From Paenibacillus donghaensis (GTDB lineage: Bacteria; Bacillota; Bacilli; Paenibacillales; Paenibacillaceae), in assembly GCF_002192415.1 (NCBI RefSeq), contig NZ_CP021780.1, forward strand, positions 868,001 to 932,000: a stretch of 64,000 nucleotides of DNA. The letters run 5' to 3'. Shown one piece after another: positions 1 through 64,000 of the stretch. Made by a program: the position numbers and the translations under genes. The notes under the pieces are model-generated. The model saw nothing but the letters and a program-made list of their open reading frames with translations, did no database searches and was not told where the DNA came from. The first letter of the stretch is position 1. Each line of letters opens with the position of its first letter.

Positions 1-87
1 CCATAACTAATACTTATATAGAAGGAGTTACACAATGGCACATCTTTCAACGCTTCCGCGTCCCGTAATTGATAGATAGTTATCGCA

Positions 88-156
88 AACTCGTGACTTC
101 AGTCGTGAGTTAGAACACTGCGGATAGGGTGTGGCTTATGCCACACTAACTATCCG
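88..156 (+). repeat. Two adjacent hairpins, probable IS200/IS605 end remnant
   Basis: Two hairpins lie side by side. One at 88-111 has AACTC/GAGTT and GACT/AGTC arms. One at 121-156 has CGGATAG/CTATCCG and GTGTGGC/GCCACAC arms around a TTAT loop. A CGTGACTTCAGTCGTG-type hairpin is characteristic of the tnpB 3' end and right end of many IS200/IS605 elements, where it contributes to the guide RNA and transposition end. A TnpA fragment lies 50 bp downstream, so this is read as debris of such an element. No intact tnpA or tnpB is present. Confidence 0.5.
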
Positions 157-209
157 ACAGATGTTTAGGTGACTATTGCAATAATCCCTTTACGAGGTTA
201 CGTCTATGC

Positions 210-330
210 CATTCAGTACCTAATATGATTAAAGCGTTAAAGGGTGTTTCCGCGAGACTTTTGTTTAAAGAGTTTCCTAAGATCAAGCAAGAAATTGCGG
301 GGAGATAATCTTTGGAATCCTTCTTATTTT
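210..330 (+). pseudogene. IS200/IS605-type TnpA transposase, C-terminal fragment
   Basis: The frame starting at 210 reads HSVPNMIKALKGVSARLLF and then KEFPKIKQEIAG. After a frame disruption near 297-303 it continues as DNLWNPSYF. This matches the IS200 TnpA C-terminal pattern (polar helix, KG.S.RLLF.EFP, then LW.PSYF). The HUH and catalytic-Tyr regions are not recoverable, because the N-terminal half is missing and the distal end stops at about 330, where a GH43 fragment begins on the other strand. It is a dead relic. The short frame from ATG 35 after a good ribosome site ends after 14 codons and is not interpreted. Confidence 0.6.
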
Positions 331-432
331 GTCCTGCCAGGCCCCCTGCGTGGGGTCTGCTGATGTATTCTCCTTCACATACATCCGGTGGTTCACATTA
401 TCTCCATCGTCCATCGCATAGTAGATGTACCA
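331..432 (-). pseudogene. Glycoside hydrolase family 43 fragment
   Basis: On the minus strand one uninterrupted frame of 34 codons reads WYIYYAMDDGDNVNHRMYV then KENTSADPTQGAWQD. This is the blade segment of five-bladed beta-propeller GH43 arabinanases and arabinofuranosidases (WYIYY.A..G.N..HRMYV.E). Both ends are cut: one abuts the IS200-type relic at 330 and the other ends at about 432 in unrelated sequence. The ArsR-like regulator downstream (679) is of a type I associate with arabinose-polymer genes, so a lost GH43 gene here is plausible. No function can remain in so short a piece. Confidence 0.72.
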
Positions 433-486
433 GGCCCTAATTGTTTTTCACTACATTAAGAAGTAAGATAAATATAATACTCGATC

Positions 487-643
487 TAAAAATCAGGGTT
501 TGACTATACGAGTGAACAGAGCGGAGGGGCGGAGGGATTCTGGAGAAACGGTAGTGTTCGCCTTTAAAGACCGATCGTAAGAACCCTCCGAACCCGTAGC
601 GGGCATCATTCACTAGGGGCAACCGCTGATTTTGGTTTTGTGC
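487..643 (+). repeat. Structured intergenic repeat, copy 1 (49-bp internal deletion)
   Basis: This copy matches 26466-26680. Shared blocks include GACTATA.GAGTGAACAG, GCGGAGGGGCGGAGGGATTC, TGGAGAAACG.TAGTGTTCGC, AAGAACCCTCCGAACCCGTA and CAACCGCTGATTTT. It lacks the 49 bp corresponding to 26564-26612. The missing piece lies between two CGAT tetranucleotides and contains one arm of the predicted fold. Its 5' inverted-repeat end is degenerate (AAATCAGGGTTTG). The flank ATAGGAAATAAG is also shared with copy 2. Here the repeat sits directly before the ribosome site of the gene at 679. Confidence 0.85.
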
Positions 644-678
644 CAATATAATGAATAGGAAATAAGGAGAGCTGAATT

Positions 679-1626
679 GTGCTGGAACTTAGCTTGAGTG
701 ACCCGGACAAACTGGTCACGGTAACCCATGCCTTATCCACTCGTTCCAGGGTTGATATTCTTCGGCTATTAAACTCCAAAAACTTAAATATTATCGAAAT
801 TGCCGAGAAGCTGAAGCTTCCGGTCTCCACGGTAGCGAGCAATATCAAAGTGTTGGAGGCGGCTGAGTTAATTCATACCGAATTGGTTCCGGCATCCCGC
901 GGGGCGATGAAAGTCTGCAGCAGGAATTATGACGATCTTCACATTACCTTGAACCTGAAGAAACCGATGTCTACCGGAGTGACGCATGTCTATGAGGTAG
1001 AGATGCCGATTGGCCATTATAGCGATTGTGAGGTATCCCCCACCTGCGGGATGGCTAATGCCGAGGGCATGCTTATCAAGGAGGATGAACCGGCGAGCTT
1101 CTATCACCCTAAACATGTCAACGCCCAGCTGATCTGGCTCCGCAAAGGCTTCCTGGAATATTTGCTGCCTATGGATATCCCTGCCGGAGCGAGAATAGAG
1201 TCGCTTGAGCTGTCTATGGAGATGTGTTCCGAAGCACCGAATTATGACCAGAACTGGCCTTCGAATATTTCTGTATGGGTAAATCATGCGGAGATTGGCA
1301 TGTGGACCAGTCCTGGTGATTTCGGTGACCGGCGGGGCAAGCTGAATCCGAATTGGTGGTTTGACGGCTCCACTCAATATGGGTTTCTCAAAACCTGGCG
1401 TGTTGACCATGAGAAGACGACGCTTGATATGGAGAAGGTGTCTGGTGTTGCTCTGAATGATCTTCAGATGGATCAGAGTCCCAAGTTGCGTCTGCGCATT
1501 GGAATTAACCCTGATGCTGTGCATCAGGGCGGGCTGAACCTGTTCGGCCGTCAATTCGGGGATTATGAACAGCATATTCTGATGCAGGTGAAATATACGA
1601 TGGATCAGGCTGAGGATAACTTATAA
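679..1626 (+). CDS. ArsR-like HTH transcriptional regulator with C-terminal beta-rich domain
   Basis: 315 residues. Residues 10-80 form a winged helix of ArsR type (ALSTRSRVDILRLL, then EIAEKLKLPVSTVASNIKVLE). Residues 100-310 form a long beta-rich domain with many Trp and Gly, resembling a jelly-roll sugar-binding fold. Start GTG 679 follows AAGGAG at good spacing. Regulators of this size and design are common in Paenibacillus next to hemicellulase genes. The GH43 fragment upstream fits such a past association, but the ligand is unknown. The leader contains structured repeat copy 1. The gene ends 30 bp from the convergent acyltransferase. Confidence 0.75.
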   Translation: MLELSLSDPDKLVTVTHALSTRSRVDILRLLNSKNLNIIEIAEKLKLPVSTVASNIKVLEAAELIHTELVPASRGAMKVCSRNYDDLHITLNLKKPMSTGVTHVYEVEMPIGHYSDCEVSPTCGMANAEGMLIKEDEPASFYHPKHVNAQLIWLRKGFLEYLLPMDIPAGARIESLELSMEMCSEAPNYDQNWPSNISVWVNHAEIGMWTSPGDFGDRRGKLNPNWWFDGSTQYGFLKTWRVDHEKTTLDMEKVSGVALNDLQMDQSPKLRLRIGINPDAVHQGGLNLFGRQFGDYEQHILMQVKYTMDQAEDNL

Positions 1627-1656
1627 CGGCAGTCTACTCTTTCATACTCGCCAGAG

Positions 1657-2697
1657 TCAGGGAGTACGGCGGAGAGCGGCGCGCTGCAGGGTGATCATCC
1701 AGTCGACGGACGGCTCAACAAGCGGGTGGAGCAGATGTTTAACACCGGGTTGGGCCAGCAGTACAGTAGAGAGAATTGCGCAGAGCAGCAGGACAACTGT
1801 GCCGGCGGCATTGCCGATATAGGCATACAATCCGGAAACGGCGGCCAAACGGACGATAAAGCCGTGCAGCAGAAAGACATAAAGCGTGCGGCGGCCCCAG
1901 TCGGTCATACGGCTCACCTGGTAAGGCACCCAGCCGAGGAAAGCCAGGGAGGCGGTGATCTGCAGAGCGTATACTGCAAGCCGGTACAGACCTGCATACC
2001 ATTCGATCGCCTCAAGCTGCATATAAGTCATGCTCCCGTAGAGCCAGCCCAGCGGAAACTCGGAGCCTATTGCGGCCAGAACGGCAAAAATCAGGACGGA
2101 GAATGCGGCTGCGGCAATTTTGACGTATTTCTGAACCCATTTGACGAACATGCCGAACGAAAAATGGTAGCCGATTACGAAGAAGGGTAAGAATACGAAT
2201 GTGCGGCTGATGCTGAACCAGACACCGTCAAGCTGCAAATATCCGACGGCTACTCCCGCCGTTACGGCGAAGGTGATTTGTGCACCTGTGGACCATCTGC
2301 CCATCCCAAGCATCAGGAGACGCCAGCAGGCATGACTGGCCAGGAACCATAAGAGCAGATAAGGGGCGAAGAAGGAATGATGGATGTTGGACACATGGAA
2401 GAGGGAAACATCAAGCAGCGAGTATAGGCTTTGAAAAATAAGATATTGTGTTGCGAGTTGCAGCAGCACCTTGCAGCCTGCCGTCCCGGTCAGGCTTTTT
2501 CTGGCGAAATAGCCGGTAACAAGTACAAACAGGGGCATATGGAAGCTGAAGATCCACAGATAAAGACTATGCAACCCGCTCATGTTTCCGATCAGCGGTT
2601 CAATGGCGTTGCCCACAAATACTGTAACTATCAGCATGAAGCGCAGGTTCAGAAAAAAGGTTTCTCCACGCGCTTGCAGCGAATGATCCTCCAACAT
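1657..2697 (-). CDS. Membrane acyltransferase family protein (acyltransferase 3 type)
   Basis: About 346 residues with around ten hydrophobic segments. The N-terminal block RGETFFLNLRFMLIVTVFVG and the later SFHMPLFVLVTGYFARK resemble the acyltransferase 3 family, which O-acylates sugars and glycopolymers at the membrane. The classical first-helix catalytic His is not obvious; HMPLF in helix 2 is the clearest family signature. The chosen start is ATG at 2697 (MLEDHSLQ), because GGGGG lies 6 nt upstream. An upstream in-frame ATG at 2769 would add 24 AT-rich codons without a ribosome site. Substrate unknown. It runs convergent with the ArsR-like gene and divergent from the hydrolase. Confidence 0.72.
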   Translation of the reverse strand: MLEDHSLQARGETFFLNLRFMLIVTVFVGNAIEPLIGNMSGLHSLYLWIFSFHMPLFVLVTGYFARKSLTGTAGCKVLLQLATQYLIFQSLYSLLDVSLFHVSNIHHSFFAPYLLLWFLASHACWRLLMLGMGRWSTGAQITFAVTAGVAVGYLQLDGVWFSISRTFVFLPFFVIGYHFSFGMFVKWVQKYVKIAAAAFSVLIFAVLAAIGSEFPLGWLYGSMTYMQLEAIEWYAGLYRLAVYALQITASLAFLGWVPYQVSRMTDWGRRTLYVFLLHGFIVRLAAVSGLYAYIGNAAGTVVLLLCAILSTVLLAQPGVKHLLHPLVEPSVDWMITLQRAALRRTP

Positions 2698-2793
2698 GAT
2701 CGGCCCCCAGTTGAACAAATAAAAGTTCATCTTATATAGTTTAATTTTAAAATACATGATTTTCGTCAAAGTAATTGTGAATTAACTCACATT

Positions 2794-2807
2794 AGAAAGC
2801 GCTATCA
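2794..2807 (+). promoter_or_regulatory. CcpA cre-like site
   Basis: AGAAAGCGCTATCA matches the cre consensus TGWNANCGNTNWCA at every position except the first. It sits in the divergent region between the acyltransferase and the hydrolase, 30 bp upstream of the hydrolase -35. Effect (activation or repression) cannot be told from position alone. Confidence 0.35.
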
Positions 2808-2837
2808 TCCGGTGCAATTGTGGCGATGTCTTGAAGG

Positions 2838-2866
2838 TTGTTTGCGGGGGGAGATTCCTCTATAAT
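2838..2866 (+). promoter_or_regulatory. SigmaA-type promoter of the alpha/beta hydrolase
   Basis: TTGTTT (2838-2843), a 17-nt spacer and a perfect TATAAT (2861-2866). It lies 41 nt before the GTG start at 2907. This also argues against the upstream in-frame start at 2838, which is inside the -35. Confidence 0.55.
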
Positions 2867-2906
2867 TTTCTGTGAAAGATGCAGTTACAGCCGGGAGTGG
2901 AGCCTA

Positions 2907-3647
2907 GTGAAGAGAATTATCACCAAAAGCCGTGTATTAATAGTGGTTGCGATCATCCTGGTTGTGGCAGGCTTGTTCATCTGGAGGTATTTGACCCCCT
3001 ATGCACCGGAAAAGAAGGCCGAAACCGCGCTGATCTCCAGCGGCGGCGTAACAGTGGAGCAGAATGACAACTGGATTACTTTTGAGCCTGCGGTCTCAAC
3101 CGGCACCGCGGTTATTATGTATCCGGGAGCGCTCGTGAAGCCGGAGGCCTATTCTCCGCTGGCCCGGTCGGTTGCTGCAGCCGGTCATCCTTTTTATATC
3201 GCTAAGATGCCGTTCAATCTGGCTGTGACCAAAGGAGATGCCGCTGCAGATATCATTCGTGTGCATCCCGGTCTCAGCTTTGTCATTGGCGGCCATTCGC
3301 TTGGCGGAGTGATGGCTTCGCGTTACGCATCGGAGCATCCCGACCAGCTAGAGGGTGTATTCTTCCTCGCTTCCTATCCCGATGAGAAAGGCAGCTTAAA
3401 GGGTACAACCCTGTCTGTGCTGTCCATTCTGGGGACGGAAGACGGGGTTATGGACCTGGCCAGCTACCGCAAAGGGCGTAACTATCTGCCCGATAATACC
3501 GTGTATTATTCGGTGCAGGGGGGCAATCATGCCCAGTTCGGAAGTTATGGTGAGCAGAAGGGCGACGGAAAGGCAACGATAACCGAAGAAGAGCAGCAGA
3601 AACGTACCGCCGCATCGATGCTGGATTGGCTGGGCAATCTGCGCTAG
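2907..3647 (+). CDS. Membrane-anchored alpha/beta hydrolase
   Basis: 246 residues. An N-terminal membrane anchor (VLIVVAIILVVAGLFIW) precedes an extracytoplasmic alpha/beta hydrolase domain. The nucleophile elbow is GHSLGG, the acid is in GTEDGVMD and the catalytic His is in GGNHAQFG. The pattern with AVIMYPGALVKPEAY is that of the Abhydrolase_5 group of small esterases or lipases. Start GTG 2907 follows GGGAGTGGAG and lies 41 nt after the promoter. The HAD gene follows 20 nt later on the same strand, probably as a co-transcript. Substrate unknown. Confidence 0.8.
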   Translation: MKRIITKSRVLIVVAIILVVAGLFIWRYLTPYAPEKKAETALISSGGVTVEQNDNWITFEPAVSTGTAVIMYPGALVKPEAYSPLARSVAAAGHPFYIAKMPFNLAVTKGDAAADIIRVHPGLSFVIGGHSLGGVMASRYASEHPDQLEGVFFLASYPDEKGSLKGTTLSVLSILGTEDGVMDLASYRKGRNYLPDNTVYYSVQGGNHAQFGSYGEQKGDGKATITEEEQQKRTAASMLDWLGNLR

Positions 3648-3667
3648 TTCTGAAGGGAGAAGAAGAA

Positions 3668-4438
3668 GTGCCAATTCTACATGTGAACGGCCAAGCCATT
3701 GCTTGCCAGGGCATCTTGTTTGACAAAGACGGTACCCTGCTTGATTTAATGGCGACCTGGGGAACCTGGGCAGAGCTGGTCATCCGCAGCATGGAGGCTC
3801 ATTTGACCTTGATCGGCGGGAGCTTCACCGGAGGCAAAGACGGGGTGCTCGGCACCTCGCATAATGGAGCGGGGCAGTTGACCGGCTATGATCCTTCAGG
3901 CCCTTTCTCGATGGCAACCCCCGAGGAGACACATGGTATCCTTGCCTGGCAGCTGTACAGCGCCGGAGTGCCGTGGAATGAGGCTCTGACCCGGGTAATG
4001 AATATGACCAAGGAAGCATCGAATGAGCTGCGCAAGTCGCGGGCGGTTCACCCGCTACCAGGGCTTGTGCCCTTCCTGCAGCAATGCGCCGGGGCTTCAC
4101 TGAAGCTGGGAGTCGTAACCTCAGATGAGGCACAAAGCACGGCAGAGCATCTGGAGTGGCTAGGCATATCCGGTTATTTCGGAACCGTGGTAACGAGGGA
4201 CAGAGTGATTCACGGCAAACCGGCGCCCGAGATGGCCGAGACGGCTTGCCGGGAGCTGGGACTGGACCCGGAGCAGACGATTCTGATTGGCGACAGCAAT
4301 GCCGATATGCAGATGGGCCGGGGCGCAGGCCTCAGCCTCACGATTGGTATAGCCTCACCCGGCGCTCAGGAGCATTTAGCCGATGCCGATAGGTTGATTA
4401 CCGGCTATGATGAGCTGAAGATTACCGTTAATATATAG
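3668..4438 (+). CDS. HAD-family hydrolase (phosphoglycolate phosphatase-like)
   Basis: 256 residues. HAD motif I is DKDGT (nucleophile Asp 19, acid Asp 21), motif II is VTSDE, motif III Lys is in HGKPAPE, and motif IV is GDSNADM. A helical cap of about 100 residues follows motif I, as in subfamily IA phosphatases such as PpaX and Gph. Start GTG 3668 is chosen because GGGAGAAGAAG lies just upstream; an earlier in-frame GTG at 3626 would overlap the preceding gene. A sirtuin follows 14 nt downstream. Likely a cytosolic phosphatase of unknown substrate. Confidence 0.85.
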   Translation: MPILHVNGQAIACQGILFDKDGTLLDLMATWGTWAELVIRSMEAHLTLIGGSFTGGKDGVLGTSHNGAGQLTGYDPSGPFSMATPEETHGILAWQLYSAGVPWNEALTRVMNMTKEASNELRKSRAVHPLPGLVPFLQQCAGASLKLGVVTSDEAQSTAEHLEWLGISGYFGTVVTRDRVIHGKPAPEMAETACRELGLDPEQTILIGDSNADMQMGRGAGLSLTIGIASPGAQEHLADADRLITGYDELKITVNI

Positions 4439-4452
4439 AAGCAAGAGAGGAT

Positions 4453-5202
4453 GTGCAAACGGCTATGGACTCACAGCAGACCCTGGCTTCATGGATCAAG
4501 AACAGCAGCAATATCGTTTTTTTCGGCGGCGCCGGAACCTCTACGGAAAGCGGCATTCCCGATTTCCGCTCGGCAGCGGGTCTCTATCAGACGGAGCAGC
4601 ATTCCCCTTATCCGCCTGAAGTCATGCTCAGCCGCAGCTTTTTTATGTCCTCGCCGGACATTTTTTTTGATTTCTACCGCAGTAAAATGATTCATCCCGA
4701 TGCCAGACCCGGGGGAGCTCACCAACTGCTGGCCGAGCTGGAACGGCAAGGCAAGCTCAAGGCCGTCATTACTCAAAATATTGACGGGCTGCACCAGCTG
4801 GCGGGAAGCCGCAAGGTGCTTGAGCTGCACGGATCGATTCACCGCAACCACTGCATGGATTGCTCCAGGTATTACGGGCTGGAGCAGCTGCTGGAGAAGA
4901 CAGCGGTTGTGCCGCGATGCACCGAATGCGGCGGGATCATCAAGCCGGACGTAGTGCTGTATGAAGAAGCGCTTGATCAAGCGGTGCTAATGGAGGCAGT
5001 GGAGGCGATTGCTGCCGCCGACCTGCTTATGATTGGCGGCACTTCTCTTACGGTTCAACCCGCTGCCAGTCTGATTACTTATTTCCGCGGCAGTCACACC
5101 GTGCTGCTCAATGGCGACCCGACTCCGTATGACCATCAGGCAGATCTGATTATTACCGACCGGATCGGTCAGGTGATGGAAGCTGTCGGACAATTGCTGT
5201 AA
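4453..5202 (+). CDS. NAD-dependent protein deacylase, Sir2 family
   Basis: 249 residues. The Rossmann core has FFGGAGTSTESGIPDFRS, TQNIDGLH (about 107-114) and the catalytic His in ELHGSIHRN. The zinc module has Cys 134/137 (CMDC) and Cys 156/159 (CTEC). GGTSLTVQPA and LLNGDPTPYD complete the NAD site. It removes acyl groups from lysines using NAD. GTG 4453 lies 2 nt after AGAGAGG and the next in-frame ATG, 4465, lies 14 nt after it, so the exact start is uncertain. Closely follows the HAD gene (14 nt). Confidence 0.92.
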   Translation: MQTAMDSQQTLASWIKNSSNIVFFGGAGTSTESGIPDFRSAAGLYQTEQHSPYPPEVMLSRSFFMSSPDIFFDFYRSKMIHPDARPGGAHQLLAELERQGKLKAVITQNIDGLHQLAGSRKVLELHGSIHRNHCMDCSRYYGLEQLLEKTAVVPRCTECGGIIKPDVVLYEEALDQAVLMEAVEAIAAADLLMIGGTSLTVQPAASLITYFRGSHTVLLNGDPTPYDHQADLIITDRIGQVMEAVGQLL

Positions 5203-5302
5203 TGGATCTCTATAGATTTCAGCAAGATGGATTACAATCGCTTCGACTGGTTTATAGTAGGGTATCATGACAACTGAGTAACTGAGAGGCGGCGAAACTG
5301 CA

Positions 5303-6307
5303 ATGGGATATACGGCAAGCGATACACGTTATGAAGAGATGCGCTACAACCGTTGCGGCAGGTCGGGTCTGAAGCTGCCGGCCATCTCGCTGGGGCTGTG
5401 GCATAACTTTGGCGGGATCGATTCGTATGAGAACGGGCGCGAGATGATTCTGCGTTCATTTGACCTCGGCATTACCCATTTTGATCTGGCCAATAATTAC
5501 GGTCCGCCTGCCGGATCGGCAGAGGAATTGTTCGGCAAGGTGCTGGCCCGGGATCTGGCAGCTTACCGCGACGAGCTGGTGATCTCCACGAAGGCGGGCT
5601 TCTCGATGTGGCCCGGGCCTTATGGGGACTATGGCTCGCGCAAGTCAATGCTGGCAAGCCTTGATCAGAGCCTTGCCAGACTGGGCGTCGATTATGTGGA
5701 TATCTATTATTCGAATCGCCCGGACCCGGAAACGCCTATGGAGGAGACAATGAAGGCGCTGGATTATGCCGTCCGCTCCGGCAAAGCGCTGTATGCAGGT
5801 TTGTCCAATTACTCCGCAGAGCAGACTGTCGAGGCTGTGGAGATTCTGCGGCAGCTGGGCACACCTCTCTTGATTCATCAGCCCAGCTACTCCATGCTTG
5901 ACCGCTGGATAGAAGGCGGGCTGCAGGATGTGCTGGAGAATCAGGGGATGGGCAGCATCGCTTTTATGCCTCTGGCCCAGGGGCTGCTGTCCAATAAATA
6001 TCTCAATGGCATTCCTGAAGGGTCAAGGGCTGCGAAACCTTCTACGGCGCTGAACGAGAGCCGGATTACGCCGGAGCTGCTGCGCCAGATCCGTGCGCTG
6101 AACCAGCTGGCGGTTTCACGCGGGCAGAGCCTGGCCCAGTTCGCTATCTCCTGGGCACTTCGCGGAGGCAAGATTACCTCGGCGCTGATCGGAGCCAGCC
6201 GGATTAGCCAGATCGAAGAGAATATTGCTTCCCTGTCCCACACCGAGTTCACCTCCGAGGAGCTGGAACGGATCGAGACCATTCTTAAGAAGAGCGATGA
6301 AGCGTAA
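5303..6307 (+). CDS. Aldo/keto reductase, YghZ-like, with His-to-Asn at the catalytic tetrad
   Basis: 334 residues, closest in pattern to L-glyceraldehyde-3-phosphate reductase YghZ: THFDLANNYGPP.GSAEE, STKAGF.MWPGPYGD..S, DYVDIYYSNRPDPETPMEET and ALIGASR. Family tetrad residues Asp 61, Tyr 66 and Lys 97 are present. Residue 138, where the YghZ group has the catalytic His (YSHR), is Asn (AAT instead of CAT). Activity may be altered. Start ATG 5303 follows GAGAGGCGGCG. A terminator follows at 6323. The AraC gene beyond is on the opposite strand. Confidence 0.88.
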   Translation: MGYTASDTRYEEMRYNRCGRSGLKLPAISLGLWHNFGGIDSYENGREMILRSFDLGITHFDLANNYGPPAGSAEELFGKVLARDLAAYRDELVISTKAGFSMWPGPYGDYGSRKSMLASLDQSLARLGVDYVDIYYSNRPDPETPMEETMKALDYAVRSGKALYAGLSNYSAEQTVEAVEILRQLGTPLLIHQPSYSMLDRWIEGGLQDVLENQGMGSIAFMPLAQGLLSNKYLNGIPEGSRAAKPSTALNESRITPELLRQIRALNQLAVSRGQSLAQFAISWALRGGKITSALIGASRISQIEENIASLSHTEFTSEELERIETILKKSDEA

Positions 6308-6322
6308 CAACGAAACCACAAG

Positions 6323-6358
6323 CGGCCCGGCTCCTTCTTCGCGAAAGGAGCGGGCTTT
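6323..6358. terminator. Bidirectional-looking terminator
   Basis: GCCCG.GCTCCTT pairs with AAGGAGC.GGGC and is followed by TTTTGCTG. It lies between the convergent aldo/keto reductase and AraC-type genes. Confidence 0.7.
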
Positions 6359-6385
6359 TGCTGTAATTGGAGCGGCCTGCGTCTC

Positions 6386-7252
6386 CTAAGAAGAGGTCTG
6401 ATCCCCGTACCGGGCGGTCTTCAGGCGGTAGGAGGTGGGCGACTCTGCGCAGAAGCGCTTGAATTGGCGCGAGAAATAGAGTGCATCCGTCAGCCCCACG
6501 GAGGCGGCAACCTGTTCCACGGACAGCTCCGGCCGCTCCCGCAGCAGCTGACGGGATTTCTCAATCCGCAGCTTCAGCAGATAGGTGACGGGAGACAGGC
6601 CGGTTTCCTGCTTGAAGATGCGTGAGAGATAGGCCCGGTTATAGCCGAGGCTGGCACTCATCTGCTCGATGGAGACTGGGTGGGCATACTGTGAAGCCAT
6701 ATAATAGAGCATCTGTTTCACGGTCCGCTGCACCTGCGAATCTGCTCCTGGCAGCCGCGAGGAGGAGGTGAGCCGTTCAGCTGCTTCACCCATAATCAGA
6801 TACAAGTACCCCAGCGAGGTGAGTCTGGCGCTGTCCTTATGGGCGTTGAAGGCCAGCAGCATGGAGGAGAGCGCTTCAGGAATGACGCTCTGCTCGGCGG
6901 TTGCAAGCACCGGCTTCAGCGGGCTGAAGCCAACCTCCCGGACAAGCGGGTCCGCCTCATTTCCGCTGAAGGCTGCCCAGCGGTAGCGCCAGGGGTGCTG
7001 CTTGTCCGAGATGTAGCTGACCAGCTGGCCGGGATGAATCAGGAAGCAATCGCCCTCCCCCAGCTCATATTTGCGCTCCTCGGTGCGGAAGATGCCACTC
7101 CCGGTCTCTATGTAATGCAGCAGATAATAATCATAGATTTTCGGTCCGGCCTGATGCATCGGCAGGGTCTGACTCTCACCGGCAAATAAAACATGCAGGT
7201 TCTGTTTATCATAATAAACAGGATTGGATCCTACCTTATACGTATGCTCCAT
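6386..7252 (-). CDS. AraC-family transcriptional regulator
   Basis: 288 residues. An N-terminal cupin-type sensing domain (YYLLHYIETGSGIFRTEE, GDCFLIHPGQ, about 40-100) is followed by two helix-turn-helix units at about 185-285 (IEQMSASLGYNRAYLSRIFK, then EQVAASVGLTDALYFSRQFK). Start ATG 7252 follows AACGGAGG. It is divergent from galKET across about 215 bp, so it is the obvious candidate activator of that operon, with a galactoside as a likely ligand. This is inference from position only. Confidence 0.88.
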   Translation of the reverse strand: MEHTYKVGSNPVYYDKQNLHVLFAGESQTLPMHQAGPKIYDYYLLHYIETGSGIFRTEERKYELGEGDCFLIHPGQLVSYISDKQHPWRYRWAAFSGNEADPLVREVGFSPLKPVLATAEQSVIPEALSSMLLAFNAHKDSARLTSLGYLYLIMGEAAERLTSSSRLPGADSQVQRTVKQMLYYMASQYAHPVSIEQMSASLGYNRAYLSRIFKQETGLSPVTYLLKLRIEKSRQLLRERPELSVEQVAASVGLTDALYFSRQFKRFCAESPTSYRLKTARYGDQTSS

Positions 7253-7370
7253 ACATGGACTACCTCCGTTGGTTGCCTGGGAGACTCGCAGCAGAGTTCA
7301 GGCAGAGTTAAAGTATAGTTATTATATAGCTGGAAGTCACATTTATCCATACATTACACACATGATTGCA

Positions 7371-7400
7371 TTACCGGATGGACTCTGTTTTTATTATAAT
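7371..7400 (+). promoter_or_regulatory. Probable galK promoter with weak -35
   Basis: A perfect TATAAT (7395-7400) has only TTACCG (7371-7376) at 18-nt spacing. A poor -35 next to a divergent AraC-type regulator suggests activator dependence. The galK start is 67 nt downstream. Confidence 0.45.
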
Positions 7401-7467
7401 GGTAGCAGGGAAGCAGGCATGTCAAGACAACGTTAAGTCCAATCAGCGAAAGGATGGAGTGGCATTC

Positions 7468-8646
7468 ATGAGCATTCAGGATCTGAAACAGAAATTTATT
7501 GAGAAATATGGGGAGGACGGGGTTGAAGCGCAGGTGTTCTACGCACCGGGGCGTGTTAATCTGATCGGCGAGCATCTGGATTATAACGGAGGTTACGTGC
7601 TGCCGGCAGCCCTGGAATTCGGGACAACCCTGGTCGTGCGTCCGCGCAGCGATGATGAGATTCATTTCGCTTCTACTAATCTTCCATATGTGGCCACGCT
7701 GATGGTCAGTGAAATCGGCAAGCTTAAGTCAAACGAGTGGATTGATTATCCAGTGGGTGTCATGGTGGAACTTCAGAAAAAAGGCACTCCGGTAACCAGA
7801 GGCTATGACCTCTTGTTCCATGGCGATATCCCGAACGGCTCCGGCTTGTCTTCCTCTGCATCCCTGGAGGTGCTGACCGCTTATGCCCTGCTGACACTGG
7901 AAGGTGCGGAAACGGATACCGTGGAGATCGCCCTGTTGTCCCAGCGTGCAGAGAATCAGTACGTCGGCGTTAACTCAGGCATCATGGACCAGTTCGCCGT
8001 AGCCAACGGCAAGCGTGATCATGCCATTCTGCTGATGTGCGATACGCTGGAGTATGAGCTGGTGCCTTTTGTAACCGGAGCTTATAAGCTGGTGATCGGC
8101 AATACGAACAAAAAACGCGGTTTGGTGGACTCCAAATACAACGAACGTCGCCAGCAATGTGATGAAGCACTGGCCATTCTGCAGAAGGAAGTTCCTTCGC
8201 TCTCCTACCTGGCAGAGCTGAAGCCGGAGCAGTTCGAAGCGCATCAAGGCAAGATTGAAGATGAGACAGTCAGACGCCGGGCGCAGCATGTGGTAGAAGA
8301 GAACCAGCGTGTGCTCGATTCGGTGGAAGTGCTGAAGAACAATGACCTGAAGCAGTTCGGTCAATATATGAATGACTCTCACACCTCCCTGCGGGATCTA
8401 TACGAAGTCAGCTGTGAAGAGCTGGACGTCATGGTGGAGGAAGCACAGAAGATTCCGGGTACCCTTGGCTCACGGATGACTGGTGCAGGCTTCGGCGGCT
8501 GTACGGTATCGCTGGTGCATGAGGATGATGTGGAGCGGTTCATCAAGGAAGTTGGAGAAGCCTACAAGACCAGAACCGGTCTGGACGGCGAATTCTATGT
8601 ATGCGGCATCGGCAATGGTGTCGAACAGCTGAAGGGAGCGAATTAA
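7468..8646 (+). CDS. galK: Galactokinase
   Basis: 392 residues, normal length. GHMP kinase motifs are all present: GRVNLIGEHLDYNGG (about 28-42, galactokinase signature), ATP loop GSGLSSSAS (about 124-132) and GFGGCTVSLV near residue 342. It phosphorylates galactose to galactose 1-phosphate, the first Leloir step. Start ATG 7468 follows AGGATGGAG. The upstream in-frame ATG at 7366 lies upstream of the predicted -10 and is rejected. galE begins 1 nt after the stop. Confidence 0.96.
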   Translation: MSIQDLKQKFIEKYGEDGVEAQVFYAPGRVNLIGEHLDYNGGYVLPAALEFGTTLVVRPRSDDEIHFASTNLPYVATLMVSEIGKLKSNEWIDYPVGVMVELQKKGTPVTRGYDLLFHGDIPNGSGLSSSASLEVLTAYALLTLEGAETDTVEIALLSQRAENQYVGVNSGIMDQFAVANGKRDHAILLMCDTLEYELVPFVTGAYKLVIGNTNKKRGLVDSKYNERRQQCDEALAILQKEVPSLSYLAELKPEQFEAHQGKIEDETVRRRAQHVVEENQRVLDSVEVLKNNDLKQFGQYMNDSHTSLRDLYEVSCEELDVMVEEAQKIPGTLGSRMTGAGFGGCTVSLVHEDDVERFIKEVGEAYKTRTGLDGEFYVCGIGNGVEQLKGAN

Positions 8647-8647
8647 G

Positions 8648-9634
8648 ATGGCAATACTTGTAACAGGCGGAGCGGGATATATCGGTTCCCATACGGTGGC
8701 TGAGCTGCTGGACCGGGGTGAGGAAGTAGTGGTAATCGACAATTTGCTGACAGGGCACCGCGAGGCGCTGCTGGGCGGCAAGCTGTACGAAGGCGATCTG
8801 CGTGACAAGGCGCTGCTGGCCAAGCTGTTCTCGGAGAATCAGATTGATGCAGTCATTCATTTTGCGGCAAGCTCCCTGGTGGGCGAGAGCATGAAGGACC
8901 CTGTGAAATATTATGACAACAACGTGTATGGCACACAATGCCTGCTTGGCGCGATGCAGGAGGCCGGTGTCGGCAGAATCGTATTCTCCTCCACTGCAGC
9001 GACCTACGGTGAGCCGGAAAAGGTGCCGATTGAAGAAACCGACCGCACCGAGCCGGCTAACGTATATGGTGAAACGAAGCTGACCATGGAACGTATGATG
9101 GCCTGGTTTGACAAGGTGCTGGGGATCAAATACGTAGCTCTGCGTTACTTCAATGCAGCAGGTGCCCATGCCAGCGGTAAAATTGGCGAGGATCACCGTC
9201 CCGAAAGCCATTTGATTCCGCTGGTGCTGCAAACCGCGCTGAAGCAGCGCGAGAGCATCGCGGTCTTCGGCGAAGACTACCCGACGGAAGACGGCACCTG
9301 CGTGCGCGATTACATCCATGTCAGCGATCTGGCGGATGCGCATGTACGAGCGGTGAACTATCTGCGCAGCGGCAGCGACAGCAGCATTTTTAACCTGGGC
9401 AATGGTACGGGCTTCTCTGTTAAACAGGTGATCGAGACTGCGAAGAAGGTTACCGGTCTGGAGATTCCTGTAGTCATTCAGGAGCGCCGCGCCGGCGACC
9501 CGGCTGTATTGGTAGCCTCTTCAGACAAGGCCCGCACCATTCTGGGCTGGAATCCGCAGCATGCCGATCTTGAGAACATCATTCAGAGTGCCTGGAGCTG
9601 GCATTCAGCCAATCCGCAGGGGTATGGGGAATAA
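8648..9634 (+). CDS. galE: UDP-glucose 4-epimerase
   Basis: 328 residues, family-typical. It has the NAD fingerprint GGAGYIGSH (7-15), a catalytic Ser/Thr in FSSTAATYG and the YxxxK motif VYGETK. RYFNAAGA and CVRDYIHVSDLA are GalE hallmarks. It interconverts UDP-galactose and UDP-glucose. It is coupled to galK (1-nt gap) and followed 23 nt later by galT, forming a complete Leloir operon. Confidence 0.97.
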   Translation: MAILVTGGAGYIGSHTVAELLDRGEEVVVIDNLLTGHREALLGGKLYEGDLRDKALLAKLFSENQIDAVIHFAASSLVGESMKDPVKYYDNNVYGTQCLLGAMQEAGVGRIVFSSTAATYGEPEKVPIEETDRTEPANVYGETKLTMERMMAWFDKVLGIKYVALRYFNAAGAHASGKIGEDHRPESHLIPLVLQTALKQRESIAVFGEDYPTEDGTCVRDYIHVSDLADAHVRAVNYLRSGSDSSIFNLGNGTGFSVKQVIETAKKVTGLEIPVVIQERRAGDPAVLVASSDKARTILGWNPQHADLENIIQSAWSWHSANPQGYGE

Positions 9635-9657
9635 CATCAACTAGAAGGAGAATCAAG

Positions 9658-11238
9658 ATGGACAACGACAAGAACACTACCCCTGCCGCGCAGCAGGCAC
9701 AGCATGCGATTGAACAGCTGGTCCTGTTCGCGCTGCGCCGGCAGCTGATTGCTGAAGCGGATTTCGACTATAGCCGCAACGCGCTGCTGGACCAGTTTGG
9801 GTTCAGTGAGCCTTATGCCGGGGAAGCAGACCAGAGTGAGCTGGAGGGTCCTCAGGCTCCGCTGGATGTACTGATGGAGTACGGTTACCAGATCGGCTTA
9901 ATCCCGGAGAATACCGATACCTACCGTGATCTGCTGGATGCGCGCACCATGGGCTTATTGATGGCCCGGCCTTCCGAGGTCAACCGTGAATTCTATGCGC
10001 TCAAGGCTGAGCAAGGGATCGAGGCGGCTACCGACCGTTTCTACAAGCTGAGCATTGACTCCAACTATATCCGCATGGACCGTATTTCCAAGAACGTATA
10101 TTGGCTGCAGGAATCGCCTTATGGCGATATCGAGATGACGATCAATCTGTCCAAGCCGGAGAAAAGCTCCAAGGAAATCGCCATGGCCCGGCTGCTTCCG
10201 CCGCCGGTCTATCCGAAATGCCTGCTCTGCCGCGAGAATGTCGGCTATGCCGGAAGAGTCAATCATCCTCCCCGCCAGAATCTGCGGATTATTCCGCTGG
10301 AGCTGAATAAGGAGAAATGGTTCTTCCAGTATTCACCTTATGTGTACTATAACGAGCATTGCATCATTTTCCATCATGACCATGTGCCCATGAAGCTGAC
10401 CAAGGATACGCTGAAGCGCCTGCTTGGCTTCGTGGAGGCATTCCCGCATTATTTCATCGGCTCCAACGCCGATCTGCCGATTGTGGGCGGCTCGATTCTC
10501 ACGCATGACCACTTCCAGGGCGGGCGCCATACGTTCCCGATCCAGAAGGCTCCGAATGAGCAGACCTTTACACATCCAGCCTATCCCGGCGTAAGCCTGT
10601 CGATCGTGAAATGGCCGATGTCTGTGCTGCGTCTGAATGGGGCGGACCCGGCGGTTCTGCTCGAATGCGGCAACGCGCTGTATGAGGCTTGGAAGAATTA
10701 CAGCGATCCTGCTGCCGAGGTGCTGGCCTTCAGTGAAGTGGAGGGTGACACCCAGCCGCATAACACGGTGACTCCGATTGTGCGCCGGGGCCAGGGCGGC
10801 AGCTTCGAGATGGACCTGGTGCTGCGCAACAACCGCACCAGTGAGCAGTATCCGGAAGGGATTTTTCACCCGCACCGGGAGATGCACCACATCAAGAAGG
10901 AGAATATCGGCCTGATTGAGGTGATGGGCCTGGCGATTCTGCCGGGACGGCTGAAGGAAGAGCTGGATGCCATTGCCGGCGTCTTGGCCGGCGATGCGGT
11001 GGTGCTTGAAGCGCTGAGAAGCGATGCCGCTCATCCGCTTGCGCAGCACGCGGGCTGGGCGGAAGAGCTGGTGGAGCGCTTCGGCACAGGCCTTGCGCGC
11101 GAGGAGGCCGTGCGGACGGTCCAGAATGAGGTGGGCATCAAGTTCACCCATATTCTGGAGCATGCCGGCGTCTACAAGCGTACCCCGGAAGGGCAGGCTG
11201 CCTTCCGCCGGTTCCTGCAGAGCTTCGGCGCCTTGTAA
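9658..11238 (+). CDS. galT: UDP-glucose--hexose-1-phosphate uridylyltransferase, type 2
   Basis: 526 residues, the long Firmicute form of GalT. Diagnostic segments are CLLCRENVGYAGR, NEHCIIFHHDHVPM, GSILTHDHFQGGRHTFP and NRTSEQYPEGIFHPH. It transfers UMP from UDP-glucose to galactose 1-phosphate. Start ATG 9658 follows AGAAGGAG. Last gene of galKET; a terminator follows. Confidence 0.96.
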   Translation: MDNDKNTTPAAQQAQHAIEQLVLFALRRQLIAEADFDYSRNALLDQFGFSEPYAGEADQSELEGPQAPLDVLMEYGYQIGLIPENTDTYRDLLDARTMGLLMARPSEVNREFYALKAEQGIEAATDRFYKLSIDSNYIRMDRISKNVYWLQESPYGDIEMTINLSKPEKSSKEIAMARLLPPPVYPKCLLCRENVGYAGRVNHPPRQNLRIIPLELNKEKWFFQYSPYVYYNEHCIIFHHDHVPMKLTKDTLKRLLGFVEAFPHYFIGSNADLPIVGGSILTHDHFQGGRHTFPIQKAPNEQTFTHPAYPGVSLSIVKWPMSVLRLNGADPAVLLECGNALYEAWKNYSDPAAEVLAFSEVEGDTQPHNTVTPIVRRGQGGSFEMDLVLRNNRTSEQYPEGIFHPHREMHHIKKENIGLIEVMGLAILPGRLKEELDAIAGVLAGDAVVLEALRSDAAHPLAQHAGWAEELVERFGTGLAREEAVRTVQNEVGIKFTHILEHAGVYKRTPEGQAAFRRFLQSFGAL

Positions 11239-11250
11239 GCCGGAGTAGTT

Positions 11251-11298
11251 ATGAAGAGATGTTCCCTGGCCGGATGGGCTGGGGCATCTCTTTTTGTT
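11251..11298 (+). terminator. Rho-independent terminator of galKET
   Basis: AAGAGATG pairs with CATCTCTT across a G/C-rich loop and is followed by TTTTTG. Confidence 0.65.
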
Positions 11299-11334
11299 CG
11301 TTCCCAGCCGGGAGCTGAATTGGCCCCAGCCGAT

Positions 11335-11363
11335 TTGAATGCCGCTCCCCAGAGGTTTATAAT
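11335..11363 (+). promoter_or_regulatory. SigmaA promoter of the iron alcohol dehydrogenase
   Basis: TTGAAT (11335-11340), 17-nt spacer, perfect TATAAT (11358-11363), 42 nt before the ATG. Confidence 0.8.
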
Positions 11364-11405
11364 ATGTTAGGCATCACATTCGAGCACTAATGGAGGACTA
11401 CCCAT

Positions 11406-12569
11406 ATGCGTAAATTTGAATTCTATAATCCGACCAAGCTGATCTTCGGACAAGGTACCCTGGACACACTCCAGACTGAAGTGCCGAAATACGGCCGGAA
11501 CGTGCTTCTGATGTATGGCGGCGGCAGCATTAAACGCAGCGGCCTGTATGATAAAGTTATTGCCCAGCTGACCAAGCTGGATGCGGTTGTAACCGAGCTG
11601 TCCGGCGTAGAGCCGAACCCGCGGTTGTCCACAGTTCATAAGGGCGTAGAGCTGTGCCGCGAGCATAAGATTGATCTGATTCTGGCCGTAGGCGGCGGCA
11701 GCGTGCTTGACTGTGCCAAGGCGGTTGCTGTTGGGGCTAAATATGACGGAGATATGTGGGATTTCGTAGAGCGCAAGGCGGCAGCGCAGGACGCTCTGCC
11801 TCTGGGAACCGTGCTGACCATGGCGGCCACCGGCTCCGAGATGAACAACGGCTCGGTCATTACGAACGAAGTCACCCAGGAGAAAATGGGCTGGGGCAGC
11901 ATCCATGCCTACCCGGCGTTCTCTATTCTTGATCCCGAGAATACCTTCTCCCTGCCGCGCGACCAGACGGTCTACGGAATGGTGGACATTATGTCCCATG
12001 TGCTGGAGCATTATTTCCACACTGACGGCAATACGCTGGTGCAGGACGGCTTCTGTGAGACGCTCCTGCGCACTGTGATCGAAACGGCTCCGAAGCTGAT
12101 TGACGACCTTGAGAATTACGAGCTGCGGGAGACAATTATGTACTGTGGCACGATGGCGCTGAATGGTATGGTCAGCATGGGTTTTGCAGGAGACTGGGCC
12201 ACTCACAACATCGAGCATGCCGTCTCCGCGGTATATGATATTCCACACGGCGGCGGACTTGCCATTCTGTTCCCGCAGTGGATGAAATACAACCTGAGCA
12301 CGAATCCGGCCCGTTTCCGCCAGCTGGCTGTTCAGGTATTCGGTATTGATCCTTCTGGCAAAACCGACGAACAAGCCGGTCTGGAAGGGATTGAAGCGCT
12401 GCGCAGCTTCTGGGATTCCATTGGCGCGCCGAAGGTGCTGGGCGACTACGATATCGACGACAGCGATTTTGGCGTGATGGCCGACAAGGCAGTCCGTTTC
12501 GGTCCGTTCGGTAACTTCCGCAAGCTGAACCGCGAAGATGTGGTCGAGATTTACAAGCTGGCGCTTTAA
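11406..12569 (+). CDS. Iron-containing alcohol dehydrogenase (BdhA/YugJ-like)
   Basis: 387 residues. Fe-ADH family: NADH/NADPH site [12 protein letters not shown], then TGSEMN, and metal ligands in [11 protein letters not shown] and [19 protein letters not shown]. It matches butanol dehydrogenase-like YugJ/YugK proteins that reduce aldehydes to alcohols. It is a single-gene unit with its own promoter, and start ATG 11406 follows GGAGGAC. A strong terminator follows. Confidence 0.9.
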
Positions 12570-12587
12570 ATCGCCTTTATAACACCG

Positions 12588-12628
12588 AAGCAGTCCATCT
12601 CTTTTCCATGGGGATGGGCTGCTTTTTT
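12588..12628 (+). terminator. Rho-independent terminator
   Basis: AGCAGTCCATC pairs with GGATGGGCTGCT, followed by TTTTTTG. Confidence 0.85.
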
Positions 12629-12703
12629 GTGCACCCGTTGAGTGCTCTGGCCAGTGAAAAGATGCGGTTTATCCTGCTCTTTTGGGATTTAACCCAAAGA
12701 TTG

Positions 12704-12730
12704 TGAAACCAAGGGCGTACTTTGCACGTT
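12704..12730 (+). promoter_or_regulatory. SigmaW-like ECF promoter of yuaF-floT
   Basis: TGAAAC (12704-12709), 17-nt spacer, CGTT (12727-12730). The B. subtilis sigmaW consensus is TGAAAC-N16/17-CGTA, and its yuaF-floT operon is sigmaW-dependent. The site lies 45 nt before the TTG start of yuaF. Confidence 0.65.
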
Positions 12731-12774
12731 TAAAGGAGTATGACAGTCCTGAAATTAGACGGGAGGAGTTAACT

Positions 12775-13311
12775 TTGGAAACGCTGTATTTGGGCTGCTT
12801 GGTGCTTGGCGTCATCTTTGCCGTGGTCAGCGTCGTGGTGGGAGATCTGATCGGCAATGCGCTGGATGGAATGTTCGATGCGGTATCCTTTCATTTCCTG
12901 AATCCCACTGTTCTTGCAGGCGCGGTAACCGTGTTTGGCGGAGCAGGCATTCTGCTTACCCGCTATAGCGCACTGGAGGCGGGTCCGGTTGCGGCGTTGT
13001 CGCTGCTGGCTGCCGGGTTCCTGGGCGTACTGATGTATCTCGGCTTCGTAAGGCCGATGGATAAGAGTGAGATGTCGAGCGGGTTCTCGATGAGTGAGCT
13101 GCCTGGCAGAATAGGCGAAGTGATGGTTCCGGTTCCTGCACAGGGATACGGTGAAATTATGGTCAGATTCGGGGCGAGCAACAGTCTGCATACCGCAGCA
13201 AGCTTCGATCAGGAGCTCCTTCCGGCAGGCATCAAGGTTGTAGTAGTGGAAGTTAAGGAAGGCGTAGCAATGGTATCAGAATTCGAAAAGCGAAAAGGAG
13301 AGGATATGTAA
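12775..13311 (+). CDS. yuaF: NfeD-like membrane protein YuaF
   Basis: 178 residues: three or four membrane helices followed by a soluble beta-barrel domain (GEVMVPVPAQGYGEIMVRFG to KVVVVEVKEGVAMVSEF), the OB-fold NfeD-C arrangement. B. subtilis YuaF is the same size and precedes floT. Start TTG 12775 is chosen because GGGAGGAG sits 7 nt upstream. The longer frame to 12682 would run through the sigmaW-like promoter. Its TAA overlaps the floT ATG by one base, showing translational coupling. It works with flotillin in membrane domain organisation and stress response. Confidence 0.85.
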   Translation: METLYLGCLVLGVIFAVVSVVVGDLIGNALDGMFDAVSFHFLNPTVLAGAVTVFGGAGILLTRYSALEAGPVAALSLLAAGFLGVLMYLGFVRPMDKSEMSSGFSMSELPGRIGEVMVPVPAQGYGEIMVRFGASNSLHTAASFDQELLPAGIKVVVVEVKEGVAMVSEFEKRKGEDM

Positions 13312-14861
13312 TGCCGGAAATTCCTGAATATTTCTTCATACCAGCAGTCGTTGTCGCTGTTCTAATTGTACTCGGTCTGGCATTCTGGGCACGCTTCAGG
13401 ACAGTAGGACCGGATGAAGGCATGATCGTAACCGGCTCGTTTCTCGGGAAGAACCATTTGTCCGATGACGGCTCCGGCCGCAAGATCAAGATTGTACGGG
13501 GCGGCGGTGCATTTATTCTGCCTATCTTCCAGAAGGCTGAATTTATGTCGCTGCTATCCCATAAGCTGGATGTTACCACTCCTGAGGTATATACCGAGCA
13601 AGGCGTACCGGTTATTGCCGATGGGGTAGCCATTATCAAGGTAGGCAGTTCCACGGAGGACGTAGCTACAGCGGCAGAGCAGTTCATGGGCAAGCCGATT
13701 GAGTCGCTGAAGAGTGAAGCCCAGGAGGTGCTGGAAGGCCATCTGCGTGCCATTCTCGGCACGATGACCGTTGAAGAGGTCTACCGCAACCGTGACCGCT
13801 TCGCGCAGGAGGTTCAGGGTGTGGCTGCAAGAGATCTGAAGAAAATGGGTCTGCAGATCGTCTCCTTCACCATTAAGGATGTGCGTGACAAGCACGGCTA
13901 TCTTGAGGCGCTCGGGAAGCCGCGGATCGCGGCCGTGAAGCGGGATGCGGAGATCGCGGAGGCTCAGGCCGTGCGTGATGCCCGGATTCAGAAGGCTTCG
14001 GCGGAAGAGGAAGGCCAGAAAGCCGAGCTGCTGCGCGATACGAACATCGCGGAAGCCTCCAAAGAGAACCAGCTGAAGGTGGCAGCGTTCAAGCGGGACC
14101 AGGATACTGCGAAGGCAGAAGCCGATCAGGCCTATTTCATCCAGGAAGCACGCGGCAAGCAGACAGTGGTGGAAGAGCAGATGAAGGTGGAGCTGGTGCG
14201 CAAGATGCGCGAAATTGATCTCCAGGACAAGGAAATTCTGGTCCGTGAGAAGCAGTATGACGCGGAAGTGAAGAAGAAGGCCGAAGCGGACCGTTATGCG
14301 GTAGAGCAGGCAGCGGAGGCTGACAAGGCGAAGAGAATGCGTGAAGCCGATGCGATCCAGTATAGCATCGAGACGCAGGCAAGAGCGACCTCCGCGCAGA
14401 AGCGTCTGGAAGGCCAGGCGGTCGCCGATGCCGAGCTGGCCAAAGGTACTGCAGATGCCGAGGTTATCCGGCTGCGCGGTCTGGCGGAAGCGGAAGCCAA
14501 GGAGAAGCTGGCCGAGGCCTTTGCCAAGTTCGGCGAAGCTGCCATTCTCGACATAATCGTCAAAATGCTGCCTGAGCTGGCCGGCAAAATCGCTCAGCCG
14601 CTTGCTTCCATCGATAAGCTGACAGTGGTGGATACCGGCAATGGCGCCGGGGCGGCGCGTGTAAGCAATTATGTCACTGAGCTGATGTCCACTGCTCCCG
14701 AGATGCTGAAGAGTGTCTCTGGCATTGATGTGGAGTCGCTGATCAAGAAGCTGACTCATAAGTCCGCCGAAGCTCCGGCTGCCCAGTCTGCAGCCAGTCT
14801 TCCGGCAATGCCTGCTAAACCTGCGGCTCCTGGCTCTTTGCCGGAAGATCTCGGGCAATGA
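13311..14861 (+). CDS. floT: Flotillin FloT
   Basis: 516 residues. An N-terminal membrane hairpin (VVVAVLIVLGLAFWARF) leads into a PHB/SPFH domain (VGPDEGMIVTG, VTTPEVYTEQGVPVIADGVA, EVLEGHLRAILGTMTVEEVY). A long Ala/Glu/Lys coiled coil follows at about 190-400, and a Pro/Ala-rich tail ends the protein. FloT oligomerises on the inner membrane face and organises functional membrane microdomains. Start ATG overlaps the yuaF stop after AAAAGGAG. Probable sigmaW regulon through the yuaF promoter. Confidence 0.95.
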   Translation: MPEIPEYFFIPAVVVAVLIVLGLAFWARFRTVGPDEGMIVTGSFLGKNHLSDDGSGRKIKIVRGGGAFILPIFQKAEFMSLLSHKLDVTTPEVYTEQGVPVIADGVAIIKVGSSTEDVATAAEQFMGKPIESLKSEAQEVLEGHLRAILGTMTVEEVYRNRDRFAQEVQGVAARDLKKMGLQIVSFTIKDVRDKHGYLEALGKPRIAAVKRDAEIAEAQAVRDARIQKASAEEEGQKAELLRDTNIAEASKENQLKVAAFKRDQDTAKAEADQAYFIQEARGKQTVVEEQMKVELVRKMREIDLQDKEILVREKQYDAEVKKKAEADRYAVEQAAEADKAKRMREADAIQYSIETQARATSAQKRLEGQAVADAELAKGTADAEVIRLRGLAEAEAKEKLAEAFAKFGEAAILDIIVKMLPELAGKIAQPLASIDKLTVVDTGNGAGAARVSNYVTELMSTAPEMLKSVSGIDVESLIKKLTHKSAEAPAAQSAASLPAMPAKPAAPGSLPEDLGQ

Positions 14862-14877
14862 CACAAGCAAGTAACCT

Positions 14878-14904
14878 TTAGCCGGACTGCGGGTCAGTCC
14901 GGCT
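14878..14904 (+). terminator. Hairpin after floT
   Basis: TAGCCGGACTG pairs perfectly with CAGTCCGGCTA. The following ATTCTTAATTT is a weak U tract, so it may be only a partial terminator before the ABC genes. Confidence 0.55.
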
Positions 14905-14937
14905 AATTCTTAATTTAGGAGACAGGAGGATGTGCTG

Positions 14938-15645
14938 ATGCAGCTGCAATTGGATAATATCCGCAAGAGCTTTGGCAACAAAGAGGTATTGAAAGGCATC
15001 GACTTCACATTTGAGCAAGGCAAGATCTATGGACTGCTTGGACGCAACGGAGCCGGCAAAACCTCTTTGTTCAATTGCCTGAGCGGCGAAACCGGCATGG
15101 ACAGCGGGGCGGCGTTTCTACGCGAGCAGGAAGTCAGCCGTCCGCTGGAGGAGGGGGACATCGGGTATGTGTTCTCGCTGCCCATTCTGCCTGAATTCCT
15201 CACTGGGTACGAATTCGTGAAATTCTACATGGATATCAACCAGGACAAGATTGATCCCGGACGGACACTTGAGGACTATTTCTCGATTATCAAGTTTGAG
15301 GAGGAAGATCGCCACCGGCTGATCAAAGGTTATTCGCATGGCATGAAGAACAAGATTCAGATGCTGTGCTTCATCATCTCCCGGCCGCCGCTGATCCTGC
15401 TGGACGAGCCGCTGACCTCGTTTGATGTGGTGGTGGCGCTGGAGATTAAGAAGCTGCTGCGGGAGATGAAGCAGGATCATATTATTATTTTCTCCACTCA
15501 TATCCTGCAGCTGGCCGCCGATCTGTGTGATGAATTGGTCATACTGAACAATGGTTATCTTCAGGAGATTCCACCGGAAACCCTGCGTAGTCCGGAATTT
15601 GAAGAGCAGGTTATTGAACTGCTGAGGGATGGGGAACATGCTTAG
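14938..15645 (+). CDS. ABC transporter ATP-binding protein
   Basis: 235 residues. Walker A GRNGAGKT (35-42), signature YSHGMKNKI (SHGM in place of LSGG), Walker B LILLDEPLTS and switch STHIL. The single-NBD layout is that of ABC-2 type exporters. ATG 14938 sits 8 nt after CAGGAGG and is preferred over the in-frame GTG 14932. The next gene, a polytopic membrane protein, overlaps its 3' end by 8 bp, so the pair is one transporter. Cargo unknown. Confidence 0.92.
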   Translation: MQLQLDNIRKSFGNKEVLKGIDFTFEQGKIYGLLGRNGAGKTSLFNCLSGETGMDSGAAFLREQEVSRPLEEGDIGYVFSLPILPEFLTGYEFVKFYMDINQDKIDPGRTLEDYFSIIKFEEEDRHRLIKGYSHGMKNKIQMLCFIISRPPLILLDEPLTSFDVVVALEIKKLLREMKQDHIIIFSTHILQLAADLCDELVILNNGYLQEIPPETLRSPEFEEQVIELLRDGEHA

Positions 15646-17251
15646 AACGCTGCTGACCCTTCAGAGGATCAAAGGCTCGTCGGGTGCCAACCGGTTCATG
15701 TATTATTTTATGAGAATTCCTGCTGTAGGCAAGCTGCTGAACGAGCACATGTACGCCCGTGCCGGACTTAAGCGGAATTTGGTAATTTTTGTGTCTATAC
15801 TGAAGCTGATCTGGGGTTTCTTGTCCAGATTTGCTTATTTAGGAATTGTTATTTTTTGGCCGATTAAGCTGGCTGCGGGTGATTTACCTCTGGATGAGCA
15901 ATATTCTTTATTTCTGCATATCTTTGTAAGCCTAAGCTTTATTGTGGCCGCTGCGTCCAATGTATTCATTCTGGAGCCCAAAAGAGATAAATACATAGCG
16001 GTCAAGCTGATGAGAATTCCCGCTGCCGACTATATGCATGCTGTTCTTGTCTTGAAGGTCTTCAGTTTCACGGTATATTCCATCCCGGCGCTGCTGTTGT
16101 TTGTCTCGCTGCTGGGTGCCCCGCTCTGGCACGGGTTGGTTCTTACACTGCTGCTGAGTGCATGGCGGACCGTCACGGAGGCGCTGAATCTGCTGGTGTT
16201 TACCCGCAAGAATAGGGTACTGGTCAAGAATAATGTCTGGGTCTGGTCCGTCATCGGCGCAGGTTATCTGCTTGCCTTCGGAATGCTCTACTATAAGCAG
16301 CCATTGTTCACTAGTTCCATATTGCTTAGCGTTCCGGTCATGTCCGGAATTGTGCTGCTTGGGCTGGTAGCTGGAATCTATATTGCCCGTTACCCGGATT
16401 ACCGCAGTGCGGTTAACGCCGTGACCAAAATTGATGATCCGCTGCTGGACATGGGCCGGATGATGAGGGAAGCCCGGGTAGCGGAAGTCAGCACTAAAGA
16501 GACGGATTATAGCGGAGAGTCTCCGGGTGTAGACCGATACAAAGGCAAACAGGGATATGCTTACCTGAACGCGATTTTCTTCTCCAGGCACAAGCGCCTG
16601 CTGGTTGCTCCAATCCAAAGAAGGCTTACCCTTATCGGTGCACTGCTTGCCGCAGGGCTGGTGACCCGCTGGATCTCACCCGACACATTCTCGGCGCTTG
16701 GAGCTTATCTGGCCGGAACACTGTCGGCATTTGTACTTGTGATGTTCTATGCGTCTATTGGGGAACGTGTCTGCAAGGCGATGTTCTACAATTGTGACCT
16801 CAGCCTGCTGCGTTATGGTTTCTACCGGGAGAAGAACTCGATCCTCAGCAACTTCAGAATCCGTCTGATCCGCCTCAGTCTGCTGAACCTGATTCCCGCC
16901 TTGGCCATCTGTATGTCCGTATCCCTGCTAATCCTGCTTTCAGGTCATGTCTGGTTACTGGCAGATGTGGTCCTTTACTGGGTAACCATTCTGTCGCTCT
17001 CCTTGTTTGTCTCGGTGCACCATCTGTCCATGTATTATATCTTCCAGCCTTATAGCACTGAGCTGAATGTGAAGAATCCTTTTTTCACCATTGTGAACAG
17101 TATTGTAGTGGCGCTTTGTATTATTTGCCTTCGTTTTCAGAGTGATTCCACCGTTTTTGCTTTTTATGTGCTGCTGGCAACCATGGCCTATATAGTCGGG
17201 GCTTTGCTGCTGGTCAACAAATTTTCGGTCAGAACCTTCCGGGTAAAATAG
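15638..17251 (+). CDS. Polytopic ABC transporter permease-like protein
   Basis: About 537 residues with roughly 11-12 membrane segments in two clusters (about 45-250 and 325-535) separated by a charged cytoplasmic stretch near 270-310. It resembles large ABC-2-like permeases of Firmicutes but no diagnostic motif was recognised. Start ATG 15638 follows GAGGGA at 8 nt and overlaps the ATPase gene; ATG 15629 is an alternative. The pairing with the ATPase is the main evidence of function. Confidence 0.7.
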   Translation: MLRTLLTLQRIKGSSGANRFMYYFMRIPAVGKLLNEHMYARAGLKRNLVIFVSILKLIWGFLSRFAYLGIVIFWPIKLAAGDLPLDEQYSLFLHIFVSLSFIVAAASNVFILEPKRDKYIAVKLMRIPAADYMHAVLVLKVFSFTVYSIPALLLFVSLLGAPLWHGLVLTLLLSAWRTVTEALNLLVFTRKNRVLVKNNVWVWSVIGAGYLLAFGMLYYKQPLFTSSILLSVPVMSGIVLLGLVAGIYIARYPDYRSAVNAVTKIDDPLLDMGRMMREARVAEVSTKETDYSGESPGVDRYKGKQGYAYLNAIFFSRHKRLLVAPIQRRLTLIGALLAAGLVTRWISPDTFSALGAYLAGTLSAFVLVMFYASIGERVCKAMFYNCDLSLLRYGFYREKNSILSNFRIRLIRLSLLNLIPALAICMSVSLLILLSGHVWLLADVVLYWVTILSLSLFVSVHHLSMYYIFQPYSTELNVKNPFFTIVNSIVVALCIICLRFQSDSTVFAFYVLLATMAYIVGALLLVNKFSVRTFRVK

Positions 17252-17281
17252 CGGGTCGTTGCCTCTTTTTACTGCCCTGCC

Positions 17282-17311
17282 TTGATGTTTAGCCTGCTGC
17301 CCATGTATAAT
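17282..17311 (+). promoter_or_regulatory. SigmaA promoter of glcT
   Basis: TTGATG (17282-17287), 18-nt spacer, perfect TATAAT (17306-17311), 71 nt before the glcT start. Confidence 0.7.
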
Positions 17312-17381
17312 CTAGTCGTGCCGCCTCTTGAACGGGCTGCTGCCGTAAGTCAGGTATTCAGAAAGCAAAGAGGTGTTCAGT

Positions 17382-18239
17382 TTGAGCAGCATTACCGTAG
17401 CCAAGGTGCTGAACAATAATGTTATTATTGCAGATCATCCCCAATATTCCGAGGTAGTTGTCATCGGCAAGGGAATTGGCTTTAACCGCAAAACGCGTGA
17501 TCGTATAAATCTCTCCTCCGTAGAGAAGATGTTCATTCTGCGCAGCCAGGAGGAGCAAGAGCAATACAAGCAGCTGGTTCCACAGGTGGATGAGAAGCTG
17601 ATTGAGGTGGTACAGGAAATTGTGCTGCATATTATGCAGAGCAGCCGCCAGCAGCTTAATGAGCATATTCATATTGCCTTGACAGATCATCTATCCTTCG
17701 CCATCCGCCGCAATGAACAGAATATAGCCATTCATAACCCTTTTCTATATGAGACCAGGGAGATCTACCCGGAAGAGTACCAGCTGGCCGAATATGCGAT
17801 AGCCCGGATCAATGAAGTGATGGGAGCTAATCTGCCGGGGGATGAGATCGGTTTCGTAGCGCTGCATATTGTCAGTGCGATCAGCAACAGGCATATCTCC
17901 GAGGTGAAGCAGCATTCCGAACTGATCGGGGATCTGGTCGGGCTGGTGGAGAATATTCTGGAATACCGCATCCCGCGTGATTCGCTGGACTATTCCAGAC
18001 TTGTGACCCATCTGCGCTTCGTGCTGGAACGGCTTCGTCGAGGGGAAGCCGTGCGGGAGACGTCATCGCTGGACGGTCTGATGAAACGGGAATATCCCGA
18101 AATGTACACCCTTGCTTGGAAGATCACCAAAGTCATTGAGAAGCGGATGCGCATTCCCGTCTATCCTGCGGAGGTCAGCTATCTAACCATACATTTGCAA
18201 AGGTTATCCCAGAAAAAGGAAGATGAACCGGAAAGATAG
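17382..18239 (+). CDS. glcT: PTS transcription antiterminator GlcT
   Basis: 285 residues, BglG/LicT family. The N-terminal RNA-binding CAT domain (VAKVLNNNVIIADHPQYSEV, VIGKGIGFNRK) is followed by two PRDs with conserved His (LTDHLSFAIRR, EIGFVALHIVSA; then VTHLRFVLERL, EVSYLTIHLQRL). It binds an RNA antiterminator in the ptsG leader and is controlled by PTS phosphorylation. Start TTG 17382 lies 6 nt after AGAGGTG, giving MSSITVAKVLNNN as in the family; GTG 17373 is the alternative. Directly upstream of ptsG, as in B. subtilis. Confidence 0.93.
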   Translation: MSSITVAKVLNNNVIIADHPQYSEVVVIGKGIGFNRKTRDRINLSSVEKMFILRSQEEQEQYKQLVPQVDEKLIEVVQEIVLHIMQSSRQQLNEHIHIALTDHLSFAIRRNEQNIAIHNPFLYETREIYPEEYQLAEYAIARINEVMGANLPGDEIGFVALHIVSAISNRHISEVKQHSELIGDLVGLVENILEYRIPRDSLDYSRLVTHLRFVLERLRRGEAVRETSSLDGLMKREYPEMYTLAWKITKVIEKRMRIPVYPAEVSYLTIHLQRLSQKKEDEPER

Positions 18240-18254
18240 GCCACAGAATTTTGC

Positions 18255-18283
18255 TTGCATTATCTATTCATAGATGCTACAAT
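18255..18283 (+). promoter_or_regulatory. SigmaA promoter of ptsG
   Basis: TTGCAT (18255-18260), exactly 17 nt, TACAAT (18278-18283). It starts a leader of about 240 nt containing the glcT-responsive structures. Confidence 0.75.
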
Positions 18284-18372
18284 TTCCACTGAAACAAGAA
18301 GAAATGGCTTTGCCGCCCTCGTTAAGAGCGGTATCCGTTTCACAACAGCATACCAACGTGTAACTGATTCGA

Positions 18373-18486
18373 TCAGGCATGAGTGATTTACAGTATTTTG
18401 GTTGTTTAGCCCTTTGTCTGGGCAATCTAACTTTATTATTAAAGTTAGATTTCAATCTCCGTACTGTATTGCTCATGCCTTTTTTG
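18373..18486 (+). promoter_or_regulatory. ptsG: ptsG leader terminator/antiterminator region
   Basis: GGCATGAG...TTACAGTA pairs with TACTGTA...CTCATGCC, followed by TTTTTTGG, forming a long terminator stem. Inside its loop is a perfect ATCTAACTTT/AAAGTTAGAT hairpin at about 18426-18451. This is the place where a GlcT-bound RNA antiterminator would compete with the terminator. An earlier GAAATGG/CCGTTTC hairpin lies at about 18302-18342. The exact RAT element was not identified. Confidence 0.65.
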
Positions 18487-18528
18487 GTGTCTGTCTTGCC
18501 GAAAATTTGATTAAGGAAGTGAATTTTG

Positions 18529-20589
18529 ATGTTTAAGAAGTTATTCGGCGTTCTGCAGAGGGTCGGTAAAGCCTTGATGCTTCCCGTCGCTATTCTGCCC
18601 GCAGCTGGTCTCCTGCTGGGGATAGGCAGCATGTTGGTTAACCCTGACTTCCTCCAGTATGTTCCAGCGCTAGAGAATAATGTTGTGCAAGGTGTTGCGA
18701 GTGTTCTGATGAATTCAGGGCAAGTGGTATTTGATAATCTCGCATTATTGTTCGCGGTGGGTGTGGCCATAGGCCTTGCCGGCGGTGAAGGGGTAGCGGG
18801 ATTGGCCGCCATTATTGGTTTCCTTGTAATGAATATTACGATGGGAACCGTTGAAGGCGTGAATGATTATGTACTAAGTCAAGGCAACTTTGCCTATTCC
18901 TCTGTACTGGGTATTCCTACACTTCAGACAGGAGTGTTCGGAGGGATTCTCGTCGGGGTGCTCGCTGCGGAGATGTACAAACGCTTCTTCCGCATCGAGC
19001 TGCCGTCTTACCTCGGATTCTTCGCCGGTAAGCGGTTCGTACCCATTATGACGGCAGTTACGTCCTTGCTGCTTGGTCTGCTGCTGACGCAGATCTGGCC
19101 GCCGATTCAAGAGGGTCTGAACTATGTCTCGCAGAGTATGATCGATACGAACAAAACCCTGGCTGCCTTTATTTTCGGGGTGATTGAGCGCTCGCTGATT
19201 CCTTTTGGTCTGCATCACATTTTCTATTCACCGTTCTGGTATGAATTTGGCAGCTATGTGGATAAGGCGGGTGAACTGGTTCGCGGGGACCAGCGTATCT
19301 TCATGAAGCAGTTGACGGATGGAGTGACACTGACGGCGGGTACATTTACTACAGGTAAATATCCGTTTATGATGTTTGGTCTTCCAGCCGCAGCGCTGGC
19401 GATCTATCACGAAGCGAAAACCAAGAACAAGAAAATTGTCGGAAGTCTGATGATTTCTGCAGCGCTGACCTCGTTCCTGACGGGGATCACCGAACCGCTG
19501 GAATTCTCCTTCCTGTTCGTGGCACCACTCTTGTTCGCGGTGCATGCTGTGTTCGCAGGGCTGTCGTTTATGACCATGCAACTGCTCAACGTCAAGATCG
19601 GCATGACCTTCTCCGGGGGGTTCATCGACTATGTGCTCTTCGGAATTATTCCGAACCGTACCCAGTGGTGGCTGGTCATTCCGGTAGGTCTGGCCATTGG
19701 AGTGATCTACTACTTCGGCTTCCGGTTTGTTATCCGCAAGTTCAATCTGAAGACACCCGGCCGTGAAGAGGATGTGGAAGACGATGCGAATGAGGATCTG
19801 GCTTCGGTTTCCAAGCAAGGCGATGATCTGCCGCGCAACATCCTGTCCGCACTGGGGGGCAAGGAGAATATTACCCATCTGGATGCCTGCATCACACGGC
19901 TGCGTGTCGAGGTTAAGGACAAAGCGGGTGTGGATAAGAGCCGCTTGAAAAAATTAGGCGCATCAGGCGTGCTGGAAGTGGGTAATAATGTCCAAGCGAT
20001 CTTCGGAACACGTTCGGATACGATCAAGTCGCAGATTCAAGATGTGATGAATGGCCGTACACCAGCCCCTGCGGCGGCGGTCGTTCCGCAGCCGGAGCTG
20101 GAGAAGCAGGCAGGGGAAGAAGGCGAGGCCATTATACCGGAAGATATCGTCTCCCCGGTCAACGGTGAGCTGCTGGATATCACCCAGGTTCCGGACCAGG
20201 TGTTCTCACAGAAGATGACCGGGGATGGATTTGCCTTCCTGTCGGATGACGGCAAGATAGCTTCGCCGGTATACGGCAAAGTGTTCAACGTCTTCCCAAG
20301 CAAACATGCGATCGGCATTATGTCCGATGGCGGCAAGGAAGTGCTTGTCCATATCGGCGTAAATACAGTTAAGCTGAAGGGCCAGGGCTTCACCATCCTG
20401 GTCGAAGAAGGCCAGCTGGTTGCTGCAGGACAGCCGATTATGGAGGTTGACCTGGAGTTCGTGAAGGCGAACGCGCCATCTGTGATATCACCGGTTATTT
20501 TCTCCAATCTGCCGGAAGGTTCATCGGTTACACTCAAGAAGCCGGGCAAGGTATCCATCGGCGACAAAGACATCATCACTATTCAGTAA
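18529..20589 (+). CDS. ptsG: PTS glucose-specific EIICBA
   Basis: 686 residues in the order EIIC (about 1-415, ten membrane segments, [14 protein letters not shown] signature), EIIB (about 435-510, phospho-Cys 454 in [11 protein letters not shown]) and EIIA (about 540-686, phospho-His 608 in [15 protein letters not shown]). It imports and phosphorylates glucose. Start ATG 18529 follows TTAAGGAAGTG. Its leader carries the antitermination structure and glcT precedes it. ptsH and ptsI follow, so the general PTS proteins are probably partly co-expressed. Confidence 0.97.
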
Positions 20590-20687
20590 ATGTGCAATGG
20601 CCCAGCGCTTCCTTTATAATTGGAGGGAGCGCAGCCTTCACCATATACCAAACTAATCTAATGAATAGAAAGCGAGTGGACATTATT

Positions 20688-20963
20688 ATGCAAAAAACAT
20701 TCAGAATCATTGACGAAGACGGAATTCACGCACGTCCGGCTACTGCCCTAGTAAATACAGCAACAAAATTCAAAGGTACAGAAGCTTACGCTGAAGCGAA
20801 AGGCAAAAAAGTAACGCTGAAATCCATTCTGGGCGTATTGTCCCTGGGCCTTGAAGCAGGCGATACCTTGACCTTGATCACAGAAGGCAGCGAAGAAGTG
20901 GAAGCGCTGAGCGCACTGCAGGAAGTGATGATTAAAGAAGGGCTGGGAGAGCTGCATGAATAA
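20688..20963 (+). CDS. ptsH: HPr phosphocarrier protein
   Basis: 91 residues, normal HPr length. The phosphorylation site is His 14 in DGIHARPAT. The regulatory Ser 46 in [12 protein letters not shown] implies HPr kinase/CcpA control. ATG 20688 is the correct start; the frame extends to 20592 but homologues begin MQKTF. The 3' end overlaps ptsI by 8 nt. Confidence 0.97.
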
Positions 20964-22668
20964 GATTTCAGGAATCGCGGCTTCAGCAGGGATTGCGGTA
21001 GCCCGTGCCTTTATCCTGGAACATCCGGATTATACGATTACGAAGACTGCCGTACAGGATGCGGAAGCTGAAGTAGCCAAGCTGAATGATGCCCTGGCGA
21101 AATCCAAAGCCGAGCTTCAGGTGATCAAGGAGCGTACTTTGGCAGAGCTGGGAGAGAAGAAAGCAGAGATCTTTGAATCCCATCTGCTGATTCTGGATGA
21201 CCCGGAACTGATCAATCCTGTAGCGGACAAAATTCGTGAGGAATCGGTTAATGCGGACTATGCCCTGAATGAAGTAGCCGGTCAATTTATCGAAATGTTC
21301 GAGAATATGAAAAGCGCGTACCTGCAGGAACGTGCCGCTGATATGCGTGACGTAACCAAACGTGTGCTGAACCATCTGCTGGGCATCCATTATGTAAGCC
21401 CGGCGGAGATCAGCGAAGAGGTAATCGTCATCGCCCTTGATCTGACGCCTTCGGATACCGCACAGTTGAACCGCAAATTCGTTAAAGGTTTCACTACAAA
21501 TATCGGCGGACGCACTTCGCACTCGGCGATTATGGCCCGTTCGCTGGAAATTCCGGCTGTTGTAGGCACCAAGGATATTCTGTCGAGAGTGAAGTCCGGC
21601 GACCTGATTATTGTGGACGGACTGAATGGCGATGTGCTGATCAATCCGAGCGAAGCCGAAGTAGCAGAGTACACCAAGATGCAGGAAGCTTACGATCTGC
21701 AGATTGCGGAATGGAAGAAGCTGCGTGATGAGCCAACCGTATCTGCCGATGGCAAACATGTTGAGCTGGCCGCCAATATCGGTACGCCTAACGATGTGAA
21801 TGGTGTAATCGAGAACGGTGGGGAAGGCGTTGGCCTGTACCGCACGGAGTTCCTCTATATGGGCCGCGACAAGCTGCCTTCCGAGGAAATCCAGTACAAT
21901 GCTTACCGTACTGTAATCGAGAACATGAAGGGCAAACCGGTTGTTGTGCGTACCCTGGATATCGGTGGTGACAAGGAGCTGCCCTATCTGGATCTTCCGA
22001 AGGAAATGAACCCGTTCCTCGGATTCCGGGCGATCCGTCTGTGTCTGGACCGTCAGGATATCTTCCGCACCCAGCTGCGCGCTCTCTTGAGAGCAAGCGC
22101 CCATGGCGATCTGCGGATTATGTTCCCGATGATTGCTACACTTGGTGAATTCCGGGCTGCCCGCGACCTGCTGCTGGAAGAGAAGGAGAAGCTTCGCGGC
22201 GAAGGCCATGAGGTCTCCGATAGCATCCAGCTCGGCATCATGGTGGAGATTCCCTCCACTGCCGTACTGGCGGATCAGTTCGCCAAGGAAGTTGATTTCT
22301 TCAGCATCGGCACCAACGATCTGATTCAATACACGATGGCTGCAGACCGTATGAATGAACGGGTATCCTACCTGTATCAGCCGTACAATCCGGCCATCCT
22401 GCGCCTGATCAAAATCGTCATCGACGCCGCCCATGCCGAAGGCAAATGGACTGGCATGTGTGGCGAAATGGCCGGTGACTCCACCGCCATTCCGCTATTG
22501 CTGGGTCTGGGTCTGGATGAGTTCAGCATGAGCGCAACCTCCATCCTGCCGGCACGCAGCCAGATTTCCAAGCTGTCTGCCGCCGATATGAAGGAGCTTG
22601 CCGCCAAAGCGCTCCAGATGGGCACCGCCGAAGAAGTGGCTGCGCTGGTGCACAGCATCAATGCATAG
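20956..22668 (+). CDS. ptsI: PTS enzyme I
   Basis: 570 residues, full length. The phospho-His domain has [13 protein letters not shown] with His 189. The PEP-binding barrel has [41 protein letters not shown] and the Cys active site in [13 protein letters not shown]. It transfers phosphate from PEP to HPr and so feeds PtsG and the MurP/Crr system in this window. Start ATG 20956 is inside the end of ptsH (translational coupling). Confidence 0.98.
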
Positions 22669-22721
22669 GTTTTCTTCCTGATTGTCTGTTTTAAGCATCA
22701 CACTTTTCCAACTACCTATTA

Positions 22722-22752
22722 CCGGCTCCCTACCTGGGAGCCGGATTTTTTT
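22722..22752 (+). terminator. Rho-independent terminator of the pts operon
   Basis: CCGGCTCCC pairs perfectly with GGGAGCCGG around TACCT, followed by ATTTTTTTG. The next 330 bp up to the pullulanase are AT-rich; I see no gene and no convincing promoter there. Confidence 0.95.
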
Positions 22753-23085
22753 GTATGCAGGAAACCACTTTGTGATTTCAGAGTTGCTTCTCATTACAAG
22801 TTGGGGGACTAGCTTATTGCTGAGGGAAACGGTATACTTCCTTAAGAATAGCAGCTTTCTAATTACAAGCTACAAATGATAGACAAGGATGCCGATAATA
22901 GCAGTAGGCGGTTTCTAAATTCAAACGGAACCCAAACCTGTGAACATAGTGTTACGTATTATATAGTGTGAGGCAGGAAGAAGTGACAGTGCCTTAAAAA
23001 GTATAAAATGTGCTTTTAATGTAAATATATGGACGCATAAAGCATCCCGGCTGTGGATCGGGAGCAACTAGGATGGTGAGTGCTT

Positions 23086-25485
23086 ATGAACAGCAATTAT
23101 ATAAATGCAGTATCGCTTACGGAACTATATACAGGCAAGGATCTCGGGCTGCAATATGGGACTTTATCCAGCGTATTCAAGGTGTGGGCGCCTAGCGCTT
23201 TTTCGGTAGCGGTAGTGGTGTATGAGACTGGCGGAGCCGAATCGGCGGCAGGGCCGGCTGGTACTGTGGAAGACCACGGCCACGTAAACCTGATGCGCCG
23301 CAATGATAACGGGGTATGGCAGGCGGAGGTAGCCGGAGACCTGAAAGGCAAATATTATATGTACCGTGCAGTATATGCTGACGGCTCAATGGAGGAAGCG
23401 GCAGATCCTTACGCAAGAGCGGTGTCTGCCAACGGCGTTCGGACAGCTATTGTCGATCTGCGTGATACCGATCCCGAGCATTGGGAGCAGGATGTTTCGC
23501 CTTCGCTGCCGCATCCCGCCGATGCTGTAATCTATGAGCTGCATGTACGCGATTTCTCTGCTCATCAGAGCTCAGGCATGCGCTACAAAGGCAAATTCAA
23601 GGCCTTCACTGAAACCGGCTTGCGGGATGCTGCAGGAAACATGATCGGCATCGATCATCTGGCCGAGCTTGGCATTACCCATGTGCATCTTATGCCGGTA
23701 TTTGACTATCAGACAGTGGATGAACTGAACCGTCCGGAGGCTGAACGTCCGGAAGCCTATTATACCGATTACAACTGGGGATATGATCCGCAGCATTATA
23801 ATGTTCCTGAAGGCTCCTACAGCACAGACGCATCTGATCCGGGCTTGCGCATCCGTGAATTCAAGGAAATGGTGCAGGCTCTGCACAGCCAGGGCATCGC
23901 GGTTATTATGGATGTTGTCTATAACCACACCTATGCCGTAGAGAAAGGTCCTTTTGAGCCGCTGGCGCCGGATTACTTCTACCGCCGTGATTACACTGGA
24001 CGGTTGTCCAACGGTTCCGGGGTTGGCAATGAGCTGGCTACTGAACGCCCGATGGTACGCAAATATATCAAGGATTCACTTGCCTACTGGGCCACAGAAT
24101 ATCATATTGACGGGTTCCGCTTTGATCTGATGGGTCTGATGGACAGTGTGACGATGCGGGAGATTACCGAAGAACTGCGCCTGGAGGTCAATCCCGAGCT
24201 GCTGCTCTATGGAGAGCCGTGGACCGGCGGTGATTCGCCGCTTGCTACCAAGACGCTGAAGGGGGTGCAGCGCGGCAAAGGCTACGCTGTATTCAATGAC
24301 AATTTCCGTTCGGCCATTAAAGGCGACAGCGATGGCTGGGGCAGAGGGTTCATAACCGGAGAACACGGCAGGGAAGGTGCAATCGCATCGGGAATAATGG
24401 GAGCGATTCACGACTTCACCGAGTCTCCTGTGGAGACGGTCAACTATGTGACAGCCCATGACAATCTCAATCTATGGGATAAACTGCTGGCTGTTCAAGG
24501 CCTGCGGCAGCAAGCCCGCTTCCCTGTAATGGAGAACGGCAGGCTGAAGGATGGCGGGAGTGTCGAAGCCGCTGTGGCAGCAGCGGATCCTTATGTGGGG
24601 GTAGACCCCGAGCATGTGCTGGATAATGAGATTGTACGCCGTTCCTTGCTGGCGAGCGGAATCATTCTGGCTTCGCAGGGCATCCCCTTTCTGAATGCGG
24701 GAGACGAGCTGCTGCGCAGCAAGTATGGCGACCACAACAGTTACCGCAGCAGCGATGCCATCAATGCGATCCGCTGGAGCGGCAAACAAGTCTTCCAGCC
24801 GGTATTCCGCTATTACAAAGGGCTGATCGAGCTGCGGCGGGCACATCCTGCCTTCCGCCTGCACGGACGGCAGGAGATTGAGCGTTCGCTGCAATTCCTG
24901 CGCTGCGAAGGCGGCGTGGTCTCCTATATGCTGAAGGATCATGCCGGAGGCGACTCATGGCAGCATATTGTAGTTATATTCAATGCAAATACGCAGCCGG
25001 TTATCCAAGATCTTACCGGCGTATCTGGGTCATGGAATGTAGTCGTGGACCACAGCGGAGCCGGAACAGAGGTTCTGCGCCGAGTTGAGGGGCAGCAGGT
25101 GGAGCTTGAAGGACTGTCGATGATGGTACTCTATGATCGGAGCAGCGAACCAGGGCCGCGGGCCAAGGTCATTGAAGTGCATTATGAACGCCCGGATGGC
25201 CAATACCAAGGCTGGAATCTCTGGGTATGGGGAACGGGAATTCAGGATGGGCAGAACGATTTCCGCCAGATGGAGGACGGCCGCGCCGTAGCCAGGATTG
25301 AAGTGCTCCCGGATACCCAGTCCATTGGCTATCTGCTGCGGTTGAACGATTGGGAGGAGAAAGATGGAGAAGGCGACCGGTTCATTGACTGTTCAAGTGA
25401 CGATGAGCTGATCAGGGTACTGGTGCGTGACCGAGAAAGCTCCGAGGATGGAACCGTTGGCGATTCCCTGCAGCTGACCAGCTAA
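23086..25485 (+). CDS. pulA: Type I pullulanase with C-terminal CBM41-like domain
   Basis: 799 residues, no signal peptide, so cytoplasmic debranching of alpha-1,6 links in maltodextrin or glycogen. An N-terminal CBM48 (about 10-100, FKVWAPSAFSVAVVVY) precedes the GH13_14 catalytic domain. That domain has the type I signature YNWGYDP (229-235), nucleophile Asp 347 (GFRFDLMG), acid/base Glu 377 (YGEPW) and TAHDN. At about 694-790 a segment starting HYERPDGQYQGWNLWVWGTG matches the PUD/CBM41 module, which is normally N-terminal. Start ATG 23086 follows AGGATGGTGAG. A terminator follows, then the 25-bp-flanked repeat insert. Confidence 0.93.
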   Translation: MNSNYINAVSLTELYTGKDLGLQYGTLSSVFKVWAPSAFSVAVVVYETGGAESAAGPAGTVEDHGHVNLMRRNDNGVWQAEVAGDLKGKYYMYRAVYADGSMEEAADPYARAVSANGVRTAIVDLRDTDPEHWEQDVSPSLPHPADAVIYELHVRDFSAHQSSGMRYKGKFKAFTETGLRDAAGNMIGIDHLAELGITHVHLMPVFDYQTVDELNRPEAERPEAYYTDYNWGYDPQHYNVPEGSYSTDASDPGLRIREFKEMVQALHSQGIAVIMDVVYNHTYAVEKGPFEPLAPDYFYRRDYTGRLSNGSGVGNELATERPMVRKYIKDSLAYWATEYHIDGFRFDLMGLMDSVTMREITEELRLEVNPELLLYGEPWTGGDSPLATKTLKGVQRGKGYAVFNDNFRSAIKGDSDGWGRGFITGEHGREGAIASGIMGAIHDFTESPVETVNYVTAHDNLNLWDKLLAVQGLRQQARFPVMENGRLKDGGSVEAAVAAADPYVGVDPEHVLDNEIVRRSLLASGIILASQGIPFLNAGDELLRSKYGDHNSYRSSDAINAIRWSGKQVFQPVFRYYKGLIELRRAHPAFRLHGRQEIERSLQFLRCEGGVVSYMLKDHAGGDSWQHIVVIFNANTQPVIQDLTGVSGSWNVVVDHSGAGTEVLRRVEGQQVELEGLSMMVLYDRSSEPGPRAKVIEVHYERPDGQYQGWNLWVWGTGIQDGQNDFRQMEDGRAVARIEVLPDTQSIGYLLRLNDWEEKDGEGDRFIDCSSDDELIRVLVRDRESSEDGTVGDSLQLTS

Positions 25486-25495
25486 GTCCTAGTAT

Positions 25496-25549
25496 AAGGC
25501 TGTATCTGATTCATTGTGATCCGCAATGATTCCGGTACAGCCTTTTTTT
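25496..25549 (+). terminator. Terminator of the pullulanase gene
   Basis: AAGGCTGTA pairs with TACAGCCTT, with an inner ATTCATTG...CAATGATT arm, followed by TTTTTTG. Confidence 0.8.
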
Positions 25550-25928
25550 GTTCGTATCCGTAGATTCTTTAAATTTTCTTGAACCCCGCCAAATAAAAAA
25601 ATACCAAAGGTTGTTCGGAAGATGGCTGATTGTAAGTATGAAATTATCAAAAATAAATAAAGAATACTGTGCTGAGTAACAAGACTAGTATATGCATAAT
25701 TACGAATTTTGGTTTTGGATTACGGATTATCTCCACAATAATCCACATAACTATTATAGAAGCCGCGAGCCAACCTTCTTCTCATGTCACACTGGGTTTC
25801 TTTTAAGTTGGGTTTGTCTTACTACTTAGGACCCTGCGAGGATATAGAAGGTTACTCGAGAATATAATGGGATCGCGCTACCTTAACCCAAACACTCCCC
25901 CCATCCGAACTTCAGGTAACCTACGTCC

Positions 25929-26111
25929 TAACGGACCGTATAGCTTCTATTTCCTCATTTCTGCGCTGGTTTGGAATGTAACGGACCGCATAGCCTCTAT
26001 ATCGGCAAAACAGGCCTTACCTAGTGGGTTTCGGCTTGAATAGGGGCTCCTGAGTCCGTTAGAGCCGCAAAACAGCCTTTTTACAGCACATAGAGGCTCC
26101 TGAGTCCGTTA
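25929..26111. repeat. Four-copy inverted 22-bp motif array
   Basis: TAACGGACCGTATAGCTTCT (25929, then AT) and TAACGGACCGCATAGCCTCT (25979, then AT) point one way. ATAGGGGCTCCTGAGTCCGT (26040, then TA) and ATAGAGGCTCCTGAGTCCGT (26090, then TA) point the other. Spacing within each pair is 50 bp. Together they can form a large cruciform or a long RNA hairpin. Confidence 0.8.
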
Positions 26112-26200
26112 GTAGTCTGAAAGTTAAGCGCATGGCGACGGCCTTCATTTGTGATTCTTAGCCTCCTTGTCGCGCGGTGTGGTATGACAGGCTCGGACGA

Positions 26201-26278
26201 GGAACACAAGGAACACAAGGAACACAAGGAACACAAGGAACACAAGGAACACAAGGAACACAAGGAACACAAGGAACA
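26201..26278. repeat. 9-bp tandem repeat (GGAACACAA)
   Basis: Eight perfect copies of GGAACACAA plus a partial ninth. The unit is a multiple of three and produces a spurious CSL-repeat frame on the minus strand. There is no start signal for it and it is not called as a gene. Confidence 0.95.
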
Positions 26279-26465
26279 AAGGGGGCTCTAAGTAGTAACG
26301 GGTTTGTCTTAATTTTTATCTCGTCTGTGGTCCTGACTTAGCTTTGTGAACCGTGTCGCACAACTACATCACAAGTTGTTCTCCGTCCAGCATTATTATA
26401 GTATACTATATTTTGTTAATATAAGTATTTAATGGAAGTGAACGATAATTTAATCTGAAAAAATC

Positions 26466-26680
26466 GGCTCAAAACCAAAATCAGCGGTTGACTATAAGAG
26501 TGAACAGAGCGGAGGGGCGGAGGGATTCTGGAGAAACGATAGTGTTCGCCTTTAAAGACCGATTTCAGCCTATAATCCTATTCCAATCAAGAAATCGGGC
26601 TTTAACAGCGATCGCAAGAACCCTCCGAACCCGTAGCGGCTTCATTCACAGATGGCAACCGCTGATTTTAAGATTGAGCC
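26466..26680. repeat. Structured intergenic repeat, copy 2 (full length)
   Basis: A 215-bp element. Its outer ends GGCTCAA....AAAATCAGCGGTTG and the inverse complement match at 21 of 25 positions, including a perfect 14-bp core. Nested arms are GTGAA/TTCAC, CGGAGGG.TTCT/AGAA.CCCTCCG and CCGATTTC/GAAATCGG. The conserved GGAGAAACGATAGTGTTCGC lies between them. Copy 1 at 487-643 lacks one internal arm. Either a non-autonomous mobile element or a repeated structured RNA. Confidence 0.85.
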
Positions 26681-26804
26681 AAAAAATCTATAGGAAATAA
26701 GTATGCGAATTATATTTTATCGGTCTGGAAAAAATTCGAAGTCGAGCATACTCGTCTATGAGGTTTGATTCCCTGCAGCTGACCAGCTAAGGAAAAGAAA
26801 AGGG

Positions 26805-26854
26805 CAGTTTCGGAAGTATCGTTGGCGCGATAATCCCGGAACTGCCTTTTTAGG
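26805..26854. terminator. Terminator downstream of the GGDEF gene
   Basis: GGCAGTT.C.GG pairs with CC.CGGAACTGCC, with TTTTTAGG on one side and AAAAG on the other. It can serve the minus-strand gene ending at 26869. Confidence 0.6.
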
Positions 26855-26868
26855 GTGCAAGCTGCGCG

Positions 26869-28452
26869 TTATTGCTCCAGCCGCTTGTCGTAAAGAGTGC
26901 TCTTGTTGCCACCCTGGTTCTTGGAATGGTACATTGCTACATCGGCGGCGCGCAGCAGCTCGTTGATGCTGCTCCCGTGCTGCGGATACAATGCTACGCC
27001 AATGCTGGCTGAGGTATGGAAGCTGGAGCCCTTGTTAATGGACCAGGATTTGTTGAACAACTGCAGCACCCGCTGCAGAATCTCTTCCAGCATGTCCGGA
27101 TTAGAGAAGCGGTGAATAATCACGGCGAACTCGTCACCGCCAATGCGGAAGGCTTGTCCCGCTCCTTTGACCGTCTGCTGAAGCTCGCGTGAGAGCAGCT
27201 GCAGGAATTCATCGCCCGCGAGATGTCCAAGCGTGTCATTCAGCTGCTTGAACCTGTCGCAATCAAGCAGGGCGAGTGCAATATCCTGTCTGCGCTCTTC
27301 CGGCTGGCTGATGAGGTTCTCCATGTACATTTTGAAATGGGCCCGGTTGGGAATGGCCGTCAGATGGTCATAGAAGGCAAGCTTGTGCAGCCGCTCCTCA
27401 TACTGCTTGCGCTGCGTAATTTCGCGGGATACCAACATGAATTGCGCCGGGAAGCTGCCGCTGCCCTTTACCGGAGTTACCTTGGTCTCCAGCCACACCC
27501 ATTGGCCTTCGGCACCGCGCATCCTCAGTTCCGAGAGCCGCTGACCGCTCTGGACCACACTTTTCAGCTTGGCCCATGAGATTTCCGGTTCACGGATATA
27601 ATTGGACAGCGGCTCCCCTTTCTTGGGAATATGTCCAAGGACACTGGAATGTGAAGGGGAAGCATAGAGAATTAACCCGTTCGGATCTGTCAGGATAATG
27701 AAGTCGGACATTGTTTCGCCGATCAGCTGGTACAGCGACTGCTCCTCCAGCATCTCCTTCTGCAGCGTTATGATTCTGCGTCCCAAATAAATAATAACGA
27801 GGATCAGCAGGCAGAACAGCAGCGAGTAGAGCGTGAACAGGGTGCTTTTTTTGTTGCGGAAGGCATTGGTTACTTGGTCAGCATAACGTTCGATCAAGGT
27901 TTCTGACTGATCCAGATGATTTCTTGCTTGATTGAGTGTAAGGTTCAGCAGCACAGGGGTGAAGGAATCTGGATTCCAGCCGCTCTGCATACGTTCTGTG
28001 ATCAGCTGGTCACCCGAGCGCTTCCAATCGGCAAAAGAGTTATCGAAGCCATCCAGCTCGGTCTTAAGTTCCGTAAGCAGCAGCTCGCCTTGCTTCATAT
28101 CGCTGTACGGCTTCTTAATAGCATTGATATTGGCCTTGGCCCAGCCCAGCCGCTGCTCCACTTGAACTATATTGTCCTTGAAGGTCCGGACAAGCTCCTC
28201 ACGATCGGTTATCGTGGTGTTCCTGGCCATTAGGGTGTGGAGGGCTACAGCAGTTTCATATAAGTCCCGGTCGGCATTCAGCACCAGCTCGGAATTCTCA
28301 TATACATCGCCGTAAAGGGATGAGGAGAGCCTGTTAATTGTACAGTTTAAGTACAACAAGGATGCGATGCTGATGCCTACAAGTAGAACCGATAAGGCAG
28401 AGAATAAAATTACTAGTCTGCGTGTTACAGTAAGTTCGGTGAAACCAGACAC
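26869..28452 (-). CDS. Membrane diguanylate cyclase with PAS domain
   Basis: About 527 residues. A transmembrane helix at about 12-34 and another at about 205-225 bracket an extracytoplasmic four-helix sensor. A PAS domain follows (about 235-355, LIGETMSDFIILTDPNGLIL), then a GGDEF domain (about 365-525) with intact active site RIGGDEFAVI and substrate segment DCDRFKQLNDTLGH. It should make c-di-GMP; there is no EAL domain. Start GTG 28452 sits 6 nt after GGGAGAGG; ATG 28458 touches that site and is less likely. Single gene, opposite to its neighbours. The next ~410 bp hold no visible gene before the murQ control region. Confidence 0.9.
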   Translation of the reverse strand: MSGFTELTVTRRLVILFSALSVLLVGISIASLLYLNCTINRLSSSLYGDVYENSELVLNADRDLYETAVALHTLMARNTTITDREELVRTFKDNIVQVEQRLGWAKANINAIKKPYSDMKQGELLLTELKTELDGFDNSFADWKRSGDQLITERMQSGWNPDSFTPVLLNLTLNQARNHLDQSETLIERYADQVTNAFRNKKSTLFTLYSLLFCLLILVIIYLGRRIITLQKEMLEEQSLYQLIGETMSDFIILTDPNGLILYASPSHSSVLGHIPKKGEPLSNYIREPEISWAKLKSVVQSGQRLSELRMRGAEGQWVWLETKVTPVKGSGSFPAQFMLVSREITQRKQYEERLHKLAFYDHLTAIPNRAHFKMYMENLISQPEERRQDIALALLDCDRFKQLNDTLGHLAGDEFLQLLSRELQQTVKGAGQAFRIGGDEFAVIIHRFSNPDMLEEILQRVLQLFNKSWSINKGSSFHTSASIGVALYPQHGSSINELLRAADVAMYHSKNQGGNKSTLYDKRLEQ

Positions 28453-28863
28453 GGTCATCCTCTCCCTGCGTCATACTTTACTTGTGAATTTCCTGAAAGC
28501 TGCGAAACGTGCGGAATAGATCAAGCCAAAATGAGTCTTAAGCAGGGGGGTGATAGAGACATAGGAGAGATAAAGCCTGGTATAGCCAGCCGTTTTTGTA
28601 GTATTTCAAGTATATAGGAGGTCTTGCGGCAAGAGCAATCGCTTCCCGGGTAATCCTGGCTGTGAATCAGATCAAATTTTAGATTAATTTACGGACTGTT
28701 CATAATTCTGAAATAACAAAAACATATGTATGGTCCTTAATGCCTTATTCCTATCAAACCCTTGGTTCTTATTACCCACTGTTAATAGAAACGATACGCC
28801 TTGTGTGCGAAAAAGCTTTCTGCTGCCGTTATGTAAATAATAGTCCATAGCATGTAATGTTTT

Positions 28864-28878
28864 TGAAATAAAATTTCA
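28864..28878. promoter_or_regulatory. RpiR/MurR-type operator 1
   Basis: TGAAATAAAATTTCA is a perfect 6-bp inverted repeat with a 3-bp spacer. TGAAA/TTTCA palindromes of this kind bind RpiR-family repressors, and murR is in the operon downstream. Confidence 0.6.
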
Positions 28879-28894
28879 TGTAATAATAAAATTG

Positions 28895-28923
28895 TTGAAA
28901 TTATTTTTCTGTGGGTGTAAACT
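28895..28923 (+). promoter_or_regulatory. murQ operon promoter overlapping operator 2
   Basis: TTGAAA (28895-28900), 17 nt, TAAACT (28918-28923). TGAAATTATTTTTCT (28896-28910), an imperfect second copy of the operator, overlaps the -35, so a bound repressor would exclude RNA polymerase. The murQ start is 80 nt downstream. Confidence 0.55.
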
Positions 28924-29002
28924 GGAACCAATACATTTAATACATTCAATGCATTTGCGAGTGTGAATTATCTTATGAAATGAGCAAGAAGGAGGAGTCT
29001 TA

Positions 29003-29905
29003 GTGCTGGAGAACCTGACAACGGAGACAAGAAATCAAAGTACGCTTAATCTGGATCAAATGCCAATCCTATCGGTGCTGAAGCTGATGCAGGAGGAGGA
29101 TGCAACCCTATCTTCCGCCATCCAGGCGAAGCTGCCGCAGATTGAACGGGTCGTGGCTGTTGTAATTGAAAGCTTCAAGCAGGGAGGGCGACTGATCTAT
29201 ATCGGTGCCGGCACCAGCGGGCGGCTGGGCATCCTCGACGCCGTGGAATGTGTGCCGACCTTCGGGACAGAGCCTGAGATGGTGCAGGGAATCATCGCCG
29301 GAGGCGAAACAGCCATCCGGATGGCAGTCGAAGGTGCCGAGGATTCACCGCAGCTGGGGCGGGAAGATATCCGGCAACTGAAAGTAAACAGCCGCGATAC
29401 CGTAATCGGTGTTGCAGCCAGCGGTCGCACGCCCTATGTCATCGGCGCGCTCCAGGAGGCGGCAGAATTGGGAGCGCGTACAGCCAGTCTGGCCTGCAAC
29501 GAGGATTCGGAGATCGCCCGGTATGCCGAGCATGCCATCGAAATTGTAACGGGTGCGGAGATCCTTACCGGGTCGACCCGGCTGAAGGCCGGAACCGCGC
29601 AGAAGATGGTGATGAATATGATCTCGACGGTTGCTATGATTGGAATCGGCAAAGTCTACAGCAATCTGATGGTCGACGTGAAGCCTACCAATGAGAAGCT
29701 GGTACAGCGGGCCAAGGCGATGATCTCCGAGATTACCGGCTGTGATGAAGAGACGGCGGCCAGCTACTATGAGCTGAGCAAACATCAGGTCAAGGTTGCA
29801 GTTGTGATGCTGCTGATGGATCTGGGGTATGAGGAAGCACAGCTTAAGCTGATGGAATCGGACGGTTTCATCCGCCGGGCCATCCAAGACGGAAAGGGGA
29901 GATAA
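29003..29905 (+). CDS. murQ: N-acetylmuramic acid 6-phosphate etherase
   Basis: 300 residues. It has the SIS fold with YIGAGTSGRLGILDAVECVPTFG (MurQ signature including the catalytic Glu), IGVAASGRTPYV and VKPTNEKLVQRA. It cleaves the lactyl ether of MurNAc-6P to give GlcNAc-6P and D-lactate. Start GTG 29003 follows AGGAGGAG. First gene of murQ-murP-mupG-murR-crr; murP begins 3 nt after it. Confidence 0.97.
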   Translation: MLENLTTETRNQSTLNLDQMPILSVLKLMQEEDATLSSAIQAKLPQIERVVAVVIESFKQGGRLIYIGAGTSGRLGILDAVECVPTFGTEPEMVQGIIAGGETAIRMAVEGAEDSPQLGREDIRQLKVNSRDTVIGVAASGRTPYVIGALQEAAELGARTASLACNEDSEIARYAEHAIEIVTGAEILTGSTRLKAGTAQKMVMNMISTVAMIGIGKVYSNLMVDVKPTNEKLVQRAKAMISEITGCDEETAASYYELSKHQVKVAVVMLLMDLGYEEAQLKLMESDGFIRRAIQDGKGR

Positions 29906-29908
29906 AAG

Positions 29909-31363
29909 ATGGGGAAAGAGCAGGATCTGGCACGGGGTATTCTGGAGCATGTAGGCGGTATTGAGAATGTGGAGCGGATTACCCACTGTATGACACGGGT
30001 ACGCATGACGATGCGGGATGACCAGATCATCCAGCTGGATGATCTGAAGAAGGTGCCCGGTGTTCTTGGCGTGGTTGAAGATTCCACCTTGCAGGTAATT
30101 GTGGGTCCGGGAATTGTAAACAAGGTTGCAGCAGAGATTGCAGCCATCAGCGGTGTTACGCTGGGTGAGATTATTCCGCTGAATGCCGATCCACAGTTGG
30201 GCGAGGGCGCATTGTCTAATAAGGACGAGGTCTCCCGGATCGCAGCGGAGAATAAAGCGGCCTATAAGAAACGCAATAACACTCCGATCAAGAATTTCTT
30301 CAAGACGATTGCCAATATCTTCATTCCGCTCGTTCCCGCTTTTGTTTCCGCCGGTCTGCTGGCAGGCATCACCTCCGTCATCGGCAATATGATGACCGCC
30401 GAAATCATCAGCGGCGACGGCTGGGTCCAGTTCAATATGATTCTGAATGTTATCAAAAGCGGTCTGTTCTCCTACATGGCCATCTTCGTAGGCATAAATG
30501 CCGCCCGTGAATTCGGGGCCAGTCCCTCATTGGGTGGTCTTATCGGGGGCGCGACACTGCTTACTGGTGTGAAGCCGGAGCTGCCGATCACCAATCTGTT
30601 TACCGGGGAGCCGCTGATTGCCGGACAAGGCGGAATTATCGGAGTGGTGCTGGCCGTCTGGATTCTGGCGCTGATTGAGAAGCGGCTGCATCGAATCATT
30701 CCCAACTCGATTGATTTAATCGTGACCTCTTTCCTTAGTGTCGTTAGTACAGGTATTATTACCATCTTCCTTATTATGCCTTTCGCCGGCTTCGTGGCTG
30801 AGAACCTGCTGATTCTGGTCAACTGGATTCTGGAGGTTGGAGGCGCTTTCTCTGGCTTCATCCTTGGCGGCATCTGGCTGGTTATGGTTATGCTGGGGCT
30901 GCATCATATCATGACGCCGATTCATATTGAGTTGATCACCAGTACGGGTATGACAGCGTTGCTGCCGATCCTCGCCATGGCAGGAGCCGGTCAGGTCGGT
31001 GCGGCGCTGGCACTATGGGTACGCTGCAGACGCAACAAGCCGCTGATCAATATCATCAAAGGTGCGCTGCCGGTCGGAATGCTAGGCATCGGAGAGCCGC
31101 TTATTTACGGGGTGACGCTTCCGCTGGGACGTCCTTTTGTAACCGCCTGTGTGGGCGGTGCCTTCGGCGGCGCGGTGATCGGTTTCTTCGGCAATGTGGG
31201 AGCTATCGCAATCGGCGCGTCAGGCCTGGAGATGCTGCTGCTGATCGCCGACGGCAAATGGTGGATCTATCTGCTGGGTCTGGTGACAGCCTATATCTTC
31301 GGATTTATCTGCACCTACTTCTTCGGCGTGCCGAAGGAAGCCCGCGAACCTAAAGAAGCTTAA
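29909..31363 (+). CDS. murP: PTS N-acetylmuramic acid EIIBC
   Basis: 484 residues. EIIB at about 1-80 has phospho-Cys 27 (ERITHCMTRVRMTM). EIIC at about 115-475 has ten membrane segments and the GIGEPLIYGVTLPLGRPF signature. The protein lacks an EIIA domain, as MurP does; the crr gene at the operon end supplies it. Neighbouring murQ, mupG and murR assign it to MurNAc or the MurNAc-GlcNAc disaccharide rather than a beta-glucoside. Confidence 0.92.
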   Translation: MGKEQDLARGILEHVGGIENVERITHCMTRVRMTMRDDQIIQLDDLKKVPGVLGVVEDSTLQVIVGPGIVNKVAAEIAAISGVTLGEIIPLNADPQLGEGALSNKDEVSRIAAENKAAYKKRNNTPIKNFFKTIANIFIPLVPAFVSAGLLAGITSVIGNMMTAEIISGDGWVQFNMILNVIKSGLFSYMAIFVGINAAREFGASPSLGGLIGGATLLTGVKPELPITNLFTGEPLIAGQGGIIGVVLAVWILALIEKRLHRIIPNSIDLIVTSFLSVVSTGIITIFLIMPFAGFVAENLLILVNWILEVGGAFSGFILGGIWLVMVMLGLHHIMTPIHIELITSTGMTALLPILAMAGAGQVGAALALWVRCRRNKPLINIIKGALPVGMLGIGEPLIYGVTLPLGRPFVTACVGGAFGGAVIGFFGNVGAIAIGASGLEMLLLIADGKWWIYLLGLVTAYIFGFICTYFFGVPKEAREPKEA

Positions 31364-31423
31364 ATCTTAAATCAACCAATATGCAAACAATACCTCAAAT
31401 GAAGCACACAAGGAGTGAGTAGT

Positions 31424-32473
31424 TTGGATGGTGTACTGGTATCGTTAACAGAGCAAAGTGTGGACAAAACAGTGGAGTACCTGAAGGTTATGCGCAGCGC
31501 CGGGTTTCGAGCTATCTTCACCTCACTGCAAATGCCGGAGGAGGACCCGTCCCGCCTGCTGGCGCCGCTGATCTTGATTGGCCGCTTCGCAGCCGAGCAT
31601 AATATGCTGCTGATGGCCGATGTATCCCCGCGGACCTTCGCCAGCTTCTCGCTGGCCCAACTGAAGGAAGCCGGAGTAACCGGACTTCGCATCGACTATG
31701 GCATGGAGAATGCGGAGATTGCCGAATTGTCGCAGTCCTGGCAGATCTCGTTCAACGCCAGCACCATTAATGAAGAGTTTCTCCATGATCTGCGTGCGCT
31801 GGGGGCCAATTTCGATTCGCTGGAAGCGTGGCATAATTATTATCCGCGTCCGGAGACCGGACTCGGCTGGGACGGTTTCGTCGCCAAGAATGAATGGCTG
31901 CAATCCCAGGGCCTGAAGGTGGCGGCCTTTATTCCGGGAGACGGCATCCTGCGCGGCCCGCTCCATGAAGGGCTGCCAACGCTGGAGCAGCACCGCGGCG
32001 TCTCTTCGTTCGCCGCCTATCTGGAGCTGAAGCAGCAGGGATTTACGGATCGGGTTCTGATCGGAGACCTCTCCGTTTCAGACTGGACCCTCCAGCAGTT
32101 CCGTGCCTGGAAGGAAGGGACCGTGTTGCTGCGTGTAAGGGAGCAGCGGGCGGCTCAGGTGTGGGAGCAGATTCATCACAATCGCCCGGATATAGCGCGT
32201 GATGTGATCCGCTCCGAAGAAGCGCGCAGACAGAGCACGGGCAGCATTGAACCCGAGAATTGTGTGGAACGCAAGGCGGGGGCGCTGACCCTGGATAATA
32301 ACCTGTATAAGCGTTACACAGGCGAATTCCAGATCGTGCTGAAGCCGCTGCCTGCCGACGAACGGGTGAATGTGATCGGCTATGTGGAGGAAGCAGACCT
32401 GCTTCTGCTGCCGTTCCTGCAGCAATCCGGCCATCCCTTCCGCTTCCTTGCCAGTCCGCCCGGAAACGAATAA
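31424..32473 (+). CDS. mupG: 6-phospho-N-acetylmuramidase MupG (DUF871)
   Basis: 349 residues. An N-terminal TIM barrel has FTSLQMPEEDP, DVSPRTF, RIDYG, FNASTIN and HNYYPRPETGL. A small C-terminal beta domain covers about 245-349. DUF871 proteins were identified in S. aureus as MupG, which splits MurNAc-6P-GlcNAc after PTS uptake. Here it lies between murP and murR, the same functional set. Start TTG 31424 has AAGGAG 8 nt upstream; GTG 31415 touches the ribosome site and is rejected. Confidence 0.92.
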   Translation: MDGVLVSLTEQSVDKTVEYLKVMRSAGFRAIFTSLQMPEEDPSRLLAPLILIGRFAAEHNMLLMADVSPRTFASFSLAQLKEAGVTGLRIDYGMENAEIAELSQSWQISFNASTINEEFLHDLRALGANFDSLEAWHNYYPRPETGLGWDGFVAKNEWLQSQGLKVAAFIPGDGILRGPLHEGLPTLEQHRGVSSFAAYLELKQQGFTDRVLIGDLSVSDWTLQQFRAWKEGTVLLRVREQRAAQVWEQIHHNRPDIARDVIRSEEARRQSTGSIEPENCVERKAGALTLDNNLYKRYTGEFQIVLKPLPADERVNVIGYVEEADLLLLPFLQQSGHPFRFLASPPGNE

Positions 32474-32517
32474 GATGAACTTATTGTTTCTTTGCACATC
32501 TAAATGGAGGCGTTCAT

Positions 32518-33384
32518 GTGGGGAATGACCAGATTTTGTCCAGGATCGAAACCATGCTGCCCAAGCTGACGTTGTCCGAGCAGAAAGTGGCCGAGTTCGT
32601 ACTGGGTTCGCCGGACCGGGTTGTATCCATGTCCGTTCAGGAGATGGCGGCGCATTCACTGTCAAGCAGTGCGTCTGTGGTGCGCTTCTGCCGCTCCATC
32701 GGACTTAAGGGATTCCCGGAGCTGAAGGTAACGTTGTCAGCAGACCTTGCCCAGGAGCAGAAATCAGGTTATTACGATCTGCACAAAAATGAGAATACGG
32801 CCGAGCTGGTCGATAAAATGCTGTCGAACGCCATGCAGTCGCTGAGAGATACGGTGGGTCAGCTGGATGTCGGCCAGATTGAAGAGATTGCGCGTTGCCT
32901 GCATAAGGCTCCTGCTATTTTTGCCTACGGGATCGGGGCTTCCTCGCTGGTGGCCGAGGATATCTCGCAGAAGTGGCTGCGGATGGGCAAGAATGCTTAT
33001 GCCTTCCTGGACACGCATGTCCTGACCATGAGTATGGCGGCAGCGCCTCCAGGCAGCGTGTTTATCGGCATTTCGTACAGCGCGCAGACGCGCGAGGTGC
33101 TGCAATTGACCAAGTTTGCGAGGCAAAGCGGACTGACGACGATCAGCTTCACCGGGTTCGGCCGCAGCGAGCTGTCCGAGCTGAGCGACTACAATCTGTT
33201 CACGGCGCTTGCGCCCGAAGCCAAGGTGCGCAGCACGGCGACGGCTTCGAAGCACAGCCAGTTTTTTATTATCGATACGCTGTATTATATTTATGCTTCC
33301 ATGAATATTGACTCTTCCATCGATCATATTGCCAAGACGCGCAAGGCGATTGAGGAGCTGAAACGGATCGAGTCGGAGCATTAG
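32518..33384 (+). CDS. murR: RpiR-family repressor MurR
   Basis: 288 residues. HTH_6 domain at about 1-77 (LTLSEQKVAEFVLGSPDRV, SSSASVVRFCRSIGLKGF) and a SIS sugar-phosphate domain at about 125-265 (YGIGASSLVAEDISQKWLR, FIGISYSAQTREV). The likely ligand is MurNAc-6P. Start GTG 32518 follows GGAGG. The TGAAAT-type palindromes at 28864 and 28896 are its probable operators, giving a self-inducing loop. Confidence 0.92.
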   Translation: MGNDQILSRIETMLPKLTLSEQKVAEFVLGSPDRVVSMSVQEMAAHSLSSSASVVRFCRSIGLKGFPELKVTLSADLAQEQKSGYYDLHKNENTAELVDKMLSNAMQSLRDTVGQLDVGQIEEIARCLHKAPAIFAYGIGASSLVAEDISQKWLRMGKNAYAFLDTHVLTMSMAAAPPGSVFIGISYSAQTREVLQLTKFARQSGLTTISFTGFGRSELSELSDYNLFTALAPEAKVRSTATASKHSQFFIIDTLYYIYASMNIDSSIDHIAKTRKAIEELKRIESEH

Positions 33385-33425
33385 CGGCAGTGAGCGGCAG
33401 ATTAGCCGACTGAGGAGGTAATATT

Positions 33426-33923
33426 ATGTTTGGATTCAAAAAGAAACTGACAGCCAGTGACGTCCTGGACATCCCGTCACCGGTGAAGGGGAAGATTATA
33501 CCGCTCATCGAGGTTCCGGACCCGGCCTTCTCCGGCGGTGCTATGGGCCCGGGAATCGCGGTGGAGCCGGATGAAGGGCGGGTCACTGCCCCTTTTGACG
33601 GAGTTGTGGCCCATCTGATGGAGCGGAGCAAACATGCGGTGCTGCTGGAGCATGCGTCCGGTGTGCAGATTCTGATTCATGTCGGCACGAACACCGTGTC
33701 GCTGAAAGGGGAGGGCTTCACGGCCCATGTCCAGACTGGCGACCGGGTGAGGCAAGGACAGCTGCTGCTGGAATTCGACATGGCGGCCATTACGCAAGCG
33801 GGTTATTCGGTGGTGACGCCGATGATCGTCCCGGGCGGACAGGATAATGTTAAAGAAGCTATTCCGCTGCTCAGCGGAGACGGCCCGGAAGGCCAAGCGG
33901 TAATTCGTGTGACGCTGACATAG
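33426..33923 (+). CDS. crr: PTS glucose-family EIIA
   Basis: 165 residues, free-standing EIIA-Glc. SPVKGKIIPL.EVPDPAFSGGAMGPGIAV and VQILIHVGTNTVSLKGEGF carry phospho-His 85, with a second active-site His in KHAVLLEHASG. It should donate phosphate to MurP, which lacks EIIA. Start ATG 33426 follows TGAGGAGG. Last gene of the MurNAc operon; a CGGCTGAAG/CTTCAGCCG hairpin without a U tract follows at about 33929-33950. Confidence 0.93.
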   Translation: MFGFKKKLTASDVLDIPSPVKGKIIPLIEVPDPAFSGGAMGPGIAVEPDEGRVTAPFDGVVAHLMERSKHAVLLEHASGVQILIHVGTNTVSLKGEGFTAHVQTGDRVRQGQLLLEFDMAAITQAGYSVVTPMIVPGGQDNVKEAIPLLSGDGPEGQAVIRVTLT

Positions 33924-33977
33924 GGTCTGTCGGCTGAAGCGGCTTCAGCCGTAGGAAAGAATGCCTGCTTGTCCTGC

Positions 33978-34006
33978 TTGTCAAACCGACAGCTTTTGCA
34001 TATAAT
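33978..34006 (+). promoter_or_regulatory. SigmaA promoter of pheST
   Basis: TTGTCA (33978-33983), 17-nt spacer, perfect TATAAT (34001-34006), just upstream of the T-box. Confidence 0.85.
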
Positions 34007-34039
34007 GATAGGATATATCAGCTATGAAATGTATTGATG

Positions 34040-34352
34040 GAGAAGAGTACGCAGTGCCTGGCTTACAGGGAGGAGACGCCTTAGATTGCGAGCGTTTCTA
34101 AGTTGCAGACCTGCCGAAGTTCACTCCGGAGCAGTTCCCTGAACGGTGCTTAGGAACGGCGAAGCCGATTCTGACGCCAACCCGCGTAGGGGATACCGGC
34201 CGCAGACCGTTATTTCTGTGTAGAGTGAGACGGGTATCTGTCCAGCCTTAAAGAGGGAATATAGCTCTTAAGGAGACAGCTCAGCTTGTCTAACAAGGGT
34301 GGTACCACGGTCTTTTCGTCCCTTTACCGGGAGGAAAGGCCTTTTTTTGTTG
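34040..34352 (+). ncRNA. Phenylalanine T-box riboswitch leader
   Basis: AGAGTACGCAG begins stem I (AGTA box). The probable specifier codon is TTC (Phe) at 34120-34122. The T-box AAGGGTGGTACCACG is at 34296-34310. The terminator CTTTTCGTCCC/GGGAGGAAAGG plus CTTTTTTTG ends at about 34350. Uncharged tRNA-Phe pairing with the T-box would favour read-through into pheST. Confidence 0.96.
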
Positions 34353-34388
34353 AATCCAGACTTTATCTGAAGGGGGCTGTACACAGCC

Positions 34389-35422
34389 ATGAAAGAGAAA
34401 TTGGAAGCATTGAAGCTTGAGGCGCTGTCCAAGCTGCAGGAAGTAACAGACGCACAGGTGCTGAATGATCTGCGTGTGAAATATTTGGGCAAAAAAGGCG
34501 AGCTGACCGAGGTGCTGCGCGGCATGGGAGGACTCAGTGCCGAGGAGCGTCCATTGATCGGGCAAGTAGCCAATAACGTCCGCAGCGCGATTGAAGAAGT
34601 GATTGCCGCGAAGCAGGAAGCCTACCAGCAGCAGGAAACCCAGAACCGGCTGGCTGCGGAGAAGGTGGATGTCACCCTGCCGGGCCGCCGTATGCTGCAG
34701 GGGGTATTCATCCACTGAGCCGTGTGGTGGAAGAGATTGAGGATGTCTTCATCGGCATGGGCTACCAGGTAGCCGAAGGTCCTGAGGTAGAGACGGATTA
34801 TTACAACTTCGAAGCGCTGAATCTGCCGAAGAACCATCCGGCCCGTGATATGCAGGATTCCTTCTACTTGACAGAGGATCTGCTGATGCGTACCCAGACC
34901 TCCGGCGTGCAGATCCGTACGATGCAGTCGATGAACGGACAGGTGCCGGTAAAAGTAATCTGTCCGGGTAAAGTGTTCCGCCGCGATGACGATGATGCGA
35001 CCCACTCCTTCCAGTTCCACCAGATTGAAGGGCTGGTTGTCGGACGCAATATCCGCATGAGCGACCTGAAGGGCACGCTGGAGCAGTTCGTGCAGGAAAT
35101 GTTCGGGCCAGGCACCGGCATCCGCCTGCGTCCAAGCTTCTTCCCGTTCACCGAGCCAAGCGTAGAGGTGGATGTCAGCTGCTTCAAATGCGGCGGGGCA
35201 GGCTGCAGACTGTGCAAGCAGAGCGGCTGGCTGGAGATTCTCGGCGCCGGGATGGTGCATCCGAATGTGCTGGCCATAGGCGGATACGATCCGACTGAGT
35301 TCAGCGGTTTCGCTTTCGGGATGGGTGTGGAGCGGATTGCGATGCTGAAATACGGCATCGATGATATCCGTTACTTCTATAACAATGACATGAGTTTCGT
35401 GAAGCAGTTCAAGGGCGTTTAG
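34389..35422 (+). CDS. pheS: Phenylalanine--tRNA ligase alpha subunit (frameshifted as given)
   Basis: An N-terminal coiled coil ([18 protein letters not shown]) leads to a class II catalytic core with [48 protein letters not shown] and [16 protein letters not shown]. The frame breaks at 34700-34704: five Gs are present where six are needed to read [10 protein letters not shown]. Adding one G gives 1035 nt and 344 residues, exactly the family length. The gene is essential, so a sequencing undercall is the simplest explanation. Start ATG 34389; T-box controlled; pheT follows 32 nt later. Confidence 0.93.
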
Positions 35423-35454
35423 CATTACATCTGAACTAAAGGAAGTGAGCGGAA

Positions 35455-37905
35455 ATGAAAGTATCAACCGGATGGTTGGCTGATTATATATCGCTGGACG
35501 GAGTTACCGCTGAGGAGCTGGCAGACAAAATCACCGCGGCCGGCATTGAGATTGACGGTGTGGAGCGCCGCAATAAGGGGATCTCCGGGATTGTCACCGG
35601 CTATGTGAAGAGCAAGGAGAAACACCCGGACGCAGACAAGCTGAACGTCTGTATCGTTGACGTCGGTCAGGGCGAGGACCTGCAGATTGTCTGCGGGGCC
35701 AAGAATGTGGATGCAGGCCAGAAGGTTCCTGTAGCCATGGTGGGCGCCAAGCTGCCGGGCCTGGATATCAAGAAGGCCAAGCTGCGCGGCGTATTGTCCC
35801 AGGGTATGATCTGCTCCGCCAAGGAGCTGGGCCTGAACGACAAGCTGCTGCCCAAAGAGCTGCAGGAAGGTATTCTGGTGCTGCCAGAAGCGACCGAAAT
35901 CGGCCAGGACATCACCCAGGTGCTGGGCCTGAACGACGAGGTGCTGGAGTTTGACCTTACGCCCAACCGCTCGGATTGCCTGAGCATGATTGGTGCTGCT
36001 TATGAGGTTAGCGCCATTCTGGGCCGTGACGTCAAGCTGCCTGATCCGCAGGAGGATATCGTGGAAGTAAGCGGGGCGGATTCCGCCGCAGCGCATATCT
36101 CCGTGAAGATTGAGGATGAGGCCCATTGCGCCCACTATACAGCGCGTTATATTTCCGGTGTGAAGCTTGGCGCAGCCCCATTGTGGATGCAGAACCGGCT
36201 GATGGCCGCCGGAGTGCGCCCGATCAACAATATCGTCGATATCACCAATTATGTCATGCTGGAGTTCGGCCAGCCGCTGCATGCCTTTGACGCAGACCGC
36301 GTGGAAGGTGGCGTGCTGGGCGTAAGGCTGGCGCATAAAGGCGAAGTTCTGACTACGCTGGACGGCCAGGAGCGCAAGCTGGAGCCGCAGATGCTGGTGA
36401 TCGCGGACGCTGAGAAGGCTGTAGCCTTGGCGGGTGTCATGGGCGGGCTTGCTACAGAGGTTACGTCAGATACCGTGAACATCCTGCTGGAATCGGCCCG
36501 CTTCGACGGGGGAACGGTCCGCAAAACCTCGCGCCAGCTCGGCCTGCGTTCCGAAGCCTCGCTGCGCTTCGAGAAGGAGGTTGACCCGCATGCCGTTATT
36601 CCGGCATTGAACCGGGCGGCGGCGCTGATTGCGCATTATGCCAGCGGAACGGTGCATGAAGGAATTATGGAAGCGGCCAGCGGCAATGTGGAAGAGAAGC
36701 TTATCACCCTCTCGCTGGAGAAGCTGAACCGCTACCTCGGCACCCAGCTGTCATTGCTGGAGGTGAAGACGTTGTTCACCCGGCTGCATTTCAAATATGG
36801 CGATGCTGGCGAAGGACTGCTGGAAGTGCAGGTACCTGCACGGCGCGGCGATATCAGCTATGATGTGGACCTGATTGAGGAGATTGCCCGTCTCTATGGA
36901 TATGACAATATCCCTACGACGCTGATTGAAGGACCGACCACGCCGGGTTCTCTCACCTGGCCGCAGCGGATACGCCGCCAGCTGCGCAGATTGCTTGCGC
37001 ATGGCGGATATCAGGAAGTCTTGGGATACTCTTTCATACAGCCTGCGCAGAGCGGCTTGTTCCCTGCCTTCGCCGGAGAAGGCCGCACGGTCAAGCTGGC
37101 TATGCCGATGAGCGAGGAGCGCAGTGTGTTGCGCACCAGCCTGCTTCCGCAGCTGCTGGATATCGCCACGTACAATACGAACCGCCGGCAGAGCGATCTG
37201 GCCTTGTTCGAAATCGGCAATGTGTTCTATTCCGATGAAGAAGCCTTGACCCGCCAGCCGCGTGAGCTGCCGGTGCTGAGTCTGCTGCTCAGCGGCAGTC
37301 TGACCGCTAAGCAATGGAATGTCCCGGTCCAGCCGGTCGATTTCTTTGACCTGAAGGGTGCGCTGGAGACGGTTTTTGCCCATCTGGGGCTGGAAGGCCG
37401 GATCGTATATGAAGGGGACAGTCCGGAAGGCTTCCATCCGGGACGTTCTGCCTCTCTGTACCTGACGGGAGAGCAAGGGCGCATCAAGCTGGGTTCGATG
37501 GGACAGATTCATCCGGAGCTGCAGCGCCAGTATGATCTAGTGGACACCTACGCGGCCGAGATTGCCCTACAGCCGCTCTATGAGGCGGCAGGCAGCCGTT
37601 TGCAGCACAAGGAGCTGGCACGGTTCCCGGGTATGGAGCGCGATATCGCCGTGGTGGTAGATTCAGCTGTACCGGCGGGTGAGCTGCTGTCCAGCATTCG
37701 TGAGCACGGCGGCAGTCTGCTGCAATCGGTGCAGATCTTCGATGTCTACACCGGCGGCAAGCTGGAGGGCGGGAAGAAGAGCATCGCTATCTCATTGCTC
37801 TATCGCCACAGTGACCATACCTTGACTGACGAGGAGGTTTCCGAGGTGCATGGTCAGGTATTGACGGCACTTCAGCAAACTTTTGGAGCAGAATTAAGAA
37901 AGTAG
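35455..37905 (+). CDS. pheT: Phenylalanine--tRNA ligase beta subunit
   Basis: 816 residues, intact. Domains in order: tRNA-binding OB fold (about 40-150, KEKHPDADKLNVC), B3/B4 editing domain (about 205-400), B5 domain (about 405-480), catalytic-like core (about 490-690) and C-terminal FDX-ACB anticodon-binding domain (about 720-816, FPGMERDIAVVVD, KSIAISLLYRHSDHTLTDEE). It pairs with PheS as an (alpha-beta)2 enzyme. Start ATG 35455 follows AAGGAAGTGAG. Confidence 0.98.
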   Translation: MKVSTGWLADYISLDGVTAEELADKITAAGIEIDGVERRNKGISGIVTGYVKSKEKHPDADKLNVCIVDVGQGEDLQIVCGAKNVDAGQKVPVAMVGAKLPGLDIKKAKLRGVLSQGMICSAKELGLNDKLLPKELQEGILVLPEATEIGQDITQVLGLNDEVLEFDLTPNRSDCLSMIGAAYEVSAILGRDVKLPDPQEDIVEVSGADSAAAHISVKIEDEAHCAHYTARYISGVKLGAAPLWMQNRLMAAGVRPINNIVDITNYVMLEFGQPLHAFDADRVEGGVLGVRLAHKGEVLTTLDGQERKLEPQMLVIADAEKAVALAGVMGGLATEVTSDTVNILLESARFDGGTVRKTSRQLGLRSEASLRFEKEVDPHAVIPALNRAAALIAHYASGTVHEGIMEAASGNVEEKLITLSLEKLNRYLGTQLSLLEVKTLFTRLHFKYGDAGEGLLEVQVPARRGDISYDVDLIEEIARLYGYDNIPTTLIEGPTTPGSLTWPQRIRRQLRRLLAHGGYQEVLGYSFIQPAQSGLFPAFAGEGRTVKLAMPMSEERSVLRTSLLPQLLDIATYNTNRRQSDLALFEIGNVFYSDEEALTRQPRELPVLSLLLSGSLTAKQWNVPVQPVDFFDLKGALETVFAHLGLEGRIVYEGDSPEGFHPGRSASLYLTGEQGRIKLGSMGQIHPELQRQYDLVDTYAAEIALQPLYEAAGSRLQHKELARFPGMERDIAVVVDSAVPAGELLSSIREHGGSLLQSVQIFDVYTGGKLEGGKKSIAISLLYRHSDHTLTDEEVSEVHGQVLTALQQTFGAELRK

Positions 37906-37920
37906 CAGGAATTGTGTAAA

Positions 37921-37967
37921 GCCGCAGCGAATCCATTTAGAAACATAGATTCGCAGCGGTTTTTTTA
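37921..37967 (+). terminator. Rho-independent terminator of pheST
   Basis: CCGCAGCGAATC pairs with GATTCGCAGCGG, followed by TTTTTTT. Confidence 0.92.
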
Positions 37968-37969
37968 AA

Positions 37970-38025
37970 TATAAGAATTTATATGTTTTCACGTTATCAA
38001 TTATCCTTCTATTTTTTGCTAAAGC
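37970..38025 (+). repeat. TTATCCTTCTATTT repeat, truncated copy
   Basis: AATATAAGAATTTATATGTT...ATTATCCTTCTATTTTTTGC matches the elements at 41504-41610 (inverse), 42830-42950 and 42950-43053, but lacks the GAAACGG hairpin. Its last bases form the -35 of the zapA promoter. Confidence 0.7.
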
Positions 38026-38045
38026 ATTAAGATTAAAGCTACAAT
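38016..38045 (+). promoter_or_regulatory. Probable zapA promoter
   Basis: TTGCTA (38016-38021), 18 nt, TACAAT (38040-38045), 54 nt before the start. The -35 lies inside the truncated TTATCCTTCTATTT repeat. Confidence 0.6.
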
Positions 38046-38098
38046 AGGAGCAGAGAAACCAACTTAGAATCCGCACACATACAAAGGAGGGCACAACT

Positions 38099-40288
38099 GT
38101 GGCTATGGACCGGACACGTGTCGCCGTGGAGATATACGGAACTTCCTATAATCTTGTCGGAAGCAGCACTGAATATATGAAGCAAGTTGCCCGTTTTGTA
38201 GACGAGCACATGCGTACCATTTCCAAATCCCATTCCAGACTGGACACGCCGCGTATTGCGGTGCTGACAGCTGTACATATGGCCGAGCAGGCCATTCAGG
38301 TTCAGGACTTCAAGAAAGAGCTTAATATGCTGACCGGAGAACGCAGCGAGCTTAGGGTTGAAATGGCCCGCCAGCTGGAAGTGCAGCAGGAGCGCGAGGA
38401 GGAGTACGAGCAGCTTGAAGCAGCTGCGAAGGAAGAAGCCGCACGGCTGATCGCCGCCGCTGAGGAGCAGCGCGTACGTCATCTGGAGCAGCAGGAGCAG
38501 GAGCGCAAGCTGCATGCCGAGCAGCTGCGGGAAGCGGAGCAGCTGGCAGGAGCGGCCCGCCAGGAGCTGGCCGACCAGCTGGCCCAGCGCGAGCGTGAGC
38601 TGCAGGAGCAGCGGGCCGCTCATGAGGCTGAGCAGGCAACGCTGCGCCAGGAGGGAAGCGAGGCGCTGCAGGCGCGCGAGCAGGAGATCCAGGCGCTGCG
38701 GGCCGAGTTCGAAGCGCAGCAGGCTGCCGCGCGCGAGAGTGCCCAGCAGGAGCTGGCGAATGCCGAAGCCCTGCATCTGCAGCAGCTGGAGGAGCTGAAG
38801 GCGGCGCACCAGCTGGAGCAGGAGAGCGAGCGCGAGCGGATGAGCCGGGAGAAGGCGGAGGCGCTGGCGGCCGTGCAGGAGTCCCTCGGCGGAGAACTTG
38901 CCGAGACGCGGACAACCTTGGGTCAGCAGCTTGCCGATACCAAGGAGAGCCTTGGCAACGAGCTGGCAGGCACCAAGGAGCGGCTGGGCAAGGAGCTGGA
39001 GGCTACGCGGCAGAAGCTTGGCAAGGAGCTCGAGGACACCAAGCAGAGCCTGGGCCAGGCTCTGAACACCGAGCGCGAAGCGCTGCAGCGGGAGCTGGCG
39101 AAGAACAAGGAGCTGCGGCAATCGCAGGGAACGCAGGAGCACCGCCACAAGCAGCAGCTTCAGGAGCTGGAGAAGCAGCTGGCAGAGCTGCGCGGGGGCA
39201 CAGGGCAGCTGCAGTCGCGGCTGCGCGCCGCTGAAGCGAATATCAAGGCCGAGCGGGATTCCCGCCAGAGCCTGCTTGAGCAGTACGAATCCGTGGTCAA
39301 GCGCGAGGAACAGCTGGAAGAGGAGCTTCGCTCCGCTACTGAGCTGGGCACGCTGCTGAGTGAGGAATTGGAAGAGCTGCGTGCCAGCTATGACGCATCC
39401 CAGAGTGAAGCGGCTGCGCTGCACAGCTCGCTGGAGCAGACCGGCGGCACCTTGAGCCGGGTTCAGGAAGAGCTGAGCGGCACGGCAGCAGAGGCGAAGA
39501 AATGGCAGGCGCTGGCAGACAAGCGTATGGAAGAGATCAGCGAGCTGGAGATGAGTCTTCTGGAGACGGAAGAGAAGTCCTTGACGCTGCAGAGCGAGAT
39601 CGAGACACTTCGCGGCCAAGCCGACGGATTAGTACAGCAGCTGGACCGTGAAGCTGCGCTGCGCAGCCAGGCGGAGTCCGAGAGTGCAGCCTTGCGCGGA
39701 CAGCAGGAAACGGCTGTTAAGAATCTGGCGGCACTTCAGGTGCGCTATGAGGAAATGATCGCGCAGTATGATGAGGTTCTGCAGGAAGGCGAACGTCTGC
39801 AGGAGAGATACAGCCTGCTGGAGGCCGAGAGCGAGGAAACGGCGCGGCGGCTCGATGAGCTGTCGGAAGCCAGCCGCGAAGCTGCGTCCGCTGCGGTGGA
39901 GTATCAGGAGGTGCTGAAGGAAGCGGAGCAGACCGGCGCGGCCTGGAAGCACAGATTCGAGGAGCTGCAGCAGCGGCAGCAGCAGTGGAACGATACGGAA
40001 GAGCAGCTGCGTGAGGAGATTGAGCTGTGGCAGCAGGAAGCGGACGAAGCTGAAACCAAGCGGGTTGCGCTGGAGCGCGAGCGCAGCGAGGCTGTTCAGC
40101 AGCTGGACGAGGTCGGCGAGCATTACGAGCTGGCCCAAGGCCAGCTGCGGCTGCTGCAGGCCCAGTCTGAGCTGAACAAGGATCAGCTGGACAAGCTGGC
40201 GGAGAGTCACCGCGCGTTGCAGGCGGAATATGCCAAGTTGCAGAATGAATATAATGAATGGATTCAGCTGATCGAACAGGACAGCTGA
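38099..40288 (+). CDS. zapA: ZapA domain fused to a ~640-residue coiled coil
   Basis: 729 residues. Residues 1-85 are a ZapA domain (RVAVEIYGTSYNLVGSSTEY, VDEHM, IAVLTAVHMAEQ), which bundles FtsZ. The rest is almost pure Glu/Gln/Arg/Leu coiled coil with no membrane segment. Around residues 263-325 it contains 11-residue repeats (TKESLGNELAG, TKERLGKELEA, TRQKLGKELED). Ordinary ZapA is about 85-110 residues. Start GTG 38099 lies 8 nt after AAAGGAGG. Position after pheT and before mutS2 is the usual zapA location. Likely a cytoplasmic division or scaffold protein. Confidence 0.88.
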   Translation: MAMDRTRVAVEIYGTSYNLVGSSTEYMKQVARFVDEHMRTISKSHSRLDTPRIAVLTAVHMAEQAIQVQDFKKELNMLTGERSELRVEMARQLEVQQEREEEYEQLEAAAKEEAARLIAAAEEQRVRHLEQQEQERKLHAEQLREAEQLAGAARQELADQLAQRERELQEQRAAHEAEQATLRQEGSEALQAREQEIQALRAEFEAQQAAARESAQQELANAEALHLQQLEELKAAHQLEQESERERMSREKAEALAAVQESLGGELAETRTTLGQQLADTKESLGNELAGTKERLGKELEATRQKLGKELEDTKQSLGQALNTEREALQRELAKNKELRQSQGTQEHRHKQQLQELEKQLAELRGGTGQLQSRLRAAEANIKAERDSRQSLLEQYESVVKREEQLEEELRSATELGTLLSEELEELRASYDASQSEAAALHSSLEQTGGTLSRVQEELSGTAAEAKKWQALADKRMEEISELEMSLLETEEKSLTLQSEIETLRGQADGLVQQLDREAALRSQAESESAALRGQQETAVKNLAALQVRYEEMIAQYDEVLQEGERLQERYSLLEAESEETARRLDELSEASREAASAAVEYQEVLKEAEQTGAAWKHRFEELQQRQQQWNDTEEQLREEIELWQQEADEAETKRVALERERSEAVQQLDEVGEHYELAQGQLRLLQAQSELNKDQLDKLAESHRALQAEYAKLQNEYNEWIQLIEQDS

Positions 40289-40305
40289 ATGGCGGATGCA
40301 TGAAG

Positions 40306-40352
40306 AAGGGCAGACCTCAAGCCGGCAATGGCTTGCGGGTCTGCCCCTTTTG
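40306..40352 (+). terminator. Rho-independent terminator of zapA
   Basis: AAGGGCAGACC..AAGCC pairs with GGCTT..GGGTCTGCCC, followed by CTTTT. Confidence 0.9.
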
Positions 40353-40460
40353 CTGTATATGATGTGTTAACATGTTACTTTGGAACGTTCGGAGTCAATA
40401 GATGCTAAAGAGAAACTGCACCTAATTTCAGCTGAATCGTTAGCTGTGAGGCAAATAAAT

Positions 40461-40872
40461 GCGAAAATGGTTACTACTAAGACCTCCAGCCTTCTCTCTA
40501 TAGGTTGAAACATTCAGTCGAAAACCCGCCGTCCCTATCCGCAATTTCAACTAATCTTGGGTAATTCCGACTGCTGACGCTAGAACTACACAGACTTAGC
40601 TCCAAAATTAGGGAGCCGAACAAATAGATGCGATAACGCATCTATTTAGCCGTTTTTTTCCGTTTTGGAGGAAATAAGTGCGAATACGCATCTATTTTGG
40701 AAGTTTGAGCGTTCCTGGAGTGATTTACTCGAAATTAGTTGCAGATTTGCACTTATTCGGCTGTTAATGGAACCTTCGGCTGAATTTAGTTGCAGTTTCG
40801 CATCTAATTATTCCGAAGGTTCCATGGCAACACTCTAAATCCTTACTGGACCTAAGTAGTAACCACTTTCGC
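40461..40872. repeat. 412-bp element with GTTACTACTTAG-type inverted ends
   Basis: The left end is GCGAAAATGGTTACTACT.AAGACC. The right end (40848-40872) read inversely is GCGAAAGTGGTTACTACT then TAGGTCC. The interior is non-coding and full of shorter echoes: GATGCGATAACGCATC palindrome, TTAGTTGCAGATTTGCACTT, TTAGTTGCAGTTTCGCATCT. The same ends and phrases recur at 61937-63680 and 63842-64000, and the ends also near 25820 and 26285. No gene is seen in 40300-40940. Confidence 0.7.
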
Positions 40873-40939
40873 AACTAAATCGGCGGATTGGACTTAAGAA
40901 ACGATCGGATGATCCGTTTGTGATATCAGGACAACTGAA

Positions 40940-41350
40940 TTAGTCCACGATGAAATTGGCCTGCATCCCGCTGTGGCCGGAGCCGCACATAATCGAGCAG
41001 CTGATCTCGAAGGTGCCGGCTTCTTCCGGTACGATCACCTGTGAGCTTTTTTTGCCGTCCAGATGCAGCTCGAGGCCGGGGGCCAGAATACCGTGGTTGC
41101 CGCTTTCGTTCTTGAAGATGATTTTGACGGGAACACCCTTCTTTAGATGATATTCCTGCTGGTCGAAGCTGTAGTTGCTGGCGGTAATCACCAGTTCCTC
41201 ATCCGCCGTTATTCCGTTGTCTGAGTTACCTTTGCCGTTGCCGCTGTTCCCCAGGTTCTCATGATTGCTGCCACAGGCTGTAAGAAGGGCGGTTCCGAGC
41301 AGCAGCATAAGAAATGCCGATTTCTTCAGGGTAATCCTCTCCTTAACCAT
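40940..41350 (-). CDS. Cupredoxin lipoprotein with CuA-type motif
   Basis: Up to 136 residues. A lipoprotein signal (KKSAFLMLLLGTALLTAC) puts the mature protein on the outer membrane face. A Gly/Asn-rich linker and a cupredoxin beta barrel follow. The C-terminal CSIMCGSGHSGM has the CxxxCGxGHxxM spacing of the binuclear CuA site in cytochrome oxidase subunit II and nitrous-oxide reductase. A role in copper delivery or electron transfer is likely. Start: ATG 41350 has no ribosome site. AAGGAGAGG lies inside the frame, 6 nt before a CTG at 41329, which would give a textbook lipoprotein start, so CTG initiation is possible. Confidence 0.82.
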   Translation of the reverse strand: MVKERITLKKSAFLMLLLGTALLTACGSNHENLGNSGNGKGNSDNGITADEELVITASNYSFDQQEYHLKKGVPVKIIFKNESGNHGILAPGLELHLDGKKSSQVIVPEEAGTFEISCSIMCGSGHSGMQANFIVD

Positions 41351-41382
41351 GAATTTATGTAGACATCATAGCCTAAAATAAA

Positions 41383-41396
41383 TGTAAACGCTCTGA
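41383..41396 (-). promoter_or_regulatory. cre-like site upstream of the cupredoxin gene
   Basis: TGTAAACGCTCTGA matches the CcpA consensus TGWNANCGNTNWCA at 13 of 14 positions, 33 bp from the upstream end of the cupredoxin frame. Confidence 0.3.
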
Positions 41397-41503
41397 GAAA
41401 TTTTGAAAATTTCGGGAGTGGACAAAAAAGTTCGAATTATGTCGAAAATTGTGAAAATATGATGCATTAATAGTTAAAATTCATTATAATAAAAGCTATA
41501 AAA

Positions 41504-41610
41504 CGCCAAGTAGAAACGGCTTTGCCGTCCTCTGTAAGCAAACTAATCCGATTCTGCAAGAAATAGAAGGATAATTTATGGATTGAACATATAAATTCTT
41601 ATATTTGTAA
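41504..41610 (-). repeat. TTATCCTTCTATTT hairpin repeat, inverse copy
   Basis: Read inversely it has AAATATAAGAATTTATATGT, AAATTATCCTTCTATTTC, TTGCAGAATCGG and GCCGTTTCTACT, the same order as the copies at 42830-43053. It forms most of the leader of the GGDEF gene. Confidence 0.75.
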
Positions 41611-41617
41611 AAAGTAG

Positions 41618-42759
41618 GGGATACACATTAACATCAACAATGATGAATGGAACACGGAGCATTGGCATCGCAAGATTCTTAACGGCTACTGGGTAATCGT
41701 CGGTTTTATGATGATTGCGGAGCTGCTGTTTGTACTAAGTGCGGATATGCTGAATGTGAAAACCCCGGTCAATTCTGATTCCTGGCACCTTTTTATGGCC
41801 TGCAATGTACTGATCGTGTTCTGTCTGGTCAGCGCTGAGTTCTGGCTGCGTTCACAGCTAAAGCATCAGAAGCAGGCGGTGGCAACCACTTCATTTGTGG
41901 TTTCCTATTTGATGTATTTTGTGATTGAGCCGTTTGTGGATGGCGCGCAAATGACGCTGATGATGCCCATTATGGTGGCTCTGGTCTACTTTGACCGCAA
42001 GATGCTCTACAGTTTGGGCACGATCAGCGTGATCATTTATGCGGGAATCTATTTCGTGCTGGAAAGAGTGTTTCTTAAAAAGCCGCTGCTGGAGTTCCTG
42101 ATGGTGGAATGTGTATACCTTGTTTTTGTCCTGATGTCTCACGCTGTTATTGTCCGTGCCCGCGAGGCCCGCGACCATATGGAGCAATTAACTAAATCGG
42201 AGCAGTCTCTGATGGTTGAACGTGCGATCTCCGACAAACTGCTGAAGATTGATGCATTGACTGGCCTCTACAATCATAAAACCTTCCATGAGTACCTGGA
42301 TTCGCTGCTGGAGCAATGTGAGAGCAATGGTCTTCGGCTGCAGCTGGCGCTGTTTGACATCGATAACTTCAAGCGTGTGAATGATACGTATGGGCATTGG
42401 GTGGGGGATCTGGTGCTGAAAGAGGTTGCATCCAAGGTTATGGGGATGATTGGGCTGAACGATTTTGCCGCCCGGTACGGGGCGAGGAGTTCGCGGTTAT
42501 CTTCACGGACATCAGTCTTCCGGAAGCCTATGAGGCGGTGGAAGCGATGCGCGGCCAAATGGCGCTAATGGCGCATCCTTATGCCGGAGACAAGCCGATC
42601 ACGGTGAGTGTCGGATTATGTGATTATGAAAGCGGGAATGGCAAGGAGCTGCTGTTCCGCAAGACGGACAATGCCTTGTACACCGCTAAAAGAAACGGCA
42701 AAAATGCAGTGGTCACCGCTTCTGTAAGCAAGGATGACGAAATTTTCTCTTACGCCTGA
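41618..42759 (+). CDS. Membrane diguanylate cyclase (frameshifted as given)
   Basis: Five or six membrane helices (about 20-170) precede a GGDEF domain (LLKIDALTGLYNHKTFHEYL, FDIDNFKRVNDTYGH, then GGEEF). The frame breaks at 42479-42482: four Gs are present where five would read ARYGGEEFAVIF. With one G added, the C-terminal part to 42759 (KPITVSVGL, DNALYTAKRNGKNAV) joins in frame and the catalytic GGEEF loop is intact. The true start is unclear: the frame opens after TAG 41615, GTAGGGG precedes an ATT at 41627, and the first ATG is 41708. Probably a c-di-GMP synthase. Confidence 0.78.
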
Positions 42760-42779
42760 CCCCTTATATTGATAAAGGC

Positions 42780-42812
42780 TGCGCCATTCCTGTAAGAATG
42801 GCGCAGCCTTTT
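42780..42812 (+). terminator. Rho-independent terminator
   Basis: GGCTGCGCCATTC pairs with GAATGGCGCAGCC, followed by TTTTTG. Confidence 0.92.
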
Positions 42813-42829
42813 TGTGTGAATAGAAGAAA

Positions 42830-43053
42830 GTATATGTTTCACAATATCCTTTATCCTTCTATTTCTCGCTGAAACGGTACCTGAAAGCGATACGCAGTAT
42901 CGCTGCTTCGGAAGCGTAGGCTACCTAAAACGGACGATACCGTTTCTACTCGAAATATAAGAAATTATATGTTCCACACTATAATTCATCCTTCTATTTT
43001 TCGCAGAAACGGATGCCGCCTCTTGGAGAGGACGGCGAAGCCGTTTCTTCTTA
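42830..43053 (+). repeat. TTATCCTTCTATTT hairpin repeat, two tandem copies
   Basis: Each copy has TATATGTTYCACA, then ATCCTTCTATTT, then CGC(T/A)GAAACGG, a variable hairpin and CCGTTTCT. The first variable hairpin contains GCGATACGC/GCGTAGGC and AGCGATAC..GTATCGCT pairings. The second has GCCGCCTCT/AGAGGACGGC. They separate the GGDEF gene from the convergent holin-like gene. Confidence 0.8.
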
Positions 43054-43084
43054 GTGCGGGAAGCACCCTTGCCAAGAAAGGCAC

Positions 43085-43438
43085 TTACTTGGCGGCCTCA
43101 AACGGCGTGGCAATCGGGAGGAACAGGTCGATAATTCCGATCACCAGCGCTGCGAGCAAGGCGCCTACAACCGAGACACTGACTCCGGTGACTACAAATT
43201 GCGCAATCCAGATGACGAGCGCACTGACCAGAAAACCGACGATTCCACGACCGAACGGGGTGGTTTTTTTGCCGAAGACGCCTTCTACTATCCAGCCCAG
43301 CAGAGCGATAACCAGTGCCAGAATCAGGGCGCTGCCGAAGCCGCCGACCGTAAACTGCGGAACAATCCAGCCTACTACCAGCAGCACGATGGCTGCGACC
43401 ACAAACCGGACGATATGACTCAATATTCTCATTGCCAT
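43085..43438 (-). CDS. Phage holin family protein (Phage_holin_4_2 type)
   Basis: 117 residues, four hydrophobic helices (VRFVVAAIVLLVVGWIVPQF, SALILALVIALLGWIVEGVF, IVGFLVSALVIWIAQFVV, GALLAALVIGIIDLFLP). This is the chromosomal holin-like membrane family common in Firmicutes, not evidence of a prophage. Start ATG 43438 follows AAAGGAGG; an upstream frame exists but has no ribosome site. Divergent from mutS2. Function unknown. Confidence 0.82.
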   Translation of the reverse strand: MAMRILSHIVRFVVAAIVLLVVGWIVPQFTVGGFGSALILALVIALLGWIVEGVFGKKTTPFGRGIVGFLVSALVIWIAQFVVTGVSVSVVGALLAALVIGIIDLFLPIATPFEAAK

Positions 43439-43611
43439 TAACCTCCTTTGATTTTCGTCGTCGGGTAAGGATATTTGCAAGGGTTATTATGACCCGGATA
43501 TTTGTTTTTTATGAATTGGAGTTCCTGGACGGCTGCTGCGGCAAGCTGAATAGCGGAAATCGGCTAAATTCGGTATAATGTATTCATCTATGAAGGGAGC
43601 TGTGACAGCAA

Positions 43612-45978
43612 GTGGACGACAAGATTTTGCATACACTTGAATATCGCAAGATTTTAAATAAATTAATGCAATATACGCAGACCACCATGGGACGGATTAC
43701 GGCAGAGCAGTTGAAGCCTTCAGCAGACTTCGAAGGCGTGAAGCTGCTGCTGCAGGCTACGGACGAAGCGGCCAATGTGGACCGGCTAAAGGGCATACCG
43801 TCCTTCCGTGGGATAAGCGATATCAAGCCGGCGCTGAAGCGTGCATCGATTGGAGGCATGCTGGGAACGACGGAGCTGCTGTCTGTCGGGAACACGATCG
43901 GCGGGGCACGGAGAGTGAAGCGATTCCTTGCGGCGATGCATGAGGAAGAACAGATTCCTCTGCTGTTCGCGCAGAGTGACCTGCTGTCGGAGCAGAAGCC
44001 AGTGGAGGATGATATCCGTTCCTGTATCGATGAGAACGCGGATGTAATGGATTCCGCCAGCACAGAGCTTGCTTCGATCCGCCGCGAGCTGCGTGGCGGG
44101 GAGACGCGAATCCGCGAGAAGCTGGATTCCATGATCCGCTCCTCCTCGGTGGCCAAGATGCTGCAGGATCAGCTGGTAACGATTCGCGGCGACCGGTTTG
44201 TCATTCCGGTCAAGGCGGAATACCGCGCCCATTTCGGCGGCATCGTGCATGACCAGTCAGGCTCCGGTGCGACGCTGTTCATCGAACCGGAGTCTATTGT
44301 GGCGATGAACAACAAGCTGCGCGAAACCCGGCTGCGCGAGGAGCGGGAGATTGAGATCATCCTGCACCGCCTGACGGACCGGGTTGGCGATATTGCCGAG
44401 GAATTCACCTATGATATCGATATCCTGGGCGAGCTGGATTTCATCTTCGCCAAAGCGCGTCTGGCCCGCGATATGAAGGCTACCCAGCCGCGCATGAATG
44501 ACCGGGGCTATCTCAGACTGCGCAAGGGACGTCATCCGCTGATTGCCGCCGAGCAGGTGGTGCCGCTGGATGTGGAGCTGGGCAACCAGTACAGTTCGAT
44601 TATTGTTACCGGTCCCAACACCGGAGGGAAGACCGTTACGCTGAAGACGATCGGGCTACTCAGCCTGATGTCGATGTCCGGCTTGTTCATTCCGGCGGAG
44701 GAAGGCAGCCAGATGTGTGTGTTCGACGCCATCTATGCTGATATTGGCGATGAGCAGAGCATTGAACAGAGTCTGAGTACCTTCTCCAGTCACATGACGA
44801 ATATTATCAACATTCTGCGTAGAATGACGCCGAAGAGTCTGATCCTGCTGGATGAGGTGGGAGCAGGAACCGACCCGGCAGAAGGGTCTGCGCTGGCTAT
44901 TGCCATTCTGGAGCATATTCACCGCATTGAGTGCCGCATGGTGGCTACTACTCACTACAGTGAGCTTAAGGCTTATGCCTACGAACGCAAAGGCGTCATC
45001 AATGCCAGCATGGAATTTGATGTGCAGAGCTTAAGCCCTACCTACCGCCTGCTGATTGGAGTGCCTGGACGAAGCAATGCGTTCGCGATTGCCGAACGTT
45101 TAGGTCTGCAGGCCCCGATTCTGGAGCATGCGCGCGGCGAGGTCAAGGAAGAAGATATGCGCGTGGAGCACATGATCGCTTCGCTGGAAGAGAACCGGCT
45201 GGAAGCCGAACATGAGCGCGGACGCGCAGAGCAGATCCGCCGCGAGGTTGAGGAGCTGCGCGCAAGACACCAGCAGGAGCTTGACAAGCTGGAGAGCCAG
45301 CGCGACAAGCGGCTCGAGAAGGCGGAGAAGGATGCCGCCGCACTGCTGGACAAAGCGCGTAAGGAAGCCGAGGAGATTATCAGCGACCTGCGCCGCCTGG
45401 CCATGGAGGAAGGGGCTTCGGTCAAGGAGCATAAGCTGATTGAAGCACGCCGCCGCCTCGATGATGCCCAGCCGGAGGTGCGCAAGAAATCCGGTCCGAA
45501 GACCACGGTGAAGCCGCCGCGCCGGATTGAGGCCGGAGATGAGGTCAAGGTGCACAGTGTGAACCAGAAAGGGTATGTGGTGGAGCTGAGCGGCAACAGC
45601 GAAGCGCTGGTGCAGTTCGGCATCATGAAGATGAAGGTCAGCCTGTCTGACCTGGAGCTGCTGTCTTCGCAAGGTTCGGCCGCCCCGCAGGCTGTTCGCC
45701 ATGCGACAACTGTGAAACGTTCGCGCGACGAGAACATCCGCCGCGAGCTGGATCTGCGCGGTACGAATCTGGAAGAAGCGTTGATGGAGACGGACCGTTT
45801 CATTGATGAAGCTTTCCTGGGCAATCTGGGCCAGATCTCCATCATTCATGGCAAAGGGACAGGTGTGTTGCGTACAGGAATTCAGGAGTATCTGCGCAAG
45901 CACAAACATGTCAAAAGCTACCGGCTGGGAAATTACAATGAAGGCGGCGCAGGCGTGACCGTGGCTGAGCTGCAGTAA
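43612..45978 (+). CDS. mutS2: MutS2 endonuclease / ribosome-rescue ATPase
   Basis: 788 residues, normal length. The N-terminal core and clamp coiled coil are followed by the ATPase with Walker A GPNTGGKT (334-341), STFSSHMTNI, LLDEVGAGTDPAEG and ATTHYSELK. A long charged coiled coil lies at about 510-630, then a KOW-like segment (GDEVKVHSVNQKGYVVEL), then a C-terminal Smr nuclease domain (LDLRGTNLEEAL, HGKGTGVLRTGIQEYLR). Start GTG 43612 follows GAAGGGAG. MutS2 acts in recombination control and in splitting collided ribosomes. A TATAAT at 43574-43579 is a likely -10 but lacks a clear -35. Confidence 0.97.
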   Translation: MDDKILHTLEYRKILNKLMQYTQTTMGRITAEQLKPSADFEGVKLLLQATDEAANVDRLKGIPSFRGISDIKPALKRASIGGMLGTTELLSVGNTIGGARRVKRFLAAMHEEEQIPLLFAQSDLLSEQKPVEDDIRSCIDENADVMDSASTELASIRRELRGGETRIREKLDSMIRSSSVAKMLQDQLVTIRGDRFVIPVKAEYRAHFGGIVHDQSGSGATLFIEPESIVAMNNKLRETRLREEREIEIILHRLTDRVGDIAEEFTYDIDILGELDFIFAKARLARDMKATQPRMNDRGYLRLRKGRHPLIAAEQVVPLDVELGNQYSSIIVTGPNTGGKTVTLKTIGLLSLMSMSGLFIPAEEGSQMCVFDAIYADIGDEQSIEQSLSTFSSHMTNIINILRRMTPKSLILLDEVGAGTDPAEGSALAIAILEHIHRIECRMVATTHYSELKAYAYERKGVINASMEFDVQSLSPTYRLLIGVPGRSNAFAIAERLGLQAPILEHARGEVKEEDMRVEHMIASLEENRLEAEHERGRAEQIRREVEELRARHQQELDKLESQRDKRLEKAEKDAAALLDKARKEAEEIISDLRRLAMEEGASVKEHKLIEARRRLDDAQPEVRKKSGPKTTVKPPRRIEAGDEVKVHSVNQKGYVVELSGNSEALVQFGIMKMKVSLSDLELLSSQGSAAPQAVRHATTVKRSRDENIRRELDLRGTNLEEALMETDRFIDEAFLGNLGQISIIHGKGTGVLRTGIQEYLRKHKHVKSYRLGNYNEGGAGVTVAELQ

Positions 45979-46010
45979 CAAAAGAAGCCCGGCTGAAAAA
46001 GGAGGAACGT

Positions 46011-46430
46011 ATGCAGGATAATATTGACCTTGTGCTGGGTCATCCGCTGGGTGCGCTGCTCGGCTATTTTACAGTAGCGGTTATGGGGCTGGTTGTATTT
46101 CTGTCCTTCTTCGAGATGGTCACCAAATACAACTGCTGGGAAGAAATCCGCAAAGGTAATGTGGCGGCGGCTATGGCGACCGGGGGCAAAATCTTCGGGA
46201 TATGCAATGTGCTGCGCTTCAGCATTGAAGCCGGTGCTTCGATCTATGAGACGATGAAATGGTCGGTGGTGGGATTCCTTCTTCTGCTGCTGGCTTACTT
46301 TCTGTTCGAGTTCCTCACACCGGTATTCTCCATCGATGATGAGATTGCCGCAGACAACCGTGCGGTCGGACTGACTGCCATGCTGATTTCGGTATCGTTG
46401 TCCTATGTAATCGGCGCATCGATATTCTAG
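46011..46430 (+). CDS. DUF350 family membrane protein
   Basis: 139 residues, four membrane helices in two similar pairs, as in DUF350: GALLGYFTVAVMGLVVFLSF, then KWSVVGFLLLLLAYFLFEFL and TAMLISVSLSYVIGASIF. Start ATG 46011 follows AAAGGAGG. It lies 32 nt after mutS2 and 9 nt before a 26-residue membrane peptide, so the three are probably co-transcribed. Function unknown. Confidence 0.85.
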   Translation: MQDNIDLVLGHPLGALLGYFTVAVMGLVVFLSFFEMVTKYNCWEEIRKGNVAAAMATGGKIFGICNVLRFSIEAGASIYETMKWSVVGFLLLLLAYFLFEFLTPVFSIDDEIAADNRAVGLTAMLISVSLSYVIGASIF

Positions 46431-46439
46431 GAGGAAATC

Positions 46440-46520
46440 ATGAAGATTCTGATCCGCGTCCTGTTTCTGTCCGCCATAGTATTTATAGCAGCGGGTATTA
46501 TTTATTTGCTGATGAACTAG
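46440..46520 (+). CDS. 26-residue single-pass membrane micropeptide
   Basis: MKILIRVLFLSAIVFIAAGI then IYLLMN: a short positive N-terminus and one hydrophobic helix. The AGGAGG at 46429-46434, 5 nt before the ATG, is the best ribosome site in the neighbourhood, which argues for real translation. It begins 9 nt after the DUF350 gene and precedes the zinc-ribbon gene by 47 nt. Possibly a small subunit or regulator of the DUF350 protein. Confidence 0.65.
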   Translation: MKILIRVLFLSAIVFIAAGIIYLLMN

Positions 46521-46567
46521 ATGATGAATTACAAATAGTCAGGTGAACCTTAAAGGAGAAAATAATC

Positions 46568-47131
46568 ATGGAAACAACAGTATGTCCTTGGTGCCATACG
46601 GAAATTGTATGGGACGAGGAATTCGGGCCGGAAGAGAATTGCCCGCACTGCAACAATGAGCTTAGCGGCTACCGTACGGTCCGGCTGGGTGTGAACGATC
46701 TGGAGGAAGAAGAGGAAGCAGAGCCGGCTCCGCAGCGGCCTGCGGCAGCACCGCAGGAACAGGCTGCTGACGACAATGATCTGTGGGACGATAACGACAA
46801 GGACAGCGTGGTGCCAATCTTCAATACGCTGGATCAGTTCAGTGAAGAATACGACATGGCGGCCTATGCCCAGAACAGCTCCACGCTGCTGGCCCTGCAG
46901 GAAGAAGCGCCGGAATGTCCGCAATGTCATGAGCTGATGCTGCTGGCCGGCAAGCAGGTGATCTCGGCATTTGAACCGTCCACACCTGAATTGCTGGGTG
47001 GCGGACCGGTGTTGAAGGCACCGGTCTCGCTCAATGTATATGTATGCCCGTCCTGCTTCCATGTGCAGCATAATCTGGCGCAGCAGGATCGGGTTCAGCT
47101 GGTGCGCAATGTAACGAACAGCCAGCAATAA
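46568..47131 (+). CDS. Zinc-ribbon protein of unknown function
   Basis: 187 residues. An N-terminal CPWC...CPHC ribbon (residues 6-9 and 25-28) is followed by an acidic, Pro/Ala-rich linker (about 45-80) and a second four-Cys set (CPQCHEL at about 117 and CPSCFHVQ at about 163). The two halves look like two treble-clef-like zinc sites. Start ATG 46568 follows AAAGGAG. Probably in the mutS2 transcription unit. Not recognised beyond this. Confidence 0.75.
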   Translation: METTVCPWCHTEIVWDEEFGPEENCPHCNNELSGYRTVRLGVNDLEEEEEAEPAPQRPAAAPQEQAADDNDLWDDNDKDSVVPIFNTLDQFSEEYDMAAYAQNSSTLLALQEEAPECPQCHELMLLAGKQVISAFEPSTPELLGGGPVLKAPVSLNVYVCPSCFHVQHNLAQQDRVQLVRNVTNSQQ

Positions 47132-47246
47132 GCCGGCGGGAACAGATAACTGACTTGAAGGCCCTGCGGATGCTTATCGCCGCTATGGGCCTTTTTCAAT
47201 GAAGGGAAGATGCCCAAGGCTATTATGAAATCGGGAGAATCCAGCA

Positions 47247-48851
47247 GTGTTCAGAAAAAAACGGATCTACGGTCTGCGTACAACAGTTACTCTAATGGTG
47301 TGTGGTGTGGTGATGCTTGTGCTCTTGGTGCTGTATGCTGTCTTCAGCAGCCGGCTCATCCCGCAGCCGGGACAAGCTCTGGAGGAGAAGGCGGTGGCGA
47401 TAGCCCGTACCATTGCCTTGGTCCCCTTAATATCGGACGGTCTGAGCAAGGGAGACAGCAAGGCGATTCAAGCCTATACCTCCAAAATCACGCGCCGCAA
47501 TGATATCATGTTTGTAGTTGTCACTGATATGAACAGCATTCGTTATTCCCATCCCGATGCGACCCTGATCGGTTTGCCGTTTGTAGGAGGGAAACAAGAG
47601 CAGGCTCTGCAGGGAGAAGAGAGCTTCTCTGAAGGCCAGGGACCGCTGGGCAAATCGCTCCGCGCCTTTGTGCCTGTATTTAACGGTAAAGGTAATCAGG
47701 TGGGTTTGGTGATCGTCGGACTCTCCCAGGACCGCGTGAAGGCAATTACTCTGGAGAACAAATGGACCATTATCGCTATCTTGCTCTCTGGGGCGGTGCT
47801 GGGCGCGGCCGGAGCAATAGTGCTCGCCCGCAAGATCAAGAAGATGATCTTCTGGATGGAGCCGCTGGAAATTTCCAAGCTGCTGGAGGAACGCAGCGCG
47901 ATGCTGCAATCTACCCGCGAGGGAATCATCGCTGTCGATCATGATGCCAGAGTTACCCTGATTAACCTGGAAGCGGAACGGCTGCTGCGCGTAGCCGGAA
48001 TCTGCGAGGAAGTGATGCAGCAGCCTATAGTTGAGATATGGCCAGGCCTGCAGTTGGAGACCGTGCTTGCCTCCGGCGAAGGCAAGCAGGATCAGGAAAT
48101 CGATCTGAACGGAATAACGCTGCTGGCCAACAGCCTGCCGATCCGGGTCAACGGCAGTACGGTCGGTGCTATCGTTACTTTTCGTGACAAGACCGAGATT
48201 ACCCAGCTGGCAGAACGGTTGAGCGGAATCTCCGTCTACGCGGATGCTCTCCGGGCCGGGGCGCATGAATTCATGAACAAGCTGCATGTGATTATGGGCA
48301 TGACACATATGGGCCTGTATGACGATCTGCAGGAATACATCTCCGGTACGGTGGTCAATTACCAGAATGAGATTGGTTCCATCACCCGGCAGATCAAGGA
48401 CCCCGTGATGGCGGGGTTCCTGCTCGGGAAGCTCAGCCGGACCCGCGAGGCGGGCATCAGTCTGCTGCTTGACGAGGATTGTTATCTGCCAGGATCAGAG
48501 GACCCGGCAGTCATTCATGAACTGATCACAATTGTTGGCAATTTGATCGACAATTCCATTGATGCGATGAAGGATGCACCCGATAAAGTCATCCGGCTTG
48601 TTTTTCGTTATGACAACGGTTATCTGGTTTGTATGGTGCAGGATAAAGGGCCAGGAATTGACGAAGCGCTCCGGGAGAAGATCTATACGCAAGGTTTCTC
48701 TACCAAAGGGGAGAATCGCGGCATGGGACTTTATCTGGTGCGGCGCAGTGTGGACAAGCTGAACGGACGGCTTGAGCTGCTGCCACCGGATCAGTCCGGT
48801 GCCACTTTTGTAGCGAGTGTGCAGTACAATGTAAAGGATGATGAGATCTAA
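47247..48851 (+). CDS. Sensor histidine kinase, DcuS/CitA family
   Basis: 534 residues. Transmembrane helix at about 11-30, an extracytoplasmic PAS-like sensor (about 40-165, IARTIALVPLISDGL, IRYSHPDATLIG, FVPVFNGKGNQVGLVIVGL), a second helix at about 176-195, a cytoplasmic PAS (about 210-310), the phosphoacceptor in RAGAHEFMNKLHVIMG and an ATPase domain (NLIDNSIDAM, KGPGIDEALREKIYTQGFST). This family senses citrate or C4-dicarboxylates. GTG start 47247 has only a weak ribosome site. Coupled to the response regulator (1-nt gap). Confidence 0.9.
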   Translation: MFRKKRIYGLRTTVTLMVCGVVMLVLLVLYAVFSSRLIPQPGQALEEKAVAIARTIALVPLISDGLSKGDSKAIQAYTSKITRRNDIMFVVVTDMNSIRYSHPDATLIGLPFVGGKQEQALQGEESFSEGQGPLGKSLRAFVPVFNGKGNQVGLVIVGLSQDRVKAITLENKWTIIAILLSGAVLGAAGAIVLARKIKKMIFWMEPLEISKLLEERSAMLQSTREGIIAVDHDARVTLINLEAERLLRVAGICEEVMQQPIVEIWPGLQLETVLASGEGKQDQEIDLNGITLLANSLPIRVNGSTVGAIVTFRDKTEITQLAERLSGISVYADALRAGAHEFMNKLHVIMGMTHMGLYDDLQEYISGTVVNYQNEIGSITRQIKDPVMAGFLLGKLSRTREAGISLLLDEDCYLPGSEDPAVIHELITIVGNLIDNSIDAMKDAPDKVIRLVFRYDNGYLVCMVQDKGPGIDEALREKIYTQGFSTKGENRGMGLYLVRRSVDKLNGRLELLPPDQSGATFVASVQYNVKDDEI

Positions 48852-48852
48852 T

Positions 48853-49584
48853 ATGGATATTAAAGTCCTGATTGTTGAAGATGATCCGATGGTAGCCAAA
48901 TTTAACCGCCATTATCTGGAGCAGATGGAAGGCTTCCAATTCGTAGGCTGGGCCGCATCGGGAGATGAGGCGAAACGCTTGCTTGATGAGCAGGAGGTGG
49001 ACCTCATTCTGCTGGATATCTATATGCCGCATACGAATGGAATCCAGCTGCTGACAGCTCTGCGGGAGCAGGGGCTTGCCGTCGATGTGATTGTAATCTC
49101 GGCCGCGAGCGACAATGTCAGCATCCGCAGAATGCTGCAGTATGGAGCTGTGGACTATCTGATCAAGCCTTTTGAATTCACCCGCTTCCAGGCCGCGCTT
49201 ACTGCCTACCGGGAAGAGCATCAGCTGATCAAACGGGGAGAGAACCTCAGTCAGGAACAGCTGGATAAGCTGGTGCGGTATAGTGGGTTAGATACTAAAG
49301 CAGCAGCGGCAGAGGGATTGCCAAAAGGACTGACAGAAGAGACGCTCGCCAGTATCTGGTCGATTATAAGCGGACTTCCCCAGGCTGTGTTCTCCACAGA
49401 GGATATCACACAGGCTGTACCCCTATCGCGTATTTCTGTCCGTAAATACCTCGCTTTCCTGACAGAAATCAAGGTATTGTCGATGGAGAGCAGCTATGGT
49501 GCGGTGGGCAGACCGATGTACATGTATAAGGTAACTAATGAAGGCGAAGATTTGATTTCCAAGTATTGCGGCCGATTACTTTAA
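48853..49584 (+). CDS. Response regulator, CitB/DcuR family
   Basis: 243 residues. Receiver domain with acidic pair VEDDP, phospho-Asp in LILLDIYMP (about residue 54), ISAAS and KPFEF. The C-terminal half is a helical linker and a winged DNA-binding domain (AVFSTEDITQAVPLSRISVR, KYLAFLTEI), as in DcuR/CitT. Start ATG 48853 is chosen as the DIKVLIVEDD start; ATGs 48838 and 48841 overlap the kinase gene. Targets are not stated by sequence; the reductase genes at 53.1 kb are a plausible one. Confidence 0.9.
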   Translation: MDIKVLIVEDDPMVAKFNRHYLEQMEGFQFVGWAASGDEAKRLLDEQEVDLILLDIYMPHTNGIQLLTALREQGLAVDVIVISAASDNVSIRRMLQYGAVDYLIKPFEFTRFQAALTAYREEHQLIKRGENLSQEQLDKLVRYSGLDTKAAAAEGLPKGLTEETLASIWSIISGLPQAVFSTEDITQAVPLSRISVRKYLAFLTEIKVLSMESSYGAVGRPMYMYKVTNEGEDLISKYCGRLL

Positions 49585-49633
49585 TTGCATTTTGCTGCTG
49601 GGGCAGCGGAACGCTTACGGAAGATGGAATATG

Positions 49634-49925
49634 CAAAGAGCCCGCGTCCGACGCGGGCTTCTTGTGCTGGAAGTATGGTGATGTAGGATTCGCACAGAGT
49701 GCCAAGAGGTATCTCAAGTCAACAGGGAGTCAACCTTAGGGCCAAGCAGAGGTCTGGAAAGTACTTGCAGAGCGTGGCTGGCGGAATTCTATAAAAGTGC
49801 CGGACTCTACAACGTGGGGAAGACTGCTGCTATCTAAATCTGTCGTAACTCCTTTTACGTTGCCGATTCCTGAGAATGGCCTGTGGAAGAAAGGCGTAGC
49901 CGCCAACCCCCACCAATGTAGGCCC
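49634..49925 (+). repeat. ~290-bp inverted repeat, left copy
   Basis: Pairs with 52670-52966. It begins with a GC-rich hairpin (AGCCCGCGTCCGACGCGGGCT, 49639-49659), probably the terminator of the response regulator gene. The first ~155 bp are only about two-thirds identical to the right copy. The last ~132 bp (49793-49924) are almost identical. That part contains CGTAA/TTACG, GCC.ATTC/GAATGGC and GGYTGGCGG/CCGCCAACC pairings. Confidence 0.85.
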
Positions 49926-50118
49926 TGCCTTTATTTGCGAGGCGTTCCTGAAGACCGGCTATGATGACCCGGATGTAATTCTGATTAAGGTCTATGCCGA
50001 AGCAGCCGAATACTGGAAAAGCGGGAACCTGGCCGAGAAGGTGATGTACATGTTCAAGCGGATCACCAACCAGGATACCGGAGAGCTGAACCTCAACCAG
50101 ACCGTCGAGTTAGAGTAG
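49921..50118 (+). pseudogene. Pyridoxamine 5'-phosphate oxidase-like protein, C-terminal remnant
   Basis: An open frame without a start reads FICEAFLKTGYDDPDVILIK then VYAEAAEYWKSGNLAEKVMY, MFKRITNQDTGELNLNQTVE and stops at 50116-50118. This resembles the C-terminus of general-stress flavin-binding split-barrel proteins. The upstream part is replaced by the left inverted repeat at the first codon of the match, so the gene was cut by whatever placed that repeat. Confidence 0.6.
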
Positions 50119-50277
50119 AGCAGACGGTTTCGGAAGCAGGCTCTACACCAGGGAGATCAACAGGGATTCATCTGTTGGTCTCTTTTGCTGTGCAGCCGGA
50201 AGAAATAAATGTCACGCCTGAGGCTACTCAAGTGTTATATCTATAGAAACAGAAGAAATAGAAGAAAGGAGACCAAC

Positions 50278-50835
50278 GTGGATTCTATGGAAGAGAAGAT
50301 TAGGAGGATACAGGCCGGAGATGCCCACCTGTTCTCAGATGTAATCAGGCTGTACCAGCAGCGGATATACCTCTACTGCTTCCGGCTGCTGAACAGCAGG
50401 GAAGAGGCGGAGGATGCGGTGCAGGATGTCCTGATTAAGGCCTATCAGAATATCGGGCAATACAAGCCGCAGGCGGATTTCGTATCATGGCTCTACAAGA
50501 TCGCTTACCACCATTGTCTGAATCAGTTGCGGCGGCAGAAATTTCAGCTTCAACTGCGCGAGCTGCTCCGGCAGGAGGTTGCGGTGAACAGCGCCGAACA
50601 AATGGTCGAGAACCGCCTGTTCAGCGAGCCGGTCTCGGCCGCCCTGGGGAAGCTGAATGTGGAAGACCGGAATTTGTTGATTCTGCGTATTTATGAAGAT
50701 AAATCGTTTGCGGAAATCGGCGAAATTCTGGGCGTCAGTACGGCTACCGCACGCAAAAGATATGAACGGACCAAAGGCAAGCTTAAAAAGGTGTTGGAGA
50801 GAAAGGAGAAACAACTATGGACAAGAGTGAATTAA
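50278..50835 (+). CDS. ECF-type RNA polymerase sigma factor
   Basis: 185 residues. Sigma region 2 (DVIRLYQQRIYLYCFRLLN, EEAEDAVQDVLIKAYQNIGQ, FVSWLYKIAYHHCLNQLRR) and region 4 (LNVEDRNLLILRIYEDKSFA, EIGEILGVSTATARKRYERT). Start GTG 50278 lies 6 nt after GAAAGGAG; the frame upstream to 50209 has no ribosome site. It overlaps the next gene by 19 bp, the usual sigma/anti-sigma coupling. Target promoters unknown. Confidence 0.93.
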   Translation: MDSMEEKIRRIQAGDAHLFSDVIRLYQQRIYLYCFRLLNSREEAEDAVQDVLIKAYQNIGQYKPQADFVSWLYKIAYHHCLNQLRRQKFQLQLRELLRQEVAVNSAEQMVENRLFSEPVSAALGKLNVEDRNLLILRIYEDKSFAEIGEILGVSTATARKRYERTKGKLKKVLERKEKQLWTRVN

Positions 50836-51977
50836 CCTCGGAGGAGCGGTTTCTGAAGCACGGAGACCGGTCTGCCAATTTCATCCCCGTTGATGTTCAT
50901 GAACCGGTAATGAAAGCGCTCGGGCTTGGAGGGACCTTACCTGCTGCAGAAGAGCAGACCCCTCTGCAGACACATCCGCCAAACGGAGGGGCTCCTAACG
51001 TTATGCGCAGGCTAAAGACAGAAGCCGGAACGGGGCGGAGCCGGAGGCGAATCCTGCGGATTCCGGTGCAGGGCTGGGTGGCGGCACTCCTTGTAATGGT
51101 CTTGCTGGGCGGCGGCTATACCCAGTATTCCGGTGAACTCCGGCAGGGGGCTGGAGCTCAGTATAAGGTGCTGCCGTATAAGCCGCTTCCGGCGACGACA
51201 TCAGGCGGTATGATAGAGAAGACGGAAGAACCCCTGGTATACCTTCTTCCCGAGGTACCGCTGAGCAAAGATAGTAAAGGCTACAAAGAGAATAAACTCA
51301 ACGAAATGAAAAGGTCAAAGGCCTACAACATCCTTGAGAAGCTGCTGCCTCCTGGGGAGTATGCCTCTTATGTTATGTCACGTACAGATCAGAAAGATGC
51401 TTCTTTTGGAGTTAGCACATACCGTCCGCTGCTCACATTCAAGGACTATGCCGCCTATAAGACCAGTGTAGAGAAGTACAACGCTCCGATAGTGATGCAG
51501 CCGGGGTATATGCCGGAAGGCTATGCCTTGGACCAGGCAAACATCAATCCTTCTTTCTTGAAACATTCAGATGAGAAGCAGCTTGAGGGCGGAAGCGAGA
51601 AAGACCTGGGAGACAACTTCCGGATGACGTGGAGAGTAGAGAAAGCGGAGAACATTGGCTATTTCACTTCTTCACTGGTGTACAAGAAGGGGAAGGTTCA
51701 GGTGAAAATCAATGCCTCACGTGTTGATGACAAAAGTAAACCTGCATATTCGTTGCCGTGGAACAAAAATACAAAGGTAGAGAATATTGAGATTGACGGC
51801 AAGCAGCTCATTTATGTCGATAACTCCAGCAACAAGGAGATCGACATGGGGTCTATGTATAACCTATACTGGTCTGACCCCGAAGCGCAGATTGTCTATT
51901 CCGTGGGGGTTCGCCAGAAGGATTCCGAATTAACCAAGGATGAGATCATCCGCATTGCCGCGAGTATGATGAATTAA
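50817..51977 (+). CDS. Membrane anti-sigma factor, DUF4367-like
   Basis: 386 residues. A cytoplasmic N-terminus (about 1-80) would bind the sigma factor. One membrane helix lies at about 86-103 (GWVAALLVMVLLGGGYTQYS). The large extracytoplasmic domain contains PIVMQPGYMPEGYALDQANI and IDGKQLIYVDNSSNKEID, resembling DUF4367 sensor domains. No HxxxCxxC zinc motif is visible, so release is probably not redox-controlled by that route. Start ATG 50817 lies inside the sigma gene. Confidence 0.82.
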   Translation: MDKSELTSEERFLKHGDRSANFIPVDVHEPVMKALGLGGTLPAAEEQTPLQTHPPNGGAPNVMRRLKTEAGTGRSRRRILRIPVQGWVAALLVMVLLGGGYTQYSGELRQGAGAQYKVLPYKPLPATTSGGMIEKTEEPLVYLLPEVPLSKDSKGYKENKLNEMKRSKAYNILEKLLPPGEYASYVMSRTDQKDASFGVSTYRPLLTFKDYAAYKTSVEKYNAPIVMQPGYMPEGYALDQANINPSFLKHSDEKQLEGGSEKDLGDNFRMTWRVEKAENIGYFTSSLVYKKGKVQVKINASRVDDKSKPAYSLPWNKNTKVENIEIDGKQLIYVDNSSNKEIDMGSMYNLYWSDPEAQIVYSVGVRQKDSELTKDEIIRIAASMMN

Positions 51978-51988
51978 ACGAACGCAGA

Positions 51989-52047
51989 TTGGGCGCTCAG
52001 GGCTGTTTCGCTATCTATGATAGCGGGACAGCCCTCGAGCGTTTTTT
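51989..52047 (+). terminator. Rho-independent terminator of the sigma operon
   Basis: GCTC..GGCTGT..CGCTATC pairs with GATAGCG..ACAGCC..GAGC, followed by GTTTTTTGC. From here to the right inverted repeat (about 620 bp) I see no gene; AAGGGCAGACCTCAAG at about 52258 echoes the zapA terminator arm. Confidence 0.9.
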
Positions 52048-52669
52048 GCATGTGCGAAGGACTGCATATTCGTGAGATTTTATAAGAATTCGTGCATTGC
52101 TCTCATATGAACTTCCAATCCATATTATTACTATAGCAATGTAGCAAGATAATACAGATTATAGCCTCTCGGAATAAGGAGCAGTATGAAGGGGCTAAAC
52201 CAGAGAAAGTGCATAATTAGAGCTGGAAAAGATGGAATATGAAAACCAGTTTCAAAAAAGGGCAGACCTCAAGTGGGTACAGTGTGCTATACTGCTGCGC
52301 ACTGGGGCACTTATCTTTTGAATGAATTTTTTCATTGTTATCACTCCTCGTATGGATCTATGTATGGTGAATTTGTTACCAAAGGGCCAAACCACAAGAG
52401 ATACGAAACGTTGTCAGCACTCTTCGACGTCGAGTGCTAGTATTTTTAGCTATCATAGTTTTTTGGAAAAGTATAGAGTTTTTTACGAACGTTAGTTCGA
52501 CAAAATTCGATGATATAGAAATGTTTAGGTTGACCTAAAGTTGATTCGGTGCATGCGTGTTGATTTGCGAAGCAACAAATGGGCCATTTCTATATGTAGT
52601 AGCTACAGTCTCACCCTTTCTCAGCGCTTGGACAACCTGAGCAAGGCGGGTTTGAGCGCAAGAAAGGAG

Positions 52670-52966
52670 CCAAGGCCTACATCGGTGGGGGTTGGCGGCT
52701 ACGCCTTTCTTCCACAGGCCATTCTCAGGAATCGGCAACGTAAAAGGAGTTACGACAGATTTAGATAGCAGCAGTCTTCCCCACGTTGTAGAGTCCGGCA
52801 CTTTTAAAGGATACCGCCAACCGTGCTCTGTAAGTACTTTCTAGGACTCTGCCTGGCTCTGGAGTTGACCGAGTGTTGACTCTTGATATTCCCAAAACTA
52901 CCGGAATGCCGATACATCGCTATAACTCCAGCATAAGAAGCCCGCGTCCGACGCGGGCTCTTTGCC
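52670..52966 (-). repeat. ~290-bp inverted repeat, right copy
   Basis: Inverse partner of 49634-49925. The near-identical core is 52674-52804, and here GGTTGGCGG pairs perfectly with CCGCCAACC. The outer end holds the same GC-rich hairpin (AGCCCGCGTCCGACGCGGGCT, 52939-52959). The two copies bracket the sigma/anti-sigma locus. A minus-strand frame through it (52801-52535) has no recognisable product. Confidence 0.85.
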
Positions 52967-53116
52967 TATGCTGTCCCCCATGAGCATCCCACCTCTCCAA
53001 CCGAAAGATCCAGTTACTATAATTACTCAATCATTTCTTTAGTTACGTAAGCTTCAACCCCCTCCATGTTCACGTTATGATTATTGTGAAAACATGCACA
53101 AGGGGGCAAGGACATA

Positions 53117-54547
53117 ATGAGAAAAAGCAAATTGGCCTTAAAGGCCGGTATGGTTGGAATGCTGTTGAGTATGCTTATCCTTCCAGCTTGCAGTAACAGT
53201 GATGAAACTACAGATATCGTGATTGTCGGCGGCGGCGGTGCAGGCATGACGGCGGCCATTGAAGCGCATAACAAGGGTGCCAGTGTCATTCTGGTGGAGA
53301 AGATGCCAATGCTTGGCGGCAACACTGTGCGGGCGGAAGGCGGACTTAATGCCGCAGGAACACCTTATCAGAAAGCTGCGGGCATTGAAGACAGCCCAGA
53401 GCTGCATTATCAGGATACGATGACTGGCGGACATAATCTGAATAATCCTGATCTGGTCCGCACGTTGACAGAGAATGCTGCGGCTTCTGTGGAGTTTCTG
53501 AAGGAGAACGGTGCAGAGCTGTCTGAGGTTGGCCGGGCGGGAGGCGCCAGTGTGAACCGGATTCATCGGCCAGCCGGCGGTGAAGCTGCGGGCAACTTCA
53601 TCGTAGTGGCGCTGAAGAAGAAGCTGCAGGATGAGAAGATTGACGTGAGACTGCAGACTACAGCGACGGAGATTATCAAGAATGAGGAAGGAACCGTTAC
53701 AGGCATCAAGGTGAAGGATAAAGAGGGCAAAGAATCCACCATTCAGGCCAAGGCGATAATTCTGGCAGCCGGCGGTTTCGGAGCCAATCTTGAGATGGTC
53801 ACCAAATATCAGCCTGGGCTGGCAGGATTCTCCACAACCAACCATGCAGGGGCAACCGGCGACGGAACAACCATGGCGGAGCAAATCGGCGTCAAGCTGG
53901 TAGATATGAAGGAAATCCAGATCCACCCGACTACGATCCCCGGCAAAGGCGTGCTGATCACGGAAGGCGTGCGCGGAGACGGAGCCATTCTGGTCAATGC
54001 GGAAGGCAAACGTTTCACCAATGAGCTGCTGACCCGTGATGTGGTGTCGAAGAATATTCTGGCTCAGACCGACAAAATCGCCTATATCATTTTTAATGAT
54101 GAGCTGCGCGCCAATCTGAAAGCTACCGAGGTTTACTTCGGGATGGACCTGGTTAAACAAGGCGATACCGTTGAACAGCTGGCAAGCGAAATTGGCGTAG
54201 ATCCGGCAGCTCTGGCAGAAACGGTTTCGAAGTACAGCGGATATGTTGCTGATAAGAATGATGCCGACTTCCAGCGTCCAGACCTGACGTTGTCCCTGGC
54301 TACCGGCAAATATTATGCAATCCAGGTGACGCCCGGCATCCACCATACTATGGGCGGTGTAGCCATCAATACCAAAGCCGAGGTGCTGGATACTTCGGAT
54401 CAGATCATCCCGGGGTTATACGCAGCGGGTGAAGTCACTGGCGGTGTACATGGGGCGAATCGTCTGGGCGGCAACGCACTGGCGGATATCGTAACCTATG
54501 GCCGGATCGCAGCGGAGGAAGCAGTCCATTCGTTAGGCAGCAAGTAA
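53117..54547 (+). CDS. Exported FAD lipoprotein, fumarate reductase/flavocytochrome c family
   Basis: 476 residues. Lipoprotein signal (AGMVGMLLSMLILPAC), then an FAD_binding_2 fold with DIVIVGGGGAGMTAAIEA. Residues corresponding to the active site of Shewanella soluble fumarate reductase are visible: His in EIQIHPTT, Arg in LLTRDVVS, His in GIHHTMGG and Arg in HGANRLGGNAL. There is no haem or FMN_bind domain in the same chain; the FMN_bind lipoprotein follows 48 nt later. It probably reduces fumarate or a similar enoate outside the membrane. Start ATG 53117 follows CAAGGA. Confidence 0.88.
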   Translation: MRKSKLALKAGMVGMLLSMLILPACSNSDETTDIVIVGGGGAGMTAAIEAHNKGASVILVEKMPMLGGNTVRAEGGLNAAGTPYQKAAGIEDSPELHYQDTMTGGHNLNNPDLVRTLTENAAASVEFLKENGAELSEVGRAGGASVNRIHRPAGGEAAGNFIVVALKKKLQDEKIDVRLQTTATEIIKNEEGTVTGIKVKDKEGKESTIQAKAIILAAGGFGANLEMVTKYQPGLAGFSTTNHAGATGDGTTMAEQIGVKLVDMKEIQIHPTTIPGKGVLITEGVRGDGAILVNAEGKRFTNELLTRDVVSKNILAQTDKIAYIIFNDELRANLKATEVYFGMDLVKQGDTVEQLASEIGVDPAALAETVSKYSGYVADKNDADFQRPDLTLSLATGKYYAIQVTPGIHHTMGGVAINTKAEVLDTSDQIIPGLYAAGEVTGGVHGANRLGGNALADIVTYGRIAAEEAVHSLGSK

Positions 54548-54595
54548 AGGTCCTACAGACAACAGATAACGTATGAACAAATAAGGAGAATAAAC

Positions 54596-54949
54596 ATGAA
54601 CAGAACCAAGAAATGGGCTATGACTGGTGCGCTTGCTGCACTGATTGCATTGACGGCGGGGTGCTCCTCCGGAGGGCAATATGTAGATGGCACTTATGAA
54701 GGCACAGGCAAAGGCGCCAGCAGTGATATCAAGGTTTCGGTTGAAGTGAAGGATGAGAAAATCGCCAGCATTGAAGTTGTGGAACAGAAGGAAACCCAGT
54801 CCATGCTGGATGCGACTATCGAAACTACCATTCCGGAAATTATCGAGAAGCAGACCACAGAAGGTGTAGACGCCTTATCCGGTGCTTCCGGTTCCAGCGG
54901 CGGCGTGATTGAAGCGGTAAGCAAGGCGCTTGAAACTGCGAAGAAGTAA
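54596..54949 (+). CDS. FMN-binding domain lipoprotein
   Basis: 117 residues. Lipoprotein signal (GALAALIALTAGC) and one FMN_bind domain (GTYEGTGKGASSDIKVSVEV). The C-terminal DALSGASGSS matches the ApbE flavinylation motif DxxSGATxT/S, with Ser 100 at the acceptor position. A covalently bound FMN could pass electrons from the membrane to the FAD lipoprotein next to it. Start ATG 54596 follows AAGGAG. No apbE gene is in this window. Confidence 0.87.
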   Translation: MNRTKKWAMTGALAALIALTAGCSSGGQYVDGTYEGTGKGASSDIKVSVEVKDEKIASIEVVEQKETQSMLDATIETTIPEIIEKQTTEGVDALSGASGSSGGVIEAVSKALETAKK

Positions 54950-55000
54950 CGGACTGCTTGGAGTTTATATGGAATCATATCATTTATTGTATTTAAAAAA

Positions 55001-55032
55001 GACACCCGCGGCTTACAGGCTGCGGGTGTCTC
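55001..55032. terminator. Terminator between convergent genes
   Basis: AAAAAAGACACCCGC pairs with GCGGGTGTCTCT around GGCTTACAGGCT, with a T-rich right flank. It separates the FMN-binding lipoprotein from the minus-strand oxidase. Confidence 0.75.
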
Positions 55033-55074
55033 TCTATGTTGTAGCGTAATAGCTGCACACTGTTGTGCCCGTGC

Positions 55075-56325
55075 TTATACCTTGGACGGAAGCGGTTCGC
55101 TCCCGTCCGGATTAGGCTTCGCTGTGCGCGTCAGCGAGAACAGCTCCAGCTCCGGGCGGTGAATGCCGGCCAGTGTGTCAGCCAGCAGCTCGGCTGCGAT
55201 CATGCTGAAGACTGTACCGTTGCCGCCATAACCTTCAATGAAGTAGCAATGCGGATACTTAGGATGCGGGCCGATATACGGCAACCCGTCGCGGGTGGAG
55301 CCGAAGACTGAACCCCAGGCGAACTCGACTTCGGTTCCCTTGATCTCGGGAAACAAGGCTTCCAGCTCTTCCAGTAGCCGCTGGCTCTGGGACAGGACGC
55401 GGATATCGCGGCGCTCCGGGTCGGTCAGCGCCTCATCCTTGCCTCCGGCGATCATGCATCCGTCCTCCGTTGTGCGGAAAAACAGATACGGGCGGGCGGT
55501 TTCCCAGAGCAGACTCCGCTCATGCCACTTCGGCATCTGCTTAAGCGGACGCGTCTTGATGGCATAGGTATTGATCAGTTCGGCTCCCCGGTCTTTTTTC
55601 ATCTGCTGTGTTTCATACCCCAGGGCAAAAATCACGTTCTTCGCAAAGATAAGGCCGCCCGCCGTGTGGCAAACTACACCATCTTCGTTGTAGTCATAAT
55701 GCAGTGCTTCAGTATGCTCAAACACCCGCACGCCCTGCTTGGCGGCTCTGTCAATCAGGCTGCACACCATGCGGAAGGGATTGGTCTCCGCATCTCCACG
55801 GGAGAACAAGGCCGCCGGTTTGGAGAAGGAATAATGTGCAGCAATCTGATCCTCCTCCCAGAACTCCGTGTCGAAGCCGTTATCGACCAGATTCTTATAC
55901 TCCTCACGCAGAGCTGGAACGTCTGCCGGGACACTGGCATACAGCAGAGTGCTGCGTGGGATGATCAGCGGGTCAATATCGAGCTTGCCCGGCAGCTCCA
56001 GAATAGTATTCATACTTTTCTGGCACAATTGGTAAAAAAGAAGTCCGTTCGTTCTTCCGAAGGTATTCATGCAAGCGGTCAGCGACTTGTCATTGGTAAT
56101 TTGCAGCAGTCCAGTATTGGCATGGGTGCTTCCGGTGCCGACCGCCCTTTTATCAATCAGGACCATGTCTGCCCCTTCAAGTGACATCCGGTAGGCAGCC
56201 ATTGCCCCGCCCATGCCGCCGCCTACGATCAGATAATCGCAGTGAATATCTTCCTGCAGAACCGGATAAACCGGAGGATTAGTTAAAGTATTTTCCCAGG
56301 GCAGCTGTCCGCTGTTTAATCTCAT
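55075..56325 (-). CDS. FAD-dependent oxidoreductase, DAO family
   Basis: 416 residues. The Rossmann fingerprint DYLIVGGGMGGAMAAYRMSL and VLIDKRAVGTGSTHANTGLL identify the D-amino-acid/glycine/glycerol-3-phosphate oxidase fold. GSVFGSTRDGLPYIGPHPKY then YGGNGTVFSMIAAELLAD close the FAD site. No signal peptide, so cytoplasmic. Start ATG 56325 follows AAGGAGAG; an upstream in-frame ATG (56349) lies before this site. Substrate not identifiable. Confidence 0.87.
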   Translation of the reverse strand: MRLNSGQLPWENTLTNPPVYPVLQEDIHCDYLIVGGGMGGAMAAYRMSLEGADMVLIDKRAVGTGSTHANTGLLQITNDKSLTACMNTFGRTNGLLFYQLCQKSMNTILELPGKLDIDPLIIPRSTLLYASVPADVPALREEYKNLVDNGFDTEFWEEDQIAAHYSFSKPAALFSRGDAETNPFRMVCSLIDRAAKQGVRVFEHTEALHYDYNEDGVVCHTAGGLIFAKNVIFALGYETQQMKKDRGAELINTYAIKTRPLKQMPKWHERSLLWETARPYLFFRTTEDGCMIAGGKDEALTDPERRDIRVLSQSQRLLEELEALFPEIKGTEVEFAWGSVFGSTRDGLPYIGPHPKYPHCYFIEGYGGNGTVFSMIAAELLADTLAGIHRPELELFSLTRTAKPNPDGSEPLPSKV

Positions 56326-56481
56326 GGTTATCTCTCCTTCATATCCCATCCGGATTTAGTATTTACGGCCTTAAGCTGTCTCATGCGAATATTATTCCGC
56401 AGTCCATGCCTGTACATAATCGGGGGAGGTGAACGGCATACTAAGCCCTGCTTGAACATTTATAAGGAGGGATTACCCAAC

Positions 56482-56715
56482 ATGCAATCCACGCAAATGC
56501 AGGGTCTTAGCGGCAAAGAGCTGGAGTATATCGCAGACTCGATCTCCAATGAGGATCTGCTGATCAAGCAGCTGGCTGCCACCGTAGGAAGTACCCAGAA
56601 TTCAGACGTGCGCCAAATCTGCATGCAGCATATCCAGAGCCATACACAGCATATGGAATCACTTACCCAGCTTCTCCAGCAGCATCAGCAATATGCGCCT
56701 ACCTCGCCACAATAA
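56482..56715 (+). CDS. Small helical protein, CotF-associated
   Basis: 77 residues, Gln/His-rich and helical (GLSGKELEYIADSISNEDLL, QHIQSHTQHMESLTQLLQQH). It resembles the short partner often found before CotF-like spore coat genes. Start ATG 56482 follows AAGGAGG. The next gene begins 25 nt later, so the two are one unit. Probably sporulation-related by neighbourhood. Confidence 0.7.
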   Translation: MQSTQMQGLSGKELEYIADSISNEDLLIKQLAATVGSTQNSDVRQICMQHIQSHTQHMESLTQLLQQHQQYAPTSPQ

Positions 56716-56740
56716 TCGCAACCTATAAGGAGGTTATTCA

Positions 56741-57133
56741 ATGAATGGAGCAAACGGTTCACAATTTATGCCGGATGAGGATTTGTTAAATACTGTATTG
56801 GCCGACTTGAAACGGACGGTGCGGGAATATACCACAGCTGCTACAGAATCGAATTGTCCGAAGGTCCGCCAAGCCTTTAACGATCTGACCATGGATACGC
56901 TACGTCTTCAGGGTGATCTGTACACGAATATGTCGCAGATGAATATGTACCCGGCTCCGTCCCAGGCGCTGCGCCAGGATGTGGACAAGCAGATACAGAC
57001 GGCGCAGCAGACTCAGCAGAAATGCCAGCAGTTTGTCCAGCAGAAGACAAGCGGCGCCGGCAGCTATGCCCAGGACCCGAACGTCCTCCAGCATCAAGCC
57101 AATGTACAGGCTCATAACCCTAGTTATATGTAA
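56741..57133 (+). CDS. Spore coat protein, CotF family
   Basis: 130 residues. A Coat_F helical domain (DEDLLNTVLADLKRTVREYT, VRQAFNDLTMDTLRLQGDLY) is followed by a Gln-rich, Tyr-containing tail (DPNVLQHQANVQAHNPSYM). CotF-like proteins form part of the inner or outer spore coat. Start ATG 56741 follows AAGGAGG. A perfect hairpin follows at 57149. Confidence 0.82.
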   Translation: MNGANGSQFMPDEDLLNTVLADLKRTVREYTTAATESNCPKVRQAFNDLTMDTLRLQGDLYTNMSQMNMYPAPSQALRQDVDKQIQTAQQTQQKCQQFVQQKTSGAGSYAQDPNVLQHQANVQAHNPSYM

Positions 57134-57148
57134 CCCTACGGCTTAAAA

Positions 57149-57183
57149 GGTGAAGCACAGGAAGTATTTCCTGTGCTTCACCG
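57149..57183. terminator. Perfect 15-bp hairpin after the coat gene
   Basis: GGTGAAGCACAGGAA pairs perfectly with TTCCTGTGCTTCACC around GTATT. No U tract follows, but the 57210 hairpin has one. Confidence 0.6.
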
Positions 57184-57209
57184 GCTTGGTATCCGGGCTA
57201 TAATCTCAG

Positions 57210-57243
57210 GCTGACTCCGCAGATGACGGAGTCAGTTTTTTGT
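57210..57243 (+). terminator. Rho-independent terminator
   Basis: CTGACTCCG pairs with CGGAGTCAG, followed by TTTTTTG. Confidence 0.88.
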
Positions 57244-57355
57244 TTTGTTTGCAGAGATACCTTTTTCATGTCATATTAATAATAAATCTTTTCGCGGGGG
57301 CTTCCGGGCTAAAGCTAGCCGGGTATGCCATAGGCGAACAAGCGGGAGGGAAGGC

Positions 57356-57856
57356 ATGAACGCAATGAATGATTTGAAGAGGAAAGTGCTGGAACTGCTC
57401 AAGGAGGATGCGAGAAGCTCTACGGATCTGATGGCAACCCTGCTTGGGGCGGATGAGGCTGACGTGAAGTCTGTGATTGAGCAGATGGAGAAGGACCACG
57501 TGATTGTTAAATATGCCACAGTGGTGAATTGGGATAAAGTTGACGATGAGCGCGTGACGGCTCTGATTGAAGTGCAGATTACACCGGAACGCGGCCGCGG
57601 CTTCGAGGGGATTGCGGAACGTATCTATCTGTATCCACAGGTGAAATCCGTATATCTGATGTCCGGTGCGTACGACCTGCTGGTTGAAGTGGAAGGGCGC
57701 AATCTGCGTGAGGTCGCGAATTTCGTATCCGAGAAGCTGTCGCCTATCGACGCCGTACTTTCCACCAAAACAAACTTTACGCTCAAAAAATACAAACAGG
57801 ACGGGATCATCTTTGAAGAGCACGAGGAAGACAACCGTCTGATGATCTCTCCATAA
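57356..57856 (+). CDS. alaR: Lrp/AsnC-family regulator, AlaR-like
   Basis: 166 residues. An N-terminal HTH (LKRKVLELLKEDARSSTDLM, DEADVKSVIEQMEKDHVIVK) and a C-terminal RAM domain (TALIEVQITPERGRGFEGIA, YLMSGAYDLLVEVEGRNLRE). Start ATG 57356 follows GGGAGGG. The aminotransferase starts 13 nt after the stop, the same order as B. subtilis alaR (yugG)-alaT (yugH), so it probably controls that gene in response to alanine. Confidence 0.85.
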   Translation: MNAMNDLKRKVLELLKEDARSSTDLMATLLGADEADVKSVIEQMEKDHVIVKYATVVNWDKVDDERVTALIEVQITPERGRGFEGIAERIYLYPQVKSVYLMSGAYDLLVEVEGRNLREVANFVSEKLSPIDAVLSTKTNFTLKKYKQDGIIFEEHEEDNRLMISP

Positions 57857-57869
57857 AGGAAGCATCCAT

Positions 57870-59090
57870 ATGATTACTAACAAAACGCAGCTAAACGGTG
57901 ATACCCATAAATCGATGAATTCCTATCTGGCCCCGCTGGTGCAGCAGATTCAGCCTTCGGGGATCCGCAAGTTTTTTGATCTTGCTGCAGGCAGCAAGGA
58001 TATTATCTCACTCGGGGTGGGCGAACCGGATTTCAAAACACCTTGGCATGTGAGAGAAGCCTGTGTCTATTCCCTGGAAAAAGGATTCACCGGCTATACC
58101 TCCAATGCAGGCATGCCGGAGCTTCGGGAGGGCATCGCCCAGTATTTGCACACCCGCTTCGCCGTAGAATATAATCCCGCCAACCAGATTATCGCTACGG
58201 TTGGCGGCAGCGAGGCCATTGATCTTGCGCTCCGCGCGCTGATCTCACCGGGAGATGAAATTCTGATCCCTGAGCCTTGCTATATCTCCTATTCTCCAAT
58301 TACGGCGATTGGCGGGGGCATACCGGTCGGCATTGAAACATTCGGTGAGAATCACTTCAAGCTGACAGCAGCAGACCTGGAAGCGAAGATTACGCCGCGT
58401 TCCAAGATTCTGATCCTCTGCTACCCGAGTAATCCGACAGGCGCGATCATGAGCCGCGAGGACTGGGAGCCGATTGCCAAGGTGGTGGAGAAGCATGATC
58501 TGATCGTAATTTCAGATGAAATCTATGCCGAGCTGACCTATGGCAGCAATCATGTCAGCTTCGCCTCCCTGCCGGGGATGATTGACCGCACCATTCTGGT
58601 CAGCGGCTTCTCCAAAGCCTTCGCCATGACCGGATGGCGCATGGGTTATGCCTGCGGCCACCCGGATCTGATCTCTGCGATGCTGAAGATCCACCAATAT
58701 ACCGTAATGTGTGCCCCATCGATGGGCCAGGTGGCTGCGCTGGAGGCGCTGACCAACGGGATGGAAGAGAAAGACCGGATGGCGGATTCCTACAACCAGC
58801 GCCGCCGCCTGATCGTCAAAGGCCTGCGGGATGCGGGACTGGACTGCCATGAGCCGCAGGGCGCATTTTATGCTTTTCCGAGCATCCAGCGGACCGGACT
58901 AACCTCCGACCAATTCGCCCAGCGGCTGCTGCTGGAGTATAAGGTGGCGGCGGTTCCGGGCAGTGTGTTCGGGCTTGGGGGCGAAGGGTATCTGCGCTGC
59001 TCCTATGCAACCTCTGTGGCGCAGCTGAACGAGGCGGTTGAGCGGATCGGTGCATTCGTCACACAATTAGAATCTGAACGTACACAATAG
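57870..59090 (+). CDS. alaT: PLP-dependent aminotransferase class I, AlaT-like
   Basis: 406 residues. Fold type I aminotransferase: GVGEPDFKTP, VGGSEAIDLALRAL, YPSNPTGAI, DEIYAELTY and the PLP-Lys in SGFSKAFAMTGWRMGY. The C-terminal Arg is in LRCSYATS. Pairing with an Lrp regulator points to the B. subtilis alanine transaminase AlaT; aspartate or aromatic aminotransferase activity cannot be excluded. Start ATG 57870 follows AAAGGAAGC. Confidence 0.87.
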   Translation: MITNKTQLNGDTHKSMNSYLAPLVQQIQPSGIRKFFDLAAGSKDIISLGVGEPDFKTPWHVREACVYSLEKGFTGYTSNAGMPELREGIAQYLHTRFAVEYNPANQIIATVGGSEAIDLALRALISPGDEILIPEPCYISYSPITAIGGGIPVGIETFGENHFKLTAADLEAKITPRSKILILCYPSNPTGAIMSREDWEPIAKVVEKHDLIVISDEIYAELTYGSNHVSFASLPGMIDRTILVSGFSKAFAMTGWRMGYACGHPDLISAMLKIHQYTVMCAPSMGQVAALEALTNGMEEKDRMADSYNQRRRLIVKGLRDAGLDCHEPQGAFYAFPSIQRTGLTSDQFAQRLLLEYKVAAVPGSVFGLGGEGYLRCSYATSVAQLNEAVERIGAFVTQLESERTQ

Positions 59091-59157
59091 AGAAAATAGC
59101 ACTATGGCATATATTCAACTCTTATGGTATTATTTTACTTCAGAAGTAAATTTCAAG

Positions 59158-59560
59158 TGAAGAAGCACAGCTAACAAAACTTAAGTGTATGCTTTCGAAG
59201 TGAGTTTTGTACGACGAATATCAGGAAGCATAGCTAACAAAACTTAAGTGTATGCTTTCGAAGTGAGTTTTGTACGACGAATATCAGGAAGCATAGCTAA
59301 CAAAACTTAAGTGTATGCTTTCGAAGTGAGTTTTGTACGACGAATATCAGGAAGCATAGCTAACAAAACTTAAGTGTATGCTTTCGAAGTGAGTTTTGTA
59401 CGACGAATATCAGGAAGCATAGCTAACAAAACTTAAGTGTATGCTTTCGAAGTGAGTTTTGTACGACGAATATCAGGAAGCATAGCTAACAAAACTTAAG
59501 TGTATGCTTTCGAAGTGAGTTTTGTACGACGAATATTACAGGATGCACAGCTAACAAAAC
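59158..59560. repeat. 63-bp tandem repeat array (six units plus a partial)
   Basis: Six units of 63 bp and a partial seventh, nearly identical except for edge units. Each holds AAGCATA...TATGCTT and ACAAAACT...AGTTTTGT in the interleaved order A1-B1-A2-B2, plus the small palindromes CTTAAG and TTCGAA. The last partial unit runs straight into the ribosome site of the Spo0E-like gene (59565-59570). No variable spacers, so it is not CRISPR. Confidence 0.95.
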
Positions 59561-59577
59561 TTTTAGGAGGGATGATT

Positions 59578-59829
59578 GTGCTCAGCGCCGATTATTATTT
59601 ACCTTCCTATGGCGGAAACAGTTTCCCGGGAAACGGGAAGCGGCCTGTCAAAGGTGAACCTTCTGAACGCTGTCTCACATTGGAAGACGAAATTCGGATA
59701 CTCCGCAGCAGGATGGAACAGTTGTTTACTCAGGAGAACTCTTTCACCTCAGACAGTGTGATAGAAATCAGTATTCTACTTGATCTAAAGATAAATGAAT
59801 ACATGAAGGGGCGCACGGTCGGCAAATAG
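59578..59829 (+). CDS. Spo0E-like sporulation phosphatase
   Basis: 83 residues. The C-terminal half is the Spo0E fold: LEDEIRILRSRMEQLFTQEN, then DSVIEISILLDLKINEYMK, where SILLD takes the place of the SQELD signature that contacts Spo0A-P. Such proteins remove phosphate from Spo0A and delay sporulation. The N-terminal ~30 residues are unusual (YYLPSYGGNSFPGNGK). Start GTG 59578 lies 7 nt after TAGGAGG; ATG 59572 is too close. The leader is the 63-bp repeat array. Confidence 0.8.
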   Translation: MLSADYYLPSYGGNSFPGNGKRPVKGEPSERCLTLEDEIRILRSRMEQLFTQENSFTSDSVIEISILLDLKINEYMKGRTVGK

Positions 59830-59852
59830 CCACTGGCCACCCGGACACTGAT

Positions 59853-59877
59853 GCGAGGGCCTGCGGGCCCTCTTTTT
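59853..59877 (+). terminator. Rho-independent terminator
   Basis: GAGGGCC pairs with GGCCCTC around TGCG, followed by TTTTTG. Confidence 0.88.
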
Positions 59878-60026
59878 GCGTTGAAGAGTATGGAGCAGAT
59901 TGAATAACTTAGGCCTTCATTGCCTAATCCTCCAAATCATAATAAAGTATATAGACAGTTTCATCTTAAGTTCATCTTGGATAGGTTTATTGAGAACATA
60001 TGAGATAGTTGAAGGAGGAGAAAATT

Positions 60027-60590
60027 ATGGCGATATATACAAGAACGGGCGATCAAGGACAAACCTCGGTGATTGGCGGCCGGGTGGGGAAGGATGATGT
60101 GCGGGTAGAGGCCTACGGGACGATCGATGAGCTGAACTGTTTCGTGGGGCAGGCGCGGAGTCTGATGGAGGAGGAGCAGTATGCTGATCTGCGCGAGCAG
60201 CTGCTGGAGATCCAGCATGAGCTGTTTGATTGCGGCTCTGATCTGGCTTTTGTGAAGCTTAGTGAGGGCAAATATAAGGTGAAGGCTGAAATGGCGGAGC
60301 GGCTGGAATCCTGGATTGATAGTCTGCAGGCGGAGAATCCGCAGCTGGAACGGTTTATTCTGCCGGGGGGGAGCCAGCTGTCCTCGGTGGTGCATGTCTG
60401 CCGCACCGTCTGCCGCCGCGCGGAACGGCGTGCGGTGACACTGGGACGTAGTAGCGACATCAATCCCCAAGCAGTGATTTATCTTAACCGGCTGTCGGAT
60501 TATTTCTTCGCGCTGGCCCGGACGGCCAATACAAGAGCAGGCATTGCTGACGTGGAATATGTGCGCAGCAAAAAGGTGTTCCGCAACTGA
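60027..60590 (+). CDS. Cob(I)alamin adenosyltransferase, PduO type
   Basis: 187 residues. The N-terminal ATP loop IYTRTGDQGQTSVIGGRV and the helix YGTIDELNCFVGQAR are PduO-type signatures. The C-terminal CRRAERRAV and NRLSDYFFALAR complete the ATP and corrin sites. It makes adenosylcobalamin from cob(I)alamin and ATP. Start ATG 60027 follows AAGGAGGAG. Its TGA overlaps the ATG of the pseudouridine synthase. Confidence 0.94.
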   Translation: MAIYTRTGDQGQTSVIGGRVGKDDVRVEAYGTIDELNCFVGQARSLMEEEQYADLREQLLEIQHELFDCGSDLAFVKLSEGKYKVKAEMAERLESWIDSLQAENPQLERFILPGGSQLSSVVHVCRTVCRRAERRAVTLGRSSDINPQAVIYLNRLSDYFFALARTANTRAGIADVEYVRSKKVFRN

Positions 60591-61597
60591 TGGCAGACTA
60601 CTATTCACCTATTGCTTATATAGTACCGCCTCTGGAGGATGGCTGGCAGCTGAAGACCATTCTTCAGAAGAGGATGGAGGTATCGCGTAAGCTGCTGTCC
60701 CGGCTCAAGCAAACAGAGCAGGGCATTATGCTGAACGGGAAACGCGTCTATATCAGTGTCCGCGTTGCCGCGGGAGATACGGTCGAGATCCGGATGGAAC
60801 AAGAGGTCTCGGAGGATATTTTGCCGCAGCCGATTCCGTTTGCAATTCTGTATGAGGATGAACAGCTGCTGGTGGTCAACAAGGAGGCCGGGATTATCGT
60901 GCATCCCACGCATGGGCATTATACCGATACCCTTGCCAATGGCGTGGTCCACTATTGGGCCATGCGCGGGGAACGCTTCCGCTTCCGCCCGGTGCATCGA
61001 CTGGACCAGGAGACCTCCGGCGTGCTGGTCATCGCCAAGAATCCCTATGCGCATCAGCATATCTCCGAGCAGATGATTGCCGGAACGGTGGACAAGCGCT
61101 ACGCCGCGTTGGTCCACGGCGTACCTGCGCAGCCGCGCGGCGATATCGACGGTCCGATCGACCGCGATCCTGCGGAGCCGCACCGGCGCATCGTTACGCC
61201 GGACGGATACCCGTCCTTGACCCGGTATGAGGTCAAGGAGATCTATTCCGGCGGCTCCAGGGTTGAACTGAAGCTGGAGAGCGGACGCACCCACCAGATT
61301 CGGGTGCACATGACCTCGATCGGCTGCCCGCTGATCGGGGATGGCATGTACCGGCACAGTCTGTATAGCGAGACTGTGCCCGGCGGCGGGCCTGCTGAGG
61401 CCGCACAGGCCGGACCGCTGGCGCAGGTGGCCGCACTCGACGCGGCAATGCCGCGCCAGGCGCTGCACGCCGTGCGGCTGACGTTCAGGCATCCCGTGCT
61501 GCTGCACGAGATGACCTTCGAGGCGCCGCTGCCGCCGGACATGGCAGCGCTGGAGCAGCTGCTGGCAGAGGGCGGCAGCGGCACGGATGCGATGTGA
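60590..61597 (+). CDS. RluA/RluD-family pseudouridine synthase
   Basis: 335 residues. An N-terminal S4-like RNA-binding region (SRKLLSRLKQTEQGIMLNGK) precedes the catalytic domain, with the nucleophile in HRLDQETSGVLVIAK and ESGRTHQIRVHMTSIGCPLI. It isomerises uridines in rRNA or tRNA; the exact site cannot be told. The ATG shares one base with the upstream stop (TGATG), indicating translational coupling. The C-terminal third is richer in GC and Ala/Pro. Confidence 0.9.
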   Translation: MADYYSPIAYIVPPLEDGWQLKTILQKRMEVSRKLLSRLKQTEQGIMLNGKRVYISVRVAAGDTVEIRMEQEVSEDILPQPIPFAILYEDEQLLVVNKEAGIIVHPTHGHYTDTLANGVVHYWAMRGERFRFRPVHRLDQETSGVLVIAKNPYAHQHISEQMIAGTVDKRYAALVHGVPAQPRGDIDGPIDRDPAEPHRRIVTPDGYPSLTRYEVKEIYSGGSRVELKLESGRTHQIRVHMTSIGCPLIGDGMYRHSLYSETVPGGGPAEAAQAGPLAQVAALDAAMPRQALHAVRLTFRHPVLLHEMTFEAPLPPDMAALEQLLAEGGSGTDAM

Positions 61598-61797
61598 ATT
61601 TACGGGAGCAATCCCCGTGGATTCACTGCGCCAGGTCTGTTTTTTTATGCTGGCGCCCTGGCCCATACGGCATATCGGCGCTTGCAGCTCGGGTTAATCT
61701 GAGCAGGGTGACGGTGAGAGGGCTATGTATAGGGAAATTTGTGCCTTGAAATTTGGCTCCAGCAGTTGAAGGTATGTTCTTATAAGGAAAAAGTACG

Positions 61798-62040
61798 CGG
61801 AATATTACTGTTTAGATCCGAGCGAGGATTTAGAGTGTTGTCCAGGAAGGTTTGGCGCGAATAGATACTAGAGTAGTTACTATGTAGCTTCTCAGTGAGG
61901 ATTTATGTTACCCTGGAACGTTTGGCGTAAATAGATGCGAAAGTGGTTACTACTTAGGACCCCAGCCATCCCCAAGTAGGTTTGCGCCTTCGGAGTAGTA
62001 CAACAGAGGTGGCTATGGGGAAAAACTACCGTTAATACCT
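61798..62040. repeat. GTTACTACTTAG-type repeat DNA, left part
   Basis: Contains two degenerate copies of GATTTAGAGTGTTG.CC.GG followed by AGGTTTGGCG.AA.TAGAT, and GCGAAAGTGGTTACTACTTA (61937-61956). The matching inverse end is at 63657-63677, so the IS256 element at 62049 was inserted into a pre-existing element of roughly 300 bp. No gene is seen in 61598-62048. Confidence 0.65.
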
Positions 62041-62048
62041 GGCTCATG

Positions 62049-63487
62049 GATGGCGTAAAATAGTTTGTGTAAGGACCGGGGAGTCTAGTAAACGACAAAA
62101 AAGTAGGGTATCCTTGGGATTGCGAAAGTCACCAAGAAAAGGAGCCCTACTCAATGACCAGTATACAACAAAACCCGTTCCATGATCTACTCGAAAATAG
62201 CATCCAAAGTTTTCTGAAAGAAAAGATTGAACTCATGCTCCGCGAAGAAATCAAAAATTATCTCGGTGTCGAACATCCGGAAGACTCCAATACTCGCAAC
62301 GGATATTACACCCGCACCTGGAAAACACGCCACGGCCTGATCCCCGACCTGAACGTCCCACGGGATCGGCAGGGTCAATTCCAGACGGAGCTCTTTGAGC
62401 CCTACCAGCGCCGGGAGGCGTGGCTGGAAGACACCGTCATCCATATGTATAAAGGCGGCATGAGCACCCGGGATATCGCTTCGTTTATCGAAAAAATGTT
62501 CGGGACCTCGTACTCGCCAACCACCGTGAGCAACATCACCGGCACGGTGCTGGAAGATGTGGCTGCCTGGCAAAATCGTCCGCTCTCTAAGCGTTACTCG
62601 GTCATCTATCTGGATGGCATGTACGTCAAACTGAAGCGCCAAACCGTGGCCAGTGAAGTCATCTACATCGCGATGGGGATCGACGAAGACGGGCACCGGG
62701 AAATTCTCAGCTTCGCTATTGGCGGCAAGGAGAGCGCGTATGGCTGGCGGGAAGTGCTGCAAGACCTGCACCGCAGAGGCGTGCATGAGGTGCTGCTGGG
62801 CGTCTTTGACGGGCTGGCCGGGCTGGAGGAAGCCTTCAAGGAAACCTACCCCAAAGCCGATGTCCAGCGCTGTGTGACCCACAAGATGCGCAACACGCTG
62901 CCCAAAATTCGGGATACCCACAAGACCGAGATGGTCGGCGATTTGAAGACCATTTACACCGCACCGGATAAGGATGTGGCACTTGCCAACTTTGATGTGG
63001 TGCTGAAGAAATGGGGCAAAATCTATCCCAAGGAACTAGAGTCCTGGGGGGACAGCTGGATGTGTTGCTACGCTTTTACGACTACCCACCCCAGATCTGG
63101 TACGCCATTTACACGTCCAACCCGATCGAGCGAACCAACAAAGAAATCCGCAAACGGCTGCGTCCCATGAACAGTTTGACCAATATGGATGCCGCCGAAA
63201 AGATTGTCTATTTGGAAGCGATTGGGTACAACGAGAGATGGAGCCGACGTGTCCTGCGGGGGTTTGGGGACCCCCAGACGAAAGCCGCTTTGAGTAAAAA
63301 GTTTGCGGAAAAGTATCCCCCAGCCCAAGACAGCTAAGAACAAAACCGACGGCAGACGTAACTGGATATGAAAGGAAATTTTCGCAGGGGGGATCCCCCC
63401 TGACCCTTTGAATACCATTCATATCCATTGTCCCAATGGATATCCTACAACCCTTAAAAATAATTACACAAACTTCTTGACGCTACC
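62049..63487 (+). mobile_element. Complete IS256-family insertion sequence
   Basis: Length 1439 bp. Inverted ends: left GATGGCGTAAAATAGTTTGT then GTAA; right, read inversely, GGTAGCGTCAAGAAGTTTGT then GTAA, alike at 18 of 24 positions. The flanks are the exact 8-bp duplication GGCTCATG (62041-62048 and 63488-63495). Size, single transposase gene and 8-bp duplication all fit IS256. Confidence 0.93.
62154..63337 (+). CDS. IS256-family transposase (frameshifted as given)
   Basis: DDE transposase of the mutator/IS256 group: NYLGVEHPEDSNTRNGYYTR, YLDGMYVKLKR (first Asp), VLLGVFDGLAGLEEAFKETY (second Asp), CVTHKMRN. The frame breaks at 63046-63051: six Gs are present where seven would read ELESWGGQLDVLLRFYDYPP. 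The second part (WYAIYTSNPIERTNKEIRKR) then runs to 63337. With one G added the protein is 394 residues, normal for the family. Start ATG 62154 follows AAAAGGAG. Confidence 0.92.
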
Positions 63488-63495
63488 GGCTCATG

Positions 63496-64000
63496 CTCGA
63501 TTGTCGTGTCTTATAGGGAAAAGTTACCACTACATCGTCCATTTAGGGCTTTTCGGAGCGGATAGGACCTTATTAGTGGTAAAAATTCCCTATAAGCTCA
63601 CTAGAACGCCCAACCTTCGTCCAACTAGCGGTAGAATTTCCCTATCATCTCTCACTGGATCTAAGTAGTAACCGAAAGTGCATCTAATTTCAGCCAAATT
63701 GCCCATCAACGGGTGATTAAGTGCAAATATGAAACTAATATCGAGGAAATCAGACCTCTTACGCTCAGAAGCCCCAAATAGATTCCTTTTTGTATCTATT
63801 TGCTCCAAAACGGAAAAAATCCGCCAATTAGTTGCGTGTTCGGTTACTGCTTAGGATTCAGCCAGGATTTAGAGTGTTGCCCTGGAACCTTCGGAGGAAT
63901 TAGATGCGAAACTGCAACTAATTTCAGCCGAAACGCCCATTATCAGGAGAATAAGTGCAAATCTGCAACTAAATTCGAGTAAAGCAAGCTTATTACGCTC
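63496..64000. repeat. GTTACTACTTAG-type repeat DNA, right part, running off the window
   Basis: GGATCTAAGTAGTAACC (63657) closes the element interrupted by IS256, and CGGTTACTGCTTAGGATTC (63840) opens another. 63951-63980 (AATAAGTGCAAATCTGCAAC plus flank) is the inverse of 40734-40764, and AGGATTTAGAGTGTTGCCCT (63854) echoes 61815 and 40820-40845. No gene is seen here. Confidence 0.65.

Follow-up and report, generated by a model that had tools for sequence, protein, structure and literature searches.

Programmed -1 ribosomal frameshifting is defined by an in-frame X XXY YYZ heptamer, and insertion sequences can use frameshifting of this type. Broken frames may also originate in the assembly itself. 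In one long-read assembly, most false deletions were associated with homopolymers of 2-8 bases, chiefly 4-5, with A/T runs affected about twice as often as G/C runs and a small share consisting of a non-repeated base, according to an excerpt of that study (PMC12007338). An extract from a second source describes the systematic errors of nanopore sequencing as mainly homopolymer indels that shift the frame (PMC8011154). For the phase-variable poly-G/C tracts of Campylobacter, an excerpt of a third study gives a cut-off of at least 7 bases and a peak at 9-10 (PMC6321876).

The window analysed here is a stretch of 64,000 nucleotides from Paenibacillus donghaensis, positions 868,001-932,000 on one 8,542,333-base contig (genome 8.54 Mb). 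Three neighbouring genes in this window, namely pheS, a GGDEF-domain gene and an IS256-family transposase gene, are each one letter short (Table 1), which likely reflects slips in the assembly and not poly-G biology. Residual single-base deletions in the consensus, at G-rich contexts, are the most likely cause of the breaks, a reading to which we assign a probability of about 0.75. The three G runs (G5, G4 and G6) read as given in the preliminary description of this DNA. The window also contains a tandem array at 59162-59562 (63-base unit, 6.3 copies, 98% matches) and another at 26200-26282 (9-base unit, 9.3 copies).

Table 1. Features of the three broken genes, in window positions.
Feature	Position	Strand	Basis
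T-box leader, 5' of pheS	34025..34326	+	Rfam RF00230, 89.8 bits, E 2.3e-20
pheS N-terminal piece (Phe_tRNA-synt_N), 109 aa	34389..34718	+	PF02912 E 2.4e-25
G5 tract at pheS frame break	34700..34704	+	sequence and alignment with relatives
pheS C-terminal piece (tRNA-synt_2d), 232 aa	34724..35422	+	PF01409 E 3.5e-99; TIGR00468 E 2.4e-95
GGDEF-domain gene, N piece, 286 aa	41708..42568	+	PF00990 profile 3-80 of 161
GGDEF-domain gene, C piece, 120 aa	42397..42759	+	PF00990 profile 79-160
G4 tract at GGDEF frame break, within GGEEF motif codons	42479..42482	+	sequence and relatives
IS256-family transposase, N piece, 338 aa	62154..63170	+	NF033543 E 9.6e-97
IS256-family transposase, C piece, 108 aa	63011..63337	+	NF033543 E 2e-14
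G6 tract adjoining IS256 frame break	63046..63051	+	copies and homologues compared

The two pieces of pheS lie in different frames and meet at the G5 run, with the N-terminal piece terminating at a wrong-frame stop. A second copy of the gene was sought across the 8.54 Mb genome and none was found, the two pieces in the window being the sole matches. The deficit amounts to one base: when 96 genomes from the genus were searched, 24 exceeded a strict threshold, including the window's own genome, and the matched stretch has one more base in each of the 23 others. The frame was further compared in 80 named loci, three of which were set aside since the match begins at a later residue (their frames are open too), and a single frame is kept across the site in all 77 comparable loci. 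Most of the pheS-nearest named relatives carry the label Paenibacillus, the closest of all being Bacillus sp. FJAT-27264, and the best pheS matches listed in the protein search are 92% identical; among the best 120 matches listed per homologue search, none came from a second strain of the species. The match to RF00230 upstream of the gene scores slightly below the Rfam gathering score of 93 for this family, and the Rfam scan of the window gave no matches at or above the gathering score.

The halves of pheS are 82% and 87-90% identical to their orthologues. As pheS is an essential gene and both halves are well conserved, it is not an old pseudogene, and the lack of a second copy, together with the intact frame in all comparable relatives, makes a consensus error much the best reading of the break, firmly so as far as sequence comparison can carry it. 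What is found is a single-copy, essential gene broken here and intact in the relatives compared, the pattern that marks a residual consensus error, and pheS is probably intact in the living cell. In practice, automatic annotation may call the gene a pseudogene or two genes.

The GGDEF gene likewise consists of two pieces in different frames, meeting at the G4 run, and the family match of the C piece begins at residue 27. The genome search gave 21 GGDEF domains, of which 20 are in one frame and the window's alone is split, and at 100% identity the protein search returned this genome's own protein alone among the matches listed. The break is a probable consensus deletion. Elsewhere in the genome, at 3,997,801-4,000,800, the 5' part of another GGDEF gene, one of the 20, seems to be missing for a different reason, and this gene lies near a stretch of repetitive reading frames.

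It had been proposed that each of the three genes lacks one G within its run. The loss of one base at each run or beside it is borne out, but for neither pheS nor GGDEF is this base shown to be a G. The relatives' codon at the pheS site is GGC in 24, GGA in 21, GGT in 17 and GGG in 15 (n = 77), and at the GGDEF site GGC in 10, GGG in 2 and GGA in 1 (n = 13); for Gly-Gly codon pairs in a sampled 0.8 Mb of this genome, those with GGT second begin with GGG in 14/172 cases, and those with GGC second in 46/457. A base lost from between G's and an undercalled run give the same sequence, and since runs lose bases more readily, a homopolymer undercall, with the lost base being a G of the run, is possible at both sites.

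The same comparisons bear on phase variation, the biological alternative raised in the preliminary description, where slippage at G tracts would switch the genes on and off. The breaks are indeed located at G runs, but at 4-6 bases (G5, G4 and G6) the tracts are under the Campylobacter cut-off of at least 7 given in the excerpt cited above (PMC6321876), and they are not kept in relatives: a G run of at least 6 occurs at the pheS site in 1/80, and the tract at the GGDEF site is interrupted in 11/13. Moreover, an essential gene such as pheS would not tolerate being switched off. Phase variation is thus extremely unlikely.

To place the breaks in context, frame breaks were scanned in 0.8 Mb of this genome (G000) in comparison with two relatives (G085 and G117), and the accepted breaks were judged by hand, with DNA alignments where listed. 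Breaks were accepted in 4/298 conserved loci here and in 3/349 and 1/353 in the relatives, i.e. 4/298 vs 4/702 (Fisher p = 0.25). The scan has less than full sensitivity in all three genomes, as shown by versions with a tighter gap filter, which missed the GGDEF break. All four breaks accepted here are one-base deficits, residing in pheS, the GGDEF gene, the IS256 transposase and a pullulanase-like gene at 1,053,437. The last lies at a G6 run (L170, about 13,435) in an S-layer-anchored gene with PUD, X25, CBM48, alpha-amylase and SLH domains. A single reference genome stands behind each of the pullulanase-like break, the G085 break and the break at 1,783,307 of G117, and the accepted G117 break at 1,732,688 is a two-base shift. 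Three of seven clusters were dropped in G000, two of them (870,823 and 1,283,686) because no sense gene clearly shifts by one base there and the third (902,278) owing to an over-long reference reading frame spanning the T-box leader. In the relatives, 2/3 clusters were dropped in G085 and 8/11 in G117, the latter on grounds of gene starts, over-long or antisense reading frames, and intergenic or low-identity joins. Earlier advice to treat frame calls elsewhere in the assembly with care draws little support from these rates, or from the 20/21 GGDEF domains in one frame.

With respect to the kind of site, 4/4 breaks here are at G runs of 4-6 vs 0/4 at G/C runs of at least 4 in the relatives (Fisher p = 0.029), in a table set by hand. 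A random single-base coding deletion in the 0.8-Mb sample would touch a G/C run of at least 4 in 2.5% of cases, or in 3.3% with one base off, and the association with runs is therefore not due to chance, but three of the four cases here had been picked for their G runs; the fourth, in the pullulanase-like gene, was found blind to runs and gives p of about 0.03. Three of the four breaks fall within 28.4 kb (p = 0.019, permutation over 362 conserved positions, uncorrected for the prior choice of the cluster). G/C runs of at least 6 number 115 per 0.8 Mb here, compared with 106 and 108 in the two relatives, and this equal frequency argues against a wholesale undercalling of G runs. Of the earlier interpretation, sequence error holds up as the preferred reading, with the firmest case in pheS, but the longer G/C runs are not depleted.

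The IS256 transposase is composed of two family pieces in different frames, meeting at or beside the G6 run; the N piece departs from the family frame at about 63052, and the scan puts the break at 63053. There are four near-full copies of the element in the genome, of which three, in the window (0.93 Mb) and at 4.54 and 8.30 Mb, have an identical reading at the tract, and the fourth, at 7.96 Mb, keeps the frame at the tract and carries a 19-base deletion elsewhere. In the 7.96 Mb copy and in homologues from two other genomes, the extra base is found beyond the A that follows the G6 run, i.e. outside the run. A G6 where G7 fits, as previously put forward, is hence not the simplest reading, and judging by the aligned copies it is probably wrong that this element lost one G from its run. 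A 49-base interspersed repeat (window 62000-62048), with 11 further full-length genome matches at 96% identity or above, abuts the left end of the element, and a different IS256-family element at 1,894,139-1,895,108 is broken in several places.

Among the three copies sharing the break, the N part has 15 differing sites, read by eye from the alignment, 14 of which are third codon positions (p = 2e-6 vs one third), and the C part has 7 differences, also read by eye, with 4 at third positions (p = 0.17); the third-position share of the two parts compares at p = 0.077. The near-confinement of N-part differences to third positions indicates that selection acted after the copies split, making an old, dead element a poor fit. 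A sequence-dependent miscall shared by the copies would explain this selection, and gene conversion could do so too. In the C part, the 4/7 third positions make a real break with relaxed selection on that part possible. No intact copy exists among the five larger IS256-family elements in the genome, and in two of them the breaks lie elsewhere, which makes real decay of the family possible as well. A literature search for the positions of IS256 catalytic residues found none. For the transposase, a consensus deletion is a possible cause, held less strongly than for the other two genes.

The retained selection on the N part of three copies that share a break is also what might be expected from programmed recoding, where the ribosome or RNA polymerase would slip on the G run so that the broken gene still yields the full protein, and a G run is present at every break. 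Nevertheless, the canonical in-frame X XXY YYZ layout is found at 0/4 sites (codons read by eye), each of the compared orthologues occupies a single frame, and the sister copy at 7.96 Mb is in frame at the tract, and recoding is very unlikely to account for the breaks. That the IS256 copies are truly broken, with full transposase made by slippage at the G6 run, is in our view highly doubtful; if true, a single-frame transposase family would have turned to recoding in this lineage, and the selection on the N part would be explained.

In the reading we prefer, the breaks would be residual single-base deletions in the assembled consensus that arise at G-rich contexts, comprising G runs of 4-6 plus the bases beside them, and would be of the kind left by long-read assemblies short of full polishing. 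We infer a sequencing or consensus cause rather than mutation, and most of the other broken genes are probably intact in the living cell as well. Counted against this are the break rate, which is like that of the relatives, and the finding of no breaks at A/T runs in the scan of 0.8 Mb, even though such runs are longer and commoner (301 A/T runs of length 6-8 vs 51 G/C runs of 6-7 in the sampled coding DNA) and were the more often affected in the assembly of PMC12007338. The genome also shows real decay in the form of the 5'-truncated GGDEF gene, the IS copy with the 19-base deletion and the multiply broken IS256-family element. A mixed case can be envisaged where pheS is an assembly error, and the GGDEF, transposase and pullulanase-like genes are real, recent frameshift pseudogenes. 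These three genes are probably dispensable, the lack of an intact element among the five larger IS256-family members suggests that the family may be decaying, and the overall break rate is similar to that of the relatives. However, the four breaks share the same type of site, and third-position bias persisted in the N part of the IS copies after they split, and we find the mixed case unlikely. Consensus deletions at G-rich sites would make this, in all likelihood, an ordinary matter of sequence quality. The analysis illustrates what to test before homopolymers are blamed: the base present in relatives, near-identical copies in the genome itself and break counts in sister genomes.

The three systems outlined at the start resemble the present breaks to different extents. 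As in the poly-G phase-variable genes of Campylobacter, Neisseria and Helicobacter, the frame depends on a coding G tract, but the tracts here are only 4-6 bases long and unconserved, and one of the genes is essential. Programmed -1 frameshifting in insertion sequences has in common with the present case a transposase in two overlapping frames, here found in three copies, whereas the IS256 relatives compared are single-frame, the sites here lack a canonical slippery heptamer, and a sister copy is in frame at the tract. Residual homopolymer-deletion errors differ from the present case in the low rate seen here, in the restriction to G-rich sites so far and in one deficit outside its run; they share with it the loss of a single base that divides a conserved gene at a short homopolymer or next to one, with relatives intact, and such an error could recur in near-identical copies.
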